A stretch of 64,000 bases of DNA from Deltaproteobacteria bacterium (GTDB taxonomy: Bacteria > Myxococcota_A > UBA9160 > UBA4427), in contig JAJDAN010000054.1 of NCBI GenBank assembly GCA_029261855.1, positions 1 to 64,000 of the forward strand. Direction: 5' to 3'. Positions within the stretch are counted from its first letter, which is position 1. Every line of letters begins with the position of its first letter. Made by a program: the position numbers and the translations under genes. The notes under the pieces were generated by a model. The model worked only from the letters and a program-made list of their open reading frames with translations. It did not search any database and had not been told where the DNA came from. Shown here piece after piece: positions 1 to 64,000 of this stretch.

Positions 1-41
1 GCTGGCGCTGATAAGGTGTCGTCTTGGCGTTAGGATGCAGT

Positions 42-117
42 GTCACCCGGGATCCCCCTCTGGGCTTTGGAGTTGCGTAGACAACAACCCCTGTAGCCTC
101 AGAGGGCCTGGGTGACC
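42..117. repeat. Imperfect inverted repeat downstream of the LLM oxidoreductase gene
   Basis: Arms at about 42-64 and 96-117 are near-complementary: GTCACCC...CCCTCTG on the left matches the reverse complement of CAGAGGG...GGGTGAC on the right. About 30 nt lie between the arms. The structure is just past the stop codon of the minus-strand gene ending at 138, so a terminator-type stem-loop is the simplest reading. No T-run follows, and nothing else is recognisable in bases 1-137. Confidence 0.4.
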
Positions 118-137
118 AATGTTCCTGGAAGTGACAG

Positions 138-1100
138 CTAGCCCAGCGCCTTCAGCGCGATCTCGCCCAACAGCGCCACGCGTTCGACGTTGTGGCCGTT
201 CACCGGGAGGTCCACGGTGACTCCGTCGAGCCCCAGTGCGACCGCCTCGGCGATCCGCTCTCCCACGCTGTCCGCATCGCCGTAGATCAGCGTCTTGCGG
301 ACCATGTCCAGGATCGCATCGTTCCAGCCCTTGACGGTCGCGATGGCCGCGAGGTCCGCTTCCAGCTCGTCCATCGTCGGTGCGACCGCCACCATCAGCA
401 GCTTGGTCACGACCAGCTCCGACCGGTCGCGGCCGAGTCGGTCGCAGTGCTCTGCCAATACCTCGAGCTTGCGCGGGATGTCCTTCACTTCGCCCGTGAG
501 GTTCGACTCGTCGGCGTACTGCGCGACCATGCGCAGAGTCTTCTTTTCCCCCTGGCCCCCGATCATCACCGGGATCCGCGACACGGATGCGGGCTCGTTC
601 GCTGCTTCGACCACGCTGTAGTGGTCCCCGCGCAGCGTCGGCCGCTCGCCCCGTAGCATCGGCACGATGATCTGCAGCGCCTCTTCGAGCTTCTCGAAGC
701 GGTCGCCGAAGGTCCCGTACTCGAAGCCGAGGTCGAGATGTTCCTTCTCGAACCAGCCGGCGCCGATGCCCAGGGAAGCACGGCCGTGGGAGACGTGGTC
801 GAGAGTCGTGATCGTCTTCGCGAGCAACGCCGGATTCCGATAGGTATTGCCCGTCACGAGGGCCGACAACCGCACTGCTTCCGTGTGCTGCGCCAGCGCT
901 GAGAGCATCGAGTAGCACTCGAACATGGGCTCATCGTGGCGCCCGATCCCCGGCAGCTGGTAGAAGTGGTCCATCACCATGACGCGGTCGTATCCGGCCG
1001 ACTCGGCGGCCTTCGCCTGCGCGACGACCTTGTCGAAGATCTCATCGGGCCGCGTGTCGGGATAGGTGAAGTTGGGGATCTGATAGCCGAGTCGTGTCAT
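138..1100 (-). CDS. LLM-class F420-dependent oxidoreductase
   Basis: A 320-residue protein with the layout of the bacterial luciferase-like monooxygenase (LLM) TIM-barrel family. The N-terminus reads GYQIPNFTYPD. RVMVMDHFYQLP follows near residue 40, then the family block LSALVTGNTYRNPALLAKTI and GRASLGIGAGWFEKEH, where flavin/F420 and substrate bind in relatives. PVMIGGQGEKKTLRMVAQYAD lies near residue 178. Members usually use coenzyme F420 or FMN to reduce or oxidise small organic substrates; the substrate cannot be read here. The ATG at 1100 is preceded by AGGACA. The gene stands alone, with a PEP-CTERM gene divergent from it. Family is secure, substrate unknown. Confidence 0.88.
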   Translation of the reverse strand: MTRLGYQIPNFTYPDTRPDEIFDKVVAQAKAAESAGYDRVMVMDHFYQLPGIGRHDEPMFECYSMLSALAQHTEAVRLSALVTGNTYRNPALLAKTITTLDHVSHGRASLGIGAGWFEKEHLDLGFEYGTFGDRFEKLEEALQIIVPMLRGERPTLRGDHYSVVEAANEPASVSRIPVMIGGQGEKKTLRMVAQYADESNLTGEVKDIPRKLEVLAEHCDRLGRDRSELVVTKLLMVAVAPTMDELEADLAAIATVKGWNDAILDMVRKTLIYGDADSVGERIAEAVALGLDGVTVDLPVNGHNVERVALLGEIALKALG

Positions 1101-1246
1101 GGGATGTCCTGTGCTGCGCTGCGAGAGGCATGCGTGAGGGATGCGTGAGTGAGGCGAGAGGGTAGCAACGCCGGGGAGTCGCCCGCGCGCAGTCGTTCAA
1201 GCAGTCGTGTAAGCTGACGCCTCACTGATCCTGGGGGGGAGAGGTC

Positions 1247-1909
1247 ATTCGTTTCGATACGCTTCTGTGTGTGGTTGGTTTCCTGTCGCTCGCGCCCTGC
1301 GCGTCCGCCACCGACAGCTTCGTGGATTTCGAGTTCGACCGTTCGGCCTGGGAGGCCGCGGTCTCGTTGCCGGACACGGAAACCGAGACTTTCAGCAACG
1401 TCATCGCGCAGGCGGACGTCCTCGATTTCGACGGTGGCATCCAGTCCGTCGCGTCTGGAGCCATCGACCTGCCCAACCACCGGGTCGACGGCGACCGCTT
1501 CCTCGGGACGCTGAGGCCCGCGGCGTCTGAGTCGCCCGGCTATCTGACCTTCGTATGGACCTTTCCCGAGCCGGTCACGGCCTTCGGCGCCGACTTCTTC
1601 AGCATCGGCGGCAGTCGGCAGGTGAGCGTGCAGGGAACCTTCGACGCAGGGTTGGAAGCGTTCGATCTGAGGACGCTCTTCATCGCGGACGGGGGTCTCG
1701 ACCAGGGCTTCTTCGGGCTCACGTCGACAGTTCCGTTCGACTCGGTCACATTGATCGCCTTGGGGACCAGCACGAACGACTCCTTCACCGTCGACAACGT
1801 GACGATCCAGGTGCCGGAACCGACGGGTGGCGCTCTGCTGGCGGTCGCCACGGTCGCATTCCTCGCCGGGCGAAGCAGGCGTCGGCCCGGCGTGCGCCCG
1901 GGCCTCTAG
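1247..1909 (+). CDS. Secreted PEP-CTERM sorting-domain protein
   Basis: The mature part is acidic and beta-rich with no recognised enzyme motif. The C-terminus has the exosortase tag layout: VPEPTGG, a hydrophobic stretch, then an Arg-rich tail (GRSRRRPG). Such tags direct cleavage and anchoring by an exosortase during export. The start is unusual. The first conventional codon, GTG at 1271, leaves a 13-residue stub without a positive N-region. An in-frame ATT at 1247, behind a G-rich GGGGGGAGAG box at 1234-1243, gives a proper signal peptide beginning MRFDTLLCVVGFLSL and ending CASA. ATT is proposed, with GTG 1271 as the alternative. The stop overlaps that of the convergent gene in CTAG. Confidence 0.7.
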   Translation: MRFDTLLCVVGFLSLAPCASATDSFVDFEFDRSAWEAAVSLPDTETETFSNVIAQADVLDFDGGIQSVASGAIDLPNHRVDGDRFLGTLRPAASESPGYLTFVWTFPEPVTAFGADFFSIGGSRQVSVQGTFDAGLEAFDLRTLFIADGGLDQGFFGLTSTVPFDSVTLIALGTSTNDSFTVDNVTIQVPEPTGGALLAVATVAFLAGRSRRRPGVRPGL

Positions 1910-3138
1910 CGCCCGTCTGTGAGGTGCCGAGCGACGGCGCCGAAGGCCGCGAGGGTCTCGTCCGCCAGGTCGTCGTCCCAGGCCACGGGCCAGAAGCTCG
2001 CCTTGGCGATGACGACCTCGTTCGCGGGGTCCACGAAGATGAACTGGCCGTGGACGCCCTCTGCGGAATAGCGGCCCTCGTCGAAGATCCACCACTGGTA
2101 GCCGTAGAAGACTTCTTCCTCGGGGTCCTCGTCGCCGGTCCCCGAGGTTGCCCGCGCCACCCAGCCTTCGGGCAACAGGCGCTCGCCCCGCCAGACGCCG
2201 TCCTGTAGATGGAGCTGCCCGAAGCGCGCCCAGTCGCGCAGCGCCGCATTGAGACAGCAGCCGGCGAGCGCGACACCCGTCGGGCCCGGACGGTCGAGTA
2301 CGAGACTGGCGTCGTGTTCCATGCCGAGGGGACGCCAGAGTTTCTCTTCGAGGTAGGCGCCGTGGCTCTTCTCGCTGACCGCGCGCACGAGCATTCCGAG
2401 GATCTGGGTTTCGGCGGTGTTGTAGTTGAAGGTCGATCCCGGCACCGACGCGCGCGGGTAGCCCGCCGCCAGTCGATCGGCGGAGTCGCCCTGTTCGATC
2501 ACCGAGGCGCGCATGAAGTCGGCGACGTCTGAGCCGTCGTCGGTGTACTCCTCGGTGAAGGCCACCCCCGATCGCATGCGGAGCACCTGATCGATGCTGA
2601 CGCCGTCGTAGGCGGTGCCTTGTAGCGCGGGGACGTAGGTTTCGATGCTGTCGTCCAGGCTGCGGATGCGGCCGTCCGCGAGCGCGATCCCCACGAGGGT
2701 CGCCGTGAACGACTTGGCGACCGACCACGACGTGAAACGCGAGCCGGCGTCGGCGCCCGCGAAGTAGCGCTCGTATACGACCTCCCCGCGATGCAGCACG
2801 ACGATGCCATGAGTGTGGTTGCGTTCCAGGAACTCGTCGAAACCGAGTTGCCGTCCGTCGTGCTCGAAGCTGAGTTCCCCGAGATCACGCGGGGATTCCG
2901 GGAGCACCGCGATCTCGCCGCCGCGAGAGACCGTCCGCGTCGGGAAGGCCTCGGACAGGCTTCGCAGGCCGAGCTGGTGCCAGGCCGCACCCCGGAGATT
3001 CGGGTCGAAGTAGCCGCCCCGGTCGACTGCCTGGTTGACGTAGCGCAGGGTGAGTCCGCCCAGCAGCCCGAGTACACCCACCAGGCTTGCGGCGAACGAA
3101 GCCCCAAGCACGAGCTTCCACCACCGACCCCGGGTCAT
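1906..3138 (-). CDS. Membrane-anchored serine hydrolase, class C beta-lactamase / penicillin-binding-protein-like
   Basis: 410 residues. An N-terminal hydrophobic anchor (WWKLVLGASFAASLVGVLGL) is followed by a beta-lactamase-fold domain. The Ser-x-x-Lys motif SVAK is near residue 136, the Tyr-x-Asn-type motif is in FNYNTAE, and the third-box equivalent is VHGQF. Relatives are esterases, D-aminopeptidases or 6-aminohexanoate-dimer-type hydrolases as well as lactamases, so the substrate is open. The ATG at 3138 was chosen because GGAGG (3146-3150) lies 7 nt upstream; earlier in-frame ATGs at 3165 and 3249 lack such a site. The active site should face the periplasm. The gene is divergent from the SEC-C gene and shares a CTAG stop overlap with the PEP-CTERM gene. 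Confidence 0.85.
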   Translation of the reverse strand: MTRGRWWKLVLGASFAASLVGVLGLLGGLTLRYVNQAVDRGGYFDPNLRGAAWHQLGLRSLSEAFPTRTVSRGGEIAVLPESPRDLGELSFEHDGRQLGFDEFLERNHTHGIVVLHRGEVVYERYFAGADAGSRFTSWSVAKSFTATLVGIALADGRIRSLDDSIETYVPALQGTAYDGVSIDQVLRMRSGVAFTEEYTDDGSDVADFMRASVIEQGDSADRLAAGYPRASVPGSTFNYNTAETQILGMLVRAVSEKSHGAYLEEKLWRPLGMEHDASLVLDRPGPTGVALAGCCLNAALRDWARFGQLHLQDGVWRGERLLPEGWVARATSGTGDEDPEEEVFYGYQWWIFDEGRYSAEGVHGQFIFVDPANEVVIAKASFWPVAWDDDLADETLAAFGAVARHLTDGR

Positions 3139-3275
3139 CCGCTTGCCTCCCGATCGCGAGGCCATCCCCCCGATGCCTCGAGATGGTAGGTCCTCGCGGC
3201 GACCTCGTCTGCGAGTCCCGCTAACCTGACCGGACCCGTCCCACAGCAAGTGGCCCTTCTGATTCAGGATTCCCG

Positions 3276-3479
<204 letters not shown>

Positions 3480-3488
3480 ACTCTCACC

Positions 3489-5513
3489 ATGCCTCCGAAC
3501 GATCCCCGCAACCTTCTACCATTCCTTGCCCCGCCGAGAGCGTTACGAGCATTCCCCGCGGCGCTGCTGCTCGCGCTAGCGCTCGCGCTTTCCACGGCCT
3601 GCGGGCAGCCGCAGCCCGCCGCCGTCGGCGCGGGGACCGTCGCGGCCTGGTCGTCCTGGGGCGGCGCACCCGGCGGCGGTCACTATTCGTCCGCGAGCCA
3701 GATCACGCCGGAGAACGTCTCGGCCCTCGAGCTGGCGTGGGTGCATCGCTCGGGCGATCTGCGCGAACCCCGGGGATTCGACGCCGAGGGTGGGCCGATG
3801 AGTGCGAACGGCTTCCAAGTGACGCCGATCGTCGTAGACGACACCCTCTACTACTGCTCCCCGTTCAACAAGGTCTTTGCGCTCGACGCCGAGACTGGCG
3901 AGGAAAAGTGGCGCTTCGACCCGAAGGTCGCGCGGGATTTCATCCTGCCCAACTGTCGGGGCGTCAGCAGCTGGCGATCCGGGCGCGACGGCGTCTGCGA
4001 GCACCGCATCTTCCTGGGAACCCTCGACGCGCGCTTGATCGCGCTGGATGCGAAGACTGGCGAGCGCTGCAGCGACTTCGGGGACGATGGCGAGGTCGAC
4101 GTGACCCACCGCATCTCGAAGCACGACCCGGTCGAATACAGCATCACCTCGCCTCCTGCGATCCTCGGAGATGTCGCCATCACCGGCTCGCTGGTCCTCG
4201 ACAACCAGCGCACGGACGCGCCGAGTGGTGTCGTGCGCGCCTACGACGTGCGCACGGGCGAGCAGCGCTGGGCCTGGAACCCCATCCCGCCCGGCATGGA
4301 CCCGTGGAACGAAGACAGCAGCTACCGCAGCGGCACGACGAACGTCTGGTCGGTGATCGCCGTCGACGAAGAACGCAACCTCGTCTTCGTGCCGACAGGC
4401 AACACCAACCCGGACTATTTCGGGGGCCATCGCGATCCCCGAGAGCATGCGAAGCGCGGCCTGTCCGAAGGCCTCGACCACTACTCGAGCTCGGTCGTCG
4501 CCCTGGACGGCAACACGGGCGAGGTGGCCTGGCACTACCAGATGGTCCACCACGACCTGTGGGACTATGACACCCCCGCCCAGCCGACCTTGATGGACCT
4601 GATGGTCGACGGCAAATCGGTCCCGGTCGTCGTGCAGGTGACCAAGATGGGCATGACCTTCGTGCTGCACCGCGAGACGGGAGAGCCCGTCTTTCCCGTG
4701 ATCGAAAAGCCGGTGCCCCAGGGCGCGGTGCCGGGCGAGTATCTTTCGCCGACACAGCCCTTCCCGACTCACGTCCCGCACCTGCTAGCGGCGGCCGTGA
4801 GCGCCGACGACGCCTGGGGGGTCACGCCCTGGGACGAAGCTGAGTGCCGCGAGCGGATCGCCGGCCTGCGCAACGAAGGGATGTACACTCCGCCTTCGAC
4901 CCAGGGGTCGATCTTGTTCCCGAGCAACGGCGGCGGCAACAACTGGGGCTCCCCTGCCATCCACCCCGCCGAACAGGCGATGGTCGTGGTGACCTGGCGC
5001 TTCGCCGCCATGTCGAAGCTCGTCCCCCGTGCCGAGTGCGAGAACGTCTATCAGAAGCAGAAGGGCACGCCGTACTGCGTCGAGACCGATGTCGTCTCTT
5101 CTCCGCTCGGGGTTCCCTGCCTGGCACCGCCCTGGGCCACGATCGACGCCGTCGATCTGGCGGGGGGCAAGCTGCTCTGGAGCGTGCCGCTCGGAACCTC
5201 GCGCGACCTCGCGCCGTTCCCGTTCTGGTGGCTGCGCGGTGTTCCGGGGGTGGGTGGGCCCATCGTCAGCGAGACCGGGGTCATCTTCATCGGCGCGGCA
5301 CTGGAGCACGCCTTCCGGGCCCACGACCTGACGACGGGCGAGGTCTTGTGGGAGACGCGCCTGCCGACCTCAGCCAACTCGGTCCCGATGACCTATCAGG
5401 TTCGCCCGGACGGCAGGCAGTTCGTCGTCATCGCCGCGGGCGGACACTGGGGCGCCCCCACGCCTCCGGGTGACCACGTGATGGCGTTCGCCCTGCCCGA
5501 GCCGGAGCGATGA
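3489..5513 (+). CDS. PQQ-dependent dehydrogenase, glucose-dehydrogenase-like quinoprotein lipoprotein
   Basis: 674 residues. The signal peptide ends in a lipobox (LALALSTAC, Cys about 38), so the protein is a periplasm-facing lipoprotein. The rest is an eight-bladed quinoprotein propeller. HHDLWDYDTPAQPTL and the block KMGMTFVLHRETGEPVF...EKPVPQG...SPTQPF match the periplasmic domain of membrane-bound PQQ glucose dehydrogenases. PQQ enzymes oxidise alcohols or sugars and pass electrons to quinone or cytochrome c. The usual N-terminal transmembrane bundle of glucose dehydrogenase is absent, so electrons probably go to the cytochromes encoded downstream. It is the first gene of a four-gene operon; its stop overlaps the next ATG (ATGA). 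The substrate is not determinable. Confidence 0.87.
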   Translation: MPPNDPRNLLPFLAPPRALRAFPAALLLALALALSTACGQPQPAAVGAGTVAAWSSWGGAPGGGHYSSASQITPENVSALELAWVHRSGDLREPRGFDAEGGPMSANGFQVTPIVVDDTLYYCSPFNKVFALDAETGEEKWRFDPKVARDFILPNCRGVSSWRSGRDGVCEHRIFLGTLDARLIALDAKTGERCSDFGDDGEVDVTHRISKHDPVEYSITSPPAILGDVAITGSLVLDNQRTDAPSGVVRAYDVRTGEQRWAWNPIPPGMDPWNEDSSYRSGTTNVWSVIAVDEERNLVFVPTGNTNPDYFGGHRDPREHAKRGLSEGLDHYSSSVVALDGNTGEVAWHYQMVHHDLWDYDTPAQPTLMDLMVDGKSVPVVVQVTKMGMTFVLHRETGEPVFPVIEKPVPQGAVPGEYLSPTQPFPTHVPHLLAAAVSADDAWGVTPWDEAECRERIAGLRNEGMYTPPSTQGSILFPSNGGGNNWGSPAIHPAEQAMVVVTWRFAAMSKLVPRAECENVYQKQKGTPYCVETDVVSSPLGVPCLAPPWATIDAVDLAGGKLLWSVPLGTSRDLAPFPFWWLRGVPGVGGPIVSETGVIFIGAALEHAFRAHDLTTGEVLWETRLPTSANSVPMTYQVRPDGRQFVVIAAGGHWGAPTPPGDHVMAFALPEPER

Positions 5514-6112
5514 TTCGCAGCGTCGCGGGCATGGGCTCTGTCTTCGGCTCTGTCTTCGGCTCTGTGTTCGGATCTGTCTTGGGCTTGGGAACCGTCCTGG
5601 CGATGGGCGTGGGGTGTGACGACGGACCGCCCGCGGGACCGATCGTCAACCCGCCGGCCCCGTGGACACACGAGCGCAGCGCGGCGGCCGACACGTTGAT
5701 CGGCCAGCTCCGGCAGCTTCCGCCCGCGGGCGGCGTCACGGTCCGACTGGCGTTCGGTCCGGAGAGCGATCTCGATCTCTATGTGACGGGCCCCTTCGAG
5801 GAGACCGTCTACTACGCGAACACGCCCAGCCGCATCGGCGGCGAGCTGGTGGCGGACCAGCGCTGCACAGCCTCCGCTCTGCCCCAGGCCACCCGCATCG
5901 AGGAAGTCCGCTTCCCCACAGTTCCGGGACGCTATCGAGTCGGTGTGGACTATCCTCGCGCCTGCGGCGAGGGGCGCGATCCCGCAGCATTCGCCGTGAG
6001 GGTCGATACGCCGGCGGACCAGTTGGAGCACCGGGGCATCGCCGTCCGCCAGGTGTTCGAGCCCATCGTGCTCGAGTTCGACGTCGCCAGTCCGGAGGAG
6101 GACAACCGATGA
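5510..6112 (+). CDS. Small lipoprotein of the PQQ-dehydrogenase operon
   Basis: 200 residues. The signal peptide contains four in-frame GSVF/GSVL repeats, encoded by a 12-nt tandem repeat, and ends at a lipobox-like MGVGC (Cys about 36). The mature part resembles a C-terminal pre-peptidase or PPC-like beta-sandwich: VTVRLAFGPESDLDLYVTGP, then Cys-containing RCTA and ACGEG, which could form a disulfide. No catalytic motif is seen. It overlaps both neighbours by 4 nt, so it is translationally coupled to the dehydrogenase and the haem protein. It may be an accessory or anchoring subunit; the function is not recognised. Confidence 0.75.
   Translation: MIRSVAGMGSVFGSVFGSVFGSVLGLGTVLAMGVGCDDGPPAGPIVNPPAPWTHERSAAADTLIGQLRQLPPAGGVTVRLAFGPESDLDLYVTGPFEETVYYANTPSRIGGELVADQRCTASALPQATRIEEVRFPTVPGRYRVGVDYPRACGEGRDPAAFAVRVDTPADQLEHRGIAVRQVFEPIVLEFDVASPEEDNR
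5534..5581 (+). repeat. Four 12-nt tandem repeats inside a signal peptide
   Basis: Units at 5534, 5546, 5558 and 5570 follow GGCTCTGTCTTC: the first two are identical, the third has one change and the fourth two. Each unit encodes Gly-Ser-Val-Phe/Leu in the hydrophobic core of the lipoprotein signal peptide. Gain or loss of a unit would stay in frame and change the core length by four residues. Confidence 0.9.
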
Positions 6113-7923
6113 CGCGCATCTCGAAGGCCTGCTTCACTGTGTTCGTCTACGGCGCGGTTTCCGTCGGGTTCCCGCTGGCGACCCAGGCCGGCGAGCTGAC
6201 CGGCACTCTGACAGGGACCCTGACAGGGACCGGGGATCAGCCGATCGTCGGTGCGCTGGTGACGGCCGAACGCGGCGACCCCGCTCGCGGCGTCACGGTC
6301 TATTCCGACGCGGCCGGCCACTTTGCGGTGCCGGGCCTCGCCGAGGGTGACTGGCAGCTTCGCGTGCGCCGCATCGGCTGGCGCGACGCGCAGGCGACGG
6401 TCCCTGTCCCGGGTCCGCCGGTCGCGGTCGCACTGGAAGCGGAAACCGATCCCGCCGCCCTCGCCGCCCAGCTTCCCGCGAACCGCTGGTTCGCGCTGTT
6501 TCTCGAGCAGATCGAAGACCCGACCCAGCGCGAGCAGTTCGTGCGCCAGTGCACCTACTGCCACCAGCAGGGCAACGCCGCGACGCGGGTACCGCGAGAA
6601 GACTGGCAGTGGGAGAAGGTGCTGCACCTGATGGCGCGCATGGGCGGTGGGCTCACCCCCGAGGTGCGAGCGCAGGTCCCGGGCTGGTTCGACGCCGCCT
6701 ACGACCCGGCGCACGCGGTGCCGCGGCTGACCGCCGGGATGGGCACGGAGGCCTTCGCGCCGCCGCCGCCCGAAGCCGTGCGGCGCGCCGTCATCGACGA
6801 GTGGGTGCTCGGCGGCCGCGCCTCCATGCAACACGACCTGATGGTGCACCCGAGCGGCGACGTCTACTCGGTGGACATGATGCAGGACGAGCTCTTCCGG
6901 CTCGACCCCGAGACCGGCGAGACGAAGCGCTTCCCGATCGAGAGCGACCTGCCCCTGGGCGGTGTGTTCGCGACGTCGGGCTCGCCCCTACAGCCGAACG
7001 CGAACGCGCGTGTCGGTCCCCATTCCCTGCAGGCCGCGCCGGACGGCTCGATCTGGGTGACCCTGGCGCTCGGCAACCGACTCGGCCGTTTCGACCCGAC
7101 GACGGAACAGTGGACCCTCTACCCCATGAGCGAGGGTTTCTATCCGCATACCCTGCGGATCGACGACCGCGGTCGCGTGTGGTTCACGATCGCTGGCTCG
7201 AACCACGTGGCGCGCTTCGATCCGACGACCGAGACCTTCGAGACCATCACCCTGCCCGCCGTCAGCTGGAGCCAGGCCGCGCTCATCCGGATGCTGCCCG
7301 TCCTGTTCTGGGTCTTCCAGACCTTCGAGATCGACCCCGGCGAAGCGGGCGAAGGATCGGGTGGGATGCCCGTCCCCTACGGCATCGACATCGCGCTCGA
7401 CGGCGGCATCTGGTTCAGCCAGCTCAACGCGCACCGCATCGGGCGGATCGACCCGGACACTCTCGAGGTCGAAATCGTGGAGACGCCCTTCACGGCGCCC
7501 CGCCGGCTGCGCTTCGATTCCCAGGGTCGGCTCTGGATCCCCGGCTTCTCTTCAGGGCTCGTGGCGCGCTTCGACCCGAAGACCCGGGCCTTCGAAACCT
7601 GGCCCATCCCCATCGAGCCGCTCGGGTCCGAGACCCCCTACGCGCTTCACGTCGATCACAGCAACGACACGGTGTGGATCTGCGGCACCAACAGCGATTC
7701 GCTCATCCGTTTCGACCCCGCGAACGAGGAGTTCCTCGTCTATCCGCTGCCGACCCGGGTGACCTACACCCGTGAGATCGACTTCGACAGCGAAGGACGC
7801 GTCTGGACGTCGAACTCGAACGCCCCGACGTGGCAGATCGAACGCGGCCAGCCCCGGGTGATCCGGCTGGATCCGCGCGCCGGATTTGCTGGCGACGACG
7901 ATCGGGTCGCAGCGGCGCCGTGA
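6109..7923 (+). CDS. Haem-binding, virginiamycin-B-lyase-like propeller protein
   Basis: 604 residues from the ATG at 6109, with GGAGGAG at 6093-6099. In order: signal peptide ending near TQAGE; LTGT repeats; a carboxypeptidase-regulatory/CnaA-like beta domain (IVGALVTAERGD...GHFAVPGLAEGDWQLRVRRIG); one c-type haem site CTYCH near residue 147; then a propeller with Vgb-like repeats (FRLDPETGE, LGRFDPTTEQW, VARFDPTTETF, IGRIDPDT). Vgb lyase acts on streptogramins, but the fold is used widely and no lyase activity is claimed. With PQQ dehydrogenase and cytochrome c as neighbours, an electron-transfer or substrate-binding role in the periplasm fits better. It overlaps both flanking genes. Confidence 0.82.
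   Translation: MTRISKACFTVFVYGAVSVGFPLATQAGELTGTLTGTLTGTGDQPIVGALVTAERGDPARGVTVYSDAAGHFAVPGLAEGDWQLRVRRIGWRDAQATVPVPGPPVAVALEAETDPAALAAQLPANRWFALFLEQIEDPTQREQFVRQCTYCHQQGNAATRVPREDWQWEKVLHLMARMGGGLTPEVRAQVPGWFDAAYDPAHAVPRLTAGMGTEAFAPPPPEAVRRAVIDEWVLGGRASMQHDLMVHPSGDVYSVDMMQDELFRLDPETGETKRFPIESDLPLGGVFATSGSPLQPNANARVGPHSLQAAPDGSIWVTLALGNRLGRFDPTTEQWTLYPMSEGFYPHTLRIDDRGRVWFTIAGSNHVARFDPTTETFETITLPAVSWSQAALIRMLPVLFWVFQTFEIDPGEAGEGSGGMPVPYGIDIALDGGIWFSQLNAHRIGRIDPDTLEVEIVETPFTAPRRLRFDSQGRLWIPGFSSGLVARFDPKTRAFETWPIPIEPLGSETPYALHVDHSNDTVWICGTNSDSLIRFDPANEEFLVYPLPTRVTYTREIDFDSEGRVWTSNSNAPTWQIERGQPRVIRLDPRAGFAGDDDRVAAAP
6196..6231 (+). repeat. Three 12-nt tandem repeats at the mature N-terminus of the haem/Vgb-like protein
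   Basis: Units at 6196, 6208 and 6220 follow CTGACAGGGACC, the last two being identical. They encode Leu-Thr-Gly-Thr repeated in frame just after the predicted signal cleavage site. This is the second 12-nt in-frame repeat in adjacent genes of the same operon. Confidence 0.85.
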
Positions 7924-8315
7924 CGCGCCAGCCGGCCCTCCTGTTCGTCTTCGCCCTGGCGGTCGCGGGCTTCGCGCAGGTGGGTGCTTCGCCCCTTGCT
8001 GCGGGCGAGACGCCTGATTCCGGCCAGGAAAGCTACGAGCAGCTCTGTGCGTCCTGCCACGGGACGGAAGGCAAGGGAGACGGCCCCGCCGGAATCGTCG
8101 CCCTGCCCATGCCGCGGGATTTCAGCGTGGGCCAGTTCAAGTTCGACGCGGACAGCGATGGTCACACGGGCAGCGACGACGACCTCTTCCTCGTGATCCG
8201 CGACGGCGCCAGCCGCTACGGAGGCAGCCCTCTGATGGCGGCCTGGGGCTACCTGGGAGACGAGCGCGTCCGCGAACTGGTGGTCTACGTTCGAAGCCTC
8301 GGCCAGAACGACTAG
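7920..8315 (+). CDS. Periplasmic monohaem cytochrome c
   Basis: 131 residues from the GTG at 7920, which overlaps the previous stop as GTGA. A signal peptide is followed by a class I cytochrome c domain: haem site CASCHGTEGKGDG at residues 43-47 and a likely distal Met in GGSPLMAAWG. The C-terminal helix is RVRELVVYVRSLGQ, the usual mark of cytochrome cbb3/CccA-type c domains. As last gene of the operon it is the likely electron acceptor for the PQQ dehydrogenase and/or the haem-propeller protein, passing electrons to a terminal oxidase encoded elsewhere. Its TAG stop forms the left end of a dispersed repeat. Confidence 0.9.
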   Translation: MTRQPALLFVFALAVAGFAQVGASPLAAGETPDSGQESYEQLCASCHGTEGKGDGPAGIVALPMPRDFSVGQFKFDADSDGHTGSDDDLFLVIRDGASRYGGSPLMAAWGYLGDERVRELVVYVRSLGQND

Positions 8316-8420
8316 GAGGCCGACCCAAGACGGAGTCTTGGAACTTCGGCTTCCGTCGCAAGCGAAGCCTACGGCTTCGCCAGCTAGGCGACGACGCAAA
8401 GGTCGTCAGAGCGCAGCTAG
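8313..8420. repeat. Stop-anchored intergenic repeat, copy A (two modules), probable bidirectional terminator
   Basis: Module 1 (8313-8387) opens with the TAG stop of the cytochrome gene, TAGGAGGCCGACCCAAGAC, continues with the hairpin CCAAGAC/GTCTTGG and alternative GGCTTC/GAAGCC hairpins, and closes with CCAGCTAG. Module 2 (8384-8420) contains GCGACGACGCAAAGGTCGTC and again ends CAGCTAG. Module 1 recurs at 11007 and, inverted, at 35535. Module 2 recurs inverted at 36926. Copy A lies between two convergent genes. Confidence 0.85.
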
Positions 8421-8434
8421 CTGTGGTCGTCGTT

Positions 8435-9832
8435 TCAGGCGCGGTCCGGGATCCAGCTCGAATGGAACCCGGAGACGACGCGCCGCGGAATGTGGATCTC
8501 CGCGAGCGGCTCCGCACCGACGTTCGCCGCGTCCAGGATGACCATGTAGCTCGTGTCCGTGTCCGGCTTCCAGACGAAGGTCATCAGATAGCCGTCGTCT
8601 TCGGCGCTGCCGCCCTCTCGCGGCACGAAGACCGATTCGCCCGGCTCGTGACCGGCGGGGAACTTGTGGACCTGCTTGGTCGCTCCGTTGCTCAGGTCGT
8701 ACTTGTTGACCTGGCCGCCCATGTTGCCACTGTCCGGATCGCCGCCCAGGGAGTAGCCGAAGCGGTTCCGATGTCCCTGAAGGCTCGCCGGGATACGCGG
8801 AAACTCGGACGCGTCGTCATCGAGGTAGCGCTCCTTGACCGAGCCGGAACTCATGCTGAGCCGCCACTCGTGGAGACGCGGCATGGCCTCGGGCGCCGTC
8901 GGCGCCGCCATGTCCATGGCGGACGAATCGCGCCAGATTTCGGGGACCCGCATGCCGTAGACCACCACCTCATCCCCGTCGTCGAAAGCATTGAGGGTGT
9001 GGAAGCAGTAGCAGGGGGCGACGTCGAACCACTTGACCTGGTCGTTGTTGCCCTCGCGAGGCATGACCCCGAAGCGCGCCGGGTAGTCGTCGCTCCAGCG
9101 AATGGGCATGCCGCCCTTCATCGCGAGCTCCATGTCGAAGATGGCAGGCAGGTCCATGAAGATGGTGTGGTTCCGGCTGGCCGCGAAGTCGTGCATCATC
9201 GTCGGGCCCGTGACCGCGATCTCGGTCGATTGAACCATGTTGCCCTGGGCGTCGACCCGAAAGTAGGTGAGGTACGGCGGGATCGGCGCGTAGCCGAAGG
9301 CCAGCATTTCCCCGGTGTCCGGACAGAACTTGGGATGTGCGGTGAAGGGGCCGGTGAGCTTCCCCCCGAAGGTGTGAGGCCCGACGGTGTCGAGTTCCTT
9401 GCTGAGCTCGTACGGGAAGGAGCCCTCCTCGAGCGCCAGGATCTTCCCGCCGTGGCCGATGATGTGGGTGTTCGCGGCCGACACGGAGTAGTCGAAGGTG
9501 AGCTTCTCCTTGTCGATCGCCAGCGTCAGTCGATCGACGCCCGGATGCTCGAACATGGGGGTGCGCACGTAGCGGTTCCGGTACCAGCTCGCCTTGCCGT
9601 CCTCGAGTTCGACCCCGTGAAGCATGCCGTCACCGATGAACCAGTGCTCGGTGTAGCCGGTCTGGGGATTGGCGGTGTTGCGGAAGTAGCGGCCGTTGAG
9701 CTCGCGCGGGATCTCGCCCTTCACCTCGAGGTCGGTCAGCGTGGCCTCGTCGAAGACGGGCTTGCGGCTGCCGATGAGGTGCCAGGGTGCGTCGGGACCC
9801 TGGCCCCGGGGATCGAGTGCGCCGCTGCTCAT
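8435..9832 (-). CDS. Carotenoid oxygenase family protein
   Basis: 465 residues from the ATG at 9832 behind GAGGAG. It has the seven-bladed propeller layout of carotenoid cleavage oxygenases. The four Fe(II)-binding His are placed as in the family: AHPKFCP (H166), MMHDFAASRNH (H214), CFHTLNAF (H278) and SGFHSSW (H457). The N-terminal RYFRNTANPQTG and HWFIGDGMLHG are also family blocks. Members cleave carotenoids, stilbenes or lignin-derived double bonds with O2; the substrate is not predictable here. The enzyme should be cytosolic or membrane-associated, as no signal peptide is seen. It converges with the cytochrome operon, and the DUF2332 gene is divergent from it. Confidence 0.9.
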   Translation of the reverse strand: MSSGALDPRGQGPDAPWHLIGSRKPVFDEATLTDLEVKGEIPRELNGRYFRNTANPQTGYTEHWFIGDGMLHGVELEDGKASWYRNRYVRTPMFEHPGVDRLTLAIDKEKLTFDYSVSAANTHIIGHGGKILALEEGSFPYELSKELDTVGPHTFGGKLTGPFTAHPKFCPDTGEMLAFGYAPIPPYLTYFRVDAQGNMVQSTEIAVTGPTMMHDFAASRNHTIFMDLPAIFDMELAMKGGMPIRWSDDYPARFGVMPREGNNDQVKWFDVAPCYCFHTLNAFDDGDEVVVYGMRVPEIWRDSSAMDMAAPTAPEAMPRLHEWRLSMSSGSVKERYLDDDASEFPRIPASLQGHRNRFGYSLGGDPDSGNMGGQVNKYDLSNGATKQVHKFPAGHEPGESVFVPREGGSAEDDGYLMTFVWKPDTDTSYMVILDAANVGAEPLAEIHIPRRVVSGFHSSWIPDRA

Positions 9833-9944
9833 GAGGACTCCTCGTCTCGCGTGCCCGAGATGCGGCGGGCAACGCTTCCAGTGGGCCCGGACTCTAACAT
9901 TCTCCTTCTCGCCAAGACCAGCGAGGTCGGTCCATACTCCGGGA

Positions 9945-11009
9945 GTGGACCTCGATCGCACCCTGACCTCCTTCCGTTTGCAGGAGGGATTCTGCGCCTA
10001 CCTGGGCTCGCCCCTGTACAGCGCGCTGCTGGGACACGCGCGGGCCGACATCGAGGCCCGAGGCGCCGTGTGGGACCTGATACGCGACTTCGAAGGCGAT
10101 CCCTTGCGCGGCTTCCTTGCCCTTCGGGTTCTCGGTGCCGTGCACGAACAGGTGCTGGCCGGACGCGCGCCAGCGCTTGCGCGCTTCTATCCAACCGCCG
10201 GAGGGTGCGCGGACGCGGACGCGGACGCCGCATGGCCGCACTTCCGGGACGTGATCGAGAAGGAGCGCACGCGCATGCGCCCCCGACTCGAACGCTTCCC
10301 CCAGACCAACGAGGTGCGGCGCTGCGCGGGGCTGCTGGGAGGCTTCCTTCTCGTCGCGCAACAGACGGGGCTGCCGCTTCGCCTGCTCGAGATCGGTTGC
10401 AGCGCGGGGCTGAATCTACAGTGGAGCCAGTTCCGATATGACCTCGGCGCCTGGACGTGGGGAGACGCCGCCTCCCCTGTCGCGATTTCGACGGAATGGA
10501 ACGGCGATGACCCCGGTCTTGGCGATGTCCGCGTCGAAGTCCGCGAGCGCAGTGGTTGCGACATCGCCCCTCGGGCCATCGACGACGACGAGGGTGTCCG
10601 GGATCTCGAGTGCTTCGTCTGGGCCGACCAGCCGGAACGCTTGACGCAGCTCCGCGCCGCCGTCGAGGTGGCGCGCCGAGATCCGCCGGACGTGCGGGAA
10701 GCCCGCGCCGGCGACTGGCTTCCCGACCGGCTGTCCGAGGCGCGAGCGGACGTCTGCACGGTCGTCTACCACTCGTCGGTCTGGGCGTACGTGCCGAGTG
10801 ACGAGCAGCGCACGGTGCGGGAGGCGATCGAGTCCCACGGCGCGGAGGCCACATCCGCACGGCCACTGGCGTGGCTGCGCGCGGAAGCTTCCCCGGACGG
10901 AAGCCAGATAGAGCTCCGCCTTCGTGTCTGGCCGGACGGTCGGGAGCTTCTGCTCGGCGAAGGACACGCGCACGGCCGGAGTGTCAGCTGGCACCCCCGC
11001 GTCGCCTAG
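9945..11009 (+). CDS. DUF2332 family protein
   Basis: 354 residues from the GTG at 9945. The sequence matches the DUF2332 pattern: N-terminal helical part (FCAYLGSPLYSALLGHAR), then NEVRRCAGLLGGFLLVA, LRLLEIGCSAGLNLQWSQFRY, reminiscent of a SAM-methyltransferase glycine loop, and C-terminal TVVYHSSVWAYVP with EGHAHGRSVSW. The function is not established; a Rossmann-like nucleotide- or SAM-binding fold is inferred from the EIGCSAGLN loop. No strong ribosome site precedes the GTG, and an earlier start is possible but would overlap the divergent carotenoid oxygenase gene. Its TAG stop is embedded in repeat copy B. Confidence 0.78.
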   Translation: MDLDRTLTSFRLQEGFCAYLGSPLYSALLGHARADIEARGAVWDLIRDFEGDPLRGFLALRVLGAVHEQVLAGRAPALARFYPTAGGCADADADAAWPHFRDVIEKERTRMRPRLERFPQTNEVRRCAGLLGGFLLVAQQTGLPLRLLEIGCSAGLNLQWSQFRYDLGAWTWGDAASPVAISTEWNGDDPGLGDVRVEVRERSGCDIAPRAIDDDEGVRDLECFVWADQPERLTQLRAAVEVARRDPPDVREARAGDWLPDRLSEARADVCTVVYHSSVWAYVPSDEQRTVREAIESHGAEATSARPLAWLRAEASPDGSQIELRLRVWPDGRELLLGEGHAHGRSVSWHPRVA

Positions 11010-11074
11010 GAGGCCGACCCAAGACGGGGTCTTGGAACGTCGGCTCCGTCGCAGCCTACGGCTTCGCCAGCTAG
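11007..11074. repeat. Stop-anchored intergenic repeat, copy B
   Basis: 68 bp filling exactly the space between two convergent genes. It begins with the TAG stop of the DUF2332 gene (TAGGAGGCCGACCCAAGAC) and ends with CTAG, whose complement is the TAG stop of the minus-strand gene. It carries the same CCAAGAC-GGG-GTCTTGG hairpin as copy A and differs mainly by a short internal deletion that removes AAGCGAA. Confidence 0.88.
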
Positions 11075-11859
11075 CCGAACGCACCGGGAAGGCGCGGGTG
11101 CGGCCGAGCCCATGCGATGCAGCCGGTGGCTGCGAGCAGTAGCGCGAGGAGGATGGCGCCGGTCATCGGCAACGCGGGAATGGGAACGGCAGCGGCCAGC
11201 TCGCTCAAGCGCAGGTCGCCACCCTTCGCGTAGAAGTCGTACGGACCGAAGCACTGGCCTCCGTCGCAGGCGGTCTGGGTCTCGGACCCGACGAGATTGA
11301 CCCGGCCCGTCGCCGGGTCGTAGGCCGAGCCCGGAACCGGAATGCAGATCTGCCCGCAAAACTGCGGTGCGACCGCGCACAAGGCATCGACCTGGGCCTG
11401 GGAGGTGCAGATGAAGGGGTCGACGTTGGGCCCGACGTAGGCAATGACGGCGGCCGTATCGAGCGCTTTCTGGGTGAACGACAACCCGAGGTTCCCGCTC
11501 TCGACCGCGCCCGACGCGGGCAGGCTCGTCGCGCCCAGCGTCGCGACGTCGATGTGGATCACGATCGCATCGAACGATCCCGGCACGGGCTCCCAGCTGC
11601 CGCCGGACCACATCTCCACGTGGGTCGCCGCGGAGATCGTGAGCGTCCCCGTCGTGCCGTCAGACGACCAGCTCGCCGTTCGCTGGGGGCCGAAGATCTC
11701 GCCGATCGCGTTCGGCGCCGGTGAGCTCTCGACCTCGAACCCGATGCTGCGCGGTGTCGTGTCCTGGACGTCGAGGGGCGTTTGCGCGCCGGCGAGGCCC
11801 GGTGCCACCCAGGCGACGAAGACTGCAGACAAGGCGGCGATCCGGGCGATTCGAAGCAT
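11071..11859 (-). CDS. Secreted protein with C-terminal sorting/anchor signal
   Basis: 262 residues. It has a clear signal peptide (MLRIARIAALSAVFVAWVAPGLAGA) and a beta-rich body with a cysteine-containing insert (ICTSQAQVDALCAVAPQFCGQICIP, then CDGGQCFG). The tripartite C-terminus is a short motif PALPMTG, a hydrophobic segment (AILLALLLAATGCIAW) and a basic tail ARPHPR. The layout is that of an exosortase/rhombosortase-type tag, although LPMTG also fits the sortase LPxTG consensus. No enzyme motif is seen. It is convergent with the DUF2332 gene through repeat copy B. Surface location is likely, function unknown. Confidence 0.72.
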   Translation of the reverse strand: MLRIARIAALSAVFVAWVAPGLAGAQTPLDVQDTTPRSIGFEVESSPAPNAIGEIFGPQRTASWSSDGTTGTLTISAATHVEMWSGGSWEPVPGSFDAIVIHIDVATLGATSLPASGAVESGNLGLSFTQKALDTAAVIAYVGPNVDPFICTSQAQVDALCAVAPQFCGQICIPVPGSAYDPATGRVNLVGSETQTACDGGQCFGPYDFYAKGGDLRLSELAAAVPIPALPMTGAILLALLLAATGCIAWARPHPRLPGAFG

Positions 11860-12096
11860 CGGGCACCTCCACTACTGCATGCGACATTCGACCACAGGCG
11901 CCGCTGGGGGTCAAAAACCGCTGGCTTCGATGTCTTCCGTCCAAACCTGTCGTAGCTCGCGCGGGATCGAAGCGTCGGGCATGCCCCTCCTGGCACACAA
12001 GGCCGTTTCGCGCCCGACCGCGACCGACTCTCTGATAGGATGCCTCGACCAAGGGTGCGCCTGTGGGCGCGGGGGGCGCGAGTTCGGAGTGACGCG

Positions 12097-15000
12097 ATGA
12101 GTGCCTTCTTCGAAGCCGTCGAGAGAGCCCGGCGGCTCCTCGAGGACCGTGGACGCGTCTCTCTGCGCGGCCTGCGGAGGGATCTGGAGATCGACGAGGA
12201 GACCCTCGACGATCTCGCCGAGGAACTCGTCGAAGGGCTCCAGGTCGCTCGGCGCGAGGGCGCCGCCCTCGTCTGGCGAAGCGACGCCCAGGCGCGCGTG
12301 GTGAGCGGGGTCCGGGTCGCGGCGCACGAGAGCGAGCGACGTCAGCTGGTCGTCGTGTTCTGCGACATGGTGGGCTCGACCGAGCTCGCACAGCGCATCG
12401 ATCCCGAGGAGCTTCGGCAGGTCCTGCACGACTATCGGGAGGTGTGCGTCGAGGCCGTCGAGCACTTCGGTGGGCACGTTGCGCAGTACCTGGGCGACGG
12501 CGTGCTCGTCTACTTCGGCTATCCCCGCGCCCTGGAAGACCAGGCCGATCGCGCGATCCGCTGCGCACTCGAGATCCAGCGCCAGCTCGGAGAGCGCCAG
12601 CTGGATGCGCGCATCGGCATCCACAGTGGACTCGTGGTCGTGGACCCCGAAGCCGAGGGCGAGGACGCACTGGCGCTCGGCCCCACGGTGAACGTCGCCG
12701 CGCGAATCCAGGGGATCGCGCATTCGGGCAGCGTGGTCGTCAGCGACGAGACGCTCTCACTTTGCCGCAGCTCCTTCCAGGCGCGCAGCCTGGGCGAGAC
12801 ACCCGTCCGCGGCCTCGACCATCCGATGGTCCTCCACGAGGTCGAACGCGTCGTCGGCGCCCAGGCCCTGAGCGACGTGGACGACGGCCGGCCCATGCTG
12901 GGGCGCGACCGCGAGCTGGCCTTCCTGCTCGATCGCTGGAGCGACCTCGTCGCCCATCGGGGCCACGTCGTGCTGGTGCGCGGGGAGCCCGGGATCGGCA
13001 AGTCCCGACTCATCCGATCGTTCCGCGATGCGCTGGGCGACCGCGACTGTCTCTGGCTCACGACCCAGTGCTCGCCCTTCGCGCAAGGCAGCGCCTTCCA
13101 ACCCATCGTGGATCTGCTGGTGTCGCAGTTCGGCATCGCCGATCTCGAACCCGCGGCCGCCACGGAGCGAATCGTCGAGCGGGTATCGGCCATCCCCGGG
13201 CTCGATGACGTCATCCCCTACCTGCTGGCCCTGCTCGGCCTGCCCTCGACGCCCGATCACCCGCCGCCGCAGATCACCCCCGACGAGCAGCGCGAGCGAA
13301 CACTCTCCTCGCTGGTGCGCCTCAACTCCGCCGTCGCTCAGCAGCGACCTCTGGTGATCGTCGCCGAGGACCTCCACTGGGCCGACCCGTCCACCCTCGA
13401 GTACGTGGGTCGTCTGGCGGAAGCCGTCGAAGCCAGTCCCGTGTTGATCGCCCTGACCTGTCGTCCCGAATTCCGACCTGCCTGGAGCAACGACCGCATC
13501 TCGGAGATCTCGCTTGCGCGACTGTCGGCCGAGGCCACGCGCGAGCTCATCCACAATTCGATGGGGCGCACGCTCCCCGCGACGGCCGTGGCCGAGCTCG
13601 AGCGCCGCTCGGACGGCGTTCCTCTCTACATCGAAGAGCTCGTTGCCGGGCTGATGAGCACCCTCGATCTGGGCGACCCGGGACGGGTCGACGAATCAGA
13701 CGTGCAGATCCGGGCCCTCTCGATCCCGGCTTCGCTGCAGGACGCCTTGATGGCACGCCTGGACCGACTGGGAGCGTCGAAGCGAGTGGCCCAGCAGGCG
13801 GCCATCATTGGCCGGGAGTTCTCCCATGCGCTCATCGCGGCGGTAGTCGAGCTGGACCCGCAGACCCTCGAGCGCGCGCTGGACCAGCTGGTCGACGCGC
13901 AGATCCTGCACCGCAGCGGCAGGCCTCCGCATGCCAGCTACAGCTTCCGCCACGCGCTGATCCAGGCCACGGCCTACGAGTCCCAGCTGCGATCCAGTCG
14001 CAAGACCTCACACGCCCGGGTAGCGGCCGTCCTCGAGGAGCACTTCCCGCGCCGGGTGGAGGTCGAGCCCGAGCTGATGGCGCGTCACTGCGCGGCGGGC
14101 GATCTCCACGACGCCGCGGTCGGCCACTCCGTGCGGGCTGCGGAGCTCGCGAAGTCGCGCTTCGCGAACGAAGAGGCGTCCGAGCACTTCCGTCTGGCCC
14201 TCGAGGCCCTGGGGCAGCTGCCCGAGAGCGACGAGCGCAACCAGCAGGAAATCGGCATTCGCATTGCCCACGGCCAGGCCCTGGTTGCCCTGCTCGGATC
14301 CGAGGTTCCGCAGGTCCGGAGCAACTACTCGCGGATCGAAGCGCTCTGCGACGCGCTCGAGGAGGGGCTCGCGCAAGTGCCGGCGCTGATCGCGCTTGCG
14401 GAGTTCGAGATGGTCGCGGGCGGCGATCCCCGGGCCGGCAGCGCCTACGCGGAGCGGGTCGCGGCTCTCGGCCGGCGCTTCGATGTCCCGCAGCTGCTGG
14501 TGGCCGGCAACGTGATCATCGCGAGTGCCGCGCTGGCGGGACTCGACGTCCGCGAGGCAGAGCCCCTGCTTCGCGAGCTGCTCGAGATCGCGAAGACGGT
14601 CCCGTTCCCGCCCCCGGTGACACCCTACGACACGGACGTCGTCGCCCTGGCGTACGGCGTTCATGTGCTCGCCATCGCAGGCATGGGCAAACCCGATCAG
14701 GCGATGGCGGCAACCGCCCCCATGGAAGCCTATCTGCAGACCCTGGATCATCCCCACAGTCACGGCCTCGCCCTCGCGAGCGTCGTCGGCGCCGGCTACG
14801 TGCTGCTCGACGCCGACCTGTGCGAGCAGACCGGGAACCGCATCCTCGCTCTTCTCGAAGGCAACGGCTTCCACACCACCGAGTCGGTCGCGCTGGTACT
14901 GCGGGGCTGGGGTCGCGCCCAGCTGGGCGAGATCGACCGCGCCGTCGCAGATGTCGAACGCGGACTCGCCGTGCAGGCTTCGCTGGGATACATGGCGGCC

Positions 15001-15399
15001 GGCGGCTACTACCAGGTGGCGGCGGCGGACGTCCACCGACTGGCCAAGAACCACGACCGCGCCAGGGAGCTGCTCGAAGTGGCTGCCGCCGGTGCCGGGC
15101 GCTACGAGGTCGTCGCGATGACGCGCTCCTACGTCCTCGGGATGCTCGAACTCGAGGACGGCCGCCTCGACACCGCTGAGCAGCATCTCGAGCAAGCCTA
15201 CGCGCTCGCGGCAACGAGCGAAAATCGCTGGCAGCAGCTCCACTACGCCACGCAGCTGGCCCGTGTCGCCGCGCGGACGGGAGACGTGGGCGAAGCGAGA
15301 GAGCGGCTGGAAGAGAGCTACGGCGAGATCCACGAGGGGCTGGAGCGCCGCGTGCCCCGTGAAGCCAAAACCATGCTCGATGCACTCGCACGATCCTGA
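12097..15399 (+). CDS. Class III adenylate/guanylate cyclase fused to AAA ATPase and TPR-like region
   Basis: 1100 residues from the ATG at 12097, with GGAG 7 nt upstream. In order: a short helical N-terminal segment; a class III cyclase domain (about 80-260) with metal-binding Asp in VVFCDMVGST (D90) and in YLGDGVLVYFGYP (D134); an AAA/STAND-type ATPase with Walker A GEPGIGKSR near 296 and Walker B LVIVAEDLHWADPS near 420; and a long C-terminal TPR-like helical region. Such fusions couple ligand or nucleotide sensing to cAMP/cGMP synthesis. The next gene starts 18 nt downstream, so transcription may be joint. A cNMP-binding protein and CRP-like sites occur elsewhere in the window. Confidence 0.9.
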   Translation: MSAFFEAVERARRLLEDRGRVSLRGLRRDLEIDEETLDDLAEELVEGLQVARREGAALVWRSDAQARVVSGVRVAAHESERRQLVVVFCDMVGSTELAQRIDPEELRQVLHDYREVCVEAVEHFGGHVAQYLGDGVLVYFGYPRALEDQADRAIRCALEIQRQLGERQLDARIGIHSGLVVVDPEAEGEDALALGPTVNVAARIQGIAHSGSVVVSDETLSLCRSSFQARSLGETPVRGLDHPMVLHEVERVVGAQALSDVDDGRPMLGRDRELAFLLDRWSDLVAHRGHVVLVRGEPGIGKSRLIRSFRDALGDRDCLWLTTQCSPFAQGSAFQPIVDLLVSQFGIADLEPAAATERIVERVSAIPGLDDVIPYLLALLGLPSTPDHPPPQITPDEQRERTLSSLVRLNSAVAQQRPLVIVAEDLHWADPSTLEYVGRLAEAVEASPVLIALTCRPEFRPAWSNDRISEISLARLSAEATRELIHNSMGRTLPATAVAELERRSDGVPLYIEELVAGLMSTLDLGDPGRVDESDVQIRALSIPASLQDALMARLDRLGASKRVAQQAAIIGREFSHALIAAVVELDPQTLERALDQLVDAQILHRSGRPPHASYSFRHALIQATAYESQLRSSRKTSHARVAAVLEEHFPRRVEVEPELMARHCAAGDLHDAAVGHSVRAAELAKSRFANEEASEHFRLALEALGQLPESDERNQQEIGIRIAHGQALVALLGSEVPQVRSNYSRIEALCDALEEGLAQVPALIALAEFEMVAGGDPRAGSAYAERVAALGRRFDVPQLLVAGNVIIASAALAGLDVREAEPLLRELLEIAKTVPFPPPVTPYDTDVVALAYGVHVLAIAGMGKPDQAMAATAPMEAYLQTLDHPHSHGLALASVVGAGYVLLDADLCEQTGNRILALLEGNGFHTTESVALVLRGWGRAQLGEIDRAVADVERGLAVQASLGYMAAGGYYQVAAADVHRLAKNHDRARELLEVAAAGAGRYEVVAMTRSYVLGMLELEDGRLDTAEQHLEQAYALAATSENRWQQLHYATQLARVAARTGDVGEARERLEESYGEIHEGLERRVPREAKTMLDALARS

Positions 15400-15417
15400 G
15401 ATACCTGAAAGGACGAC

Positions 15418-17409
15418 ATGACGAATCGACCGAGCCAACGAAGCGCTGGCGCAACGCGTGTCACGACCCCGGTCCTGATCGGCGCGTTGCTCGCCGCGAC
15501 CCTGACGCTCGGTGCCTGCGCGAGTCTCCGCCAGTTCATCTGGCCGAAGGCCGAAGCGCCGCCCTGCACGCCCCGCCACCATTCGAAGCTGCATCCCGTG
15601 ACCGACAAGGAGCAGGGCTTCCCCTATTTCGCAGCGGACACGTCCCGCGACGTTCCCACGGTGAACTTCCAGGTCTGTGACTCGATCGCTGTGGACCTCA
15701 ACGACGATGGCTATCCCGAGGTGATCGCGGCCGACCACATCCAGCCGGGCTTCGGCTACTTCGTCAACGAGCCCAAGGGCACGAAGTACGGGATGTTCAG
15801 GCAGGGCAAACACGTGAAGTTCCTTCACGGGCAGCCCTCTGCGGGGATCGCCGCCGAGGACTTCAACGGGGACGGCATCGTGGACGTCGTCAATTCGAAC
15901 CACCCGGGCACGGTGACGGTCCGCCTGAACAAGACGCGGGCCCAGTCGCGGACGTTCATCTTCCCCGGCATCGAGGACGCCGAGCTCAACGTCAAGCTCC
16001 ACGTCACTCACGGACGCGCGTTCGGATTGGCGGATCGTGAAGGCGGCGTGGTTGCGGCCGACTTCAACCTCGACGGCCGTCCCGACATCGCCACCGCAAA
16101 CCTGAGCCAGACCACGGATCACCACCGCGGGCTGTCGAAAGACTGCCCCCAGGGCGATCCCGTCGCAGAGCATCCGAACGGCGCCCGCTACAACACCGCG
16201 GTGCTGATGAACCGGACCGTCGAGGGCACCGACGACCTGCAGTTCTCGCAGGTCGACTACTTCCCCGTCAAAGGGCCCACCATCTCGATCACCAGCGCCG
16301 ACTTCAACGGGGACGGCCTTCCGGACCTGTTGACGGCAGATCCGTCCCTGTCGAGCGTCTCGATCCTCACGAACCGGACGCGCCGCGAACCCGGGGCGCC
16401 GGCCTGCTTCGAGGAGGCGCACAGACTGGAGATCCCGCCCGATGGCCTCCCGCAGGGCGCGGGCCCGACGAATACCGTCGCCGCCGACCTGAACGACGAC
16501 GGCAAACCCGACATCGCCAGCGCGAACTGGAACACCCGGACCGTCACCATCTGGATCAACACGACGCCTGCACTCAAAGACGGCGAGACCGGCGGCGTAC
16601 CTCGATTTTCCGAGCCACAGCGGGTCGAGACGGGGGGCACCCCCCCGCTCACCCTGCGAACCGGCGACTTCGACGGCGACAACATGAGCGACCTGGTGGT
16701 CTTCCCGCTATCGACGCTTTCGAACGCGGCCATGATCGTGCTTCGCAACGAGTCAGAACGCCGAGGCAAGACGGCCAACTTCGTGGCCGACGCCGTCTAC
16801 GCGATCCCGAGCAACGTGAAGGACCACCGCTTCCAGACCTACTTCACGGGGGCGGGCTTCGTCGAGGACTTCAATCAGGACGGCAAGCAGGACATCGGCG
16901 TGATCGTGGGCCGCGGCAGCATCCTGCTGCGGGCCATGAAGCCGGGCGACAACATCCTCGAGTACATCGATCCGGGCGTCCCGCTCTGGACGGTGCACCC
17001 CACCCTGCCCCACAAGAGCGGACTGCTGATCTACGAGCAGACCGACGAGCCGCCGCCCGACGCAGTCGTGTGCCGAGAACCCGAGTACGACGGGGAGGAG
17101 TTCTGCGCCGTGGCGAATTCGGTGCTGGGGAACCTGGCCACGGACGTCTACGAAGCCGGCCAGGCGAGCGCCGCGAAGAACCACTCCGACGGCAAGGTCC
17201 GGTCTGTGCAGGCAAAGCGTGCCGCCCGGCAGTTCCAGCGACTCGTCGACACGGCCCCGCCCGGTCTCCGGGACGACGTCGAGAACATGCAGCAGCACAT
17301 CGGGCACGCCGAGACCCGAGCGCTCGAAGACCCGTCCTGGGAAGCGCACGACGTCGAAGATTCGGTGGAGCGTGTCACCGACTACCTGATCGAGAACTGC
17401 AGCACCTGA
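15418..17409 (+). CDS. FG-GAP/VCBS repeat lipoprotein
   Basis: 663 residues. The signal peptide has a lipobox at TLGACAS (Cys about 35). The body carries repeated FG-GAP/VCBS calcium-binding blades: DLNDDGYPEVIAADH, DFNGDGIVDVVNSNH, DFNLDGRPDIATANL, DFNGDGLPDLLTADP, DLNDDGKPDIASANW, DFDGDNMSDLVVFP, DFNQDGKQDIGVIV. Together these suggest a seven-bladed propeller exposed on the envelope. The last 100 residues are helical and Cys-containing (CREPEYDGEEFCAVANS). GAAAGGA precedes the ATG. It directly follows the cyclase-AAA gene, making an envelope partner or target of that signalling protein plausible. The ligand is unknown. Confidence 0.85.
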   Translation: MTNRPSQRSAGATRVTTPVLIGALLAATLTLGACASLRQFIWPKAEAPPCTPRHHSKLHPVTDKEQGFPYFAADTSRDVPTVNFQVCDSIAVDLNDDGYPEVIAADHIQPGFGYFVNEPKGTKYGMFRQGKHVKFLHGQPSAGIAAEDFNGDGIVDVVNSNHPGTVTVRLNKTRAQSRTFIFPGIEDAELNVKLHVTHGRAFGLADREGGVVAADFNLDGRPDIATANLSQTTDHHRGLSKDCPQGDPVAEHPNGARYNTAVLMNRTVEGTDDLQFSQVDYFPVKGPTISITSADFNGDGLPDLLTADPSLSSVSILTNRTRREPGAPACFEEAHRLEIPPDGLPQGAGPTNTVAADLNDDGKPDIASANWNTRTVTIWINTTPALKDGETGGVPRFSEPQRVETGGTPPLTLRTGDFDGDNMSDLVVFPLSTLSNAAMIVLRNESERRGKTANFVADAVYAIPSNVKDHRFQTYFTGAGFVEDFNQDGKQDIGVIVGRGSILLRAMKPGDNILEYIDPGVPLWTVHPTLPHKSGLLIYEQTDEPPPDAVVCREPEYDGEEFCAVANSVLGNLATDVYEAGQASAAKNHSDGKVRSVQAKRAARQFQRLVDTAPPGLRDDVENMQQHIGHAETRALEDPSWEAHDVEDSVERVTDYLIENCST

Positions 17410-17454
17410 TCCCCGCGCCAAACGATCGCAACGAAGTGATCGAAAGGAGCCACC

Positions 17455-17919
17455 ATGAAGCTGAAATTCTCGCTCCGCACCCGCGTCGAGAGGCCGCTCG
17501 AAGAGGTCTTCCTGGCCTTCATCGACCCTGTGTACACGACGAAGGTCGACCCCCCGACGAAGAAGGCCAAACTGATTCACGGCCATGGCTTCGAGAAGGG
17601 AGCCGTCTGGGAACTGCTGATCGACGGCGGCATCGCCGGCAAGATCCACCAGAAGCGCACCTACCTCGAAGTCGACCCGCTGCGCTCGTTCAGCGTGAAG
17701 GTCGAGCAGAAGGGCCTGTGCGGGACCGATACCCAGCGCTTCGAAGTCCTCGAAGACGGCCGGGTCGAAGTCACCTGGCAGCCCGACTACCAGGTGACGG
17801 GCTTCATGGCGCTGCTCTTCCCGATCGTGAAGGGACAGGTCAAGAGCAAGGGCAAGCTCTGGATGAAGCGCATGAGGAAGTCGCTCGAGAGTGACAAGGA
17901 CGAGACCCCCGAAGCCTGA
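17455..17919 (+). CDS. SRPBCC/START-like ligand-binding protein
   Basis: 154 residues. The N-terminus MKLKFSLRTRVERPLEEVFLAFID has the beta-strand plus helix start typical of SRPBCC lipid-cavity proteins (DUF2505-like). The central strands and the C-terminal helix GQVKSKGKLWMKRMRKSLE complete the helix-grip pattern. No signal peptide is seen. AGGAG lies 6 nt before the ATG. It is 45 nt downstream of the FG-GAP lipoprotein gene in the same direction, so probably in one transcript with it. Function beyond binding a hydrophobic ligand cannot be told. Confidence 0.72.
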   Translation: MKLKFSLRTRVERPLEEVFLAFIDPVYTTKVDPPTKKAKLIHGHGFEKGAVWELLIDGGIAGKIHQKRTYLEVDPLRSFSVKVEQKGLCGTDTQRFEVLEDGRVEVTWQPDYQVTGFMALLFPIVKGQVKSKGKLWMKRMRKSLESDKDETPEA

Positions 17920-17939
17920 CCGGGTCCTGTGTCGTCGCT

Positions 17940-18746
17940 CTACCCGGCCCCGCGTTCGGCCCAAGCCCGCTTCTGGTCGTCGAGCCAGGGCTTGGGGATG
18001 GGCTCGCGGCGAGGCTGGGGAGGCGCCTGGAACTCGTTCGCGAACGCCCGCCGCGGGCGCTCGGTCCGGTTGGCGGCGGTCGCGTGCAGCGTGCGGGCGT
18101 GGTGGAACGTCGCCCCACCGAGGCGCAGCGGAGCGGCGACCCTGGACGAGGTGTCGATCGGCACGTCGACCTCGAGCAGGTGGAGTCGGGGGTCGTGATC
18201 GATGTGTCGGTGCGGGAGGAGCCCGCTGCGATGGGATCCGGGCACGAAGCACATGCAGCCATTGTCCCCGTCGACGTCCTCGAGCGGCAGCCAAGCGCCG
18301 ATCGCGTGGTAGTCGAAGCCGGGCTCCCAGTAGGACTCGTCCTGGTGCCAGGGCGTCTCGCGCCCGCAGCGCGCCGGCTTGAGCACCATGTGGCCCCACG
18401 CCTCCAGCTGCGACTGTTCGTGTGCGAGCAGGGCTGCGGCGATCCGCCGGGCATTCTGGAAGTAGGTCGTCTGTCGGAGCGCGGGGGCGTACTTCTCGGG
18501 GAACAGCATCTGGCCCACACTCACGTCGTCCAAGGCGCCGAACGGCCGCGCGACATCGAACCACCTGCGGCGGTCCGCGAACAGCTCGTCCCACACTTCG
18601 GCGAGCCACGCGACCTCTTCATCCGTCGTGATGCGATCGATCACGAGAAAGCCCTGCTCGTGGAAGCGCCGAACCTGGGCCTCGTCGATCTCGACGACGA
18701 AGACATCGTCATTGCGGGGCGGTCCAGCGGTCGCGACAGAAGTCAC
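17940..18746 (-). CDS. Phytanoyl-CoA dioxygenase (PhyH) family protein 1
   Basis: 268 residues from the GTG at 18746 behind GAGGTGA. It belongs to the Fe(II)/2-oxoglutarate-dependent oxygenase fold: N-terminal FHEQGFLVIDRI, metal ligands H134 and D136 in TPWHQDESYW, NGCMCFVPGSHRSG, and distal H221 with an Arg in TLHATAANRTERPRR. All ligands of an active oxygenase are present. It is the last gene of the operon PhyH3-TetR-PhyH2-PhyH1, 9 nt after PhyH2. The family hydroxylates branched acyl-CoAs but also many other small molecules, so the substrate is unassigned. Confidence 0.88.
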   Translation of the reverse strand: MTSVATAGPPRNDDVFVVEIDEAQVRRFHEQGFLVIDRITTDEEVAWLAEVWDELFADRRRWFDVARPFGALDDVSVGQMLFPEKYAPALRQTTYFQNARRIAAALLAHEQSQLEAWGHMVLKPARCGRETPWHQDESYWEPGFDYHAIGAWLPLEDVDGDNGCMCFVPGSHRSGLLPHRHIDHDPRLHLLEVDVPIDTSSRVAAPLRLGGATFHHARTLHATAANRTERPRRAFANEFQAPPQPRREPIPKPWLDDQKRAWAERGAG

Positions 18747-18755
18747 GGGGTCACC

Positions 18756-19520
18756 TCAACTCGTGGGTGGGACGGTCTTCTCGCCCGTCCGTTGATCGAC
18801 GTAGACCTTCCAGGGGTAGTGGCCGCCTTCGCCAAGCGAGCCTTCGACCCGCATGTGGGTCGTGACGGCGGATCGCCACCGACGGCTGCGGTTGGGCGGC
18901 GTCATGTGGGGGGTCTTGCCGTGGTGGAACGTCACGCTCCCCGTGCGGATCGGGCAAGCCACCTCGCGCGTCACGTCGGGTTCGCAGCAGAGAAGGTCGC
19001 TCTGGATGTGCTCGGGCTGCCAGTGTCGAAGAACGCCCTGCAGGTGTCCTCCGTCGACGAAGTGCATGCAGCCGTTGTGCTCGTCGACGTCGACGAGCGG
19101 CATCCAGCACGTGATACCGCGGTCGTCCAGGTTGCGGCCCCAGTAGCCCTCGTCCTGGTGCCAGAATGTCGTTGCGCCTTGCAGCGGCGGCTTCGCGAGG
19201 AACTGGTCGTACCAGAACTCGACCGGTCGACCCATCAGTTCGGATGCGAAGACGCGCATCCACTCCCGGAAGCGTGTCGCGGCGATCTGCTTCCAGACGA
19301 TGCTCGGACTGCTCTGGACGAGTCGGAAAGGTCGCGCCTCGCGGCTCGTTCCCTTTTCCCACGCCCAGTCGAAGGCGAGCTTCTCCTTGTGGGTCAGGAT
19401 GGGTTGGCAGCGTTGCCGGACCTCTTCGAGGTCGTCGAGGTCGATCGCATCTTCGACGACCAGGAATCCGTGCTCGCGGAACGAGTCGACGTCGCGTGCG
19501 CTGCAGGCCGCGTAGGTCAT
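18756..19520 (-). CDS. Phytanoyl-CoA dioxygenase (PhyH) family protein 2
   Basis: 254 residues from the ATG at 19520, which overlaps the TGA of the TetR gene (ATGA), so it is translationally coupled to it. Family landmarks: FREHGFLVVEDAI at the N-terminus, Fe ligands H121 and D123 in TFWHQDEGYW, NGCMHFVDGGH, and distal H205 in TPHMTPPNRS followed by Arg residues. The reading frame stays open far upstream, but this is the first start that does not run into TetR. It appears catalytically intact. The similar size and motif spacing to PhyH1 suggest tandem duplication. Confidence 0.88.
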   Translation of the reverse strand: MTYAACSARDVDSFREHGFLVVEDAIDLDDLEEVRQRCQPILTHKEKLAFDWAWEKGTSREARPFRLVQSSPSIVWKQIAATRFREWMRVFASELMGRPVEFWYDQFLAKPPLQGATTFWHQDEGYWGRNLDDRGITCWMPLVDVDEHNGCMHFVDGGHLQGVLRHWQPEHIQSDLLCCEPDVTREVACPIRTGSVTFHHGKTPHMTPPNRSRRWRSAVTTHMRVEGSLGEGGHYPWKVYVDQRTGEKTVPPTS

Positions 19521-20140
19521 CGCGACGCCCGCAATCCAGCCACGATCAGATCGATGGCCGCCCGCAGCAGCTCCTCGCCGTCCGAGCGCCATCCGCCCAC
19601 GGATCCGACGAAGAGCTCGCGGATCAGCGCGAAATGCATCAGCCAGATCAGCTCGGCGCTGTGGGCGATGTCCAGCCCGCGACGCAGCTCTCCCGATTTC
19701 ACACCGTGGGCCAGAGCGGGCTCGAGGAGATCGCGGTAGAAGCGGCCAAAGGCGGCGACGTCGTCGCGCTCGTGTGCGACCAGGCTCCCCGGGTCCTGGG
19801 AGAGGATGCGACCGAGTAGCGGGTTGTCTCGCGCCTGGCGGACCGAGACCGCCAGCACTTCGCCGACAGTGTCTGCGATCGCGGCCTCGCTGTATTTGAC
19901 GTGGGTCCGGGTCTCGCGCATCCAGGCGTCGACCTGGCTCGACCAGACCGCGCGAAGCAACTCGTCCTTCGAATCGTAGTGGTTGTAGACCAGACCCTTC
20001 GAAACCCCGGCGCGGCGAGCGATCTCGTCCACCGTGGTCTTTGCGAAGCCTTGTATGGCGAAGAGCTCTTCGGCAGCCCCGAGGATCTGCTGGTGTCTGC
20101 GTTCCCGCCCGGCGGCGCGCCCGCTCTCGGCCGTGGTCAT
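19517..20140 (-). CDS. TetR/AcrR family transcriptional regulator
   Basis: 207 residues from the ATG at 20140, overlapping the PhyH3 stop by one base (TGATG). The N-terminal helix-turn-helix is textbook: RRHQQILGAAEELFAIQGFAKTTVDEIARRAGVSKGLVYNHYDSKDELLRAVW. The C-terminal ligand domain is all-helical. It lies inside a PhyH operon, translationally coupled on both sides, so it is most likely the local repressor. A palindromic AT-rich element over the operon promoter (20962-20975) is the natural operator candidate, and the divergent acyl-CoA dehydrogenase may be co-regulated. The inducer is probably the oxygenase substrate or an acyl-CoA (inference). Confidence 0.92.
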   Translation of the reverse strand: MTTAESGRAAGRERRHQQILGAAEELFAIQGFAKTTVDEIARRAGVSKGLVYNHYDSKDELLRAVWSSQVDAWMRETRTHVKYSEAAIADTVGEVLAVSVRQARDNPLLGRILSQDPGSLVAHERDDVAAFGRFYRDLLEPALAHGVKSGELRRGLDIAHSAELIWLMHFALIRELFVGSVGGWRSDGEELLRAAIDLIVAGLRASR

Positions 20141-20961
20141 CACGATCGGCCCCCCAGGAGTGCCGCGAGGGAGACCACCGAGGCCTCGCGTCCCGCCGGT
20201 TGATAGCTGTAGAGGAGAGTCCGCCGGTCGCCGTTCGATCGGTTGGGGGCGGACCGGTGCACGAGAAGGGAGCCGAAGAAGACGACGCTTCCCGCGCCAA
20301 CTTCGAGGGACACGAGGGCCTCGTCGGGAACGCAGGTCGGGTCCATCTCGAACGCTCCGAACCCGGCCTGGCTGCCGGGCTTCCGGACGCCGTCCCGGTG
20401 GCTTCCTGGCAACACCTCGAGACATCCGTTGTCGCGCGTCGCGTCGTCGAGAAACAGTACGGCCGTCGCGATCTCGCCCGGGTCCTGGGAGTTGGCCACC
20501 CAGTACGGGTAGTCCTGGTGGAGGACGATCGGGCCGCCGACCCGGGCGCGCTTCACGTTGAGCTTCTCCGTGAAGAGGTCGACGGCGTCGACGTCCAAGA
20601 GATCGCGGATCGGATCGACGAAGCGAGGATCGAGCCCCCAGGCGCGCAGGTCGCCGTCGAAGTGCGCAAACGGCTCGACACCCTGGACCACGTCGGTGTG
20701 GTCCGGCTCCCACTTCACGATCGTGGACAGTTCCCGGTCGACCTGGAAGCAGTAGCTTCCGGCCGGGATCTTCGGCGTTCCCGGGTCGCGCCTGGTCAGC
20801 CGCTCGACCATCGCCTCGCAGGCGGCGCGAACCCCCATGAGATCTCCTCCCCCGATTGCGCCTTCTCGCACCAGGTAGCCGTCCCGGGCCAGGCACTCGC
20901 GCTCCGAGGCGTCGAGGCGCCACGAGGCCGGGCCGGTAGAGCGAGGCAGAGGGGGCGACAT
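20140..20961 (-). CDS. Phytanoyl-CoA dioxygenase (PhyH) family protein 3, first gene of the operon
   Basis: 273 residues from the ATG at 20961. PhyH pattern: LARDGYLVREGAI, metal ligands H148 and D150 in IVLHQDYPYW, NGCLEVLPGSHRDG, and distal H235 in LLVHRSAPNRS with following Arg residues. It differs more from PhyH1 and PhyH2 than they do from each other. There is no Shine-Dalgarno sequence before this ATG. Instead, an AT-rich promoter-like sequence runs directly into the start codon, suggesting leaderless translation. It heads the operon, overlaps TetR, and is divergent from the acyl-CoA dehydrogenase. Confidence 0.87.
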   Translation of the reverse strand: MSPPLPRSTGPASWRLDASERECLARDGYLVREGAIGGGDLMGVRAACEAMVERLTRRDPGTPKIPAGSYCFQVDRELSTIVKWEPDHTDVVQGVEPFAHFDGDLRAWGLDPRFVDPIRDLLDVDAVDLFTEKLNVKRARVGGPIVLHQDYPYWVANSQDPGEIATAVLFLDDATRDNGCLEVLPGSHRDGVRKPGSQAGFGAFEMDPTCVPDEALVSLEVGAGSVVFFGSLLVHRSAPNRSNGDRRTLLYSYQPAGREASVVSLAALLGGRS

Positions 20962-20998
20962 ATCCGATATATCTGACCAAAATCGTCCAAATAGTCAA
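20962..20998 (-). promoter_or_regulatory. Promoter and candidate TetR operator of the PhyH operon
   Basis: Reading the minus strand, TTGACT at 20998-20993 is a good -35 box. GATATA at 20973-20968, with a 19-nt spacer, is the likely -10, placing the transcript start at about the ATG (20961). The inverted repeat ATATC-C-GATAT and the palindrome GATATATC overlap the -10 and start codon. The stretch is strikingly AT-rich for this DNA. A repressor bound here would block the promoter. Confidence 0.55.
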
Positions 20999-21475
20999 CG
21001 AAAAGATGCTGAGCGTCCGCCTATGCCGGGACAGCCGAGCCAAGAGAGCAGTCGGCAAGCGAAGGCGCGGCCGTCGGTTGCACGTCGTGACGAAGCACGA
21101 ACTTCCAACGGGACCCGCATCTTGCTCAGGGCGACTCGGGTTCGTCCCGGCGGCTTGGGTCGCCTGCGGGTGGATCGACCACGACGGAGCGATCGCCGCA
21201 ACTACCAACACGCATCTACACCCGCGAGCGGTCGCACCGCGACCCTGTCCTTCCCGAGAGAGACAGTCTGAAAGCGGAAGTGACGGCAGCATGAGCAGTC
21301 GCGTGATCCGTGGCAGAGCAGTGAGGCGGAGCGCGTTCGGTATGTAGACCCCCGCTCTGGGTCGCAAGTTGACGTGCCGCGACTGAAACCACGACGTATC
21401 GTCAGTCTGCGGTCGTGCAGACAGGACAGCGGCAATTCGACGCACCGCTCGACCGAGCAGTCTCGAGGAGAAGTG
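20999..21475. other. Divergent intergenic region between the PhyH operon and the acyl-CoA dehydrogenase
   Basis: About 480 nt without a supportable gene. Short open frames here lack ribosome sites and family resemblance. The left edge adjoins the PhyH promoter. The right edge has GAGGAG at 21466-21471 before the dehydrogenase start. A TTGACG at 21369 could be a -35 for that gene, but no convincing -10 follows. Nothing else is recognisable. Confidence 0.5.
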
Positions 21476-22666
21476 ATGGATTTCGAGCTTTCGGACAAGG
21501 CCAAGGCGGTAGAGGAACAGCTCTGCCGATTCATGGATGAGTACGTCTACCCCGCCGAGAGGGAGTACGCCGAGCAGTCAGAGGCTTCGCCCCATGAAGA
21601 ACCAGGCATCATGCTGGAGCTCCGCGCCAAGGCGAAGGAGATCGGGCTCTGGAACCTCTTCCTGCCGGATGACGAATGGGGCGCCGGGCTGACCAACCTC
21701 GAGTACACGCCGCTGTGCGAGATCATGGGCCGCAGCGGGATCGCCGGGCGCGTGTTCAACTGCCAGGCGCCGGACACAGGCAACGCAGAGATCCTCGCTG
21801 AGTTCGGCACACCGGAACAGAAGGAAAAGTGGCTCGTGCCGCTGCTCGAGGGGGAGATTCGCTCCTGCTTCTCGATGACAGAACCCGAGGTTTCGGGGGC
21901 AGACCCGACCAAGCTCCAGACGCGAGCGGTACGAGACGGTGACGACTACGTGATCAACGGCCACAAATGGTTCACCTCCGGTGCCATTGGAGCCGCCTTC
22001 GCCATCGCCATGGTGGTGACCGATCCCGACGCAGCCCCACACGAGCGCATGAGCCAGATCCTCGTGCCCACCGACAACCCAGGTTTCAACATCATTCGAC
22101 CGGTTTCCGTAATGGGGCACACCGGGGGCGGCGGCCACTGCGAGATTCGCTACGAAGACTGCCGCGTACCCGCCACGAACGTACTCGGGCCCGAAGGCGC
22201 GGGATTCATGATCGCCCAGGCACGCCTCGGGCCGGGCCGCATCCATCACTGCATGCGAGCGATCGGCATGGCGGAGCGCGGTTTCGAGATCATGTGCCGC
22301 AACGCCAACAGCCGGGAGGTTGCGGGCGGCCTCCTGCGCGACAAGCAGTTCATCCAGGAGTTCGTGGCAACCTCTCGGATGGAGATCGACCAGGCGCGCC
22401 TCCTGACCCTGCACGCCGCCCACAAGATGGACCGGTATGGCAAGAAGCAGGCTCGCCAGGAGATCTCGATGATCAAGGTCGTCGTCCCGAACATGATGAT
22501 GACCGTGCTCGACCGCGTGATACAGAGCCTGGGTGCTCTCGGTGTCACCGACGACACGCCGGTGGCGGCCATGTGGCGACACGGGCGGGCTCTGCGCATC
22601 GCAGACGGTCCGGACGAGGTCCACAAGATGGTGATCGCCCGCCGCGAACTCAAGCGCTTCGCCTAG
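21476..22666 (+). CDS. Acyl-CoA dehydrogenase (ACAD10/11-like)
   Basis: 396 residues from the ATG at 21476 with GAGGAG 5 nt upstream. It has the FAD-dependent acyl-CoA dehydrogenase fold: N-terminal helical domain; CFSMTEPEVSGADPTKLQT and GHKWFTSGAIGAAFAIAMV in the middle FAD/beta domain; and ARLGPGRIHHCMRAIG, QEISMIKVVVPNMMMTVLDRVIQSLGALG and IADGPDEVHKMVIARRELKRF in the C-terminal domain. The last block is typical of the ACAD10/11-like group acting on long or hydroxylated/branched acyl-CoAs. Its divergence from a PhyH operon fits a branched or oxidised lipid catabolic role (inference). Its stop overlaps the acyltransferase stop in CTAG. Confidence 0.93.
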   Translation: MDFELSDKAKAVEEQLCRFMDEYVYPAEREYAEQSEASPHEEPGIMLELRAKAKEIGLWNLFLPDDEWGAGLTNLEYTPLCEIMGRSGIAGRVFNCQAPDTGNAEILAEFGTPEQKEKWLVPLLEGEIRSCFSMTEPEVSGADPTKLQTRAVRDGDDYVINGHKWFTSGAIGAAFAIAMVVTDPDAAPHERMSQILVPTDNPGFNIIRPVSVMGHTGGGGHCEIRYEDCRVPATNVLGPEGAGFMIAQARLGPGRIHHCMRAIGMAERGFEIMCRNANSREVAGGLLRDKQFIQEFVATSRMEIDQARLLTLHAAHKMDRYGKKQARQEISMIKVVVPNMMMTVLDRVIQSLGALGVTDDTPVAAMWRHGRALRIADGPDEVHKMVIARRELKRFA

Positions 22667-23487
22667 GGGCTCTCGGAGCGCCAGTCCTCGAGGGTCTGCT
22701 CGATCCGGGCGCGGGCTTCGTGGAGCAGCCAGAGGCGGTCCTCTTCCGGGCTTCGCGGGATGGGGGCACCGATGTGCATGCGAACCCGGGTGCCAAACGG
22801 AATCGGGAACAGATTGAAGCGCAGGAGCCGCCAGGACCCGTCGATTGCGACTGGGACGATGGCCGTCTCCGGCGCCTCTTCGAACAGCGCCAGCGCACCC
22901 GCCGGCTTGAACGGACCGAGCCTGCCGTCGCGAGACCGCGTCCCTTCCGGGTAGATCACCGCCGACACCCCGCGCTCGCGCACCTGGGCGCCCAGGGCGC
23001 GGATCGCGCGCGTGGCGGCCTCCCGGTCGCTGCGATCGATGATCGCGTTGCCGCCCCGCCGCAGGTTGTAGGAGATGCTCGGGATCCAGCGCGCGAGCTC
23101 GCGCTTCGAGACGTACTTCGGAAAGTTGCGGAAGAAGGCCGCTCCGAAGATCGGGATGTCGAACATGCTCTGGTGGTTGGCAAGGATGAGATACGGCGTC
23201 CCCGGCGCCACGGCGGGGTCCCGTTCCATGACCAGCCGGGTGCCGGCAATACGGAACACGAAGACCAGGGCGATCTGGAGCCAGCCGGCCACGTACTCCT
23301 GAGGGCGCTGTCCGAACAGGCGCGCCACCCGCTGCAGGGGGTCGAAGAGCAGCAGCGTGCCCACGAACGCGACCAGAAAGGGCGGCGTCATCAGCCAGTC
23401 GATCCATCTCGCTCGCGCGTGGTCAACGGGGGCGTCGGGCACGGCGCCATTGTCGCCGCCTCGGCCCCGGCCGGCCAATCGTGCCAA
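22663..23487 (-). CDS. 1-acyl-sn-glycerol-3-phosphate acyltransferase family protein (PlsC-like)
   Basis: 274 residues. Two N-terminal hydrophobic segments (PPFLVAFVGTLLLF, WLQIALVFVFRIAG) anchor it in the inner membrane. The acyltransferase signatures follow: LANHQSMFDIPIF (a His-x4-Asp motif), FFRNFPKYVSKRELARWIP, NAIIDRSDREAA, IYPEGTRSRDGRLGPFK and VPVAIDGS. PlsC enzymes put the second acyl chain on lysophosphatidate, and relatives acylate other lysolipids. It converges with the acyl-CoA dehydrogenase, sharing only the CTAG of the two stops. Confidence 0.9.
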   Translation of the reverse strand: MARLAGRGRGGDNGAVPDAPVDHARARWIDWLMTPPFLVAFVGTLLLFDPLQRVARLFGQRPQEYVAGWLQIALVFVFRIAGTRLVMERDPAVAPGTPYLILANHQSMFDIPIFGAAFFRNFPKYVSKRELARWIPSISYNLRRGGNAIIDRSDREAATRAIRALGAQVRERGVSAVIYPEGTRSRDGRLGPFKPAGALALFEEAPETAIVPVAIDGSWRLLRFNLFPIPFGTRVRMHIGAPIPRSPEEDRLWLLHEARARIEQTLEDWRSESP

Positions 23488-23546
23488 TCGCCTCTCTCCT
23501 CGCCGACCTCGAGAGTAGGGAATCGAGCTAGGAGCTCAATGAATCC

Positions 23547-23623
23547 TGGCGCCCCCGACAGGATTCGAACCTGTGACCTCCGGTTTAGGAAACCGCTGCT
23601 CTATCCTACTGAGCTACGGGGGC
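23547..23623 (-). tRNA. tRNA-Arg (anticodon CCU)
   Basis: Read on the minus strand: acceptor GCCCCCG pairs with CGGGGGC, the D arm is GCTC/GAGC, and the anticodon stem GCGGT/ACCGC holds loop TTCCTAA with anticodon CCT. The variable region is AGGTC, and the T arm ACAGG-TTCGAAT-CCTGT. Discriminator G and an encoded CCA (23549-23547) follow. All stems pair, so the cloverleaf is complete. The CCU anticodon reads the rare AGG arginine codon. Confidence 0.97.
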
Positions 23624-23859
23624 GCGAGGAAAAACAGTAGCTTACGCGACTGCCGATTCTCGACTGATGGGCCAGTAGTGGGAGGCGTCTCGCACGCGTC
23701 GTGCTGCAACGACGACGATGGCGGCCATCACGGACTGAAGGCGAGGCCACCCGAACGCGACGCACCGACTCGAGCCCGTGCGCTACAGATGGGGACGCGC
23801 CGACTCTGGACCGTACCGGCCGGGCCGGGGAGCCTGGCTCGCAACTCACCGGAGCGCAG

Positions 23860-26688
23860 TTGAACGAAGACGGTCACGCCAACAGTCTGCTCCGGTTCCT
23901 CCTCGGCGTGCTCTTCGTGGCCGGGCTGGCGTGCACAGCGGAGGAGCCCGCACCCCTGCCCATCCGCTCGGCGCAGGAGTCGCCCCCACCGATCCGCCTC
24001 CTCGACGCGCTCTCTGCTGAGGCCGTGGTCGCGTTCCCCGACGTCGAGCCGCCGGTCGCGGACGGGCTCGAGGTGATCGCACTCCAGGACATGGAGTGGG
24101 CGCTGCCAGACTACCGCGGGGAGAATGCCGAGAATCCACTCCCGGTGTCGGGGGGCGTCACGACCGACACCCATCACGTCGCGTCGCCGGGCTTGTGGAT
24201 CGAGGCGTCGGAACCGACGCCCGCGTGTCTCGTGTCGGCGTGGGTCCGGGTTCTGCCCAACACCTCGTACAGCGTGATGGGCTACGTGCGGACCGAGGAT
24301 CTCGTATCGAGCAGCACCCTGCACGGTGCCTTCTTGCTCGAGGCTCTCTCGGAGCAGGGTATCGAGCGCTACCGGGTCGGGGGCAACCACAAGGGCACTT
24401 CCGCGGACTGGGCGCTCGAGACCCTGTCGATACAGACGGGACCCCAGACCGACCAACTCCATCTCCTGGCCTGCCTGTCCGCGCCCGGCGGCGGGACCGG
24501 CCGCGCCTGGTTCGACGACACGGCCATCGTGCGGACCAACGGCGAGCCCTTCACCCCCGAGATGGCGCAGCGAATCGCCGAGACTCGTCTCTCCTTCCGC
24601 TGGCGACACGATGTGGCGGCAGCCAATCGACTGGATCTCGGTCACGACGCGTCGTGGGGCAGCGACCTGGCGATCGAGCCCTTTCGACGCAAGGTCGAGC
24701 TGGGCGAAGACGTGAGGAATGCGCTGCTCGCACCACCTCCCAGCGTCTACACCTTCACAGTGGCCACTGAGGGCCCGGCCCGGTTCCGGACCGCACTCGG
24801 TACCGCGAACCCAGGCGGGCTCGCGCTGCCGGGATCCGTCACGTTCCGCGTGAGCTTCCAACGCGAGGGGGAAGATCCCGGGGTGCTGCTCGAGCGGACG
24901 ATCCCGTTCACCCCCGAGGAGACGGAACGCTGGCACCCGGTCGAGGTCGCGCTGCCGTCGGGCCCGGGCCAGCTGCAGCTCTCGACCACCGCCACGCCCG
25001 GTCTCGAACTCGCGGCCGCCGCATTCGCGAATCCCACCCTCTTGCGCGGCGATCCTCAGCGCAAGCGCCGTCAGGTCCTGCTCATTTCCCTCGACACGCT
25101 GCGAGCCGACGCCCTCGGCAGCTATGGCGCCGTGCACCCCGCATCCCCCAACCTGGACGCACTGGCAGCGCGCGGTGTTCTCTTCGAGCAGGCTCACGCG
25201 CCGTCCCCCTGGACCCTCCCCTCTCACCGAACGATGCTCACCGGCCTAGCACCGCTCAGTCACGGCTCGGTGATCGGGGAGCGACACGTGCTCCGGCCGG
25301 AGATCACGACTCTGGGCGAGATCCTGCAGGGCGAGGGCTTCCGGACCGTGGGCATTCACGGCGGGGGATTCGTCGCGCCGGCCTACGGCTTCGCCGAGGG
25401 CTTCGATCGCTACGTGCAGATCGGAGAGCCCGAGGATGCGGTCGACGAGGCGCTCCGGGTGGTCGGAGACTCGGATGGCCAGGACCTCTTCCTGTTCTTT
25501 CACAACTACCAGGCACACGACCCGTATCGCGCCTACGAGAGCCAACTCGAGGAACTCGGGCCCCGCTACCTCGAGCTACGCGATCAGCTGGCCGACGTCA
25601 TCGCGCCCGACGAGTTGGGGGCACACGACTTCCTCTCCCTTCACAACGAATCCGGCACGCCCTTGCCTGCGGCCCAGCGGGAGATGCTGTGGCTGCTCTA
25701 CCAGGCCGGAGTGCGCCGGATCGACGACGAGCTCGGCCGACTCTTCGATGCCATGGCAAGGGACGGAACTCTCGACGACACGATCATCATCGTCACCTCG
25801 GACCATGGCGACGGCTTCGAGGAGCACGGCGCGCTCTTGCACGGCAACTCCCTCTACACCGAGCTGTTGCACGTCCCGCTGCTCGTCGTGCAGCCGCGCG
25901 ATGTTCCCGCCGGGGTTCGGGTCAGCGCGCATGTCGGAACCGCGGACGTGGCGCCGACCCTGCTCGAGCTCCTCGGGCTGGACGCGCCAGCGGACCTCGA
26001 CGGGCGCTCGCTGGTCTCGACCTGGCAGGATTCGGGCTCATTCCTCTCGCGGCTCTTCTCGCGCTGGCTCGCAGACGAGCCACCGCCAGTCGGGGCGAGC
26101 CTCGTGCAGCAACAGGGCGTTCTGCTGTCGTCCCTGGACGCCGGCTCCAAGTACATCCTCAACAGCCTGGCCCTCAAGGAAGAGCTCTACGACGTGCGCG
26201 CGGACCCCGGGGAGCAGCGGGACCTCGCGAAGAGCTCGCCCGAAGATCTCCAACACCATCGCCGACAGCTCGCGTCGCGGATCGCGAAGCTTCCCGGGCT
26301 GCACCTGGTCGTCCAGGGAGACCCCGACGCACCCACGCGCGTGCTGACGGGAACCATCGGGGCGGACCCCGGAGCCCCGATGCGTGTGCTCTACCTACCC
26401 TGCGACGCCTGCGGCCTCGAGGCCGACGACGGAAGCATGAGGTTGGGCTTCCCGCTCGCCAGCAAGCCTCTTTGGCTGAACCTGCCTGCGGTTCGCGAAC
26501 TGGACGACGTGCCGATCCAGCTGCAGCTCGACGGACAGCCGCTCGAGCTGCAGTCCCGGGAAGAGATGCTCGCGGGAGACCTGCGGCCCGGCGCGTATGC
26601 GTTCGTCACGGAAGCACTGGAGGCCGCCCCGACCGCCCTGTCCCAGGAGCGCCTGAAGCAGTTGGAGGCACTCGGCTATCTCGACTAG
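23860..26688 (+). CDS. Sulfatase-fold hydrolase, lipoprotein
   Basis: 942 residues from a TTG at 23860 with GGAG 5 nt before it. This start gives a compact lipoprotein signal (LLRFLLGVLFVAGLAC). An earlier GTG at 23701 adds 53 Arg-rich residues and has no ribosome site. The N-terminal 400 residues are beta-rich and carbohydrate-binding-like. The alkaline-phosphatase/sulfatase domain starts at about 404 with VLLISLDTLRADALGSYG (metal Asp), APSPWTLPSHRTMLTG near 447, TSDHGDGFEEHG near 646 and a C-terminal PADLDGRSLVS block. The classical Cys/Ser-x-Pro-Ser-Arg maturation motif is replaced by T-L-P-S-H. The substrate may be a sulfate or phosphate ester. Confidence 0.85.
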   Translation: MNEDGHANSLLRFLLGVLFVAGLACTAEEPAPLPIRSAQESPPPIRLLDALSAEAVVAFPDVEPPVADGLEVIALQDMEWALPDYRGENAENPLPVSGGVTTDTHHVASPGLWIEASEPTPACLVSAWVRVLPNTSYSVMGYVRTEDLVSSSTLHGAFLLEALSEQGIERYRVGGNHKGTSADWALETLSIQTGPQTDQLHLLACLSAPGGGTGRAWFDDTAIVRTNGEPFTPEMAQRIAETRLSFRWRHDVAAANRLDLGHDASWGSDLAIEPFRRKVELGEDVRNALLAPPPSVYTFTVATEGPARFRTALGTANPGGLALPGSVTFRVSFQREGEDPGVLLERTIPFTPEETERWHPVEVALPSGPGQLQLSTTATPGLELAAAAFANPTLLRGDPQRKRRQVLLISLDTLRADALGSYGAVHPASPNLDALAARGVLFEQAHAPSPWTLPSHRTMLTGLAPLSHGSVIGERHVLRPEITTLGEILQGEGFRTVGIHGGGFVAPAYGFAEGFDRYVQIGEPEDAVDEALRVVGDSDGQDLFLFFHNYQAHDPYRAYESQLEELGPRYLELRDQLADVIAPDELGAHDFLSLHNESGTPLPAAQREMLWLLYQAGVRRIDDELGRLFDAMARDGTLDDTIIIVTSDHGDGFEEHGALLHGNSLYTELLHVPLLVVQPRDVPAGVRVSAHVGTADVAPTLLELLGLDAPADLDGRSLVSTWQDSGSFLSRLFSRWLADEPPPVGASLVQQQGVLLSSLDAGSKYILNSLALKEELYDVRADPGEQRDLAKSSPEDLQHHRRQLASRIAKLPGLHLVVQGDPDAPTRVLTGTIGADPGAPMRVLYLPCDACGLEADDGSMRLGFPLASKPLWLNLPAVRELDDVPIQLQLDGQPLELQSREEMLAGDLRPGAYAFVTEALEAAPTALSQERLKQLEALGYLD

Positions 26689-26716
26689 GACGAATGCGAA
26701 GGATTCTCCTCGGGCG

Positions 26717-27349
26717 CTATCGCAGCGTGTCGAAGCCCACGAAGGTGAAGAGTCGCTGTCCTTGCTCGAACGGTCTCGGCGGGCTCGTGAGCCGGTGTGC
26801 GCCGACACCGAAGAGATCGTCCGAGCCGATGAAGGCCGCTTCCTCGAAGCCGGTCGCAGCCAGCCAGCGACGGATGTCGTCCGTGCGGTCCGGCGGTCTC
26901 CGGTGGCGGGTCCAGACGACCGTGGCGCCTGGGGCGCACAGGGTCGGCAGCGCATGCAGGGTGTTTCGAATGTCCGGGAGCGCGACGTTTCCGAAGATGC
27001 CGCACATCAGAACCAGGTCTGCCGGCACCGCGCCCGCATAGGCGCTCGTCGTGGAGGCGTCGCCGCAGACGACCCCGACGCCCGGCGGGGCGTTGGCGGC
27101 GGCGCGCGCGACGAGGGTGGGGTCGAGCTCGACAAGTCGCCCCGTTACGTCCTTCGCGCGCGGGTGGTCGGCGAGCACGCCCAGCAGATCGCGTCCCTCG
27201 CCCGCGCAGGCGCTGATGGCGCGAATCGGGCCCGGGGGCATGCGGTCGAGGGCTTCGCGGATGCAGCCCTGCACAGCCCCCAGGCGGCGGTCGAGGCGCG
27301 AGCCGGGCTGGTCGTACTCGCGGTGCCAGGCCTGCCAGTCGCGCTCCAT
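26717..27349 (-). CDS. Class I SAM-dependent methyltransferase-like protein
   Basis: 210 residues from the ATG at 27349 with AGGGTGA upstream. A Rossmann-type SAM pattern is visible: IRAISACAGEGRDLLGVLADHP (motif I with GxGxD-like loop), GRLVELDPTLVARA (acidic residue after strand 2), GVVCGDAST (motif II), LVLMCGIFGNVALPD (motif IV) and FTFVGFDTL at the end. No signal peptide. It lies 28 nt past the convergent sulfatase gene and is divergent from a surface-repeat gene. The methyl acceptor is unknown. Confidence 0.78.
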   Translation of the reverse strand: MERDWQAWHREYDQPGSRLDRRLGAVQGCIREALDRMPPGPIRAISACAGEGRDLLGVLADHPRAKDVTGRLVELDPTLVARAAANAPPGVGVVCGDASTTSAYAGAVPADLVLMCGIFGNVALPDIRNTLHALPTLCAPGATVVWTRHRRPPDRTDDIRRWLAATGFEEAAFIGSDDLFGVGAHRLTSPPRPFEQGQRLFTFVGFDTLR

Positions 27350-27546
27350 GTCGCGTCACCCTGTCGAGAGGCGCCTGCGTGGCGTTCTCGGAGAAGACGC
27401 TAGCTCCGATCCGCCGCCGCTACTTGCTCCGGGCGTGATCGGCGAAGGTGCTCGGGCGACCCCAGCGTGGCGGACGGGGGGAGGCGCGATGCCGGAGCGG
27501 GTGTCGTACGTTCCGCTGCTGCAGTCTCATCTGAATGGGGGGCACC

Positions 27547-28122
27547 ATGGCTCGACTCGCTTTGCAGATCTTCACTCTCGCGCTGGCTCTCGGGGTCTTC
27601 GCGGAGGACGCCTGGGCCGAGACCAATGGCCAGCTCGCGCTGCCGGGGGTTCGCGTGCCGAGCGATCCCGACGTGAACGGGCTGCGCTTCTCGTTTCTGC
27701 ACGGCGCCAACGCGCGCATGGACGGACTCGACATCGGGCTGCTGTCGCTGAGTGAGACCCACAACATGTCCGGCGTGGGGCTGATTCTGGGCATCGGTCG
27801 CGTGACCGGCGACATGAACGGCGGCGCCCACTTCAGCCTGGTCAACATGCACGAAGGACGGGACTCGGGGCTGAACGCGGCCTTCATCAACCTCGTCCAC
27901 AGCCCCGACAACGCGCTCGACTTCGGCTTCGTGAACATCGCCACGGGCACGACGATGCTGGACATCGGCGGCCTGAACCTCAGCAAGCGCTCGACCGCTC
28001 AGCTCGGGTTCATCAACGTCACCGACGAAATCGTCGGCTTCCAGCTGGGGTTCATCAACATGGCGAAGAACGGCTTCCTGCCGATCTTCCCGTTCTTCAA
28101 CTTCGCGGTTCCCCAGGACTGA
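27547..28122 (+). CDS. Secreted surface-repeat protein, LA_2272-like
   Basis: 191 residues from the ATG at 27547, preceded by GGGGGG. The signal peptide ends at DAWAE. The mature chain is built from short Gly-x-Asn repeats: LDIGLLSLSET, VGLILGIGRV, AHFSLVNMHE, LNAAFINLVH, LDFGFVNIAT, LDIGGLNLSK, AQLGFINVTD, FQLGFINMAK. This resembles the LA_2272-type surface repeat known from Leptospira and other bacteria and suggests an outer-membrane-exposed beta structure (inference from the repeats). Its last 26 nt overlap the end of the convergent cytochrome-propeller gene. Confidence 0.72.
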   Translation: MARLALQIFTLALALGVFAEDAWAETNGQLALPGVRVPSDPDVNGLRFSFLHGANARMDGLDIGLLSLSETHNMSGVGLILGIGRVTGDMNGGAHFSLVNMHEGRDSGLNAAFINLVHSPDNALDFGFVNIATGTTMLDIGGLNLSKRSTAQLGFINVTDEIVGFQLGFINMAKNGFLPIFPFFNFAVPQD

Positions 28123-31111
28123 TTCTTCGGCGCGCGACGCGGCGGCCCGCCGCCGCCAGTGCGCCGACCAGGGTCAACAGGCCCAGGAACGACACCGTCG
28201 GCAGCTGGGACGCACCCGGCGTCGAGAGCGGATCGTTCGGGTCGGAGCCCTGGGTGACTTCCTGCCCGTCGTCGAAGCCGTCGCCGTCGGTGTCGGCCAG
28301 GGCTGCGTTCGTGCCGGTATCGCTCGCGTTGACGAACACGCCGGTTCCGGTCTCGACGCCGTCGCGCAGGTTGTCCTCGTCGCGGTCGATGCCCATGCGC
28401 ACGCCGGATCCGGGGGGCACGCAGGTGTAGGTGACGGGGCCTTCGCTGACGGCCAGGGCCCGCAGTGCTGCGTCGGTCAGGCTGCCGCCGAGATCGTCGT
28501 TGAAGACGCCTGCGCCGAAGAGCCAGCCGCGCGGGCTCCCGCCCACGGTGCCCTTGGCGATCAGGTCGCACTCGGTGACGGTGCCGCCGAGCACCAACGA
28601 GTCGAAGGCTGCGCCGGCGCGCGCGATCAGCAGGTCGATGCGCGGGTCGACGACACCGCCGTTGCTGGCGTCACGGGTGACCTGCTGCCCGACGATGGGC
28701 GCGAAGTCGGTGTCGAACGCCAGGATCAGCTGTTCGAGCTGGTCGCGCTGGGTCTGGTTCATGGAGAAGACAGCGTTGTTGAGGAACCGCTCGACGGTGT
28801 CGATGCTGCCGTCGTGCAGCATGCCGAAGCCCCGCACCTGGTCGCCCGTGTGCACGCCCGGGCTACCGCCGCTGAAGGAGACGCCGACACCGAACATCCC
28901 GACCTTCTGGTAGATGTTGCGCAGGCCGGCGATCTTGAATTCCTGGGTCTCGGTCTCGAAGCTCTGGTCGCCGCCGCTGCCGTAGAAGCCCTGGAGCGGG
29001 TCGAGCACGTGGCACTGGTTGCAGTTGAAGATGGCGTCGGTGATCGGCCCGTTGTAGAGGGTCAGTGCGGTCTGCTGGTCCGCGGTGAGCGAGTTGTCGA
29101 GGGCGCGCACCGGGTTGGGCGGGAGCGCCAGCTGCAGCGCGAAGTCGCTGAACTGCTGCATTTCCGTCGTGCCCAGGATGCCGTCCTTTCCGACCAGGCC
29201 CTCGAAGGCCACGATGAAGTTGCGGAAGGACAGGTCCTCGTCACAGGCCGAGCCGGTGGGGTCGTTGCACGGGTCCACCCCGAAGAAGCCGTTGGTGCGG
29301 TCGCCCCGCCAGTGCATGCCGCCATGGGTCGACAGCCCGCGCAGGGTCTGGGTCGTCATCGGGCCCTTCATCGGGTGGAACGGAACGCCGCCGCCGAGAG
29401 TCGCCGGCTGCGGGTTCGTCGAGACGGCGTCGTCGGGGTTGCCGAGGTCCCAGGCCAGGCTGTCGAGATCTCCGAAGATGTGGCAGCTCGCGCACGAGGC
29501 CTCGCCGTTGCCCGAGGTGGCGACCGCGTCGTACAAGAAGGGACGACCGTCGACGACGCTGGCGGGCTCGGGATTGTGGAGCGCGACTGCCTGCAGTGCG
29601 GCGCCGGTGGTCGCGTCGAGAGAGACGACGGAGTTGTCGAAACGCGTGAGCACGTAGAGCCGGTCGTTGGGCTCGTCGAGGGCGAGCCCAGCGGGCCCTC
29701 CTCCCGTATCGAAGTAGTTCGCGCTCTCGGTCGTGGGGTCGAAGTTCAGCTCGAAGGCCGCGTCCTCGATGTCGGCGGTATCGAAGACGCCGATCCGCGC
29801 GCTTCCGAAGGCCGCCACATAGAGCTTGCTGCCGTCACTCGAAACCACGGGCTGCAGCGGCGTGGCGAGGCTGTGCTGGATCTGCGTGGCGTCGACGAGG
29901 TCGGGGTCGTCCGTGTGGAGCCGGCTGTAGTCGATGTGCTGGTTGAGGTGCTGCGCGTCGACGGAGGGCCCCGCCGGGTCGATCACCGTGATCCGGGATT
30001 CCGAGAGATGCCCCTGGACGGTGCTCCCGCCGTGGTCCCCCGGGCCCTCGAAGCGGACCTCGTTCGGCGACTCGGTGTTGGTGACGTAGACCTTCCCGTT
30101 CACCGGGTTGACGGCCATGTTGAACAGGATCGTGCCCACGTGGTCGAACTCGGCGACCGAGCCGGGCGAGAGCGTGTTGGCGTCGATCGAGAAGACGTCG
30201 TGATCCGGCAGGTCGAACTTCACCAGATCGCTCCAGTTGCGAGCGAGGGTGTCTTCCCAGCGGCCGTTGGCGTTGTTGAACTTCACGATCAGGCCGACTT
30301 CCGGCGCCGCGGCACCGAAGGTGTTGTCGCTCGGCCCCGGCAGCCCGCCGGGCGCGCTCAAGCCGCTCGGCGCGCAGGGCCCGGCGCCACCGAAGCCGTT
30401 GCAGACGGCTTGCTCTGCCAGCGCGGTCGTCTGGTTGCCCGAGTGGAAGGCGGCGACGTAGACCGTGTCTCCGCTCGGCGTCGTCGCCAGCGCGCGGGGC
30501 GTGTCCGAGAAGAAGCTCAGGATCTCGACGGGGGTTCCGCCGAGGGTCGCGCCCAGAGACGTCGCGTCGAAGACCCAGACGTCCGCGCGCCCGATTCCTT
30601 CCGTGGTCAGCTGCGGATCGCCGGCTCCGGGCACCGCCGCGATGGACGCGTGGGTCCGGTGCTGGCCGCGATGTGCGGTGGTGATGAAGGCCCGGTTTCC
30701 GGTGCTGCTCGCGAAGACGATGTCGCGCGGCTCGTCGCCCACGAGCAGGGTGCGGACCACGACGGGCGGACTTGCGGACACGTCGACGACGCTGACGCTG
30801 TCGGACAGGTGATTGACGACCCAGACCTCGTCGTTCGTCCGGGCGGCTACCGCCACCGGCTCCATCCCCACCGGAACCGAATCGAGATGCGTGAGCCCAC
30901 CCCCGCCCACGGCGAAGATCTCGAGGCGGTTGTCGGGGACATTCGTCACGAACAGGCGGGTCCCGTCCGGCGACAGGGCCAGGGGACGCACCGGCCCGCT
31001 CTCGAAGGTCACGAACGAGGTCTGACCCGCGGCGCCCTGGGCGATCAGCAGCGAGGCCGCTGCGACGAGCAGCCCACGTGCGAGACGAGAAGGTCGGGAT
31101 CCGAGCAGCAT
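28097..31111 (-). CDS. Di-haem YVTN-propeller surface protein with type 3 thrombospondin repeat and IPTL-like C-terminal tag
   Basis: 1004 residues from the ATG at 31111 with GGAGAA upstream. Signal peptide LLVAAASLLIAQGAAGQ. The first 500 residues form a YVTN-type beta-propeller (VRPLALSPDGTRLFVTN, AVAARTNDEVWVVNHLSDSVSVVDV, GNRAFITTAHRG). A cytochrome c / CcP-MauG-like region follows with CASCH near 539 and CNQCH near 695. Near the end, DRDEDNLRDG and DTDGDGFDDGQEVTQGSDPNDP are calcium-binding thrombospondin type 3 repeats. The C-terminus LPTVSFLGLLTLVGALAAAGRRVARRR is an IPTL-CTERM-like sorting tag. A surface redox protein is likely; the substrate is unknown. Confidence 0.82.
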   Translation of the reverse strand: MLLGSRPSRLARGLLVAAASLLIAQGAAGQTSFVTFESGPVRPLALSPDGTRLFVTNVPDNRLEIFAVGGGGLTHLDSVPVGMEPVAVAARTNDEVWVVNHLSDSVSVVDVSASPPVVVRTLLVGDEPRDIVFASSTGNRAFITTAHRGQHRTHASIAAVPGAGDPQLTTEGIGRADVWVFDATSLGATLGGTPVEILSFFSDTPRALATTPSGDTVYVAAFHSGNQTTALAEQAVCNGFGGAGPCAPSGLSAPGGLPGPSDNTFGAAAPEVGLIVKFNNANGRWEDTLARNWSDLVKFDLPDHDVFSIDANTLSPGSVAEFDHVGTILFNMAVNPVNGKVYVTNTESPNEVRFEGPGDHGGSTVQGHLSESRITVIDPAGPSVDAQHLNQHIDYSRLHTDDPDLVDATQIQHSLATPLQPVVSSDGSKLYVAAFGSARIGVFDTADIEDAAFELNFDPTTESANYFDTGGGPAGLALDEPNDRLYVLTRFDNSVVSLDATTGAALQAVALHNPEPASVVDGRPFLYDAVATSGNGEASCASCHIFGDLDSLAWDLGNPDDAVSTNPQPATLGGGVPFHPMKGPMTTQTLRGLSTHGGMHWRGDRTNGFFGVDPCNDPTGSACDEDLSFRNFIVAFEGLVGKDGILGTTEMQQFSDFALQLALPPNPVRALDNSLTADQQTALTLYNGPITDAIFNCNQCHVLDPLQGFYGSGGDQSFETETQEFKIAGLRNIYQKVGMFGVGVSFSGGSPGVHTGDQVRGFGMLHDGSIDTVERFLNNAVFSMNQTQRDQLEQLILAFDTDFAPIVGQQVTRDASNGGVVDPRIDLLIARAGAAFDSLVLGGTVTECDLIAKGTVGGSPRGWLFGAGVFNDDLGGSLTDAALRALAVSEGPVTYTCVPPGSGVRMGIDRDEDNLRDGVETGTGVFVNASDTGTNAALADTDGDGFDDGQEVTQGSDPNDPLSTPGASQLPTVSFLGLLTLVGALAAAGRRVARRRISPGEPRS

Positions 31112-31214
31112 GCAGTTCTCCAGCGTCAGGACGGGGCCAGACCCCCATTGTTTCAGACCCGGGCCCCCGAACACAAGCCCAGGCTCTTCAATGAAGGAAC
31201 AGACGGACCCGAGG

Positions 31215-32087
31215 CTAGACTTTTTCGCTGCGTTCGAGCTCCTCGTCGTCCACAACGAGTGAATTCACGTAATCCGCCGCCAGCGATTTTTCCGGGTGGC
31301 GACCCGCGAGCTGGCCCATGAAGGGCGGGAGGATCGAGTAGCCCAGCAGTTGCCGCACGCGCGGCGACATCCTTCGCACCCGTTCGTTCGGGATCGACAG
31401 CGTGAAGTTTTCCTGCTGACGCGCCCAGGGCTCGCAGTACTGGTGGCTGAACGCCCGCCGCGAAGCAGTGGTGCGGTTCGCCCCTCCGCGGTGCAGCAGG
31501 GTCCCGGCGAAGAACACGAGGGAACCCGCCGGCATCTCGACGGGAACGAGCCGGGCTTCGATGTCGGCGGCCTGTGACGGGGCGCCCGTCTTGCCGTCGC
31601 CCGTCTTGCCGTAGCTCGCGGCGACGCGTTCGTCTCCCCAGGCGTGGCTGCCCGGGATCACCTCGGTGCCTCCGCCCGCGGCGGTGAAATCGTCCAGGGC
31701 CCAGATCGTCGACACGCTGACCGCCGGCCTCGGTCGCGCCAACGGGTAGAAGACGTCGTCGTAGTGCACGGGCTGGGGCGTCTCGCCCGGATCGATGCAG
31801 ATCGCCTGGCTCGCGGTCAGCAGATAGCCGGGTTGCAAGAGCGCGTCGACCAACGCCAACACTGCGGGGTGCTCGACGGTGCGCTCGAACACCTCGCCTC
31901 GGCCGACCAGCGAATACACCCGGCGCGTCCGCTCGCCCTCGAAGTCGTTGCGACCGGCTTGCTCGAGGTCGAGATAGGGCTGCAGCGCTTCACGGAGTGC
32001 ATCGATCTCGGCTCCGCCCAGGATGCCCTGCAGAATGACGAATCCGTGCTCGTGATAACGAGCCAGAAGCTCGTCGGTGGAGTCCAT
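31215..32087 (-). CDS. Phytanoyl-CoA dioxygenase (PhyH) family protein 4
   Basis: 290 residues from the ATG at 32087. Family pattern: YHEHGFVILQGIL, metal ligands H108 and D110 in PVHYDDVFYPLARPR, GGTEVIPGSHAWGDE, and distal His in LLHRGGANRTTASRRAFSHQY. A short tandem repeat (GKTGDGKTG) sits in the middle. The longer C-terminal helix region (MSPRVRQLLGYSILPPFMG) is seen in ectoine-hydroxylase-like relatives. It is isolated from the other three PhyH genes, 103 nt upstream of which (31112-31214 on the other side) nothing is recognised. Confidence 0.87.
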   Translation of the reverse strand: MDSTDELLARYHEHGFVILQGILGGAEIDALREALQPYLDLEQAGRNDFEGERTRRVYSLVGRGEVFERTVEHPAVLALVDALLQPGYLLTASQAICIDPGETPQPVHYDDVFYPLARPRPAVSVSTIWALDDFTAAGGGTEVIPGSHAWGDERVAASYGKTGDGKTGAPSQAADIEARLVPVEMPAGSLVFFAGTLLHRGGANRTTASRRAFSHQYCEPWARQQENFTLSIPNERVRRMSPRVRQLLGYSILPPFMGQLAGRHPEKSLAADYVNSLVVDDEELERSEKV

Positions 32088-32186
32088 GGCGGAAGCCTCG
32101 GGGCGCTGTGCGACCGCCTAGACGTAGCGCGGCGGGCAGCTGTTCGCTGCCCGCCTGGTTGCTCCGAGGCGTGACGACCCGTCCCG

Positions 32187-33704
32187 CTACTTCCACCATC
32201 CGCGCGCATTGCGCCAGTGCCCCGACCGATGGTCGTGGCAGTTCTGGTGCGACCGCACCGACGTCGGCTCGAGCATCCACTCGACACCGTCTGCTTCGAC
32301 GCTCGCCCGGATCTCGACAGGCTGCTCGGCGACGTGGCTGCGCAGCAGGAAGTAGCCCCAGCGGCTCGCCTTCGTGACGGCCAACGTTTCTCCGGTGTCC
32401 GCGTCGTAGATGCGGATCGTCGCATGCGCCGGGGCCCGGTGACCGACCACGTAGAGACCGCCGTGGCAGCTCCAGAGCGCCATCAGAACGCGCGTCGGCG
32501 GCCCCTGACTGCAGCTCTTGGGAGCATCGGTGACGGGCATCGCCTCGCTCTCCTGATCGTCGCTGCGGACCTGCGCCGCGCACGGCGGCACGAAGGGGCG
32601 GAGCTTGCCGGCGAAGGCGCCGTCCTTGTCGGCGACCAGCTCGCCGAGCATGGCGCCCGTCATGGCGTCGTGCACCTGGACGGGGGCGCTGGGCAGTGCG
32701 CCCTGCCCTGCGATCTCGAGATCCCGCCGCTTCCAGCGGGCCTCGAAGATCACCAGGTCCGACTCGTCGGGTGCGGGCAGGACGTCGATGTCGAAGGTCT
32801 CGGCTGCGGATTCCTGGGGATCGCCGTCATCCATCACCGTGACGGTCACCGTGTAGAGACCATCGACTTCGGGCGTCCCGGACAGGACGGCGGTGCCGTC
32901 CCCTCGGTCGGTCAAGTCGACGCCCGCAGGCAGGTCCAGGGCCTCGAAGGCGAGTGTGTCGCCGTCCGGGTCCGTGGCCATCAGCGCGATGTCGAGGGAG
33001 TCACCGAGGGTGAGCTGACGATCGCCAATGGCCTGGAGCACCGGCGGCATGTTTACATCGCCCACGGTGATGACGATCGTTTCTTCCGCCGTGTCGACGC
33101 CGTCGCTCACGACGAAGGTGAGGACCTGGTTGCCGATGTGCGAGGTGGACGGCGTGAATTCGAAGAGGCCCGTGCCGTCCCCGTAGTCGAGCAGGACGGT
33201 GCCGCCGAGGATCGGGTCCGTCGAGAACACCAGCAGATCGCCGTCGGCGTCAGACGCCGCGAGCGGGAAGCTGAGCAGCCTTCCGACGATGGCCTCCTGG
33301 TCGCCGATGGGGTCGAGCATCGGTGGCGTGTTGGGTTCCCCGATGGTGAGGAGAACGTCGACCATGGTGCTGAGTGCGGGCAGCCCGTCGTCGGTCGCGA
33401 TCAGCGTGACGGTGTAGAAGCCCTCGTCAGCATCCGCCGCCGTCCAGATGAAGAGGCCGTTGCCGTTGCCGTCGAGTCGGAACGTCGAGCCCAGCGGCAG
33501 GTTCGCGGCCTCCAGGGTGACGCGGTCGCCGTCCGGGTCGCTCGTGCTGACGTTGAAGGCCAGCAGCTGGCCGGGGTCGCGTTGCATCTCCGCGGGCGCC
33601 ACGATGACCGGCGGTTCGTTCGCCCAGGCAGCCGGTGCAGAGACCAGCGCGGCGAACACGAGCGAGGCGGAGAAGAGAAGCGCAGTGGGGGAGAGACGAG
33701 CCAT
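32187..33704 (-). CDS. Secreted Ig/cadherin-like multidomain protein
   Basis: 505 residues from the ATG at 33704 with GGAGG upstream. The signal peptide ends at AAWAN. Three consecutive cadherin/Ig-like repeats follow, each beginning PPVI/PPML/PPVL and containing a DPDGD or DADGD calcium site (SDPDGDRVTLEA, SDADGDLLVFST, TDPDGDTLAFEA). The C-terminal 180 residues form two further beta domains of the CHU-type (LVIFEARWKRRDLEIAGQGA, LYVVGHRAPAHATIRIYDADTG) with Cys pairs. It is probably cell-surface or matrix-associated. A CRP-type palindrome lies 76 nt upstream of the start. Confidence 0.8.
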   Translation of the reverse strand: MARLSPTALLFSASLVFAALVSAPAAWANEPPVIVAPAEMQRDPGQLLAFNVSTSDPDGDRVTLEAANLPLGSTFRLDGNGNGLFIWTAADADEGFYTVTLIATDDGLPALSTMVDVLLTIGEPNTPPMLDPIGDQEAIVGRLLSFPLAASDADGDLLVFSTDPILGGTVLLDYGDGTGLFEFTPSTSHIGNQVLTFVVSDGVDTAEETIVITVGDVNMPPVLQAIGDRQLTLGDSLDIALMATDPDGDTLAFEALDLPAGVDLTDRGDGTAVLSGTPEVDGLYTVTVTVMDDGDPQESAAETFDIDVLPAPDESDLVIFEARWKRRDLEIAGQGALPSAPVQVHDAMTGAMLGELVADKDGAFAGKLRPFVPPCAAQVRSDDQESEAMPVTDAPKSCSQGPPTRVLMALWSCHGGLYVVGHRAPAHATIRIYDADTGETLAVTKASRWGYFLLRSHVAEQPVEIRASVEADGVEWMLEPTSVRSHQNCHDHRSGHWRNARGWWK

Positions 33705-33760
33705 CGAGACCTCCGAACAGGTTCCAAGCAGATCCCCCCCGGAGGTCTCATCGGCGGCTC

Positions 33761-33801
33761 GAGCTGAGAAAAGGTGATCTGGATCACACTTTTCTCAGCT
33801 C
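33761..33801. promoter_or_regulatory. 41-nt palindrome containing a CRP-type site (GTGA-N6-TCAC)
   Basis: Outer arms GAGCTGAGAAAAG (33761-33773) and CTTTTCTCAGCTC (33789-33801) are perfectly complementary. Inner arms GTGATC and GATCAC (33774-33779, 33782-33787) extend the pairing, leaving one unpaired A at 33788. The core matches the cAMP-receptor-protein consensus closely. It lies between the VOC gene's end and the start of the Ig/cadherin-like gene, centred 76 nt before that ATG. A terminator for the VOC gene is an alternative reading; no T-run follows the stem. Confidence 0.6.
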
Positions 33802-33814
33802 GGCGGACAGGCCT

Positions 33815-34183
33815 TCAGCTCATCCGGAAAAAATTGAGCTTGTTGCCGTCCAGGTCCCGGAAGTACCCGGCATAGAAGCCCTGTCCGCGCGGACCGGGAT
33901 CGCCTTCGTTCGTGGCCCCGAGCGAGAGCGCCTTCGCATGCAGCTTCTGGATCTGCTCGTCGCTCTCCGCCTGCAACGCGACCATCACCCCGTTGCCGAC
34001 CGTGGCGGGCTGCTTGTTCTCCGGGATGAAGATCGCAAGCAAGGGGTTGTCGATTCCTGTTCCCCACCCCACGAACTGGTCGGTCTCCATGAGTCGTTTG
34101 GCTCCCAGCTCGCCCAGGAGCGCGTCGTAGAAGGCGGTAGCTCGCGCCATGTCGTTGGTGCCGAGGCAGACGTAGCCGATCAT
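33815..34183 (-). CDS. VOC/glyoxalase family protein
   Basis: 122 residues from the ATG at 34183, with AGGAGAA 5 nt upstream. One vicinal-oxygen-chelate module pair: IGYVCLGTNDMARATAFYDALLGELGAKR, the first beta-alpha-beta-beta-beta unit, then LHAKALSLGATNEGDPGPRGQGFYAGYFRDLDGNKLNFF. The terminal RDLDGNKLNF block is the usual mark of glyoxalase/bleomycin-resistance-type proteins. Metal ligands cannot be assigned with confidence. It is cytosolic. The divergent neighbour is a P450. Confidence 0.87.
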   Translation of the reverse strand: MIGYVCLGTNDMARATAFYDALLGELGAKRLMETDQFVGWGTGIDNPLLAIFIPENKQPATVGNGVMVALQAESDEQIQKLHAKALSLGATNEGDPGPRGQGFYAGYFRDLDGNKLNFFRMS

Positions 34184-34254
34184 TGGACTTCTCCTTGAAA
34201 GAAAGGCGGGCGCTCCGCAGGTGATAGCACGGGGATGAGCGTAGAATCCCAGGC

Positions 34255-35538
34255 ATGACCGCTGCCTCCGACCGCCCGCTCGACAGCTACAACGCCTTCG
34301 ACCCGGCCGTCCAGGAAAACCCCTGGCACTACTACGCACTGCTCCGGCAGGAGGCGCCGGTCTACAAGGACCCGACCACCGGGCTGTTCATGGTGTCGAC
34401 CCACGGCCTCGTGATGGATGCGATCAAGAACTGGGAGGTGTTCTCGAACCGCTTCGCCGCGGCCATGGCACCGCCCGATGGCCAGAGCGCCTTCACGGGC
34501 GCGGGCGGCGACGATGCGGCCGAGGTCGAGTCGGGATTGCTGGCGCGCCCGCTGATGCCCGTGGACACCATGCTGACCGCGGACCCGCCGGCACAGAAGC
34601 GCTACCGGTCGCTGGTCGACAAGGCGTTTCGCCTGAGCCGGGTGCGGTCACTGGCCCCGCGCATCCATGAGCTGTGCACCAACCTGATCGACGCCTTCAT
34701 CGACGAGGGCCGCGTCGAGCTACGCAGCGCCTTCGCCGTCCCGCTACCACTGTCCGTCATCGCCGAGCAGCTCGGTGTGCCCGCCCAGGACCTCCCCGAC
34801 TTCAAGAAGTGGTCCGACGGATTCGTCGCGCAGCTCGGGGGCATGGCGAGTCCCGAAGAGCAGGAACGCGCCAAGGCACTGATCTTCGAATTCCAGCGCT
34901 ACTTCGCGAAGATCGTCGCCTCGCGACGGGCGCGTCCCCAGGACGACATCATTTCGGACATGGTGAATGCCGCCGACGAACGTGGCATCCCCCTCGACAT
35001 GGCCGAGTCGCTCTCGATCCTGCAGCAGTTGCTGGTCGCGGGGAACGAGACCACTGCCAGCACCATCTGTGAGGGCGCCCGGCTCTTCGCAGAGCACCCG
35101 GAAGCCTGGGCGCGCATCCGCCAGGACCCGACGCTCATCCCGAACGCCGTCGAGGAGATCCTGCGACTCGCGACCCCTACGGCGAATATGTGGCGGATCG
35201 CCACTGAAACGACGAGCCTGGGCGGCGTCGAGATCCCCAAGGGATCGATGGTGATGCTGCGCTTCGCCGCTGCGAACCGCGACGAGGGCGTGTTCGAGGA
35301 CCCGGACCGTTTCGACATCGATCGCAAGAACGCCAACGAGCACGTGGCGTTCGGCTACGGGATCCACTTCTGTCTGGGCGCTCAGCTGGCGCGTGCCGAG
35401 CTGGTGAAGTCACTCGAGGCACTCAGTCGCCGGATCGTGACGCTCCGCATTCCGGCGGACGCAGCGCCCCTCGAGCACACCCCGAACATCCTGCTGCGCG
35501 GCCTGAAGTCGCTGCCGCTGGAATTCGAGCGCGCCTAG
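34255..35538 (+). CDS. Cytochrome P450
   Basis: 427 residues. All P450 landmarks are present: I-helix oxygen-activation motif LLVAGNETTAST near 265, K-helix ExxR in VEEILRLATP, and the haem-thiolate loop VAFGYGIHFCLGAQLARAEL with the Cys ligand near 372. DTMLTADPPAQKRYRSLVDKAF is the conserved N-terminal substrate-side helix of bacterial soluble P450s. No membrane anchor, so it needs a separate ferredoxin/reductase pair, not encoded nearby. The substrate is not predictable; the neighbouring sterol-desaturase-type hydroxylase hints at lipid or terpenoid oxidation (weak inference). Its stop forms one end of repeat copy C. Confidence 0.95.
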   Translation: MTAASDRPLDSYNAFDPAVQENPWHYYALLRQEAPVYKDPTTGLFMVSTHGLVMDAIKNWEVFSNRFAAAMAPPDGQSAFTGAGGDDAAEVESGLLARPLMPVDTMLTADPPAQKRYRSLVDKAFRLSRVRSLAPRIHELCTNLIDAFIDEGRVELRSAFAVPLPLSVIAEQLGVPAQDLPDFKKWSDGFVAQLGGMASPEEQERAKALIFEFQRYFAKIVASRRARPQDDIISDMVNAADERGIPLDMAESLSILQQLLVAGNETTASTICEGARLFAEHPEAWARIRQDPTLIPNAVEEILRLATPTANMWRIATETTSLGGVEIPKGSMVMLRFAAANRDEGVFEDPDRFDIDRKNANEHVAFGYGIHFCLGAQLARAELVKSLEALSRRIVTLRIPADAAPLEHTPNILLRGLKSLPLEFERA

Positions 35539-35610
35539 CTGGCGAAGCCAGAGGCTTCGCTTGCGACGGAAGCCGAAATCCCAAGACGGGGTCTTGGGTC
35601 GGCCTCCTAG
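35535..35610. repeat. Stop-anchored intergenic repeat, copy C (inverted relative to A and B)
   Basis: 76 bp exactly filling the gap between the convergent P450 and hydroxylase genes. The left end CTAG holds the P450 TAG. The right end CCTCCTAG, read in reverse, is TAGGAGG and holds the hydroxylase stop. The 8-bp hairpin CCCAAGAC/GTCTTGGG and the GGCTTC/GAAGCC arms are conserved with copy A at nearly every position. Confidence 0.88.
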
Positions 35611-36434
35611 CCTGCGATCGCGGGGCTTCGGTCGGACTCCACGCTGCGGCATTCCGTGCAGCGATAGCTCGGCCGCTTTGCCGCCTTGTCGCTCGGAGTC
35701 AGGCGGGTGCCCGCCAGGATGTCCATGAAGCCGGTGAAGAAACCATAGTTGTGATCGAGGCTGCCTGCGTGGTGCTCGTTGTGGTGCCAGGCGGAAAGCA
35801 TGAAGCGGCTGTGGGGCGAAGGCATCCAGGGCGGGTCGTAGCCGGCGTGCAGATAGGTGCCGTACAGGAAGTTCATGCTGGCGAAGGTGCCAATGAGCGC
35901 GACGTCGAGGATCGGGAACAGAAACGGGATCCAGATGATCGGCGACGCCTTGATGAACATGTCGACCGGTTGGTCGGCCATCACCCCGAACGGCGTCGGG
36001 TTCGAGTAGCGGTGGTGATGCTTGTGGACCTGCCACAGCCAGTCGTTGCGGTGACAGGCCCAGTGGAACGCCCACTCGAAGATCTCCATGACCAGGAACA
36101 CGCCCACGACGCTGAGCGGAATCGCCCACAGCGGGTATTCGCCGGGAGAGGCGTAGAGCTTGTTGTAGCCGTGGTACGAGAACCAGAACGACAGCGCGAC
36201 GCAGCCCATCACCATGGTCATGGAAAGCGTTCCGTCGAAGATCTCTCCCCGCACCTGCCGGGAACGCGTAGGCTGCATCTGCGTCTTGAAGCGACGGGCG
36301 CGTCCCGCGAAGCGTGAGCGCTGCAACAGCAGGTAGAGCCCGCCGCAGATCAGGAAGTACCAGCTGAGACCGATTGCCGCGAGCACCGGCCAGAGCAGGT
36401 AGAAGGGAAGCCCGGCGAAGAGATCGAGAAGCAT
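35607..36434 (-). CDS. Sterol desaturase / fatty acid hydroxylase family membrane protein
   Basis: 275 residues from the ATG at 36434. Hydrophobic helices at the N-terminus (FAGLPFYLLWPVLAAIGLSWYFLI) and middle (MTMVMGCVALSFWF, LSVVGVFLVMEIF) alternate with the di-iron His motifs: FHWACHRNDWLWQVHKHHHR and, near the C-terminus, SAWHHNEHHAGSLDHNYGFF. This is the ERG3/C-4 methyl sterol oxidase / alkylglycerol monooxygenase-type fold, an integral membrane non-haem di-iron oxygenase. The substrate could be a sterol, carotenoid or fatty chain. It converges with the P450 through repeat copy C. Confidence 0.9.
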   Translation of the reverse strand: MLLDLFAGLPFYLLWPVLAAIGLSWYFLICGGLYLLLQRSRFAGRARRFKTQMQPTRSRQVRGEIFDGTLSMTMVMGCVALSFWFSYHGYNKLYASPGEYPLWAIPLSVVGVFLVMEIFEWAFHWACHRNDWLWQVHKHHHRYSNPTPFGVMADQPVDMFIKASPIIWIPFLFPILDVALIGTFASMNFLYGTYLHAGYDPPWMPSPHSRFMLSAWHHNEHHAGSLDHNYGFFTGFMDILAGTRLTPSDKAAKRPSYRCTECRSVESDRSPAIAG

Positions 36435-36581
36435 CCGGCGATCGTAGCCAGCTGGGCGAGAAGGGGTACGGGGGCGCCCCGCCCCATCGCCCTGCAATCA
36501 CCTCCCTGCGCAGCGACTTCCCTGCATCGCGCCGGTGTGGATGGCCCGGTAGTCTCGCCCGGCAACCCGGGAGGCAGCGAC

Positions 36582-36929
36582 ATGTCGATTCTCTTCAGCC
36601 GATCGCGCGGGCCAGCCGCCGCACTGATTCTCGTATTCGGAGCACTCAGCGCGGGGTCGTTGGGCTGCTTCAACGAGGGCCGGACCACCACCATCGTCTC
36701 GGCGACGCGCTTCGAGGTGACCACGGGCAGCGTGGTGCTCGGCGCCCGGCAGCTGCTCGTCGACACGGCGAACGGCGACGTCTGGATCCTCGAAGGCGAC
36801 CGCGCACCCGGCGCGCAATGGGTGCTGCTGGCGCGCGGGCCCGACGACGCCCGCGAGCCCGAGACCGCGACCGTGCAGGTTCCCATCGGCGAGGCGGACG
36901 AGCTCTCGGACAAGCTCCGGGACGAATAG
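36582..36929 (+). CDS. Small hypothetical lipoprotein
   Basis: 115 residues from the ATG at 36582 with GGGAGG upstream. The signal peptide ends in a lipobox (GALSAGSLGC, Cys about 28). The mature part is short and beta-rich (TTIVSATRFEVTTGSVVLGARQLLVDTANGDVWILEG), ending in a charged tail. The single repeat-like unit LLVDTANGDVWILEG resembles one propeller blade. No known family was recognised. Its stop codon lies in the inverted second repeat module. The divergent gene is the hydroxylase. Confidence 0.65.
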   Translation: MSILFSRSRGPAAALILVFGALSAGSLGCFNEGRTTTIVSATRFEVTTGSVVLGARQLLVDTANGDVWILEGDRAPGAQWVLLARGPDDAREPETATVQVPIGEADELSDKLRDE

Positions 36930-36961
36930 CTGCGGTCTGACGACCTTTGCGTCGTCGCCTG
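36926..36961. repeat. Inverted copy of repeat module 2 at a convergent junction (copy D)
   Basis: The reverse complement contains GCGACGACGCAAAGGTCGTC followed by AGACCGCAGCTA, matching 8385-8419 at all but two positions of about 35. The TAG stop of the small lipoprotein gene is part of it. The flanking CTCCAAGACGACGCTTTGG (36965-36983) is reminiscent of the CCAAGAC hairpin of module 1. The junction is again between convergent genes. Confidence 0.75.
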
Positions 36962-37008
36962 GTTCTCCAAGACGACGCTTTGGGCCAGGGGCCTGGGAAG
37001 CTCGCGGA

Positions 37009-37284
37009 TCAGCCGCCCGCCACCGCGGGGGATACGTCGATTTCCTGGCCTTCCAGCAGCACCGTCTGGGAGCGCTCAGGCAGGTGTCGCGAGCTTCGCC
37101 CGTCTATGAAGACGTGCACCCGCCGCGACACGTCGTCGTCCTCGATCATCATCGACTCGAGCTCGGGCCAGCGTTCGACCATACAATCGACGAGGTCGCG
37201 CACCGTCGCGCCGGGCTCGATGGGCAGCTCGGCGAAGCGTCCCCCGACGATGGGACGCAGGGTCGCATAGACCTTCACACGCAT
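37009..37284 (-). CDS. MoaD/ThiS family small protein
   Basis: 91 residues from the ATG at 37284 with GAGGCGA upstream. It has the ubiquitin-like beta-grasp pattern MRVKVYATLRPIVGGRF...VRDLVDCMVERWPELESMMI...VHVFIDGR, ending in the Gly-Gly needed for thiocarboxylation (SPAVAGG). MoaD delivers sulfur for molybdopterin. Small MoaD-like genes commonly accompany tungsten aldehyde oxidoreductases, and here the AOR gene lies 71 nt upstream in the same direction. A dedicated tungstopterin-synthesis or sulfur-carrier role for that enzyme is therefore likely. Confidence 0.87.
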   Translation of the reverse strand: MRVKVYATLRPIVGGRFAELPIEPGATVRDLVDCMVERWPELESMMIEDDDVSRRVHVFIDGRSSRHLPERSQTVLLEGQEIDVSPAVAGG

Positions 37285-37355
37285 ACCGACTCGCCTCTAC
37301 TCGAACGCGTCTGCGGCTCAGTCAGTCGATGCGCGAAGCGCTCTCGACCTGCGGT

Positions 37356-39170
37356 TCACGGAATCTGCATCGCGTCGAGCTTCGTCTTCGGGACGACGCC
37401 GTTCTCCCAGCCTCGCTCGGCGTAGTACTCCGCGAGCATCGGCTCGAGCTCGCAGACGTGGCCCTTCGATCCGGCCGAGTCCGAGGGCTCTTCGAGGTAG
37501 CGCTTCGGCAGCGTGTCGCTGCCGGCACCGAAGCCCGCCAGGTTGTTGAAGTAACGCTCGAGGTTGTAGACCCGTTCGCCCGCTTCCATCACGTCGTCTG
37601 CGCTCATGGGTCGTCCCATGGCCACCGAGTACTGCTTGGCGTACTCCTCTGCGCCTTCGGCGAAGGCGCTGAACTTGCAGAGGTCCATGCTGTCACCGAA
37701 GGCGTGCAGGTCCTGGAAGGTCTTGAGCAGCAGGCCCTTGCCCTTCCATTCGAGCGGGTCGGCCTCGATCGGCACGACCCCCAGTTCGGCGGCGGCCACG
37801 TAGCCGCGCAGGTGACAGGCGCCGCGGTTGCTGGTCGCGTAGCCGAGGCCCATGCCCTTCATGCCGCGCGGATCGTAGGCGGGCACCGCCTGCCCCTTCG
37901 CCACCATCGCGATCTCCGGGTGTCCGAGCTTGGCCGCCGCCAGTGCGGGGCCCTCCGCCAGCAGGTCGCCGACCCCTTTGCGCGCCGCCAGGTCTTCGGT
38001 CATCTGCACCATGCTCAGGGTGTCGCCCCAGGCGAGACCCGGGCCATCGACCCAGCCTCGCTCTGTGGCCTCCATGTACATCGACAGCACGTTCCCCAGC
38101 TCGATGGGGTCGAGGCCCAGGTCGTTGCACTGGTCGATCAGCTTGGCGATGGACCCGAGGTCGTCGTTGTCGCAGTTGGCACCCAGGGACCAGGCCGGCT
38201 CGTACTCGACGCTCTCCATCTTCAGGCCCTTCCACGGGCCCTCCTTCACCTCGACCTCCTTCTTGCACGCGACCGGACAGGCGTGACAAGTCGGGTTTCC
38301 GGTGAGGATCGTGTCGACGACGGTCTCGCCGCTGATGGCTTCGGCGCGGTCACCGAACGACGTGCTCTGGCTGTTGCGCGTGCCGAGGGCGCCGATGCGG
38401 TTGGTGATGTTGGTGATGACGTTGGTGCCGTAGACCGACAGGCCGCCCTTCTTGGGGCTCGTGATGTTGGCCTCGTCGCGGATCATGTCGAGGGTCTCGC
38501 GACGGACCTGCTTCCAGGCGGCGGGATCGCTCACCACGCTCTTCTTGTGGCTTGCGGCGATGACGATGGCCTTCAGCTTCTTGACGCCGCCGATGGCGCC
38601 CGTGCCGCCTCGCCCGAAGGCGCGGTCGTCTTCGTTCACCCAGGCGGCGAAGCGGGACAGGTTCTCGCCGGCGGGGCCGATGGCGTTGACCGAGACGTCC
38701 TTGCCGCCGTGGCGTTCCTTCAGGATGCGGACGGTCTCGTGGATCCCGAGCCCCCAGACATCCGAGGCGTCGTGGAAGGACAGCTTGCCCTCTTCGACCA
38801 GCACATAGGTGGGTGCGTCCGCCGCTCCCTCGAAGACCAGACCGTCGAAGCCGGCCCAGCGCAGACGGGCTCCCGTCCAGCCTCCCTGATGGCTGTCGGT
38901 CACGGTGCCGGTGAGGGGAGACTTCGTCACACAGGCCCAGCGGCCGCTCATGCTGGCCTCGCTGCCCGTGAGGGGGCCGTTCAGGAAGCAGAGGAGATTG
39001 TCGGCAGACAGTGGCTCGACGTCGGGGCCGTTCTCGAGCACGTACCGCACGCCGAGGCCGCGGGCGCCGACGTACTTCTCGACCCAGTCCTTCGGGGCGG
39101 GCTTCATCTCCCAGCTGCGCTTGGCAAGGTCGATGTGCGCAATCGCTTCACCGAATCGATCGAGCTGCAT
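37356..39170 (-). CDS. Tungsten-containing aldehyde:ferredoxin oxidoreductase family protein
   Basis: 604 residues from the ATG at 39170 with AGGAGAG upstream. AOR landmarks: YVGARGLGVRYVLENGPDVEPLSADN and LLCFLNGPLTGSEASMSGRWACVTKSPLTGTVTDSHQGG in the N-terminal pterin-binding domain; the [4Fe-4S] cysteines CHACPVACKKEV near 306 with the last ligand in SMDLCKFSAF; and EYEPAWSLGANC, RGMKGMGLGYATSNRGACH. The family uses W-bispterin plus one iron-sulfur cluster to oxidise aldehydes or reduce acids with ferredoxin. Most studied members are anaerobic, so its place among oxygenases is notable. It forms an operon with the MoaD-like gene. Confidence 0.92.
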   Translation of the reverse strand: MQLDRFGEAIAHIDLAKRSWEMKPAPKDWVEKYVGARGLGVRYVLENGPDVEPLSADNLLCFLNGPLTGSEASMSGRWACVTKSPLTGTVTDSHQGGWTGARLRWAGFDGLVFEGAADAPTYVLVEEGKLSFHDASDVWGLGIHETVRILKERHGGKDVSVNAIGPAGENLSRFAAWVNEDDRAFGRGGTGAIGGVKKLKAIVIAASHKKSVVSDPAAWKQVRRETLDMIRDEANITSPKKGGLSVYGTNVITNITNRIGALGTRNSQSTSFGDRAEAISGETVVDTILTGNPTCHACPVACKKEVEVKEGPWKGLKMESVEYEPAWSLGANCDNDDLGSIAKLIDQCNDLGLDPIELGNVLSMYMEATERGWVDGPGLAWGDTLSMVQMTEDLAARKGVGDLLAEGPALAAAKLGHPEIAMVAKGQAVPAYDPRGMKGMGLGYATSNRGACHLRGYVAAAELGVVPIEADPLEWKGKGLLLKTFQDLHAFGDSMDLCKFSAFAEGAEEYAKQYSVAMGRPMSADDVMEAGERVYNLERYFNNLAGFGAGSDTLPKRYLEEPSDSAGSKGHVCELEPMLAEYYAERGWENGVVPKTKLDAMQIP

Positions 39171-39300
39171 GGCGGCTCTCCTGTCTTGAGGCCCAGGCTT
39201 CGTCCAGAAGCCGGAATGTACCACGGCGGGTCCCGGGGCAATGTCTCGGATGCGCCGCGCCCGTCTGCGGGGCATCATCCCGGTCCCAGCCGGAGGCGTC

Positions 39301-39543
39301 ATGGATTTCGAGAATGCAGTGGTGGTGTCGAGCTTTCCGAACCAGGAGACCGCCGAGGCGGCGGTCTCGCTGCTGAAGTCCGAGGGAGTGGACGCGGTCA
39401 TCGGCGCCGATGGCGCCGGCGGCGAGCTCCCCAATCTCGAGCTCGCCCGGGGCGTCCGGGTCCTGGTCCAGTCCGAGAACGCGGAGTTCGCCCGCGCCCT
39501 CCTCGAGCAGGGGGCGAACGACGACGACGGAAGCGACGCCTGA
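39301..39543 (+). CDS. DUF2007-type small signal-transducing protein
   Basis: 80 residues from the ATG at 39301 with GGAGG upstream. The pattern VVVSSFPNQETAEAAVSLLKSEGVDAVIGADGAGGELPNLELARGVRVLVQSENAEFARALLEQ is the ferredoxin-like fold of DUF2007, often annotated as a putative PII-like or prokaryotic signalling protein. No catalytic residue is apparent. The gene sits alone, converging with apt and divergent from the aldehyde oxidoreductase. Its function is not established. Confidence 0.82.
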   Translation: MDFENAVVVSSFPNQETAEAAVSLLKSEGVDAVIGADGAGGELPNLELARGVRVLVQSENAEFARALLEQGANDDDGSDA

Positions 39544-39556
39544 ACGCGGTCTTGGG

Positions 39557-40087
39557 TCAGTCGAGGTAGCGGATCACGGCGTGGCAGGGGTCCACGCCCA
39601 GGGCTTTGCGACCCTCGAGGAAGCACAGCTCGACCAGGAACGCGCAGCCCACGACGGTGGCACCCGTCTGCCGCACGAGGTCGACCGTCGCCACGGCAGT
39701 ACCGCCGGTCGCGATCAGGTCGTCGACCACCAGCGCCCGCCCACCCGGCGCGAGCGCATCGGCGTGGATCTCGACCTGGTCCGTCCCGTACTCGAGCTCA
39801 TAGCTGGCAGACAGGGTCTGATGGGGCAGTTTTCCGGGCTTGCGTACCGGGACGAAGCCGACGCCCAGCTCGATCGCAACCGGCGCGCCGAGGATGAAGC
39901 CGCGGGCTTCGGTTCCCACCACGCAGTCGATGCGATCCCCACGGAAGGGCTCGGCCATGGCCTGCACGGCGAGCCGCAAGGACGCCGCGTGCGCGAACAA
40001 GGGGGTCAGGTCGCGAAACAGGATCCCCGGTTTGGGGAAATCCGGAATGTCGCGAACGTACTTCCGCAGCTCGGCCTCGACGTCCAT
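39557..40087 (-). CDS. apt: Adenine phosphoribosyltransferase
   Basis: 176 residues, the normal Apt length. N-terminal LRKYVRDIPDFPKPGILFRDLTPLF is characteristic of Apt, as is VVGTEARGFILGAPVAIELGVGFVPVRKPGKLPHQT. The PRPP-binding loop is ALVVDDLIATGGTAVATVDLVR. The enzyme converts adenine and PRPP to AMP in purine salvage, in the cytosol. GAGGAG lies upstream of the ATG at 40087; an in-frame ATG at 40126 is less likely. The upstream M23 peptidase gene is co-directional, about 100 nt away, and DUF2007 converges. Confidence 0.95.
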   Translation of the reverse strand: MDVEAELRKYVRDIPDFPKPGILFRDLTPLFAHAASLRLAVQAMAEPFRGDRIDCVVGTEARGFILGAPVAIELGVGFVPVRKPGKLPHQTLSASYELEYGTDQVEIHADALAPGGRALVVDDLIATGGTAVATVDLVRQTGATVVGCAFLVELCFLEGRKALGVDPCHAVIRYLD

Positions 40088-40162
40088 CCAGTGCACTCCT
40101 CGCTCGCCGTCAGACTCGCAACCCACTTCGAAGCAACGCCTCGAGGCTGTCGAGCTCGAGGC

Positions 40163-40188
40163 GCCGAAACTCAGGGCCGAAACTCAGG
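40163..40188. repeat. 13-nt tandem duplication spanning the M23 peptidase stop codon
   Basis: GCCGAAACTCAGG occurs at 40163-40175 and again at 40176-40188. The TGA stop of the minus-strand peptidase gene (40186-40184) is in one copy, and the other copy carries the same TGA out of frame. A recent slippage duplication is likely. Confidence 0.85.
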
Positions 40189-41041
40189 GAAGGTAGAGCA
40201 TCGGGTCGCGCGGGCTCGTGCGTCGTCGAATTTCGAAGTGGAGGTGCGGACCGGTCGAGCGTCCGGTGCTGCCCACGAGCGCCACGCGATCGCCCTTCTC
40301 GACGAACTGCCCCTTCCTCACGAGGATCTTGCTCGCGTGGGCGTACACCGTGCGGTAGTCGCCCGCGTGCTTGATGACGACGACCTTGCCGTAGTCGCCC
40401 AGCCGTCCGGAGTGGATCACCCGTCCCGACTCTGCGGCGCGGATCGGCGCGCCCTGGCGCGCACCCAGGTCGATGCCTTCGTGCGGACGCCCGCGACGAG
40501 TGCCATAGCGCGAGGTCAGCTTCGCCCGCAGAGGCCAGGCGAACTCGAGATTCGACGTACGCCGCACGTCCAGCCGCGCCAGTCGGCGGGCCTCCGATGC
40601 CTGGGTCGGACGACGCGGCGCGGCGCTGACCGCCGGCTTCCCCGCCTGGGGCCCACCGCGAGGCTCGGTGATTGCCTGACGCGGAATCCACAGCCGCGTG
40701 CCCGGCCGGATGGTCGTGACGTCGTCGATGCGATTGGCCTTGACGAGAACCGACGAAGCCACGCCGTAGCGCAGGCCGATCCGGTACAGGTTCTCACCCG
40801 GCTCGACCCGGTGATAGAAGCCCGAGGTCTGCCCGGACGAACAGCCCACCGCGAACACCGCGACCACGACGGCCAGGCTCACACCCACGAGAGCACGGAC
40901 GCGGAGGATCCTGCCGCGTCCGATCGGACCCGTGGAACCGGACACGCTGCGCTGGCGATAGGCGGATTTCACTGGGCGCGGGTCCCTGCTCCTGTGACGG
41001 GCCCCTTGGCGGCGGCCTTCGACGGTCTCATCGGCACTCAT
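40184..41041 (-). CDS. LysM/M23 peptidoglycan-binding lipoprotein (NlpD/EnvC-like)
   Basis: 285 residues from the ATG at 41041. The hydrophobic segment VSLAVVVAVFAVGCSS carries a lipobox-like Cys near 67, unusually far from this start; a GTG at 40972 would shorten the N-region but also lacks a ribosome site. A LysM domain follows (YHRVEPGENLYRIGLRYGVASSVLVKANRIDD...LWIPR), then an M23 domain: TSRYGTRRGRPHEGIDLGARQGAPIRAAESGRV, YAHASKILV and GPHLHFEIRRR. His and Asp metal ligands are present, so it may be an active endopeptidase or an amidase activator. A CRP-type site lies about 130 nt upstream. Confidence 0.87.
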   Translation of the reverse strand: MSADETVEGRRQGARHRSRDPRPVKSAYRQRSVSGSTGPIGRGRILRVRALVGVSLAVVVAVFAVGCSSGQTSGFYHRVEPGENLYRIGLRYGVASSVLVKANRIDDVTTIRPGTRLWIPRQAITEPRGGPQAGKPAVSAAPRRPTQASEARRLARLDVRRTSNLEFAWPLRAKLTSRYGTRRGRPHEGIDLGARQGAPIRAAESGRVIHSGRLGDYGKVVVIKHAGDYRTVYAHASKILVRKGQFVEKGDRVALVGSTGRSTGPHLHFEIRRRTSPRDPMLYLP

Positions 41042-41164
41042 CGGCGAGATCCGGTCGCGGTGTGACCGGCGCAAGCGAGGGCGCTCAGGGAGGGGGAAGT
41101 GGGACCTTAGCACCGCGGACCCCGGCCCCGCAGACCCGCGGGGTTTCCCGCCCGCGCGACGGGA

Positions 41165-41180
41165 TGTGATCCCTGTCACA
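41165..41180. promoter_or_regulatory. CRP-type operator TGTGA-N6-TCACA
   Basis: TGTGATCCCTGTCACA is a full match to both CRP half-sites with the canonical six-base spacer. It is centred 100 nt before the ATG of the FG-GAP/FN3 protein at 41273 and 131 nt before the divergent LysM/M23 gene. Its core differs from the site at 52411 by a single base. Confidence 0.6.
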
Positions 41181-41272
41181 GCGCATCGAGCCAGTCCTTC
41201 CGAATCCACCCACACGTCGGGGATGGGAATCCCGGCGTCGGCCAGCCGGCCGCAAACGTGGGGACGTACTGC

Positions 41273-42352
41273 ATGACCCTGGGACGAGCCGTTCGAATCG
41301 CCTTCTTCGTGGTGGGAGTGGTCACCGTCGGAACGCTGCTGTCGGGAACCGCAGTGGCCCAGGTGCTCATCAAGGACACCACGGCGCGCTTCGATTGGCA
41401 GCCCGCCAGCGGCAACGTCGAGTTCTACGAGGTCTGGGTCTCGCGTTCGAGTCGCGAGGGACACTACGAGATCGAGCAGACCGTCACGGTCCCCTACGCC
41501 TTCATCGACGCCGGCCTCGGCGAGGTCGTTCGGATCCGGGTACGCGCGGGGAATTCGACGGTCTTCGGCCCGATGTCGCCGCCTTCGGACGCGGTCCGCC
41601 TCGGTTTGCCCACGGAACTTCCGGTCGTCGGGACGCTGGGCGTCATCAACGGACGCGCTGCGGGCAGCGACACCGGCGACGTCTTCTACGCAGACCCCGA
41701 AACGGACTCGGTCTGGCGCTTCTCGACGCTCGATCCCAGCGCGGATTCGGTCGAGATCGGAAGCGAGTCCGACCCGGGCTGGAAGATCGGCGCCAGTGGC
41801 GACTTCGACGGTGACGGTGCATCGGATCTCTTCTGGCACCACACGAACGGCGCGACCCGCATCTGGTACATCGACGGCACCAGCTACGAGGAAGAGCCGG
41901 GCCCGCTCTGCCCGGGTCCGCTCTGGGTCGTAGAAACGACGGGTGACTTCGACGGCAACGGTCAGGACGATCTGTTCTGGCGCGAGCCTGCGGGCCCCAC
42001 CCTCGCCTGGCTGCGCACCGGAGTCGACTTCGGGCTCGTCTACTTCCCGCCCGTCTCGAGCGCGGTCTGGGAACTGCTCTCCGTGGGCGACTTCGACGGA
42101 GACGGCTTCGACGACCTGTTCTGGCGCAACTTGAACACCACCGACACCGCCGTCTGGTTCACCGCCAACGACCCCTACAACGGCCTCTATGCCCAGGTCC
42201 GGGCGTCGAAGAAGCGGTCTCTGCTGTGGGAAGTCTTCGAGAGCCGCGACGAAGACAACGACGGCATCGAGGATGTCCACTGGCGTGTGCGCAACAGCCA
42301 CGATGTCAGCGAGTGGTGGTACATGGACGGAGAGAACGTCCGCACCGACTGA
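41273..42352 (+). CDS. Secreted FN3-like/FG-GAP protein
   Basis: 359 residues from the ATG at 41273. The signal peptide is MTLGRAVRIAFFVVGVVTVGTLLSGTAVAQ. A fibronectin-III-like domain (TARFDWQPASGNVEFYEVWVSRSS...RIRVRAGNSTVFGPMSPPSDAVRL) closely parallels the N-terminal domain of the 47537 protein. FG-GAP-type calcium loops follow: GDFDGDGASDLFWHH, GDFDGNGQDDLFWRE, GDFDGDGFDDLFWRN, and DEDNDGIEDVHWR. The DLFWR pattern is a distinct VCBS subtype. It is probably exposed on the surface. The CRP-type site at 41165 lies upstream. Confidence 0.8.
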   Translation: MTLGRAVRIAFFVVGVVTVGTLLSGTAVAQVLIKDTTARFDWQPASGNVEFYEVWVSRSSREGHYEIEQTVTVPYAFIDAGLGEVVRIRVRAGNSTVFGPMSPPSDAVRLGLPTELPVVGTLGVINGRAAGSDTGDVFYADPETDSVWRFSTLDPSADSVEIGSESDPGWKIGASGDFDGDGASDLFWHHTNGATRIWYIDGTSYEEEPGPLCPGPLWVVETTGDFDGNGQDDLFWREPAGPTLAWLRTGVDFGLVYFPPVSSAVWELLSVGDFDGDGFDDLFWRNLNTTDTAVWFTANDPYNGLYAQVRASKKRSLLWEVFESRDEDNDGIEDVHWRVRNSHDVSEWWYMDGENVRTD

Positions 42353-42408
42353 CCCGGCCCCGCACGCGGCGCCGCCGACCCCTCGGGCCGATCCCTCCAG
42401 CCGACGCC

Positions 42409-43620
42409 TCAAGCCGAAAAGGCGCTCCGGATCTCCTCGCAAAGGTCCGGGTGTTCGACCAGATCGAGCACCGTGAGCGCCAGGGCCCGCGCAGCCTCGA
42501 GCAGCCCTTCCCGGCCGGCGGGGCTCGAAGTGGCCTCGGCGAACGCCCGGGTGTGAAGCTGCAGCCCGGCGCCGTCCCGGCCCGGGTCGTGAATCGGGAA
42601 GTTGGGGTGGATGGTCGGAACGACTCGTGACACGTGGGTAATGTCGCTCGACCCGATCGCGTCCGTCGGAGCGTGCGCGGTCTCCTCCAGGCCGAGGGAA
42701 TCGAGCTGTCGGCGGTAGCTGTCGGCGAGCGGGAGGTTCGCCTTCATGGCGGGGGACGCCCCGCTCTCATCGAGCAGCTCGAGCCGCGTGCCCGTGCTTT
42801 CCGCCGCTCCGCGCGCGCAGGCGAGCACTCGCTCGACGGCGTCTGCGAGCACTGCATCGTCCAGGGCGCGTACCCAGACCCGGGCCGCCGCACGTTCCGG
42901 GATGATGTTCGGCGCCTGTCCGCCGTCGGACACGATTGCGTGGACGCGGACCTCGCGCGGCAGCTGCTGGCGCAGCAATCCCAGCGAAACGAAGAACGCG
43001 ATGACGCCGTCGAGGGCGTTGATGCCCCGTTCCGGGTATGCGGCGGCGTGCGACGCGCGGCCGTGGAAGACCGGCTCGAACTTGCGGTTGCCCAGGAACA
43101 ATCGGTGGGCGCGCCGCATGTCCGAAGCGTGGGCCATCATGGCCACGTCGAACTCCCCGAAGACGCCTGCCTCGACGAGTCGCCGCTTCCCGACGCCGGT
43201 TTCCTCGGCCGGGCAGCCGACCACGGCGATGCGTGCCGCCTCGGGCGGGAGCACCTGGGCCAGAGCCGCAGCTGCCAACAGACTCGCGGGTCCCGACAGA
43301 TTGTGGCCACAGGCGTGGCCGATCTCGGGTAGCGCGTCCATCTCAGCGAGAAGCGCGACTTGCACCGGCGCACCCGGATCGCCGAGGCTCGCCACGAACG
43401 CGGTCTCCATTCCCGCGACGCGCTCGACGATCGCGAAGTTGCGACTGCCGAGATAGGCGCGGTAGCGATCGCTCGTCTGGTGCTCTTCGAGGGACAGCTC
43501 GGGATGGGCGCCCATCCAGTCCGACAAAGCGAGGGCCTCTCCGGCGAGGGACTCCATCGCCGCCAGCAGGCACGCGCGTCGCTTGTCGGAGCCGCCCGGC
43601 ATGGGGGTCCAATCGACCAT
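42409..43620 (-). CDS. M20 family amidohydrolase / aminoacylase
   Basis: 403 residues from the ATG at 43620 (start uncertain: a longer frame and a later ATG at 43603 exist, none with a strong ribosome site). M20D pattern: ALSDWMGAHPELSLEEHQTSDRYRAYL, VALLAEMDALPEIGHACGHNLSG with metal-binding His/Cys, GCPAEETGVGKRRLVEAG with catalytic Glu, VFHGRASHAAAYPERGINALDG, and DIGSSDITHVSRVVPTIHP near the end. Members hydrolyse N-acyl or carbamoyl amino acids, p-aminobenzoyl-glutamate or small peptides. It is cytosolic, and divergent from the CehA-like gene. Confidence 0.88.
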   Translation of the reverse strand: MVDWTPMPGGSDKRRACLLAAMESLAGEALALSDWMGAHPELSLEEHQTSDRYRAYLGSRNFAIVERVAGMETAFVASLGDPGAPVQVALLAEMDALPEIGHACGHNLSGPASLLAAAALAQVLPPEAARIAVVGCPAEETGVGKRRLVEAGVFGEFDVAMMAHASDMRRAHRLFLGNRKFEPVFHGRASHAAAYPERGINALDGVIAFFVSLGLLRQQLPREVRVHAIVSDGGQAPNIIPERAAARVWVRALDDAVLADAVERVLACARGAAESTGTRLELLDESGASPAMKANLPLADSYRRQLDSLGLEETAHAPTDAIGSSDITHVSRVVPTIHPNFPIHDPGRDGAGLQLHTRAFAEATSSPAGREGLLEAARALALTVLDLVEHPDLCEEIRSAFSA

Positions 43621-43690
43621 TCCGGACGCCCGCTGTACCCCGAGTGCGGCTACCGTCGCCTGAAGGCAACGCCAAGGACGGGACGTCTCC

Positions 43691-46462
43691 ATGAACCACG
43701 GAACACTGCGGCGGGACCAGCTCGGCCCGACCTGTCTGTGCCTGCTGGCCGGGCTCGTCCTGGCTGCTGCGGCGTCGGCCAATGAGGCCGCCCCATCGTC
43801 CTACGCAGAGCAGATCACCGCCGAGAACGCCGGCCGACTGCGGGTCGGCGGGAGCGACGCCCTGGGCGGGATCGGCGACTGGGCGCTCGGCAACGGGGTC
43901 CTGTGCGCCGTCGTGTCGGACCCGAGTCACGAGTCGCATCTCACACCGCAGGGTGGGGTCTTGATCGACCTGGTCCGCTGCGGCGTCGCGCACGACGAGT
44001 GGATCACCCTCGAGGGCCTGCTGAACATGTCCCGAGACCGCATGTTGGGCGCGTCGTGGATCCGCGCCGACCCCGACCGGCCCGACGGCTCGGTGGCCCT
44101 CGTGACGGGCGCGCGCGTGCAAGGGCTCGACATCGTCACCACCTACTCGTTGGGACCGGACCGGCCGGATGCGCTTCGGATCGAGACCCGCGCCACTCGG
44201 CTGTGGGGGTCCGACGGGGACGAGCGCGCATTCCTGTTCGGATACGTGGTCCTCCACGGACGCCGGCAGCTCGCGCCTTTCAGCCTACAGCTCGAGCCGG
44301 ACGGCAGCGGTGTCCGTCCGGCGGGAAGCGTGGGGTTCGCGCATCCCACCGTCGACCCGGAGGACATGCTGACCATGGTGCAGGCGATCCTGCCCGCGGA
44401 CCTGCACGTGCTCGTGGGCGGCGACCGCCAGCAGCCCGGCGTCTCCTACGGGCTGCAGCTCACGGGCGCGCGCCTCGTGAGCGCAGACGGCAGCGAGCGG
44501 CCGCTCCCGTTCCTGTCGATCAACGGCGAGAGCTTCACGATGCAAGGCGTATTCACCCGGCCGCTCTACTTCGGAGGCGACGGCGGCACCGGACAGGGTG
44601 GGATCGGGCTCCTCGAGCTTGCGCAGACGCTGCTGATGGATCTCTCGCCCGGAGAGAGCATCGTGCTCGAGCGGGAGATCCGCGTCGGCGGCCGCGCGGA
44701 CGTGGCGTCGGTGACGGACCAGATCTTCCGCGACCAGCCCCTCGTCCGGGGACGCGCCGCTGCGACCGCGCGCCTGCACGTGAGCACGGCAGACGGAACA
44801 CCCGTAACCGAGGTCCGACCCGCTGCGGACGGCAGCTTCGCCTTCCGGTTGCGTCCGGGGAAGTACCGGATGACGGTGCTGGCCCCGGCGCGACGCGAGC
44901 GCGCGCTGTCCTTCGAGGTGAGCGCGGCCGGCGCCGAGCTGGGCGAGCTGTCGCTGCCGGACCCGGGCTGGGTCGTGCTTCCGCGCGGTCGACCGATGCG
45001 GCTCGTCTTCTCACCGGCATCGGAAGCCACCCGGGTGCGCTTCGGTGACGACCTCCTGGGGTTCCGCGTCGGCGACGAGCGCTACCGGGGCAGTCAGTTC
45101 GGTGGCGACGTATCCCTGTCCGGGAGCCCCGCCGACCCGGGACGGCTCGCCATGGTGCCGGGCCTCTACGACGTCATCGCGACTCGCGGTCCCGAGTTCG
45201 ACCTCACGCGGGCGCGGATCGAGGTGACCGAGGGCAGCGAGACGCCGCTCGAGATCGCATCTCCGACCCGGGTACTCGAGCATCCCGGCTGGGTGTCGGC
45301 GGACCTCCACGTCCACAGCGAATGGAGCGACGATTCGAGCTTCCCGGCGGAACGTCAGCTCGCGGCCTTCGTCGCCGAGGGGGCAGACCTCATCGTTTCG
45401 ACCGAGCACGACCGGGTGGCCGACTACGCACCCCTGATTGGGCGTCTGTCGCTCGACAGCCACATCCGCAGCCTCGTGGGCGTCGAGGTGACCAGCAGTG
45501 CGCACGCGGGTGCATCACCGCACACCGCAGGGCACTCGAACGTCTTCCCGATGCCATACGAGCCCCTGGCCTATCGCGGGGGGGCGCCCGCCATCGAAGG
45601 ACGCCGGCTTCGGGACATGATGGGAGATGTCCGGAGCTTGCCGGGCGACCGGCTCGTACAGCTCAATCACCCGCGGAGGGCCGGAGGCAAGGGAAACGAT
45701 CTCAACTTCTTCACCCACCTGTCCATCGTCGGAGAACCGTTCCTTCCGAGCGAACCCCTCAGTGCCTGGCCCAACCAGGTGCTGCTCGAACCGTCGCCCG
45801 ACACTGGACTGCGCGATCTCGACTTCGACCTGATCGAGCTGTGGAATGGCGAGTCGATGGCACAGTATCGGGCGGTGCGCGCCGACTGGTACGCGCTGTT
45901 GCTGCAGGGCGAGTTCCGGCCGGCGGTCGCCAACAGCGACTCCCACGTGCATCGGGAGCTGGTCGCCTATCCCCGGACCTACGTCCGGGTGCGCGACGGT
46001 CGGGACGACGACGAGGCCTTCATCTCGTCGCTACGCGCCGGCCGGGCGTATGGCAGTTCCGGACCCCAGCTGAGCGTGGTGCTGCTCTCGGAGGATGGCC
46101 AGCGAACGGGTCTGGGTGGACTCCACCTTGGATCGACGGCCACCCTGCAGGTCCAGGTGCGGGCGGCACCCTGGGTCCCGGTGTCCCGCCTGCGGGTCTA
46201 CGCGAACGGCCGGTTGGCCCACGAGGGGCCGATCGGGCCCGCGAGCCCAGCGGTCCTGCGCCTCGATTTCCCCGTCGATGCCTTCGTCACCGTAGAGGTC
46301 TCGGGCAAGGCGGGCGCCGACTACGCGATCGTGGCCCCGGGTTTCCAGCCATTCGCGTTCTCGAACCCCATTTTCGTGGACGCTGACGGGGACGGAAGCT
46401 TCACGGCGCCAGGACTGCCTGCAACGCCGCTTCCAATTCTCGACCCGACGCGGACGGACTGA
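43691..46462 (+). CDS. CehA/McbA-type metallohydrolase with PHP domain
   Basis: 923 residues with signal peptide (CLLAGLVLAAAASANE). The N-terminal 500 residues are beta-rich and include a carboxypeptidase-like domain (ARLHVSTADGTPVTEVRPAADGSFAFRLRPGKYRMTV). The PHP catalytic domain begins near 537 with VSADLHVHSEWSDDSSFP, then DLIVSTEHDRVADY, VGVEVTSSAHAGASPHTAGHSNVFP, QLNHPRRAGG, DLIELWNGESM and AVANSDSHVHRELVAYPRTYV, giving the full set of His/Asp/Glu metal ligands. CehA and McbA hydrolyse the carbamate carbaryl, but most relatives have unknown substrates. Exported. Its last 62 nt overlap the convergent gene. Confidence 0.87.
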   Translation: MNHGTLRRDQLGPTCLCLLAGLVLAAAASANEAAPSSYAEQITAENAGRLRVGGSDALGGIGDWALGNGVLCAVVSDPSHESHLTPQGGVLIDLVRCGVAHDEWITLEGLLNMSRDRMLGASWIRADPDRPDGSVALVTGARVQGLDIVTTYSLGPDRPDALRIETRATRLWGSDGDERAFLFGYVVLHGRRQLAPFSLQLEPDGSGVRPAGSVGFAHPTVDPEDMLTMVQAILPADLHVLVGGDRQQPGVSYGLQLTGARLVSADGSERPLPFLSINGESFTMQGVFTRPLYFGGDGGTGQGGIGLLELAQTLLMDLSPGESIVLEREIRVGGRADVASVTDQIFRDQPLVRGRAAATARLHVSTADGTPVTEVRPAADGSFAFRLRPGKYRMTVLAPARRERALSFEVSAAGAELGELSLPDPGWVVLPRGRPMRLVFSPASEATRVRFGDDLLGFRVGDERYRGSQFGGDVSLSGSPADPGRLAMVPGLYDVIATRGPEFDLTRARIEVTEGSETPLEIASPTRVLEHPGWVSADLHVHSEWSDDSSFPAERQLAAFVAEGADLIVSTEHDRVADYAPLIGRLSLDSHIRSLVGVEVTSSAHAGASPHTAGHSNVFPMPYEPLAYRGGAPAIEGRRLRDMMGDVRSLPGDRLVQLNHPRRAGGKGNDLNFFTHLSIVGEPFLPSEPLSAWPNQVLLEPSPDTGLRDLDFDLIELWNGESMAQYRAVRADWYALLLQGEFRPAVANSDSHVHRELVAYPRTYVRVRDGRDDDEAFISSLRAGRAYGSSGPQLSVVLLSEDGQRTGLGGLHLGSTATLQVQVRAAPWVPVSRLRVYANGRLAHEGPIGPASPAVLRLDFPVDAFVTVEVSGKAGADYAIVAPGFQPFAFSNPIFVDADGDGSFTAPGLPATPLPILDPTRTD

Positions 46463-47195
46463 GCTCGACGCGCACGTTGACCTCGGGTCCGGTTGCGACG
46501 GGCGGGGTCACGCGCACGTCCGCCGGCAGCTCGCTGAAGCGCGCCTCCCCGACCGCCGAGTACGTCACGAACTGCGCGATCGGCGAGTCGATGGCCAGGA
46601 AGCCGGTGGCGTTCACGTAGCCACGCGCGTCGTCGTAACCGACGCTCGGGACGCGGGTGCAAGCCGTGTCGGCGTCGCTCGGGCTCACGTCCTCTCCACA
46701 CCAGACCAGCAGGCGTTGTCCCCAGACGGGTTCCGGGCCCCGGAACCCGCCGTCCCGGGTCGTTCGCATGTCGGCTCTCACCCGGGCATGCACCTCGGTG
46801 GTCGCGAACCCCCAACCGACCTCGTAGGCGAACACGCCCGAGAAGGATGCCGACTCGACCGCGCCGGTCTCCGGGTCGAAGATCCAGACGTAGTCGCTGA
46901 AGCTGCCGGCCACCGGGTCGCGCTCGGAAAAGAGGCTCTTCTCGAGGACGGCGCCATCGACACGCACGACAATGCGACCGCGCGCATCGGTTTCGAGCCA
47001 GGCGGCGAACGGTCGCGTGTAGACACGGTCGAGCCATTCGGGATGCTCGTTGGGCGAGTCCTCGAACTGTACGACGACCCAGCGCGGCGTGGCGTCATCG
47101 AGCTGCATGGGCTCTGCCTGAAGCGGACCCGCTGCCAGCAGCAGGCCGATCCCGGTCGCCCAGATCGCCCCAAGGCGTGAAATCAGAACCGACAT
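46401..47195 (-). CDS. Secreted hypothetical protein
   Basis: 264 residues from the ATG at 47195. The signal peptide is LGAIWATGIGLLLAAGPLQAEP. The mature part is beta-rich with aromatic residues (RWVVVQFEDSPN, YVWIFDPETGAVESASFSGVFAYEVGWGFATTEVHARVRADMRT) and one Cys pair (LVWCGEDVSPSDADTACTRV). No recognised domain. The C-terminus is helical (SGRELEAALQAVLAP) and coded by DNA that also encodes the end of the CehA-like protein on the other strand. It is divergent from the FN3/dockerin-like gene and shares its 341-nt upstream region. Function unknown. Confidence 0.65.
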   Translation of the reverse strand: MSVLISRLGAIWATGIGLLLAAGPLQAEPMQLDDATPRWVVVQFEDSPNEHPEWLDRVYTRPFAAWLETDARGRIVVRVDGAVLEKSLFSERDPVAGSFSDYVWIFDPETGAVESASFSGVFAYEVGWGFATTEVHARVRADMRTTRDGGFRGPEPVWGQRLLVWCGEDVSPSDADTACTRVPSVGYDDARGYVNATGFLAIDSPIAQFVTYSAVGEARFSELPADVRVTPPVATGPEVNVRVELSPSASGRELEAALQAVLAP

Positions 47196-47382
47196 TCTCG
47201 CGCGCTTGCCTCCGTGTCTCGTGGCTCTCCCCTGCTTGGAGTGCAAGCGCGGTACCAACGTTACTGGGCTGAGAAGGCGCCTCCTGGCCTCTCGTCGCGC
47301 AGCTTGCGGCAACAGTGGCAGCGCGCTTCCCAAACTTGCGCGCGCGTTCCATCGCTTCGCGGCTGCGCGCGATTGGCCACCC

Positions 47383-47396
47383 GTGAGAGCGATCAC
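47383..47396. promoter_or_regulatory. CRP-type half-site pair GTGAGAGCGATCAC
   Basis: Both GTGA and TCAC half-sites are present with a six-base spacer. It lies 72 nt (about seven helical turns) from the site at 47455 in the same intergenic region. On its own it could be a chance match, since about one is expected in 64 kb. Confidence 0.4.
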
Positions 47397-47454
47397 CTGG
47401 ATGGCGTGCGGCGCGTCACCTCTTCGCGCTTTCCGTGCACCCGTTCGCCTTGGC

Positions 47455-47468
47455 GTGACTGCAGTCAC
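47455..47468. promoter_or_regulatory. CRP-type operator, perfect palindrome GTGACTGCAGTCAC
   Basis: A perfect 14-nt palindrome with canonical GTGA-N6-TCAC spacing, centred 75 nt before the ATG at 47537. This is the same distance as the site upstream of the Ig/cadherin-like gene (76 nt). Confidence 0.58.
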
Positions 47469-47536
47469 GAGAAGTCCTGGCTTCGCGTCCGAACGAATGA
47501 ATCAGTTCAACGGTCGCGAACGAGGATCCGAGCCCC

Positions 47537-48688
47537 ATGCGCTCCAAGCCCTTCTCCTACGAACTCTGCCTCGCCCTCGCCGCTGCGACGACGCTGGCGT
47601 TGCTCGCGGACCCGACCGACGCCGCTGTCGTCGAAGGCAACGAGGCGAGCTTCAACTGGCAGGACGCCGCGGGACCGGTCACCGGCTACAACGTGTTCGT
47701 GACGCGCAACGGTACGCCGAGCAACACGCCGGAGGTCGTGGTCTCCTCCAGCGCGGCCACCGTGTCCGGTGCCACCGGAGACAGCATCGCCGTGCAGGTC
47801 GCCGCCTTCGACGCCGCGGGGAACCAGGGGCCGCTCTCGCCCGCATCCGAACTCGTACTCTTCACCGCAGCACCGCCCCCTCCCCCGCCCCCCTACGTGG
47901 TCGTGGACGTCACCGGAGACTTCTCGGTGATCGATGCGCTGGCCGCGGCCCAGCCGGGTGAACAGGTGGTCGCTCAGCTGCACGGTGCCGGGACGCTGCT
48001 CTTCGACGCGGGCCCGCCCGAAGAGCAAGACCCCGCCGATGACTGGGGGGTCGATCAGCTCGTCGTGGGCAGCCCCGAAGAGCCCACCGTGGTGCGACTG
48101 GTAGACGCCCTCGGCTTGACCGGGCTGACGTCGCCTCTCGTGGACCTCCCCGAAGTGACCCTCTTCGGCCTGGGCTCGGGACCCGCCTGCGACCGCGACG
48201 GTGGACCCGGCCTGATCGTTCACCCGGGCTCGCGCCTGATCCTGGGTGGGATCGAGCTGTTCGCCTTCGATGGAGAGCAATGTGTCTCCGTCAACGAGCT
48301 CTTTGCCGCCAGCGAGGATCCGAACCGCATCGCCTGGGGCGGCGGTCTCATCGACCTCCACGGCGATCTCGATTCGGACGGCGTGCTCGACCCGGACGAC
48401 AATTGCCTGCTCGTCGCGAACGTCGACCAATGCGACGGAGACCGGGACGGCTTCGGGAGCGCGTGCGACTTCGACGTCGATGGCGACCTCGTAACCAGCC
48501 TCGCAGACCTCGATCGCACCTTCGATGTCGCCAGCCTGACGGTGGTGTCTACCGATCCCGTCTTCGACCTCAACTGCGACGGAAGCGTCGGCCTCGATGA
48601 CGTGGGCGACATTTTCGACCACCAAGGTGCCCTGGTCGGACCCTCGGGTCTCGCCTGCTCTGCCGACGCCAGCTGTTTCCAACCGTGA
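47537..48688 (+). CDS. Secreted FN3/thrombospondin-3/dockerin-like protein
   Basis: 383 residues with signal peptide (SYELCLALAAATTLALLADPTDAA). An FN3-like domain comes first (EASFNWQDAAGPVTGYNVFVTRNG...VAAFDAAGNQGPLSPASELVLF), then a Pro-rich linker (APPPPPPPY) and a beta domain. Calcium-binding type 3 thrombospondin repeats follow (LDSDGVLDPDDNCLLVANVDQCDGDRDGFGSACD). The C-terminal dockerin-I-like pair is DVDGDLVTSLADLDRTF and DLNCDGSVGLDDVGDIFDH. Dockerins bind cohesins in cellulosome-like or surface assemblies; no cohesin is seen nearby. The N-terminal domain is paralogous to that of the 41273 protein. Two CRP-type sites lie upstream. Confidence 0.82.
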   Translation: MRSKPFSYELCLALAAATTLALLADPTDAAVVEGNEASFNWQDAAGPVTGYNVFVTRNGTPSNTPEVVVSSSAATVSGATGDSIAVQVAAFDAAGNQGPLSPASELVLFTAAPPPPPPPYVVVDVTGDFSVIDALAAAQPGEQVVAQLHGAGTLLFDAGPPEEQDPADDWGVDQLVVGSPEEPTVVRLVDALGLTGLTSPLVDLPEVTLFGLGSGPACDRDGGPGLIVHPGSRLILGGIELFAFDGEQCVSVNELFAASEDPNRIAWGGGLIDLHGDLDSDGVLDPDDNCLLVANVDQCDGDRDGFGSACDFDVDGDLVTSLADLDRTFDVASLTVVSTDPVFDLNCDGSVGLDDVGDIFDHQGALVGPSGLACSADASCFQP

Positions 48689-48840
48689 GGAGGAGCCAAT
48701 CCGTCGAGCGATGCGGGGTCCCGCCGTTTCCCCAACCCGCAGCGCTCGGCACCCGCCCGCCCCGGACCCCACGCCGGGGCGGGCGTCCCACTCCGCCCAC
48801 GCGGTTGACGGAGCAGTGGCAGTGGGCCAAGCTGCCGCCC
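48689..48840 (+). other. 5' part of the trpE(G) leader region, no gene seen
   Basis: Between the dockerin-like gene and the proposed leader peptide the DNA is Pro/Arg-codon-like and GC-rich. No family, ribosome site or clear promoter was recognised. TTGACG at 48805 could serve as a -35 box or as the TTG start of a longer leader peptide (two more Trp codons at 48817 and 48823 are in that frame). Confidence 0.4.
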
Positions 48841-48912
48841 GTGATCGACCAACGCACAGACGCGCGCCGCTGGTGGCGCCTCTCTCGAGCCCGGGAAGAG
48901 GCGGCCGCCTAG
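48841..48912 (+). CDS. Candidate trp leader peptide
   Basis: A 23-codon frame from the GTG at 48841 reads VIDQRTDARRWWRLSRAREE followed by three Ala. Two adjacent Trp codons (48871-48876) precede two strong hairpins and then trpE(G). In rhizobia the fused trpE(G) gene is controlled by a leader peptide with consecutive Trp codons, and this arrangement is the same. A longer version from the TTG at 48805 would contain four Trp. No good ribosome site is seen before either start, so the call is tentative. Confidence 0.42.
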   Translation: MIDQRTDARRWWRLSRAREEAAA

Positions 48913-48931
48913 TCTGTCGAACGAGTCATTC

Positions 48932-48991
48932 GAACTTCGAGTTCACTCGAGTTCAGCACAGAAGAGCCGCCTCGAACGAGGTGGCTCTTCT
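48932..48991 (+). promoter_or_regulatory. Candidate trp attenuator hairpins
   Basis: Hairpin 1 (48932-48954) is GAACT-t-CGAG / CTCG-AGTTC with loop TTCA. Hairpin 2 (48960-48991) is a 14-bp stem, AGAAGAGCCGCCTC / GAGGTGGCTCTTCT, with loop GAAC. The 3' arm of hairpin 1 can also pair with GAACGAG at the tip of hairpin 2, giving an antiterminator-like alternative. There is no T-run after hairpin 2, so the mechanism may not be classical intrinsic termination. Confidence 0.5.
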
Positions 48992-49072
48992 GCGTTCGGC
49001 CCTCGGCGCGTCCGGGGCGATCGAACGAGCACAGCGGAAGCGCCGCCTCCTCGAACCAGTAGGAGGCCGGAC

Positions 49073-51376
49073 ATGTCCGAGCAAGCACGAACCCGAGACG
49101 TCGCTTCCGTCACCGAAACCAACGGCGGCGCAATCGTCCATCGTCGCGAGATCATCGAGTCCGGATGCGCGTCTGGGATGCGATCCATCCAGGGCCTGGT
49201 GCGCGCCCTCGACACACGCCGGGGCGGCGTGTTCGCGTCGAGCCGCGAAGTGCCGGGCCGCTACACCCGCTGGGACCGCGGCTTCGTCGACCCTCCGATC
49301 GTGCTCGAAGCCCGGGACCGCGAGGTCGAGATGCGCGCGCTCAACGCGCGTGGACAGGTGCTGCTGCCCGCGTTCGTCCGCGCTGCCGAGGCCACGCCCG
49401 CGGCCCGCGTGAGCGCTCTCACACCGGACGGCGCGCGGGTTCACATCGAGCCGGCGACGGGCCGGATCCAGGAAGAGGACCGCAGCCGGCGCCCGTCGGT
49501 CTTTTCCCTGCTGCGAAGCATCGTGGCTCACTTCGCCAGCGACCACGACCCGGACCTCGGCCTGCACGGCGCCTTCGGCTACGACCTGGCCTTCCAGTTC
49601 GAACCGTTGCGGCTGCGGCATGCGCGACCCGAGGATCAGCGGGACTTCGTGCTCTACCTGGCCGACGAGCTGGTCCTCGTCGATCACCGGCGCGAGCTGT
49701 CCCATCGCATCGTGTACGACTTCGAGGTCGACGGCGTGTCCACCGCGGGCCTGCCGCGCACGGGGACATGCATCCCCTACCGCGCGACACGGCTTTCGAG
49801 CGCCAGCGACCACGAGCCCGGGGAGTACGCGCAGGTGGTTCGCCGGGCGCGGTCCGCCTTCGCCCGGGGAGACCTGTTCGAAGTCGTTCCCAGCCAGGTG
49901 TTCTCCGAGGGTTGCCCCAGCCCGCCGTCCGAGGTCTTCCGTCGGCTGCGGGAACGCAACCCGGCGCCCTACGGGTTCCTGCTCAATCTCGGCAACGAGG
50001 AATACCTGGTCGGAGCCTCGCCGGAGATGTACGTCCGCGTCGGCGATCCGGGGACGCGCGTCCCGAGGTCCGAAGCCGTGCGACGTCGGGTCGAGACCTG
50101 CCCCATCGCCGGAACCATCGCGCGCGGACGCGACCCGCTGGAGGACGCCGAGCAGATCCGCACGCTGCTGGCGTCCGACAAGGACGCCTGTGAGCTCACC
50201 ATGTGCACCGACGTCGACCGCAACGACAAGAGCCGGGTGTGCGTACCGGGCAGTATTCGCATCGTCGGGCGGCGCGAGATCGAGCTGTACTCGAGGCTCA
50301 TTCACACCGTCGACCACGTCGAGGGCACCCTGCGTCCGGGCCTCGACGCCCTCGACGCCTTCCTGACCCACACCTGGGCGGTGACGGTGACCGGCGCACC
50401 CAAGGCCTGGGCGATGCGCTTCATCGAGGACCACGAGCTTTCGCCTCGCCGTTGGTACGGCGGCGCCGTCGGGAGCCTGGGGTTCGACGGCCGCCTGGAT
50501 ACGGGGCTGGTGCTGCGGACGATCCGGATCGCCGGGGGCATCGCGGAGACGCGCGTGGGCGCCACCTTGCTGCATGCCTCCGATCCGGACCTCGAGGAAG
50601 CCGAGACGCGCCTCAAGGCTGCGGCGTTGCTCGACGCCATCCGGCGGCCCGACGCGCCCGTGGGCGCCGGGGTTCGGGGCGGAGTCGGGGGCCGGGGCGT
50701 GGGCGAGCCCGACCCATCGGTCGCGTCCGCGGGTAGCGGACGGCGCGTGCTGGTCGTCGACGCCCAGGACTCCTTCGTTCATACCCTGGCTGACTACTTC
50801 CGGCAGACCGGCGCGTCCGTGAAGACCCTGCGCGCTGGCTTCCCGACGGAAGATCTCGCGCGCTACGAACCCGACCTCGTGGTGCTGTCTCCGGGGCCCG
50901 GGCGACCGAGCGACTTCGGGCTGCAGGACGTGCTCGCCGAAGCCGAGCGCCTGGGCCTGCCGGTGTTCGGGGTCTGTCTCGGGCTGCAGGCCATCGTCGA
51001 GTACTGCGGCGGCGAGCTCGGTGTCCTGCCGGAGCCCGCGCATGGCGAGGGGTCCCAGGTCCGGGTGCTGGGGGGAGCGCTCTTCCGCGGCCTGCCCCCG
51101 GCGTTCGAGGCAGGACGCTACCACTCGCTCTATGCGCGCGAAGAGGCTCTACCGGCGGTCATCGCCGTCACAGCCCGGGACGCCACCAGCGACCTCGTGA
51201 TGGCCATCGAGCATCGCGAGCTTCCCTGGAGCGGTGTCCAGTTCCATCCGGAATCCCTGTTGACCGCGAGCGACGGGATCGGACATCGATTGATCGCGAA
51301 CTGTGTGGCCGCGGCGCCCGTGCGCGAACGATCCGCGCGCTCCCGTGTCTGGACACAGGGGGCCGTTCCGGGATGA
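49073..51376 (+). CDS. trpE(G): Anthranilate synthase, fused components I and II
   Basis: 767 residues. Residues 1-530 are TrpE: RRGGVFASSREVPGRYTRWDRGFVDPPIVLEARDRE near the tryptophan-binding region, DLFEVVPSQVFSEG, RNPAPYGFLLNLGNEEYLVGASPEMYVRV, TCPIAGTIARGRD, LTMCTDVDRNDKSRVC, TVTGAPKAWAMRFIE, RRWYGGAVGSLGFDG. A linker follows, then TrpG amidotransferase: RVLVVDAQDSFVHTLADYF, VFGVCLGLQAIVEYCGGEL with nucleophile Cys, and WSGVQFHPESLL with catalytic His. It makes anthranilate from chorismate and glutamine, the first step of tryptophan synthesis. The fusion is of the rhizobial TrpE(G) type. A Trp-codon leader and hairpins precede it. Confidence 0.96.
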   Translation: MSEQARTRDVASVTETNGGAIVHRREIIESGCASGMRSIQGLVRALDTRRGGVFASSREVPGRYTRWDRGFVDPPIVLEARDREVEMRALNARGQVLLPAFVRAAEATPAARVSALTPDGARVHIEPATGRIQEEDRSRRPSVFSLLRSIVAHFASDHDPDLGLHGAFGYDLAFQFEPLRLRHARPEDQRDFVLYLADELVLVDHRRELSHRIVYDFEVDGVSTAGLPRTGTCIPYRATRLSSASDHEPGEYAQVVRRARSAFARGDLFEVVPSQVFSEGCPSPPSEVFRRLRERNPAPYGFLLNLGNEEYLVGASPEMYVRVGDPGTRVPRSEAVRRRVETCPIAGTIARGRDPLEDAEQIRTLLASDKDACELTMCTDVDRNDKSRVCVPGSIRIVGRREIELYSRLIHTVDHVEGTLRPGLDALDAFLTHTWAVTVTGAPKAWAMRFIEDHELSPRRWYGGAVGSLGFDGRLDTGLVLRTIRIAGGIAETRVGATLLHASDPDLEEAETRLKAAALLDAIRRPDAPVGAGVRGGVGGRGVGEPDPSVASAGSGRRVLVVDAQDSFVHTLADYFRQTGASVKTLRAGFPTEDLARYEPDLVVLSPGPGRPSDFGLQDVLAEAERLGLPVFGVCLGLQAIVEYCGGELGVLPEPAHGEGSQVRVLGGALFRGLPPAFEAGRYHSLYAREEALPAVIAVTARDATSDLVMAIEHRELPWSGVQFHPESLLTASDGIGHRLIANCVAAAPVRERSARSRVWTQGAVPG

Positions 51377-51434
51377 CTCTCCCGGAACGAGCCCCTATCG
51401 TTCGCGATCCTTTCGAACCCGACCGGAGAACTCC

Positions 51435-52340
51435 ATGCGCGCCCCGCACGAAAGCCCCGAGCCCCATCGCAAACCTCGGCTCGGACCCACCCGACTCGCT
51501 CTCGTGGCCCTGGTCGCCTTGTCGGTTCCCTTCCAGCTTGCGACGGCAGCCGAAGAGGCGACGGGCGGTGCGGCAGCCAGCTCCGGGTTCGACCCGAAAC
51601 TGACCGGCCGACAGGTCTACGAGAAGGTGCTCGACAACCGCTACGACGCCTATCTCGAAGAGATCACGATGCACTCCGGGGATCGCGGCGGCAACGTCCA
51701 AAACACGGAGATGGAGCTGAAGTACCGGAACTTCCGCAAGGAGAGCGACCGGATCATATCGAAGGTCATCACCAAGTATCTGGCTCCCCAGGACGTGCGG
51801 CACCTGGGCTACCTGGTCATCAACAAGTCCGACGGCAGCGAAGACCAGTTCGTGTACCGGCCGAGCTCGCGGCGAGTGCAGCGCATCAACCTGCGTGGCG
51901 AGGCGATCTTCGGCACGGACTTCGCGTTCGAGGACATCATCCCCCAGGAGATCGAGGACGCGACCTACGAGCGCCTCGCCGATGCCGATGTGGACGGTCG
52001 CCCGGTCTACCACGTCGACGTCATCCCCAAGCCCAGCGCCGACTCGGAATACTCGAAGCTCGAGGTCTTCGTCGACCCGCAGACCTTCGTGACCCTTCGC
52101 GTGATCTACTGGGACCAGGACGGCCTCAAGATCAAGCAGCTCAACTCCGACGTCGAGTCCATCCAGTCGTTCGAGCACGAGCAGGACGGCCAGGTGAAGA
52201 AGATCTTCCTGGCCATGAAGCAGAAGATCGAGCACCTGAAGCTCGAATCCTGGACGGAGCTGCAGGTCCAGAAGTACGACCCCGACGTCGACTTCAAGAG
52301 CCGTCACTTTTCCGAGCGGGAGCTGACGAAGGGCCGCTAG
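51435..52340 (+). CDS. LolA-like outer-membrane lipoprotein-sorting family protein
   Basis: 301 residues from the ATG at 51435 behind GGAGA. The signal peptide LALVALVALSVPFQLATAAEE follows a basic N-region. The body has the LolA/LppX-type half-barrel pattern of the outer membrane lipoprotein-sorting family: GRQVYEKVLDNRYDAYLEEITMHSGDRGG, FVYRPSSRRVQRINLRGEAIFGTDFAFEDI, YHVDVIPKPSADSEYSKLEVFVDPQTFVTLRVIYWD. These proteins often partner RND-type exporters that move lipids or hopanoids; none is seen here. Periplasmic. It follows trpE(G) by 58 nt. Confidence 0.83.
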   Translation: MRAPHESPEPHRKPRLGPTRLALVALVALSVPFQLATAAEEATGGAAASSGFDPKLTGRQVYEKVLDNRYDAYLEEITMHSGDRGGNVQNTEMELKYRNFRKESDRIISKVITKYLAPQDVRHLGYLVINKSDGSEDQFVYRPSSRRVQRINLRGEAIFGTDFAFEDIIPQEIEDATYERLADADVDGRPVYHVDVIPKPSADSEYSKLEVFVDPQTFVTLRVIYWDQDGLKIKQLNSDVESIQSFEHEQDGQVKKIFLAMKQKIEHLKLESWTELQVQKYDPDVDFKSRHFSERELTKGR

Positions 52341-52410
52341 GAGCGTGCGCCGCCGCCAGGGCCGGCTCACCCGAGTGCAGCTCACCGGCAACGGGACCGC
52401 AGACCCGGGC

Positions 52411-52424
52411 GTGACCCCTGTCAC
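52411..52424. promoter_or_regulatory. CRP-type operator GTGACCCCTGTCAC
   Basis: Both half-sites with six-base spacer, one base different from the site at 41166-41179. It is centred 105 nt before the ATG of the TPR/cNMP-binding-domain gene at 52523, in the 182-nt gap after the LolA-like gene. Confidence 0.55.
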
Positions 52425-52522
52425 TCATCCTTGTCGGCCATGGACCCGATAGGGGAGAAGCGTGGGGCCTGCTCGAGCCCATGCGGCGCGGGAGTCGCTG
52501 AAGCCGGACCCGAGGATCGCCG

Positions 52523-54055
52523 ATGGGAGGAGCAAGCCCACGCGCTCGGGAGGCACATTCGTTGGCGGGACCCCGTTCCCAGCATGCAGCACGGCTGACA
52601 GAGCTCGAGAACCGCGCCGCTGCGGCAGCGGATCGCGACGATCTCGCCGAGGCCCTGCGCCTGTACGCAGAGCTCGAGTCCGCGGACGCCCGCAATCCCG
52701 AGTGGCCCCGCCGGGTGGCGAACCTGCATCGCCAGGGCGGCAGTCCGGACGACGAACTGGACGCACTCGTGCGCTGTGCAGACCGACACGCCGAGCGGCA
52801 GGAATTCATTCCCGCGCTCGCGACCTACAAGATGGTTCTCTCCACGGACCCGGGTCACGTGCTGGCGCAGCAGCGCTTGTGCGAGCTGCAGCCGAACTCG
52901 AACTCCGTCTCCGTGCACTATGCGGACGACGATCGCGCGGTGCCCGCGGAGCGGGAGGTGTACCGCCCGCTGTCCCCATCCTCGGCGCGCGAGCCCGACG
53001 ACTCCGCGCCCCTCGACGAGCTCGTGCTCACCCAGATCGTCGAGGGTGCCCTACCCGTCCAGCTGTCGGGCAACGATCCGGACGGCATTCACGAGATCCC
53101 GCTGGGTGCGGCCGTCGACGTCAGCGCCGAGCCGCGTGAAGCGGAAGCCCCGGACACGGACGCGGCAGCACGGCCTTCCGACGGCGAGATGGTGCAGCTT
53201 CAGCAGACGCCGCTGTTCAGCTCCCTCGACCGCCAGTCCCTCGGCAAGTTGATCCAGCACGTCCGCCTGGTGGAGCTCAGCGCAGGTGAAGAACTGTTCC
53301 ACCAGGGGGATCCCGCCGGTGCGTTGTACGTCGTCGCCCAGGGCGCCGTGGTACCCATCGCCGAAGGCGAGCCGAGAACCCGTCTTGCGGTGCTCGAAGC
53401 CGGCGAGTTCTTCGGCGAGATCGCCCTGTTCACCAATCAGCCTCGCAACGCGACCATCGAGGCGCTGGTCGACTGCAAGCTGCTGTGCATCGACCGCGGA
53501 GTCATGTGGCGGCTCGTCCAGGAACACGCGCAAGTACTGTCGGTCCTGCTCCAGTTCCTGCGCGAACGACTCATCCAGCGCCTGGTTCGCACCAGCCCGC
53601 TGTTCCAGATCTTCTCGACCAGCAAGCGTTCGGCCATCGCCCGTCGCTTCCGCTTCCTCGAGGTCAGCGACGGACACGCGGTCATCGAGCAGCATCACCC
53701 GGCCGAGGCCGTCTTCATCCTGCTTTCGGGCCAAATGGACGTGATCCACGTGGACGACGCGATGGCCAACGGTGAAATGCCCCCGGACGCCGAGAAGGTG
53801 CTTGCAACCCTCGGCCCGGGCGAGCTGTTCGGAGAGATGTCGCTCTTGTGGCGCGAACCTTCGCTCGCGAGCGTCGTGGCACGCGGCAAGTGCTGGCTGC
53901 TCGCGCTGTCTGCCGAGAGCTTCGCCGAGATGCTCGACCACCATCCCGAGATGGCAGAGCTCGCCGCCACCATCGCCAAGGAGCGGCGCGACCAGAACAA
54001 GCGGACGCTGCGCGACGCGCTGCGACACCGGGACGGCGAAGCCGGCATCATCTAA
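52523..54055 (+). CDS. TPR protein with two cyclic-nucleotide-binding domains
   Basis: 510 residues from the ATG at 52523; a TTG at 52562 behind GGGAGG is a rival start. The N-terminal 150 residues are TPR-like helices (EALRLYAELESADARNPEWPRRVANLHRQGG...IPALATYKMVLSTDPGH). After an acidic linker come two cNMP-binding domains. The first has a perfect phosphate-binding cassette, FGEIALFTNQPRNAT near 295, with the Arg that holds the cyclic phosphate. In the second, FGEMSLLWREPSLAS near 435, that Arg is replaced. There is no helix-turn-helix, so it is not a transcription factor by itself. It may be a cAMP/cGMP-regulated scaffold. Confidence 0.85.
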   Translation: MGGASPRAREAHSLAGPRSQHAARLTELENRAAAAADRDDLAEALRLYAELESADARNPEWPRRVANLHRQGGSPDDELDALVRCADRHAERQEFIPALATYKMVLSTDPGHVLAQQRLCELQPNSNSVSVHYADDDRAVPAEREVYRPLSPSSAREPDDSAPLDELVLTQIVEGALPVQLSGNDPDGIHEIPLGAAVDVSAEPREAEAPDTDAAARPSDGEMVQLQQTPLFSSLDRQSLGKLIQHVRLVELSAGEELFHQGDPAGALYVVAQGAVVPIAEGEPRTRLAVLEAGEFFGEIALFTNQPRNATIEALVDCKLLCIDRGVMWRLVQEHAQVLSVLLQFLRERLIQRLVRTSPLFQIFSTSKRSAIARRFRFLEVSDGHAVIEQHHPAEAVFILLSGQMDVIHVDDAMANGEMPPDAEKVLATLGPGELFGEMSLLWREPSLASVVARGKCWLLALSAESFAEMLDHHPEMAELAATIAKERRDQNKRTLRDALRHRDGEAGII

Positions 54056-54069
54056 GCTGCGCGGGCCTC

Positions 54070-55311
54070 GTGGCCCCGACCCCCAACGCGAAAAGCGGCC
54101 TGGACGCCGGTCCCCACTCCAACCCAGATGCCCTGGAGTGGCGACTCTACGTGCATGCGCTGAGCGGCCGCGCGTTCTTCTACATCCCGGTCCTGGTCCT
54201 GCACGTGAGCGGTCGCCTCGAAGCCGCACAGGTCGCCCGCGCCAACGCAGTCACCATGTCGATCCTGGCGTTGTTCGCGCTGGGGATCGCCCTTGCGGAA
54301 TATCCGTCCGGTGTCTTCGCGGACTGGGCGGGACGCGCCCGCTCGCTGATCGTCGGCTCGCTCATCTACGCCGGTGGCGTCCTGCTGCTGTGGTGGGACG
54401 GACCGATCTGGGCACTCGCCCTGTCTCAGCTGATGTTGGGCGTGGCGTCCGCATTTCGATCGGGCGCGGACAGCGCACTGCTCTACAGCCATTTGAGTCG
54501 ACGCGCTGCGCTCCACCGCTACCCGGGCGCGCTGGCCCGATTGCGTTTCGCCAATCTGGTGGGTCTCACCCTGGCCGCCGGTGCGGGCGGCTTGCTGTAT
54601 GCCTGGGAACCCTCGAGCGTGTTCGCCGCCACCGTCGTGGCGGTCCTGCTCGGCGTGCTTCCCCTGATCGGGATCCGGGAGCTACGCGAGGCCCCGGCGC
54701 ACAGCGACTACTGGGGCGTCCTGCGCGCGAGTCTGGCGGAGATCCGCAGCAACCCGAACGCGCAGCTGTTGGTGCTCCTCGGCGGTACGGGCGCCACCTA
54801 CTTCGTGTTCTCGTACTGGGCGGTGCAGGCCTTCCTGGTTGCACTCGACAGCTCGCCGGTGGTGCTGGGGCAGCTGACCATGGTCGTCACCTTGCTGCAG
54901 GCGGCCACCATGCCCCTGTCCAGCTGGCTCGCGGGACGCGGCGCGCGGTACGGCCCCATCTTCGCGGCGCTACTGCTGGGCGTGGCCGCCGCGTTCGGGG
55001 GGGTCGCCCTGAGCGGCGAGCTCGGGCTTCCGGCCCTGGGAACCGCCGCGCTGGTGGGCTCTGCGGCGGTCGCGCCCCTATTCGCGAACCTCGTGAACAT
55101 TCGACTGCAACCCCTTGTTTCCGATGGGGTTCGCGCGTCGATGATCTCACTCGTGACCTGGGCCGGCGCGCTCTACTACGCGGCCTTCTTCCCGCTGGCC
55201 GGCTGGCTGCTCGACGTCAGTGGACCCGTCACCGGCTATGCGTGGATCGCCGTGGCCGTGGCGGGCACGAGCCTGCCACTGCTGGTTCTCGCGCGGGCCC
55301 GACGCCTCTAG
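54070..55311 (+). CDS. Major facilitator superfamily transporter
   Basis: 413 residues from the GTG at 54070, 14 nt after the cNMP-binding gene and probably co-transcribed with it. About twelve hydrophobic helices. The loop between helices 2 and 3 is ALAEYPSGVFADWAGRARSLIVGS, a form of the MFS motif A (G-x-x-aD-x-x-GR-r). DSALLYSHLSRRAALHRYPGALARLRFANLVG resembles the DHA/tetracycline-type group often annotated as a putative drug/sugar exporter. Inner membrane. The substrate is unknown. Confidence 0.87.
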   Translation: MAPTPNAKSGLDAGPHSNPDALEWRLYVHALSGRAFFYIPVLVLHVSGRLEAAQVARANAVTMSILALFALGIALAEYPSGVFADWAGRARSLIVGSLIYAGGVLLLWWDGPIWALALSQLMLGVASAFRSGADSALLYSHLSRRAALHRYPGALARLRFANLVGLTLAAGAGGLLYAWEPSSVFAATVVAVLLGVLPLIGIRELREAPAHSDYWGVLRASLAEIRSNPNAQLLVLLGGTGATYFVFSYWAVQAFLVALDSSPVVLGQLTMVVTLLQAATMPLSSWLAGRGARYGPIFAALLLGVAAAFGGVALSGELGLPALGTAALVGSAAVAPLFANLVNIRLQPLVSDGVRASMISLVTWAGALYYAAFFPLAGWLLDVSGPVTGYAWIAVAVAGTSLPLLVLARARRL

Positions 55312-55347
55312 CCCAGCTTCCGGCTTGCGGCGGTGTGCGCCCCGAGG

Positions 55348-56730
55348 TCAGGGCCGCCCGAAACGGTCGCTCGACCAGATCGCGCGTCGCAGGGTCAGCG
55401 CATACTCGCTGCAGTCCGTCCCGCGTGGCAGCGCCACCTTGCGGGTGGTGGTCTTGCGTGGCGGGACCGCGTCGAGCAACACCTCGAAGCGGCCGCCCGG
55501 GCACTCGATCTCGGTGCTCACCTGGGCGATGGGGACGCCGGCCCGGTTCTCCCCGGTCACCTCGACCTCGAGCCGGCCGTCTTGCCAGTGCAGCAGACGC
55601 GAGCGAAGTCCCAGCCACTGCCCGACGTCGAGCTTGCGATTCTCCTCCCCCTCGAGCGCGCCCAGCTGGATCTGCTGGTGATCGTGGTCGATGGCAACCT
55701 GAAAGCGTCCCGTCACGTTCAGGCCGAGCAGTCCGTACACCTCGTCGCTCGCACAGGAATCGCAGACGGCCACGGTCACCCACTCCACCACCGCATCCCC
55801 CAACCAGACGGCGTCGACCAGCACCAGCTGCGCTTCCACTTCGCCGTTCGCGGTCCTCAGGACGGCGATCGGCGCGTCCGCCGGGACCTCCACCTCGAGC
55901 AGCTCGAGGGCCTTGCGGCTGAGGGTCGTGTACGTGGCGCCGGTATCGAAGATCATCGGCAGCTCTTCGCCGTAGCGCGGGCCGTCGAAGAACGCGGCGA
56001 TCCGCAGGGATTCGCCGTCGCCGTTGTAGGGGATGACGACGTCGCCCGTGGCTTCGCGTGCGGCAGCCACCCGTCGCGCGGTCTCCGACGCACGCGCCGC
56101 ATCGGCGCCTGGGAGCGGGCTCGCAAGGGGGGTGTGTTCAGGTTCGGATCCGAGTAGAGCGACGAGCGCAGACCCGAAGCGCAGCACGCCGGTGCGCGAG
56201 TCGTCCGGAACCGGGCTCGTCAGGTAGTCGAGCCCCGTGCGCGCGGCTTCGGCTCGCTCGCCCGGGAAGTAGAACGGCATCGCCAGCAGCACCGCCAGAG
56301 ACCAGAACCAGGCACTCCCACCCAGCTCTCCCGGACGCGACCCGGTTCCGATCAGACTCGCGAGCCCGAACACCGGCAGCAAGACGATCGCCGCCGCGCC
56401 CGCCACCGCGGGCAGGGTCGGCAGATTGCGGGCCAGCCCGAGCCCCGTCACGGCCGAGAGCGCCATGACGAGGACTGGGACCGCCGAGAGGGCTAGCAGC
56501 GGGCCCAGGGCGCCGGTGCGCCGGCGCTGAGCCTCGGGCCCGACCTTGTCCGCGTCCTCCGCGTCCTCCACTTCGTCGGCTTCCTCGAATTCTTCGCCCC
56601 GGGCCACGCGGGGAGCATCACCCAGGCGCGGTGCGGCTTCCAGCGAACCGACGTTGTCAGGAGCCTTCCGGAGATCCCGATTGCACAATCGGATCACGGG
56701 TTGCCTGGGCGCGTCGGGCAGCGAGCGCAA
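55348..56730 (-). CDS. Retropepsin-like aspartyl protease with membrane-spanning N-terminal region
   Basis: 460 residues if the TTG at 56730 is used; its first 25 residues overlap the permease gene, and a GTG at 56607 is an alternative. After an acidic stretch (EEFEEADEVEDAEDADK) come three hydrophobic segments (LGPLLALSAVPVLVMALSAV, VAGAAAIVLLPVFGLASLI, FWSLAVLLAMPFYF). The protease-like domain follows: catalytic motif LPMIFDTGATYTTLSRKALE near 258, an AVWLGDAVVEW strand, and VYGLLGLNVTGRFQVAID. A single DTG half suggests a dimeric retropepsin-type (TIGR02281-like) enzyme facing the periplasm. Last gene of a minus-strand operon. Confidence 0.8.
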   Translation of the reverse strand: MRSLPDAPRQPVIRLCNRDLRKAPDNVGSLEAAPRLGDAPRVARGEEFEEADEVEDAEDADKVGPEAQRRRTGALGPLLALSAVPVLVMALSAVTGLGLARNLPTLPAVAGAAAIVLLPVFGLASLIGTGSRPGELGGSAWFWSLAVLLAMPFYFPGERAEAARTGLDYLTSPVPDDSRTGVLRFGSALVALLGSEPEHTPLASPLPGADAARASETARRVAAAREATGDVVIPYNGDGESLRIAAFFDGPRYGEELPMIFDTGATYTTLSRKALELLEVEVPADAPIAVLRTANGEVEAQLVLVDAVWLGDAVVEWVTVAVCDSCASDEVYGLLGLNVTGRFQVAIDHDHQQIQLGALEGEENRKLDVGQWLGLRSRLLHWQDGRLEVEVTGENRAGVPIAQVSTEIECPGGRFEVLLDAVPPRKTTTRKVALPRGTDCSEYALTLRRAIWSSDRFGRP

Positions 56731-58180
56731 AGGCCTCCTCCGGCGCGTAGACGAGCTGATGACGACCGATGACCCCGAAGTAGATCAAGCCGAGCGCGTA
56801 CCAGACGGCCGCGCCGATCACGACCTTCTGATAGATCGGGTCGGACACGAACAGCGCCACCCCCGTGAGCGCCGCGATGAGCCCGGCGACGACGGCTCCA
56901 GCGATGCCGAGGGGGCTGCGGTAGGGCCGGTCGATGTCCGGGAGACGCCGTCGCAGCAGGATGAAGGAAGCCATCTGCAAGACATAGGAGATCACCGCGC
57001 CGAAGACGGCCATGTTCAGCAGAACCGCCCCCACTGGATGGTCCGCCCCGAGCACGTGGATCGTGCAGGCCACCGCGTAGCCCAGCGCCGCTCCCGCCAG
57101 CAGCGCAACGTGTGGCGTATTCCGGCGTGTGTGCGTGCGGGACAGGAAGTGCGGGAAATAGCCGGCTCGCGAGAGCGAGAAGATCTGTCGTCCGTAGGCG
57201 AAGATGATCGTGTGGAAGCTCGCGACCAGTCCCGCAACGGCCACCAGCGCCAGCAGTCGCGTTCCCAGGCCGGCGCCGAAGACCGTGCGCAAGCCGTCGA
57301 AGAGCGGCTCGTCGGACGCGCCGAGAGCCGCGGCGCCCGGCGCGATGCCCGCGCTCAGCACCAGGGTGAGGAACGCACACACCACCAGAGTGAGCAGGCC
57401 CAGCAGGATGCCTCGGGGCATGTCGACCCGTGGATCGTGGGATTCCTCTGCGGCGAGTGGCAGCTGCTCGATGGCCAGGTAGAACCAGATGGCGAACGGC
57501 AGTGCCGCCAGCACACCCCGCCAACCGTGGGGCAGGAAGGCGCTTTCGCCCGCATCGGGCTCGACGGTGTACGCCCAACGAGCGAGGTCGAGATGCGGGA
57601 TCGCGGCCACGTAGAAGACCGCGAGGATCGCGAGGGCAAGCAGGGTGATCACCACCGTGAAGCGGAAGGTCACTTCCACGCCGACGACGTTCAGCCCCAC
57701 GAACACCAGGTAGGCTGCCGCCCACCAGGCCGGCGCCCAGGCGTCCGGCGTCTCGAAGATGGCGCCGAGATAGCCGCCGATCCCCACCACGATGACCGCG
57801 GGCGTGAGGACGTATTCCATGTTCTCGGCGAGTCCGGTCACGTAGGCGCCCCAGGGCCCCATGGCCGAGCGCGCGAACGAGTACGCCCCGCCCGTGTGCG
57901 GCAGTGCCGGTGACATCTCCGCGATGCTGAAGCAGAGCCCGGCGTACATCACCGTGATGATGACGGTCGCGATCAGCAGCCCGCCGAAGCCGCCGGCGGC
58001 CAGCCCGAAGTTCCAGCCAAAGAAGTCGCCGCTGATGACTGCGCCGACCCCCAGCGCCCACAGCGACCCGACCCGGGCGTGTCGTCGCAGCTGTCGGGCC
58101 TCGAAATAGCCGGCCTCGACGTCTTGATATTCGACCCCGCTCCCCTTCGGCTGCCCCTCGCCCGGCGGATCCTGCGGCAT
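56657..58180 (-). CDS. APC-family amino acid / ethanolamine permease
   Basis: 507 residues. Twelve hydrophobic helices with the APC consensus at the first: WALGVGAVISGDFFGWNFGLAAGGFGGLL, a form seen in ethanolamine permeases (EutP/Eat group). CFSIAEMSPALPHTGGAYSFARSAMGPWGAYVTGLAENMEYVLTPA is also typical of that group. IWFYLAIEQLPLAAEESHDPRVDMPRG is a conserved loop. Inner-membrane importer. It lies 7 nt after the sulfotransferase gene and overlaps the protease gene, so it belongs to a four-gene minus-strand operon. Ethanolamine as substrate is an inference from motif resemblance. Confidence 0.88.
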   Translation of the reverse strand: MPQDPPGEGQPKGSGVEYQDVEAGYFEARQLRRHARVGSLWALGVGAVISGDFFGWNFGLAAGGFGGLLIATVIITVMYAGLCFSIAEMSPALPHTGGAYSFARSAMGPWGAYVTGLAENMEYVLTPAVIVVGIGGYLGAIFETPDAWAPAWWAAAYLVFVGLNVVGVEVTFRFTVVITLLALAILAVFYVAAIPHLDLARWAYTVEPDAGESAFLPHGWRGVLAALPFAIWFYLAIEQLPLAAEESHDPRVDMPRGILLGLLTLVVCAFLTLVLSAGIAPGAAALGASDEPLFDGLRTVFGAGLGTRLLALVAVAGLVASFHTIIFAYGRQIFSLSRAGYFPHFLSRTHTRRNTPHVALLAGAALGYAVACTIHVLGADHPVGAVLLNMAVFGAVISYVLQMASFILLRRRLPDIDRPYRSPLGIAGAVVAGLIAALTGVALFVSDPIYQKVVIGAAVWYALGLIYFGVIGRHQLVYAPEEAFALAARRAQATRDPIVQSGSPEGS

Positions 58181-58187
58181 GGGGTCG

Positions 58188-59111
58188 CTAGGGGAGCGCG
58201 TAGCCGAAGCGAGCGAGGCCCAGGGCGCGCGACTTCTCGAGGCGCCCGTTCGATTCCCGGAAGCGATCCTCGAGGTCCTGGACTTCCCGGGGTGTGAGAA
58301 AGTCGCCTAGCTCCTGGACCCGACCCATGAACGGGAGCCGTTCGAGCCGAGGCGCAAGGACACCGAGCAGACTGTGAAAGCCCGGGATGTTCACGATGCA
58401 CGTCGCGTTGGGCATCTCCCGGGCGTGAAACAGGTTCAGGAAGCGCAGCAGTGCGAGTGTCCCGCTGCGATAGCCCGCGTTCACCGGCGAAATCGAAACC
58501 GCGGCCGAATCGATGTCCAGCCCGAGAGTGTCGGCCATGCGGGTCATCAGCTCGCGCGGCTGGCTCGCGAGTTCTTCGTACAGGAAGACGGCCACATTCT
58601 CGCGGCCGAAGCGCTTCTCGTAGGCCTCCACCAGACGGTCGTAGACGAGGAAGTCGAGGGAGAAGTTCGGCGTCTTGTGCGGCGACGCTGCGGGCGTCAG
58701 GAAGCCGCGAATCCCCCGGGTGCCTCCGCTCTTGATGTACTGCTTGTAGGCCGAGGCGACCATGGTCTTCTGCTCGCGCAGGAAGATCACCACGCGGCCT
58801 TCCGGGAAGGTCCGGTGCAGCCGATCCGCGAGTTCCAGCGAGAAGGCGCCGTGCAGTCCTCCCGTGTGGAGATTGCCGGAAAGCTCCTCCTCGCTGAGAA
58901 CGAGGCGTCCGGATCGTCCGGCGGCCAGATTCGCCCGGGCCTGCCCGGGATCGAATGCGACCGGCGAAGGGATCAGCAGCTGACGGCGGATCTCGATGCG
59001 GGGCACCACGGACAGGCCGCGGGCGTTCGGGAAGAGCTGCTTCTGCAGCCACGAGCTTCCGGTCTTGTGGTAGCCGATGTGGAGGATCGGCACGTCCGCG
59101 TCCGCGCTCAC
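58188..59111 (-). CDS. Sulfotransferase family protein
   Basis: 307 residues from the GTG at 59111, two bases after the SGNH gene stop. The 5'-phosphosulfate-binding loop is at the N-terminus: VPILHIGYHKTGSSWLQKQLFPN. RVVIFLREQKTMVASAYKQYIKSGG carries the Arg and Ser of the 3'-phosphate-binding motif. FGRENVAVFLYEELASQPRELMTRMADTLGLD is the conserved second region. The enzyme uses PAPS to sulfate a hydroxyl or amine. Together with the adjacent SGNH protein, a second sulfotransferase and glycosyltransferases, a surface-glycan substrate is likely (inference). Confidence 0.88.
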   Translation of the reverse strand: MSADADVPILHIGYHKTGSSWLQKQLFPNARGLSVVPRIEIRRQLLIPSPVAFDPGQARANLAAGRSGRLVLSEEELSGNLHTGGLHGAFSLELADRLHRTFPEGRVVIFLREQKTMVASAYKQYIKSGGTRGIRGFLTPAASPHKTPNFSLDFLVYDRLVEAYEKRFGRENVAVFLYEELASQPRELMTRMADTLGLDIDSAAVSISPVNAGYRSGTLALLRFLNLFHAREMPNATCIVNIPGFHSLLGVLAPRLERLPFMGRVQELGDFLTPREVQDLEDRFRESNGRLEKSRALGLARFGYALP

Positions 59112-59112
59112 G

Positions 59113-60183
59113 TCATCGTCCCTGTCGTTGGGCCATGCGCAAGGTCAGCTTGGCGTCGGGCGCCAGCTCGTCCGACGCCAACACGCCTTCTTGCAGGAGG
59201 GCCTCGGCGACCGCCCCTGCGGCCAGGGCGTGACCTCGGGCATTCCAGTGGGGATCGTCGGGAAAGTGGATGGCGGCAACCTCGTCCGGGTCTCGCGGAA
59301 AGAAGCGCTTCAGGTCGGTGAACACCAGCCCGGAGAGATCCGCGCGGTAGCCGTCCGCGAGCAGTTCCCGGGGATGCGGCAGGAACAGCCAGGCGAAGCG
59401 CGCGCCGCGGGCCTCGCTGACCGCACGCGCGATCTGCATCAGCTCCCGCGTCTCCTCGACGCTCTGGGGCGGGATGACGAGATGATGCAGCCGCTGGATG
59501 CCGGCGCCCGTGAAGCGTGCGTTGTAGAGCAACGCGCGCACGCGATTCGACAGCGTGTCGAAGGGCACCGTCACGAGCTTGCCGTCGCGCAGGTCCGGGT
59601 AGCCTTCGATCTGCCCCTTCTCTTCCCGGAACAGATACTTCGACGGGTGCGCGAAGTGCTTCAGGCTGCGCTCCACGTCGACGGAGATGGGCGCGAACAC
59701 GACGCGGTCCCCGGGCTGGATCTGGCCGGCGAGCTCGATCAGCCGCTGCACCTCCTGGGCCACCCCGTAACCCATGACGCCGGCGTTCCGGACGTGGATC
59801 CCCGGCGCGAGCCACTCTCGCGCGAGGACGCTCGCGAAGGTGTCGCTGTCTCCCACACCGTGTCCGAACGCGAAGGAGTCCCCGAACAGCCACAACCGGT
59901 GAACCGGCTCGCCCGCGTTGTCCACGTGGCGTAGCCCGTCGTCGTCGATGCCGTAGCGCGCCGAGAAATTGCCCGGACGGTCGTGACGGCCGGTGCCCGG
60001 CTGCGGAACCCAGCCGAGGGTCGGGTGAGGCCGGTGGACCGCCTGGATGATCTCGTCCGAATTGCCCGCCACCATCTTGCGGTAGCCGAGCCAGACGTCG
60101 ACGCCGAGCAGGCCGAGCAGCAGCGCGACAGTGACCAGCGCGGGCGCCAGCTGGTTGCGGATCGGGTTGGCCTCGGATTCCAT
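59113..60183 (-). CDS. SGNH/GDSL-type hydrolase or O-acyltransferase-like protein (membrane-anchored) 1
   Basis: 356 residues from the ATG at 60183. The N-terminal membrane anchor is LAPALVTVALLLGLLGVDVWLG, then VHRPHPTLGWVPQPGTGRHDRPGNFSARYGIDDDGLRHV. SGNH blocks: LWLFGDSFAFGHGVGDSDTFASVLAREWL (block I, Gly-Asp-Ser), VRNAGVMGYGVAQEVQRLIEL (block II), and the C-terminal PDDPHWNARGHALAAGAVAEAL with the Asp-x-His dyad. Related proteins (AlgX/AlgJ-like) add or remove acetyl groups on exported polysaccharide. First gene of the operon continuing to the protease, divergent from the second sulfotransferase by 29 nt. Confidence 0.83.
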   Translation of the reverse strand: MESEANPIRNQLAPALVTVALLLGLLGVDVWLGYRKMVAGNSDEIIQAVHRPHPTLGWVPQPGTGRHDRPGNFSARYGIDDDGLRHVDNAGEPVHRLWLFGDSFAFGHGVGDSDTFASVLAREWLAPGIHVRNAGVMGYGVAQEVQRLIELAGQIQPGDRVVFAPISVDVERSLKHFAHPSKYLFREEKGQIEGYPDLRDGKLVTVPFDTLSNRVRALLYNARFTGAGIQRLHHLVIPPQSVEETRELMQIARAVSEARGARFAWLFLPHPRELLADGYRADLSGLVFTDLKRFFPRDPDEVAAIHFPDDPHWNARGHALAAGAVAEALLQEGVLASDELAPDAKLTLRMAQRQGR

Positions 60184-60212
60184 GGACCCGCAGGATAACG
60201 ACCCGAGGTCCC

Positions 60213-61082
60213 GTGAGCGATTCATCCCAGGATCTGCCCCATATCATCTATATCGCCAGTGTGACCCACAGCGGGTCGACCCTGGTGGATCTGGTTCTCG
60301 GCGCGCATTCCCGGCTGCAGAGCCTGGGCGAGCTCAAGGTCTTCAGTCGATCCAAGCACGCGAAGCTCGAACGCGTCCTGGCGGACCGCTGTACCTGCGG
60401 TGCCTCGGACAAGGGTTCCTGCGCCTTCTGGAGCGGCGTCGAGTCTCGACTCCGGGAGACGCTCGGAGGCGGACTGCGGGACCTCGACGTCGATTCGCCG
60501 GACCCCGAGATCTTCTTGGCTCACAACCGGGCGCTCTTCGAGGCGGCCGCACGGGTGGGCGGGAACCCCTGGATCGTCGACTCGTCGAAGAACCCGCGCC
60601 GGTTGCGACGCCTGCTGGCTGCAGGGAGCTTCGACCTCCGCCCGATCCATCTCACCCGCAGCCCCTACGGCGTGACGTACTCGCACATCAAGAAGGGGCG
60701 CGGCACGGTGACGGGCGCCCTGCGATACGCGCGGACGCGGATCGCCCTCGACTGGACGCTCGCCCGCCGGCGGCATGCGCAGCTGCGATACGAGGACTTC
60801 GTCTCCTCTCCGTCCCGCGAGATGACCCGGGTGCTGTCGTGGCTCGGACTGCCCTTCGAGAGCCAACAGCTCGACTGGACGGCTCACGCGCATCACAACA
60901 TCTGTGGCAACCACATGCGCTTCGCAGAGACGCCGGACATCCGTCTGGACGACGCCTGGCGACGCGGCCTGTCCGGCGCCCAGAAGGCGGTGATCGCGAC
61001 CCTCACGGGGCCTGCCCGCCTGCTCGCCCGCGCCGCGATGGCAGCTGGACCGCCCGCTCAGTCGAGCAGCACGTCGAGATAG
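60213..61082 (+). CDS. Sulfotransferase family protein 2
   Basis: 289 residues from the GTG at 60213 with GAGG upstream. PAPS-binding loop: HIIYIASVTHSGSTLVDLVLGAHSRLQSLGELKVF. The 3'-phosphate motif region is LRPIHLTRSPYGVTYSHIKKGRG. WIVDSSKNPRRLRRLL and LRYEDFVSSPSREMTRVLSWLGLPF are the usual downstream blocks. A Cys-rich insert (DRCTCGASDKGSCAFW) near 65 resembles a metal- or disulfide-stabilised loop seen in one subgroup. Its last 25 nt overlap the convergent glycosyltransferase gene. The substrate is probably a glycan or lipid headgroup. Confidence 0.85.
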   Translation: MSDSSQDLPHIIYIASVTHSGSTLVDLVLGAHSRLQSLGELKVFSRSKHAKLERVLADRCTCGASDKGSCAFWSGVESRLRETLGGGLRDLDVDSPDPEIFLAHNRALFEAAARVGGNPWIVDSSKNPRRLRRLLAAGSFDLRPIHLTRSPYGVTYSHIKKGRGTVTGALRYARTRIALDWTLARRRHAQLRYEDFVSSPSREMTRVLSWLGLPFESQQLDWTAHAHHNICGNHMRFAETPDIRLDDAWRRGLSGAQKAVIATLTGPARLLARAAMAAGPPAQSSSTSR

Positions 61083-62224
61083 CGTTCGGCCACGACGTCC
61101 ACGCTGAACTCCTGCGCCCGCGCGCGCCTCGCGTCGCGGTCCCCTGGATCGCGCAGGCACGCGAGGATTCCCCGGGCCAGACCGTCGCCATCGCCTACCG
61201 GAAACAGCTCGCCGAAGCGCCCGCCGTCGAGAATCTCGCTCGGACCGCTCGGACAGTCGGTGCTCACCACCGGGCAGCCTGTCGCCAGCGCCTCCACGAC
61301 GACGTTGCCGAACCCCTCCCAGGCGGAAGACAGCACGAAGACCCCGGAGCGCGCCATCACGGCCACGGGGTTCGGGTGGAAGCCCGCAAGGCTGACATCC
61401 CGGGCGATTCCCAGGGCCTCGGCGTGGGCCTGGAGCCGCTCGTACTCTCGGCCCTCGCCCAGGATGATCAGACGCGCCGCCGTCTCCGCACGCACCTTGG
61501 CGAAGGCCTCGAGCAGGGTGTCGAAATCCTTCTGGGGAACCAGTCGTCCGACACCCAGCACCACCGGCGGCCCCGGTGCTTCGAGCCAGGGGTGCCCCGG
61601 CGGTTCGAGGGCACGCTGCGCGAGCCCTGTGTCGACGGACGGGTTGTGGAGCACCCGCAGTTGCTCGGGTCGGCAGCCGCCGTGCCGTAGCACGTCGGCG
61701 CCCACGCCGTGGGAGATGGCCACGATGAGGTCTGCGCGCGGGAAGTAGCGGCGCACCCGTCGTTCGCGTCGTCGCTGCGACCAGGTGCCGGCAACGTCCG
61801 GCGAGCGGGCGATCTGGTTGTCGATGCGCAGCACCAGGCGCGCGTCGCTGTCCGCGCGGGCGTGGGCCCGGACCGCCGCGACGTTGACCGAGTCCGAGGT
61901 GGACATCAGGACCCGGGGTTTCTCTTCGCGCAAGTAGCGGGCCAGTGGTGGTACCGCAGCCAGCATGCGGCGGCGCTTGGTGCCACGGATGCCCGGGAGT
62001 CTCGTGCGGAAATTCTCCAGTGAGCGCACCTGGACCCGAGCGTCCACGCGTTCGTGAAGCACGCCGCCGTCTTCGGCCGTCAGCAGGTCCACGCGATGTC
62101 CCCGCTCGACGAACGCATTCGCGAGCGTGACCATCTTGCGTTGCGCGCCACCTCCAGTGAGGTTGGAGATGAAGAGCGCAATATGCGCTGCGGGGCGAGC
62201 TTGCGCCGGCACGCGGCGTACCAT
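61058..62224 (-). CDS. Glycosyltransferase family 4 protein
   Basis: 388 residues from the ATG at 62224. GT-B fold: N-terminal HIALFISNLTGGGAQRKMVTLANAFVERGHRVDLLT, RADLIVAISHGVGADVLRHGG at the domain boundary, PPVVLGVGRLVPQKDFDTLLEAFAKV at the start of the C-terminal domain, and the E-x7-E nucleotide-sugar motif SAWEGFGNVVVEALATGCPVVSTDCPSGPSEIL, with both Glu present. A retaining transferase using a nucleotide-activated sugar, on the cytosolic face. A long upstream frame extension was rejected because it runs into the divergent SGNH gene 2, whose start is 16 nt away. Confidence 0.92.
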   Translation of the reverse strand: MVRRVPAQARPAAHIALFISNLTGGGAQRKMVTLANAFVERGHRVDLLTAEDGGVLHERVDARVQVRSLENFRTRLPGIRGTKRRRMLAAVPPLARYLREEKPRVLMSTSDSVNVAAVRAHARADSDARLVLRIDNQIARSPDVAGTWSQRRRERRVRRYFPRADLIVAISHGVGADVLRHGGCRPEQLRVLHNPSVDTGLAQRALEPPGHPWLEAPGPPVVLGVGRLVPQKDFDTLLEAFAKVRAETAARLIILGEGREYERLQAHAEALGIARDVSLAGFHPNPVAVMARSGVFVLSSAWEGFGNVVVEALATGCPVVSTDCPSGPSEILDGGRFGELFPVGDGDGLARGILACLRDPGDRDARRARAQEFSVDVVAERYLDVLLD

Positions 62225-62239
62225 ACCTGTACTCGCCCC

Positions 62240-63442
62240 ATGAAGCCGGCCCTCTTCCGCGTCTTGCTGCTCGTCCTGTCGGCGGCCTTCTCCATCTCGC
62301 TGATGGAATGTGCGCTTCGTCTGCAGACCTATGGCGGCATCACGCCCCTGGCTGGCGAGCACGTCCTGCGCATGCCCCACGAGACACGCGGCTGGACGCT
62401 GCGGCCCGGCGACAAGGCGCATCAGCGCAACCTGGATTTCGACGTGACCGTCGAGATCAACGAGCAGGGGCTGCGGGACCGGCCGCACGCCTACGACAAG
62501 CCCGCCGGGACCCGGCGCATCGTCGTGCTGGGAGATTCCTTCATGGAGGCCTACCAGGTGGCCCTCGAGGAATCATTGCCACACCGCCTACAGGAGAGCC
62601 TCGCGGATCGCGACGTCGAGGTGATCAATCTCGGGGTCGGTGGCTACGGCACGGCCCAGGAGCTGCGCGCCCTGCGCGAGGAGGGTCTGCTCTATGCGCC
62701 GGATCTCGTCGTGTTGGCCTTCTTCACCGGCAACGACATCCAGAACAACTCGCGCTCGCTCCAGATCGACACCTTCGGCGCGGAAGACCCCAAGGTCTGG
62801 GGACGACCCTACGCCCGGGCTGCCGACGCGAGCGCGCCACTCTCGTGGACGGAGCCGGACGCCGCGCGGATGCGCGCCGCAGCGGAGAAGGCAGAGCGCA
62901 AGCGCGCGAGCTGGCTGCGACGCGCCTGGAAGCTCGTGGAGCCGACGGTGCTCGCGAATCGAGTCCAGCAGCTGTTCGCCCGGGCCGCGGCACGGGCAGG
63001 CGCCCCGCCCGCCGACCCGCGCGCACACTTCGGCTGGCCCTTCCTCGAGCACTTCGAGAGCCCCGTCTGGGACGACGCGTGGCTCGTGACACAGCGGCTG
63101 ATCCTCGAGTTGCGGGACGTCAGCCGGGCGGCAGATGCCGACTTCGTCCTCCTGATCGTGCCCGCAAAGCTGCAGGTAGAGGCCGACTTCCGCGAGCTCG
63201 CGCGTGGGCAGTATCCCGGCGTGGCCTTCGACGAGAACCGGATCAATCGCGCGCTCGAGTCCTTCGCGAGTCAGCACGACATCCCGCTGTACGACCCGAC
63301 CGCCGCGCTGGTCGCGCGCAGCGAGCAGGGGGAGCGGGTCTACTACCAGATCGAGGACCACCACTGGAACGCCCTCGGCCACGAGATCGTCACCGCGGGG
63401 CTCGTAGACATGCTGGAACGCGAAGGACTGCTGGCTCGCTAG
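62240..63442 (+). CDS. SGNH/GDSL-type (AlgX/AlgJ-like) protein 2
   Basis: 400 residues from the ATG at 62240. N-terminal anchor: LFRVLLLVLSAAFSISLMECALRL. Blocks: RRIVVLGDSFMEAYQVALEESLPHRLQ (Gly-Asp-Ser), EVINLGVGGYGTAQELRALREEGL, VVLAFFTGNDIQNNSRSL (block III Gly-x-Asn-Asp) and the C-terminal IEDHHWNALGHEIVTAGLVDML with Asp-x-x-His. A probable periplasmic acetyl/acyl transfer or esterase protein acting on an exported glycan. It is paralogous to the 59113-60183 protein. Its stop overlaps that of the next convergent glycosyltransferase gene as CTAG. Confidence 0.85.
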   Translation: MKPALFRVLLLVLSAAFSISLMECALRLQTYGGITPLAGEHVLRMPHETRGWTLRPGDKAHQRNLDFDVTVEINEQGLRDRPHAYDKPAGTRRIVVLGDSFMEAYQVALEESLPHRLQESLADRDVEVINLGVGGYGTAQELRALREEGLLYAPDLVVLAFFTGNDIQNNSRSLQIDTFGAEDPKVWGRPYARAADASAPLSWTEPDAARMRAAAEKAERKRASWLRRAWKLVEPTVLANRVQQLFARAAARAGAPPADPRAHFGWPFLEHFESPVWDDAWLVTQRLILELRDVSRAADADFVLLIVPAKLQVEADFRELARGQYPGVAFDENRINRALESFASQHDIPLYDPTAALVARSEQGERVYYQIEDHHWNALGHEIVTAGLVDMLEREGLLAR

Positions 63443-64000
63443 CTGCGCCCTGCCCCGTCCGCGGGCAGCAGCAGCGAGAGATAGCGATCCACCGAACGCT
63501 CGATCGAGTACTCGTCCGCGCGTCGGATCAGCGCTTCGGAGTTCCGCGGGCGATCGAGAGTCCGGTCGATGGCATCGGCCATCGCTTTCGCGTCGCCGAC
63601 GGCCACCAGCTCGCCGAAGCGTCCACCCGCCAGGATCTCGCGCGGCCCACTCGGACAGTCGGTGCTGACCACCGGGCAGCCGCAGGCGAGCGCCTGGATC
63701 AGGACCCCGGGAAGTCCCTCCCAGCGTGACGACAGCACGAACACCGAGGCCGCCGCCATGAAGCGGAACGGGTTCTCGACGAAGCCCGGAAAGCGCACGT
63801 CTTCCTCGATCCCGTGCTTGCGGACTCGCCGCGAGAGCGTCCGCCGCAGCTCGCCCTCTCCCAGCACGACCAGGCGGACACGGCGGCGTGCGCGCAACAA
63901 TGCGAAGGCGTCGACTAGGGTATCGAGACCCTTTTGCCGCTTGAGCTTGCCCGCTGCGAGCACCACCGGGACCGCGTCGTCGTGGAACCAGGGGTCCGAG
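63439..64000 (-). CDS. Glycosyltransferase family 4 protein 2 (partial, runs off the window)
   Basis: At least 187 C-terminal residues; the N-terminal domain lies beyond base 64000. VPVVLAAGKLKRQKGLDTLVDAFALL opens the C-terminal GT-B domain, followed by RLVVLGEGELRRTLSRRVRKHGIEEDVRFPGFVENPFRFMAAASVFVLSS. The E-x7-E region reads SRWEGLPGVLIQALACGCPVVSTDCPSGPREIL, so the second Glu is Gln. Otherwise it is very similar to the 61058-62224 protein, indicating duplication. The second-Glu change may alter donor binding but does not by itself show inactivity. Confidence 0.88.
   Translation of the reverse strand, partial: SDPWFHDDAVPVVLAAGKLKRQKGLDTLVDAFALLRARRRVRLVVLGEGELRRTLSRRVRKHGIEEDVRFPGFVENPFRFMAAASVFVLSSRWEGLPGVLIQALACGCPVVSTDCPSGPREILAGGRFGELVAVGDAKAMADAIDRTLDRPRNSEALIRRADEYSIERSVDRYLSLLLPADGAGRS

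Follow-up and report, generated by a model that had tools for sequence, protein, structure and literature searches.

The gene cluster

The window analysed here is a stretch of 64,000 nucleotides from a deltaproteobacterial genome assembly (GCA_029261855.1, contig JAJDAN010000054.1), and four open reading frames lie head to tail on its forward strand, where all features described below are also found. Gene A (3489..5513, 674 aa) encodes a PQQ dehydrogenase with a propeller of the glucose/quinate/shikimate type and is a predicted lipoprotein, and gene B (5510..6112, 200 aa) encodes a small lipoprotein with a weakly PPC-like beta-sandwich. Gene C (6109..7923, 604 aa) combines a regulatory beta domain, a monohaem c site and a seven-bladed Vgb-like propeller, and is followed by gene D (7920..8315, 131 aa), which encodes a small monohaem cytochrome c with the motif CASCH. 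Consecutive genes overlap by 4 nucleotides at all three junctions, with ATGA shared by A and B (5510-5513) and by B and C (6109-6112), and GTGA shared by C and D (7920-7923); the 4-nt overlaps had been described in an earlier note on this DNA. By reading of the sequence, the signal regions of A and B end in the lipobox-like motifs ...STAC and GVGC, the latter in keeping with the small lipoprotein that the note had seen in B, and those of C and D have AxA-like ends. The product of D, which the note had called a cytochrome c, matches Pfam Cytochrome_CBB3 (E 2.4e-9) and is likely an electron carrier.

Because these genes recur together in other genomes, the A-B-C-D grouping exceeds chance. A His-rich, SEC-C-like open reading frame just upstream was considered as a further member and set aside, its exact degenerate motif pattern occurring in 0/192 loci; the pattern is a strict one, and that part of the window is not covered by the 192 loci.

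The propeller protein

The domain composition that the earlier note gave for C is borne out by Pfam and by the haem motif. A CarboxypepD_reg domain at residues 33-101 (6205..6411) scores 44.4 bits against a cut-off of 32.3, the haem c site CTYCH occupies residues 148-152 (6550..6564), and the propeller extends over residues 224-590 (6778..7878; 221-590 in the model), with Vgb lyase as its closest solved fold. Pfam Vgb_lyase (PF24684) is matched at 78 bits against a cut-off of 50, as is the SGL propeller, whereas the NCBIfam Vgb models give 51 and 45 bits, far under their cut-off of 600. The haem region reaches 16.3 bits with Cytochrome_CBB3, under the cut-off of 27. An AlphaFold2 model built on a 29-row alignment has a mean pLDDT of 87.7, the haem region being less certain, with blocks at pLDDT 77-87. 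Compared with solved structures, the modelled propeller is closest to the Vgb lyases 2qc5 (Z 34.6, rmsd 1.6, 295 residues aligned) and 2z2n (Z 34.5), and the next fold, YncE, is clearly behind at Z 28.6. Blades 3 and 4 are separated by an inserted helix at residues 387-405, which is hydrophobic by reading of the sequence and may touch lipid or a greasy substrate.

Conservation was assessed on an alignment of 75 rows from many phyla, each of at least 300 residues, shorter rows being left out. The CxxCH motif is complete in 73/73 rows, and the methionine column at M175, after the haem site, is invariant, which makes M175 the probable axial ligand of the haem. Within the propeller, one residue per blade is fixed at the same motif position in 98-100% of the 62-75 rows. 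These are H242 in blade 1 (with D243, 6832..6837; 74/75 rows each), H305 in blade 2 (7021..7023; 74/75), H347 in blade 3 (7147..7149; 75/75), Y424 in blade 4 (7378..7380; 64/65), R465 in blade 5 (with R466, 7501..7506; 64/65 each), Y511 in blade 6 (7639..7641; 64/64) and R555 in blade 7 (7771..7773; 61/62). Modelled on the Vgb fold, the seven positions would line the propeller channel.

The likeness to Vgb (PDB 2qc5 / 2z2n) thus extends to the seven-bladed fold and the Pfam Vgb_lyase match, but C differs in its additional regulatory and haem domains and in its channel residues. The structure 2z2p is, by its PDB title, the inactive H270A form of Vgb; the catalytic role of His270 is taken from that title, and this histidine presumably stands at the same motif position as the conserved set of C. 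An in-order structural alignment of C 226..590 with Vgb 2..294 would place His270 on R555, a register that is backed by the Streptomyces Vgb row of the alignment and that would give C an arginine at the His270 position. The Streptomyces virginiamycin B lyase is without the seven-residue set of C, which is complete in a haem-less ‘lyase’ from Methylocystis, present with one histidine replaced in another from Paraburkholderia, and mostly present in a ‘cytochrome C’ from Catenovulum. Since the set is missing from the Streptomyces enzyme and shared by haem-less relatives, it marks, at the level of sequence, a family distinct from Vgb whose members occur with and without haem. A sequence search of the PDB with C returned no solved relative with the same set of domains, but Vgb, other propellers and single-domain matches.

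Among enzymes of other families, thiocyanate dehydrogenase is described as a seven-bladed propeller that holds three copper ions in its central tunnel and reduces the monohaem cytochrome c552 (PMC9456337). It shows that a plan leading from a propeller metal to a haem exists, and its likeness to C would be one of working principle alone, the haem of C being fused to the propeller and the metal of C a candidate. Beside it, cNosZ may be named as a metal-centred propeller oxidoreductase that works in a like manner, and C has three conserved histidines. A weak profile hit (E 0.001) connects C with peptidyl-alpha-hydroxyglycine alpha-amidating lyase, PAL (3fvz). In PAL, zinc is held by three histidines, with tyrosine and arginine also in the channel of a six-bladed, haem-less propeller; the kinds of residues would resemble those of C, which is seven-bladed and carries a haem.

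The dehydrogenase

Protein A matches the full profile of PF01011 (Pfam PQQ) over residues 54-646 with 747.6 bits. Its match to TIGR03074 begins at model position 153 and scores 694.6 bits, under the cut-off of 832.65; from this starting point we conclude that A is without the N-terminal membrane bundle, which is also absent in an alignment to E. coli Gcd. Together with the lipobox-like signal end, these matches agree with the bundle-less PQQ dehydrogenase lipoprotein of the earlier note. A aligns with TIGR03074 and Gcd along the whole propeller, but differs from them as a bundle-less lipoprotein with a score under the family cut-off and with three of the checked residues changed. Equivalents of Gcd D354, N355, W404, D466, K493 and H775 are kept, whereas H262 is replaced by Leu, T424 by Asn and D730 by Glu. 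These positions comprise what we take to be the catalytic Asp and Lys, the contacts to calcium and PQQ, and, in H262, a residue linked to glucose. As most of the checked PQQ, calcium and catalytic residues are retained and H262 is lost, A probably works as a dehydrogenase, though not on glucose. In the window's own genome PqqE scores above its cut-off, so the host is expected to make PQQ.

A PQQ dehydrogenase without a membrane bundle is not new in itself: SldA-type subunits consist of a propeller without a bundle of its own and are paired with a separate membrane protein, SldB. A is likewise bundle-less, but has B, C and D beside it in place of SldB.

In a dehydrogenase tree of 33 rows, whose non-adjacent members were chosen among best hits and not randomly, the 19 rows adjacent to C need 4 label changes, against a mean of 11.0 after shuffling, and none of 500 shuffles was as low as 4. 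The C-adjacent dehydrogenases fall into clade I, which unites A with gammaproteobacterial proteins (support 100/100), and clade II (95/98), with two further ones (L053 and L130) as deep rows outside both. The sole non-adjacent members of the two clades come from two genomes (G032 and G044) that also carry C.

The companion lipoprotein and the gene neighbourhood

A Pfam search with B returned no family, and a weak PPC-like signal appears in 8/17 of its homologues (best E 1.4e-5). The model of B (mean pLDDT 81.3) has a helix followed by what reads as a beta-sandwich, and a fold search of this model against the PDB gave no match at E <= 0.001. Assignment of B to a known domain was accordingly dropped, the weak PPC signal standing alone. 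The B profile was built from C-adjacent B genes, and in a genome-wide search with P0002 alone 22/31 places adjoin C (manual count).

Homologues of C are present in 32/60 related genomes at E <= 0.001, of which 30 are strong (E <= 1e-100, manual count), and B is present in 28/60. A strong C is accompanied by B in 27/60 genomes and stands without it in 3 (G010, G040 and G048), while B alone is found in 1 (G051) and neither in 29, a co-occurrence with a Fisher p of about 2e-12 when kinship is ignored. It is B, and not the dehydrogenase, that is the constant companion of C. In named collections, and among the best 80 of 92 loci, C extends across Myxococcota, ‘Deltaproteobacteria’ MAGs and Gammaproteobacteria, and, at 33-44% identity, to Nitrospirae, Thalassotalea, Bermanella, Thalassolituus, Burkholderiaceae, Planctomycetes, Verrucomicrobia, Hydrogenedentes and others.

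Neighbourhoods were counted on 94 distinct loci out of 120, after 26 duplicates had been dropped and with the window itself excluded. Home-made gene calls missed small genes in these loci, and A to D were therefore mapped with HMMs. Close loci are those whose protein is at least 50% identical to C (n=59, 36 with full flanks of at least 2.5 kb on both sides), and the remaining 35 are distant (23 with full flanks). Within 3 kb of C, B is found at 25 of the 36 close full-flank loci, against 14 for A and 10 for D, and 4 loci have none of them; the 23 distant ones have A in 2, and B and D in 0. A rough estimate, even with as many as 19 dehydrogenases allowed per 5-Mb genome, puts the chance of finding A this often within 3 kb at P about 2e-11. 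The order A-B-C-D is shared by the window and one other locus (L061), while in Gammaproteobacteria all four genes are found rearranged, as C-B-D-A (L084) or with A divergent from C-B-D (L093), and C-A with B divergent is seen in five loci (L034, L047, L094, L098 and L115). The neighbourhood conservation that the note had proposed as a check is thus found across Myxococcota and Gammaproteobacteria, with the order shuffled. Distant C genes keep other redox company: a cluster of AraC regulator, SBF transporter, SDR/epimerase, C and MFS transporter is complete in five gammaproteobacterial loci (L116-L118, L120 and L122, of which L116 is from Thalassotalea sp. G2M2-11) and partial in three more (L119, L121 and L123), and an aldo-keto reductase lies beside or near C in five closer loci.

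The dehydrogenase is missing altogether from two draft genomes, 93 and 94% complete, in which no PF01011 match was found genome-wide and which have C-B-D (G034) or C and B (G036). As far as these drafts show, C and B can therefore persist without a PF01011 dehydrogenase. Both genomes carry pqqE, pqqB and a fused pqqC-pqqD (pqqB, C and D being recognised by eye), as well as GSDH-type proteins, and in the seven remaining genomes without PF01011 both C and PqqE are absent. Across the order, PqqE is found in 27/42 genomes with C and 16/37 without it (p 0.07), and is thus absent from 15/42 of the former. Outside the order it falls under the cut-off in 32/33 C-bearing genomes, some of which also have A and for which completeness is not given.

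A proposed periplasmic oxidation module and its alternatives

The module is real and conserved, and its core protein is uncharacterised. On balance we favour, by a modest degree, a reading in which the operon encodes a periplasmic oxidation module, with C as an enzyme that has a haem outlet, B as its partner, and A and D as redox companions. The channel of C, with its His, His, His, Tyr, Arg, Tyr and Arg, would be the active centre and probably bind either a metal ion or a ligand of the carboxylate type, and the fused c-type haem would take the electrons out. B would act as obligate partner and membrane tether of C, and the soluble cytochrome D would pass the electrons on. A may oxidise the same substrate at an alcohol or aldehyde group, in a step that precedes or follows that of C, and, being without the quinone-reducing membrane bundle, would deliver electrons to one of the two haems, that of C or that of D, perhaps within a physical complex. 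The strongest caution is that haem-less relatives share the residue set, which speaks against C as such an enzyme, so the propeller chemistry of C may not be redox. It also tells against the module that most C loci are without an adjacent dehydrogenase, and that distant C genes with full flanks lack B and D and that distant C genes have other neighbours.

The earlier note had seen in C a haem-linked partner of the dehydrogenase, and the tight coupling, the conserved neighbourhood, the haem present in 73/73 rows and the dehydrogenase clades tied to C all speak for such a partnership. In its strict form, with C a non-catalytic electron acceptor and scaffold for the bundle-less A, the idea seems rather improbable to us. 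The 4-nucleotide overlaps, the two C-tied clades, the invariant haem site and the same-strand A genes less than 3 kb downstream of C in 10/36 close full-flank loci would all suit it, but as the main role of C it is at odds with the two genomes that have C and B without PF01011, and with the 22/36 close and 21/23 distant full-flank loci that have no dehydrogenase within 3 kb. Distant C proteins without a dehydrogenase keep the haem and the channel residues, and seven blades with an invariant residue apiece are more than a passive scaffold needs.

We doubt to a similar degree that C uses its Vgb scaffold for non-redox chemistry, as a lyase or hydrolase opening a lactone, ester or ether to free an alcohol that A would oxidise, with the haem as sensor or stabiliser. 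An invariant haem would be odd in a non-redox enzyme, and the catalytic His270 of Vgb appears to fall on R555, although the Vgb fold with its Pfam match above cut-off, the haem-less ‘lyases’ that keep the residue set but for one histidine in Paraburkholderia, and the frequent SDR, aldo-keto reductase and PQQ dehydrogenase neighbours, all of them alcohol or carbonyl enzymes, fit such a role. That C itself binds PQQ, as a quinohaemoprotein on a new type of propeller, would explain why the two genomes without PF01011 have both C and pqq genes and the seven others neither C nor PqqE, and would suit an arginine-rich channel. GSDH-type proteins could be the PQQ users in those two genomes, and the link between C and PqqE is not significant over the order and is not borne out beyond it, where PqqE is above cut-off in 1/33 genomes; this proposal was set aside as a minor rival and strikes us as very improbable.

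Returning to the oxidation module, its parts are known ones, and it would not be a wholly new kind of system unless the channel of C holds a new redox centre. A bolder and more tentative possibility, which we hold to be less probable than the module itself, is that C is the first of a class of periplasmic propeller oxidoreductases that has yet to be described. In such an enzyme, built on the Vgb scaffold, a catalytic metal or quinone in the channel of three His, two Tyr and two Arg would feed a haem c on the same chain; B would stay with it as its lipoprotein, and on two or more occasions different clades of PQQ dehydrogenases would have joined it to form a two-enzyme oxidation module. The literature searched gave no description of the operon or of C-type proteins, and no paper in it brought PQQ and cytochrome c together with virginiamycin B lyase.

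Proteins of the C type are widespread, with members in Myxococcota, Gammaproteobacteria, Burkholderiales, Nitrospirota, Planctomycetota and further groups. Should C prove to be an enzyme, the antibiotic-lyase label now given to a large family would be wrong, and the bundle-less PQQ dehydrogenases would gain both a defined route for their electrons and a pathway context.

Genes flanking the operon

Immediately upstream of gene A, the PQQ dehydrogenase lipoprotein gene, and separated from its start by 9 bases, lies a 67-aa ORF (3276-3479, + strand) read from the sequence as having a His/Asp-rich start and a 17-residue motif that we take to be SEC-C-like. This ORF may share a transcript with gene A; a strict pattern for its motif matched none of the 192 other loci. 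On the other side, the A-D operon converges with a gene of the RPE65/carotenoid-oxygenase family (8435-9961, - strand; 397.8 bits). In L047, a relative (11504-13744) also lies close to the C locus. Further along the window, a 1119-aa ORF (12040-15399, + strand) looks, from its sequence, like a cyclase/ATPase-type regulator.

Relatives of C in other genomes

In the related genomes G034 (L176) and G036 (L177), no PF01011 dehydrogenase was found despite an apparently complete pqqB-pqqCD-pqqE cluster in each; GSDH-type proteins, which may be the users of PQQ there, were found in both. Homologues of C, the haem-carrying propeller protein, also occur in a conserved gammaproteobacterial cluster (L116-L118, L120 and L122, at about 6.7-13 kb), where AraC, SBF transporter and SDR/epimerase genes lie on one side of the homologue and an MFS gene on the other. 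The Thalassotalea version carries an extra SDR, together with a large ORF that looks like a receptor.

The channel residue set of C is shared with haem-less proteins labelled 'lyase' on Methylocystis and Paraburkholderia plasmids (L167, 2974-3903; L168, 2719-3876), with one His substituted in the Paraburkholderia protein. For haem-less proteins of this kind, virginiamycin B lyase is probably the wrong label.

Follow-up and report, generated by a model that had tools for sequence, protein, structure and literature searches.

CRP-type operators of the form GTGA-N6-TCAC, found upstream of secreted-protein and signalling genes in this genome, are one half of a composite promoter, a distinct class in which a CCGA(T/A) box follows the operator at a fixed distance. 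Judged by sequence, these sites are most likely the operators of a CRP-family activator, a homologue encoded on contig C18. We assign a probability of about 0.6 to the complete model, in which a C18-type CRP would act with a sigma28-type RNA polymerase at class II composite promoters. The window analysed here comprises bases 1-64000 of the 163-kb contig C54, from a genome of 6.96 Mb with 68% GC.

The window contains six exact matches to GTGA-N6-TCAC, compared with 0.94 expected from 100 shuffles (maximum 4). This rate agrees with a first-pass annotation of the same DNA, which had estimated about one chance site per 64 kb. The five intergenic sites with exact spacing that it reported (33774, 41166, 47383, 47455 and 52411) are all found at those positions, but its list omits the sixth palindrome, at 49409, which lies inside a gene and is judged to be a chance occurrence. 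Four of the five intergenic sites have the composite form GTGA-N6-TCAC-N19..21-CCGA(T/A). The relevant features are listed below, where G001 is a genome of the same genus.

12097..15399, + strand: class III nucleotide cyclase domain with AAA ATPase and TPR (domain match)
32187..33704, - strand: secreted protein with bacterial Ig / cadherin-like repeats (Big_9, He_PIG), target of 33774
33750..33754, - strand: -10-like box CCGAT, 20 nt past operator 33774
33774..33787, - strand: CRP-type operator GTGATCCAGATCAC, facing the Ig-repeat gene 32187-33704, centre at -76
41166..41179, + strand: CRP-type operator GTGATCCCTGTCAC, upstream of the Fn3/FG-GAP gene 41258-42352
41200..41204, + strand: -10-like box CCGAA, 21 nt past operator 41166, kept in G001
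41258..42352, + strand: secreted Fn3-like and FG-GAP protein, target of 41166
47383..47396, + strand: distal operator GTGAGAGCGATCAC, preceding 47455 by 72 nt and lacking a -10-like box
47406..47419, + strand: weak, possibly third site GTGCGGCGCGTCAC with one mismatch, between the two strong operators
47455..47468, + strand: proximal operator GTGACTGCAGTCAC of gene 47537-48688, centre at -75, identical in G001
47489..47493, + strand: -10-like box CCGAA, 21 nt past operator 47455, kept in G001
47537..48688, + strand: secreted Fn3-like and thrombospondin-3-like repeat protein, target of 47455
49409..49422, + strand: sixth exact GTGA-N6-TCAC palindrome, in frame within an anthranilate-synthase gene
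52411..52424, + strand: CRP-type operator GTGACCCCTGTCAC, upstream of the two-domain cyclic-nucleotide-binding gene
52446..52450, + strand: -10-like box CCGAT, 22 nt past operator 52411
52523..54055, + strand: protein with two cyclic-nucleotide-binding domains (PF00027), target of 52411

Domain matches bear out in outline the targets named earlier, three secreted beta-repeat proteins and a two-domain cyclic-nucleotide-binding protein, and they also recover the class III cyclase reported in the window. This cyclase is a possible source of the ligand. No DNA-binding domain was found in the protein at 52523..54055. The distances of 76 and 75 nt given for 33774 and 47455 are correct, as is the one-base difference between 41166 and 52411. 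Those of 100 and 105 nt given for the latter two hold for starts at ATG 41273 and ATG 52523, but the gene caller preferred 41258 and 52562. The first of these ATG codons is backed by the same-genus orthologue, in which the site is at -99. Components I and II of anthranilate synthase share one open frame in the gene around 49409.

Two of the window sites have additional architectural features. A perfect inverted repeat with 14-bp arms (33760-33802; CGAGCTGAGAAAAG / CTTTTCTCAGCTCG) carries the 33774 operator in its loop. Located 13 nt past the stop codon of a VOC-family gene and with a fold of -32 kcal/mol, it may be a terminator and an operator at once. A purely terminator role was rejected, and the site is retained as a probable operator, because the -10-like box sits 20 nt after it. 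The Ig-repeat orthologue in G001 lies at a contig edge. Upstream of the gene at 47537, the 72 nt between the distal and proximal operators correspond to about seven helical turns, which suggests that 47383 binds an auxiliary upstream dimer.

On a genomic scale, the excess of operators is one of place and not of number. The 85 GTGA-N6-TCAC sites in the 6.96-Mb genome do not exceed the shuffle rate, but 21 of them are intergenic, compared with 9.2% of the sequence (binomial P = 2.2e-5). Genic and intergenic sites were told apart by a purpose-built gene caller based on codon usage, run on 1.64 Mb that includes all 85 sites. The comparison had been proposed as a check in the first-pass annotation, and it comes out in favour of the operators, whose density in intergenic DNA is about 3.2 times that in genes. 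Enrichment is seen for GTGAY-N4-RTCAC (13 intergenic and 10 genic), as opposed to GTGAR-N4-YTCAC (2 and 23). The same half-sites at other spacings yield no comparable set, with small, noisy counts for some control motifs. Degenerate operators matching 7 of 8 positions show hardly any excess over controls (6 at the right spacing versus 0-4 at control spacings), so the strict core is the rule. As for a CRP operator, the palindrome concentrated in promoters is the exact-N6 GTGA/TCAC form.

The box was found by lining up downstream sequence on the operator. Its fixed position was overlooked in the earlier interpretation, whose reading of the sites as operators is otherwise supported. In 15 of 25 gene-facing orientations, a (C/G)CGA(T/A) sequence begins 20-22 nt past the operator; the same is true of 0 of 17 orientations facing away and 3 of 128 genic ones, against a background chance of 2%. 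The corresponding P value (1.6e-19) is exploratory because the rule was derived partly from the same sites. An independent test is provided by orthologues of a TPR target, a set that was unexamined when the rule was derived. An operator occurs within 330 nt at 11 of 19 relatives' loci, and in 8 of these 11 cases the box follows it at 20-22 nt.

In total, 35 composite promoters were collected, 27 of them with a distance of exactly 21 nt. The genome itself has 14 composite sites that make up 15 promoters, and a gene-facing box at the set spacing is absent from 6 of its 21 intergenic sites. Four of the 14 fall within 18.7 kb in the window, a cluster that simple arithmetic predicts in about 1 in 10,000 genomes if sites are placed at random. 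Three PilZ genes, two of them with the box, have an operator of this class upstream, as do two TPR genes, one FHA gene, the cyclic-nucleotide gene, the secreted Fn3/FG-GAP/Ig genes and a bactofilin gene whose box is one base off. Between a TetR-family gene and a divergent cytochrome P450 gene lies another operator with a GCGAAT box (C14:13730; L031:9951-10057), which could be a TetR operator instead.

Conservation was examined in Myxococcota / 'Deltaproteobacteria' metagenome-assembled genomes, isolate UBA9160 included. The region is syntenic in G001, which keeps all four testable window sites (41166, 47383, 47455 and 52411). Alignments with this genome retain the half-sites, while much of the flanking DNA has changed; the counterpart of the 41166 operator, for example, is GTGACGGCAGTCAC. 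The 47383/47455 pair is spaced 73 nt apart in G001 and 72 nt here, and the weak 47406 site is matched at the corresponding position by one that likewise has a single mismatch. In other genera, operators are found before orthologues of the cyclic-nucleotide gene (G004, G010, G019 and G024) and before Fn3/FG-GAP relatives (G008, G014, G026, G027, G031 and, less surely, G022 and G019). Several target orthologues in the relatives have no operator. The sites thus pass the orthologue check that had been suggested for them, being kept upstream of orthologous genes though the surrounding DNA has diverged.

The nature of the box can be judged from a second set of promoters. In upstream DNA, CCGAT ranks second among the over-represented pentamers. 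Apart from the operator, the motif tied to the box is TCAAG, located 16 nt before it. Examples of the resulting TCAAG-N16-CCGA(T/A) class are C17:27176, C21:300650, C21:384251 and C16:14558. The pairing recurs in separately retrieved DNA (4 intergenic cases at N16 versus 0-1 at other spacings) and also in relatives, where the loci are mutually related and counts are not independent. Two of the proteins served by this class carry pilin-type N-methylation motifs; others are one PilZ protein and one diguanylate cyclase as well as TPR, FHA and LysM proteins. The mapped sigma28 (FliA) promoters of attack-phase Bdellovibrio have the consensus TTAAG-N16-CCGATA (PMC3627812).

A GCCGAT-type -10, as used by sigma28, is matched by CCGA(T/A) at a fixed position in the 35 composite promoters. 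The sigma28 -35 (TAAA/TTAAG/TCAAG, 15-16 nt) is present in the TCAAG-N16 class and absent from the operator class. Since the bases equivalent to CAAG are unconserved in the operator class, and the last operator base takes the position of the T in TCAAG, the operator appears to stand in for the -35.

Several CRP-like proteins are encoded in the genome, which yields 15 cyclic-nucleotide-domain matches in all. A CRP-family gene with a matching recognition helix, which the first-pass annotation had proposed to look for, is found on another contig (C18:10712-10050, minus strand). It encodes a 220-aa CRP homologue whose recognition helix, SRETVTR, has the pattern R-E-x-V-x-R. About 30 of 40 relatives have a protein 55-94% identical over its length. 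Four of five cAMP-contact equivalents are kept (E72, R82, S83 and T127) and S128 is replaced by D, in E. coli CRP numbering. Both the cyclic-nucleotide and the TPR target family are confined to relatives with the C18 protein (Fisher P 0.01 and 0.04), an association confounded by ancestry. Raw motif counts do not drop in 8 genomes without a C18 orthologue, a comparison that is uninformative because most matches lie in coding sequence. We infer that the C18 activator acts at these operators.

Autoregulation of crp was considered and rejected. The GTGAT-N4-ATCAC upstream of the gene consists of the in-frame D-V-I-L-I-T-K codons of a neighbouring gene. GTGA-N6-TCAC is found upstream of C18-type crp in 17 of 45 relatives, and in the genome studied here the site is inside this neighbour. 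Such conserved coding matches near crp (L133-L162) are a trap for motif scans.

In the proposed mechanism, the operator would occupy a class II position, with its centre some 41 bp ahead of the transcription start, a figure uncertain by a few bases because the start is placed from the box; the operator-to-box distance itself is fixed. At a promoter of the sigma28 (FliA/WhiG) type, the operator would take the place of the -35. The CRP homologue, bound to a ligand that is probably a cyclic nucleotide, would then recruit sigma28-type RNA polymerase, presumably as an activator rather than a repressor. Genes served in this way would encode the secreted Fn3/FG-GAP/Ig-repeat proteins and the two-domain cyclic-nucleotide receptor and, elsewhere in the genome, TPR, PilZ and FHA proteins.

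E. coli class II CRP promoters have their operator centred at -41.5. The promoters described here share with them the operator core, its palindromy and its probable position, but the E. coli promoters use a TATAAT -10 and serve sugar catabolism, whereas CCGA(T/A) and secreted and signalling genes are found here. To our knowledge, few activators work with sigma28. Activation of sigma28 by CRP has been described as needing an unusual -49.5 position, and at E. coli aer it fails from -41.5 (PMC2859248), which by analogy counts against the proposed class II geometry. The aer and trg promoters likewise combine a CRP operator with a GCCGA-type sigma28 -10 at motility/sensing-type genes (PMC2859248). 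However, their operator lies upstream of an intact TAAA -35, whereas the operator here would replace this element and, judging from the spacing to a start placed from the box, lie about one helical turn closer. In addition, aer and trg are two genes, in contrast to a conserved promoter set.

The TCAAG class is close to the Bdellovibrio FliA promoters in spacing and -10, with a near-identical consensus, and both serve non-flagellar surface and signalling genes; the excerpted account describes no version with a CRP operator (PMC3627812). Similarly, a flagellar-type consensus is used for pili and c-di-GMP genes in the Rubrobacter WhiG regulon, where sigma28-type promoters control type IV pili (PMC8325347). 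Control there is exerted by a c-di-GMP-responsive anti-sigma factor, rather than by a CRP operator as here (PMC8325347).

Other explanations can be offered for the same sites. They might be ordinary class II CRP promoters transcribed by the housekeeping sigma factor, whose -10 requirement would, in this lineage, tolerate CCGA(T/A) when the activator is bound, with no role for sigma28. The spacing suits such promoters, a -35 consensus is missing from the operator class, and the 29% of the genome that was read contains RpoH/RpoD-type and ECF sigmas but no sigma28 gene. We nevertheless regard this as the unlikelier account, since the same box also pairs with TCAAG at N16, like the Bdellovibrio FliA promoters (PMC3627812), and no TATAAT-like bases are found past the box in the operator class. 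The next alternative, also improbable, accepts the operators but assigns GTGAY-N4-RTCAC to a different regulator. One candidate is a second CRP-like protein, C56, whose helix TRESVSR keeps R-E-x-V-x-R and the same three DNA-contact residues; another is a non-CRP dimeric factor, as several families bind short palindromes. The loss of the supposed crp autoregulation fits this alternative. Set against it are the missing cAMP-contact serine and threonine of C56, the wide distribution of the C18 protein, and the ancestry-confounded restriction of two target families to genomes that carry it.

Far less probable is a mixture of terminator hairpins and local operators of the TetR type, with a shared pattern that is partly coincidence. 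The hairpin just past a stop codon at 33774 and the TetR/P450 setting of C14:13730 are what such a mixture would contain, yet both of these sites have the box at the common spacing. Box and spacing also hold at sites with neither feature and in orthologues from other genera.

The preferred reading, a C18-type CRP working with sigma28-type polymerase, would have consequences beyond the window. It is about an even bet that the promoters form a regulon throughout the genome's order, with the CRP homologue driving a flagellar-type sigma from an operator that replaces the -35, and thereby coupling a cyclic-nucleotide signal to surface, pilus-related and PilZ genes. If so, cyclic-nucleotide and c-di-GMP (PilZ) signalling would be linked in this lineage, and the class II operator set would show that CRP can work with an alternative sigma factor in a further manner, with a geometry different from that of E. 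coli aer if the -41 position holds. For the four window genes, the shared arrangement would place surface and signalling functions under the control of a small-molecule signal. Candidate regulator, operator and core box together define a testable regulon for a large uncultured myxobacterial lineage.

In several relatives (L294, L295, L296 and L297), secreted Fn3/FG-GAP genes occur in runs. These adjoin a conserved glycosyltransferase-like gene (VRVALVHDWLTGxRGGERVL) and a Lon-like gene, an arrangement that suggests a conserved surface locus.
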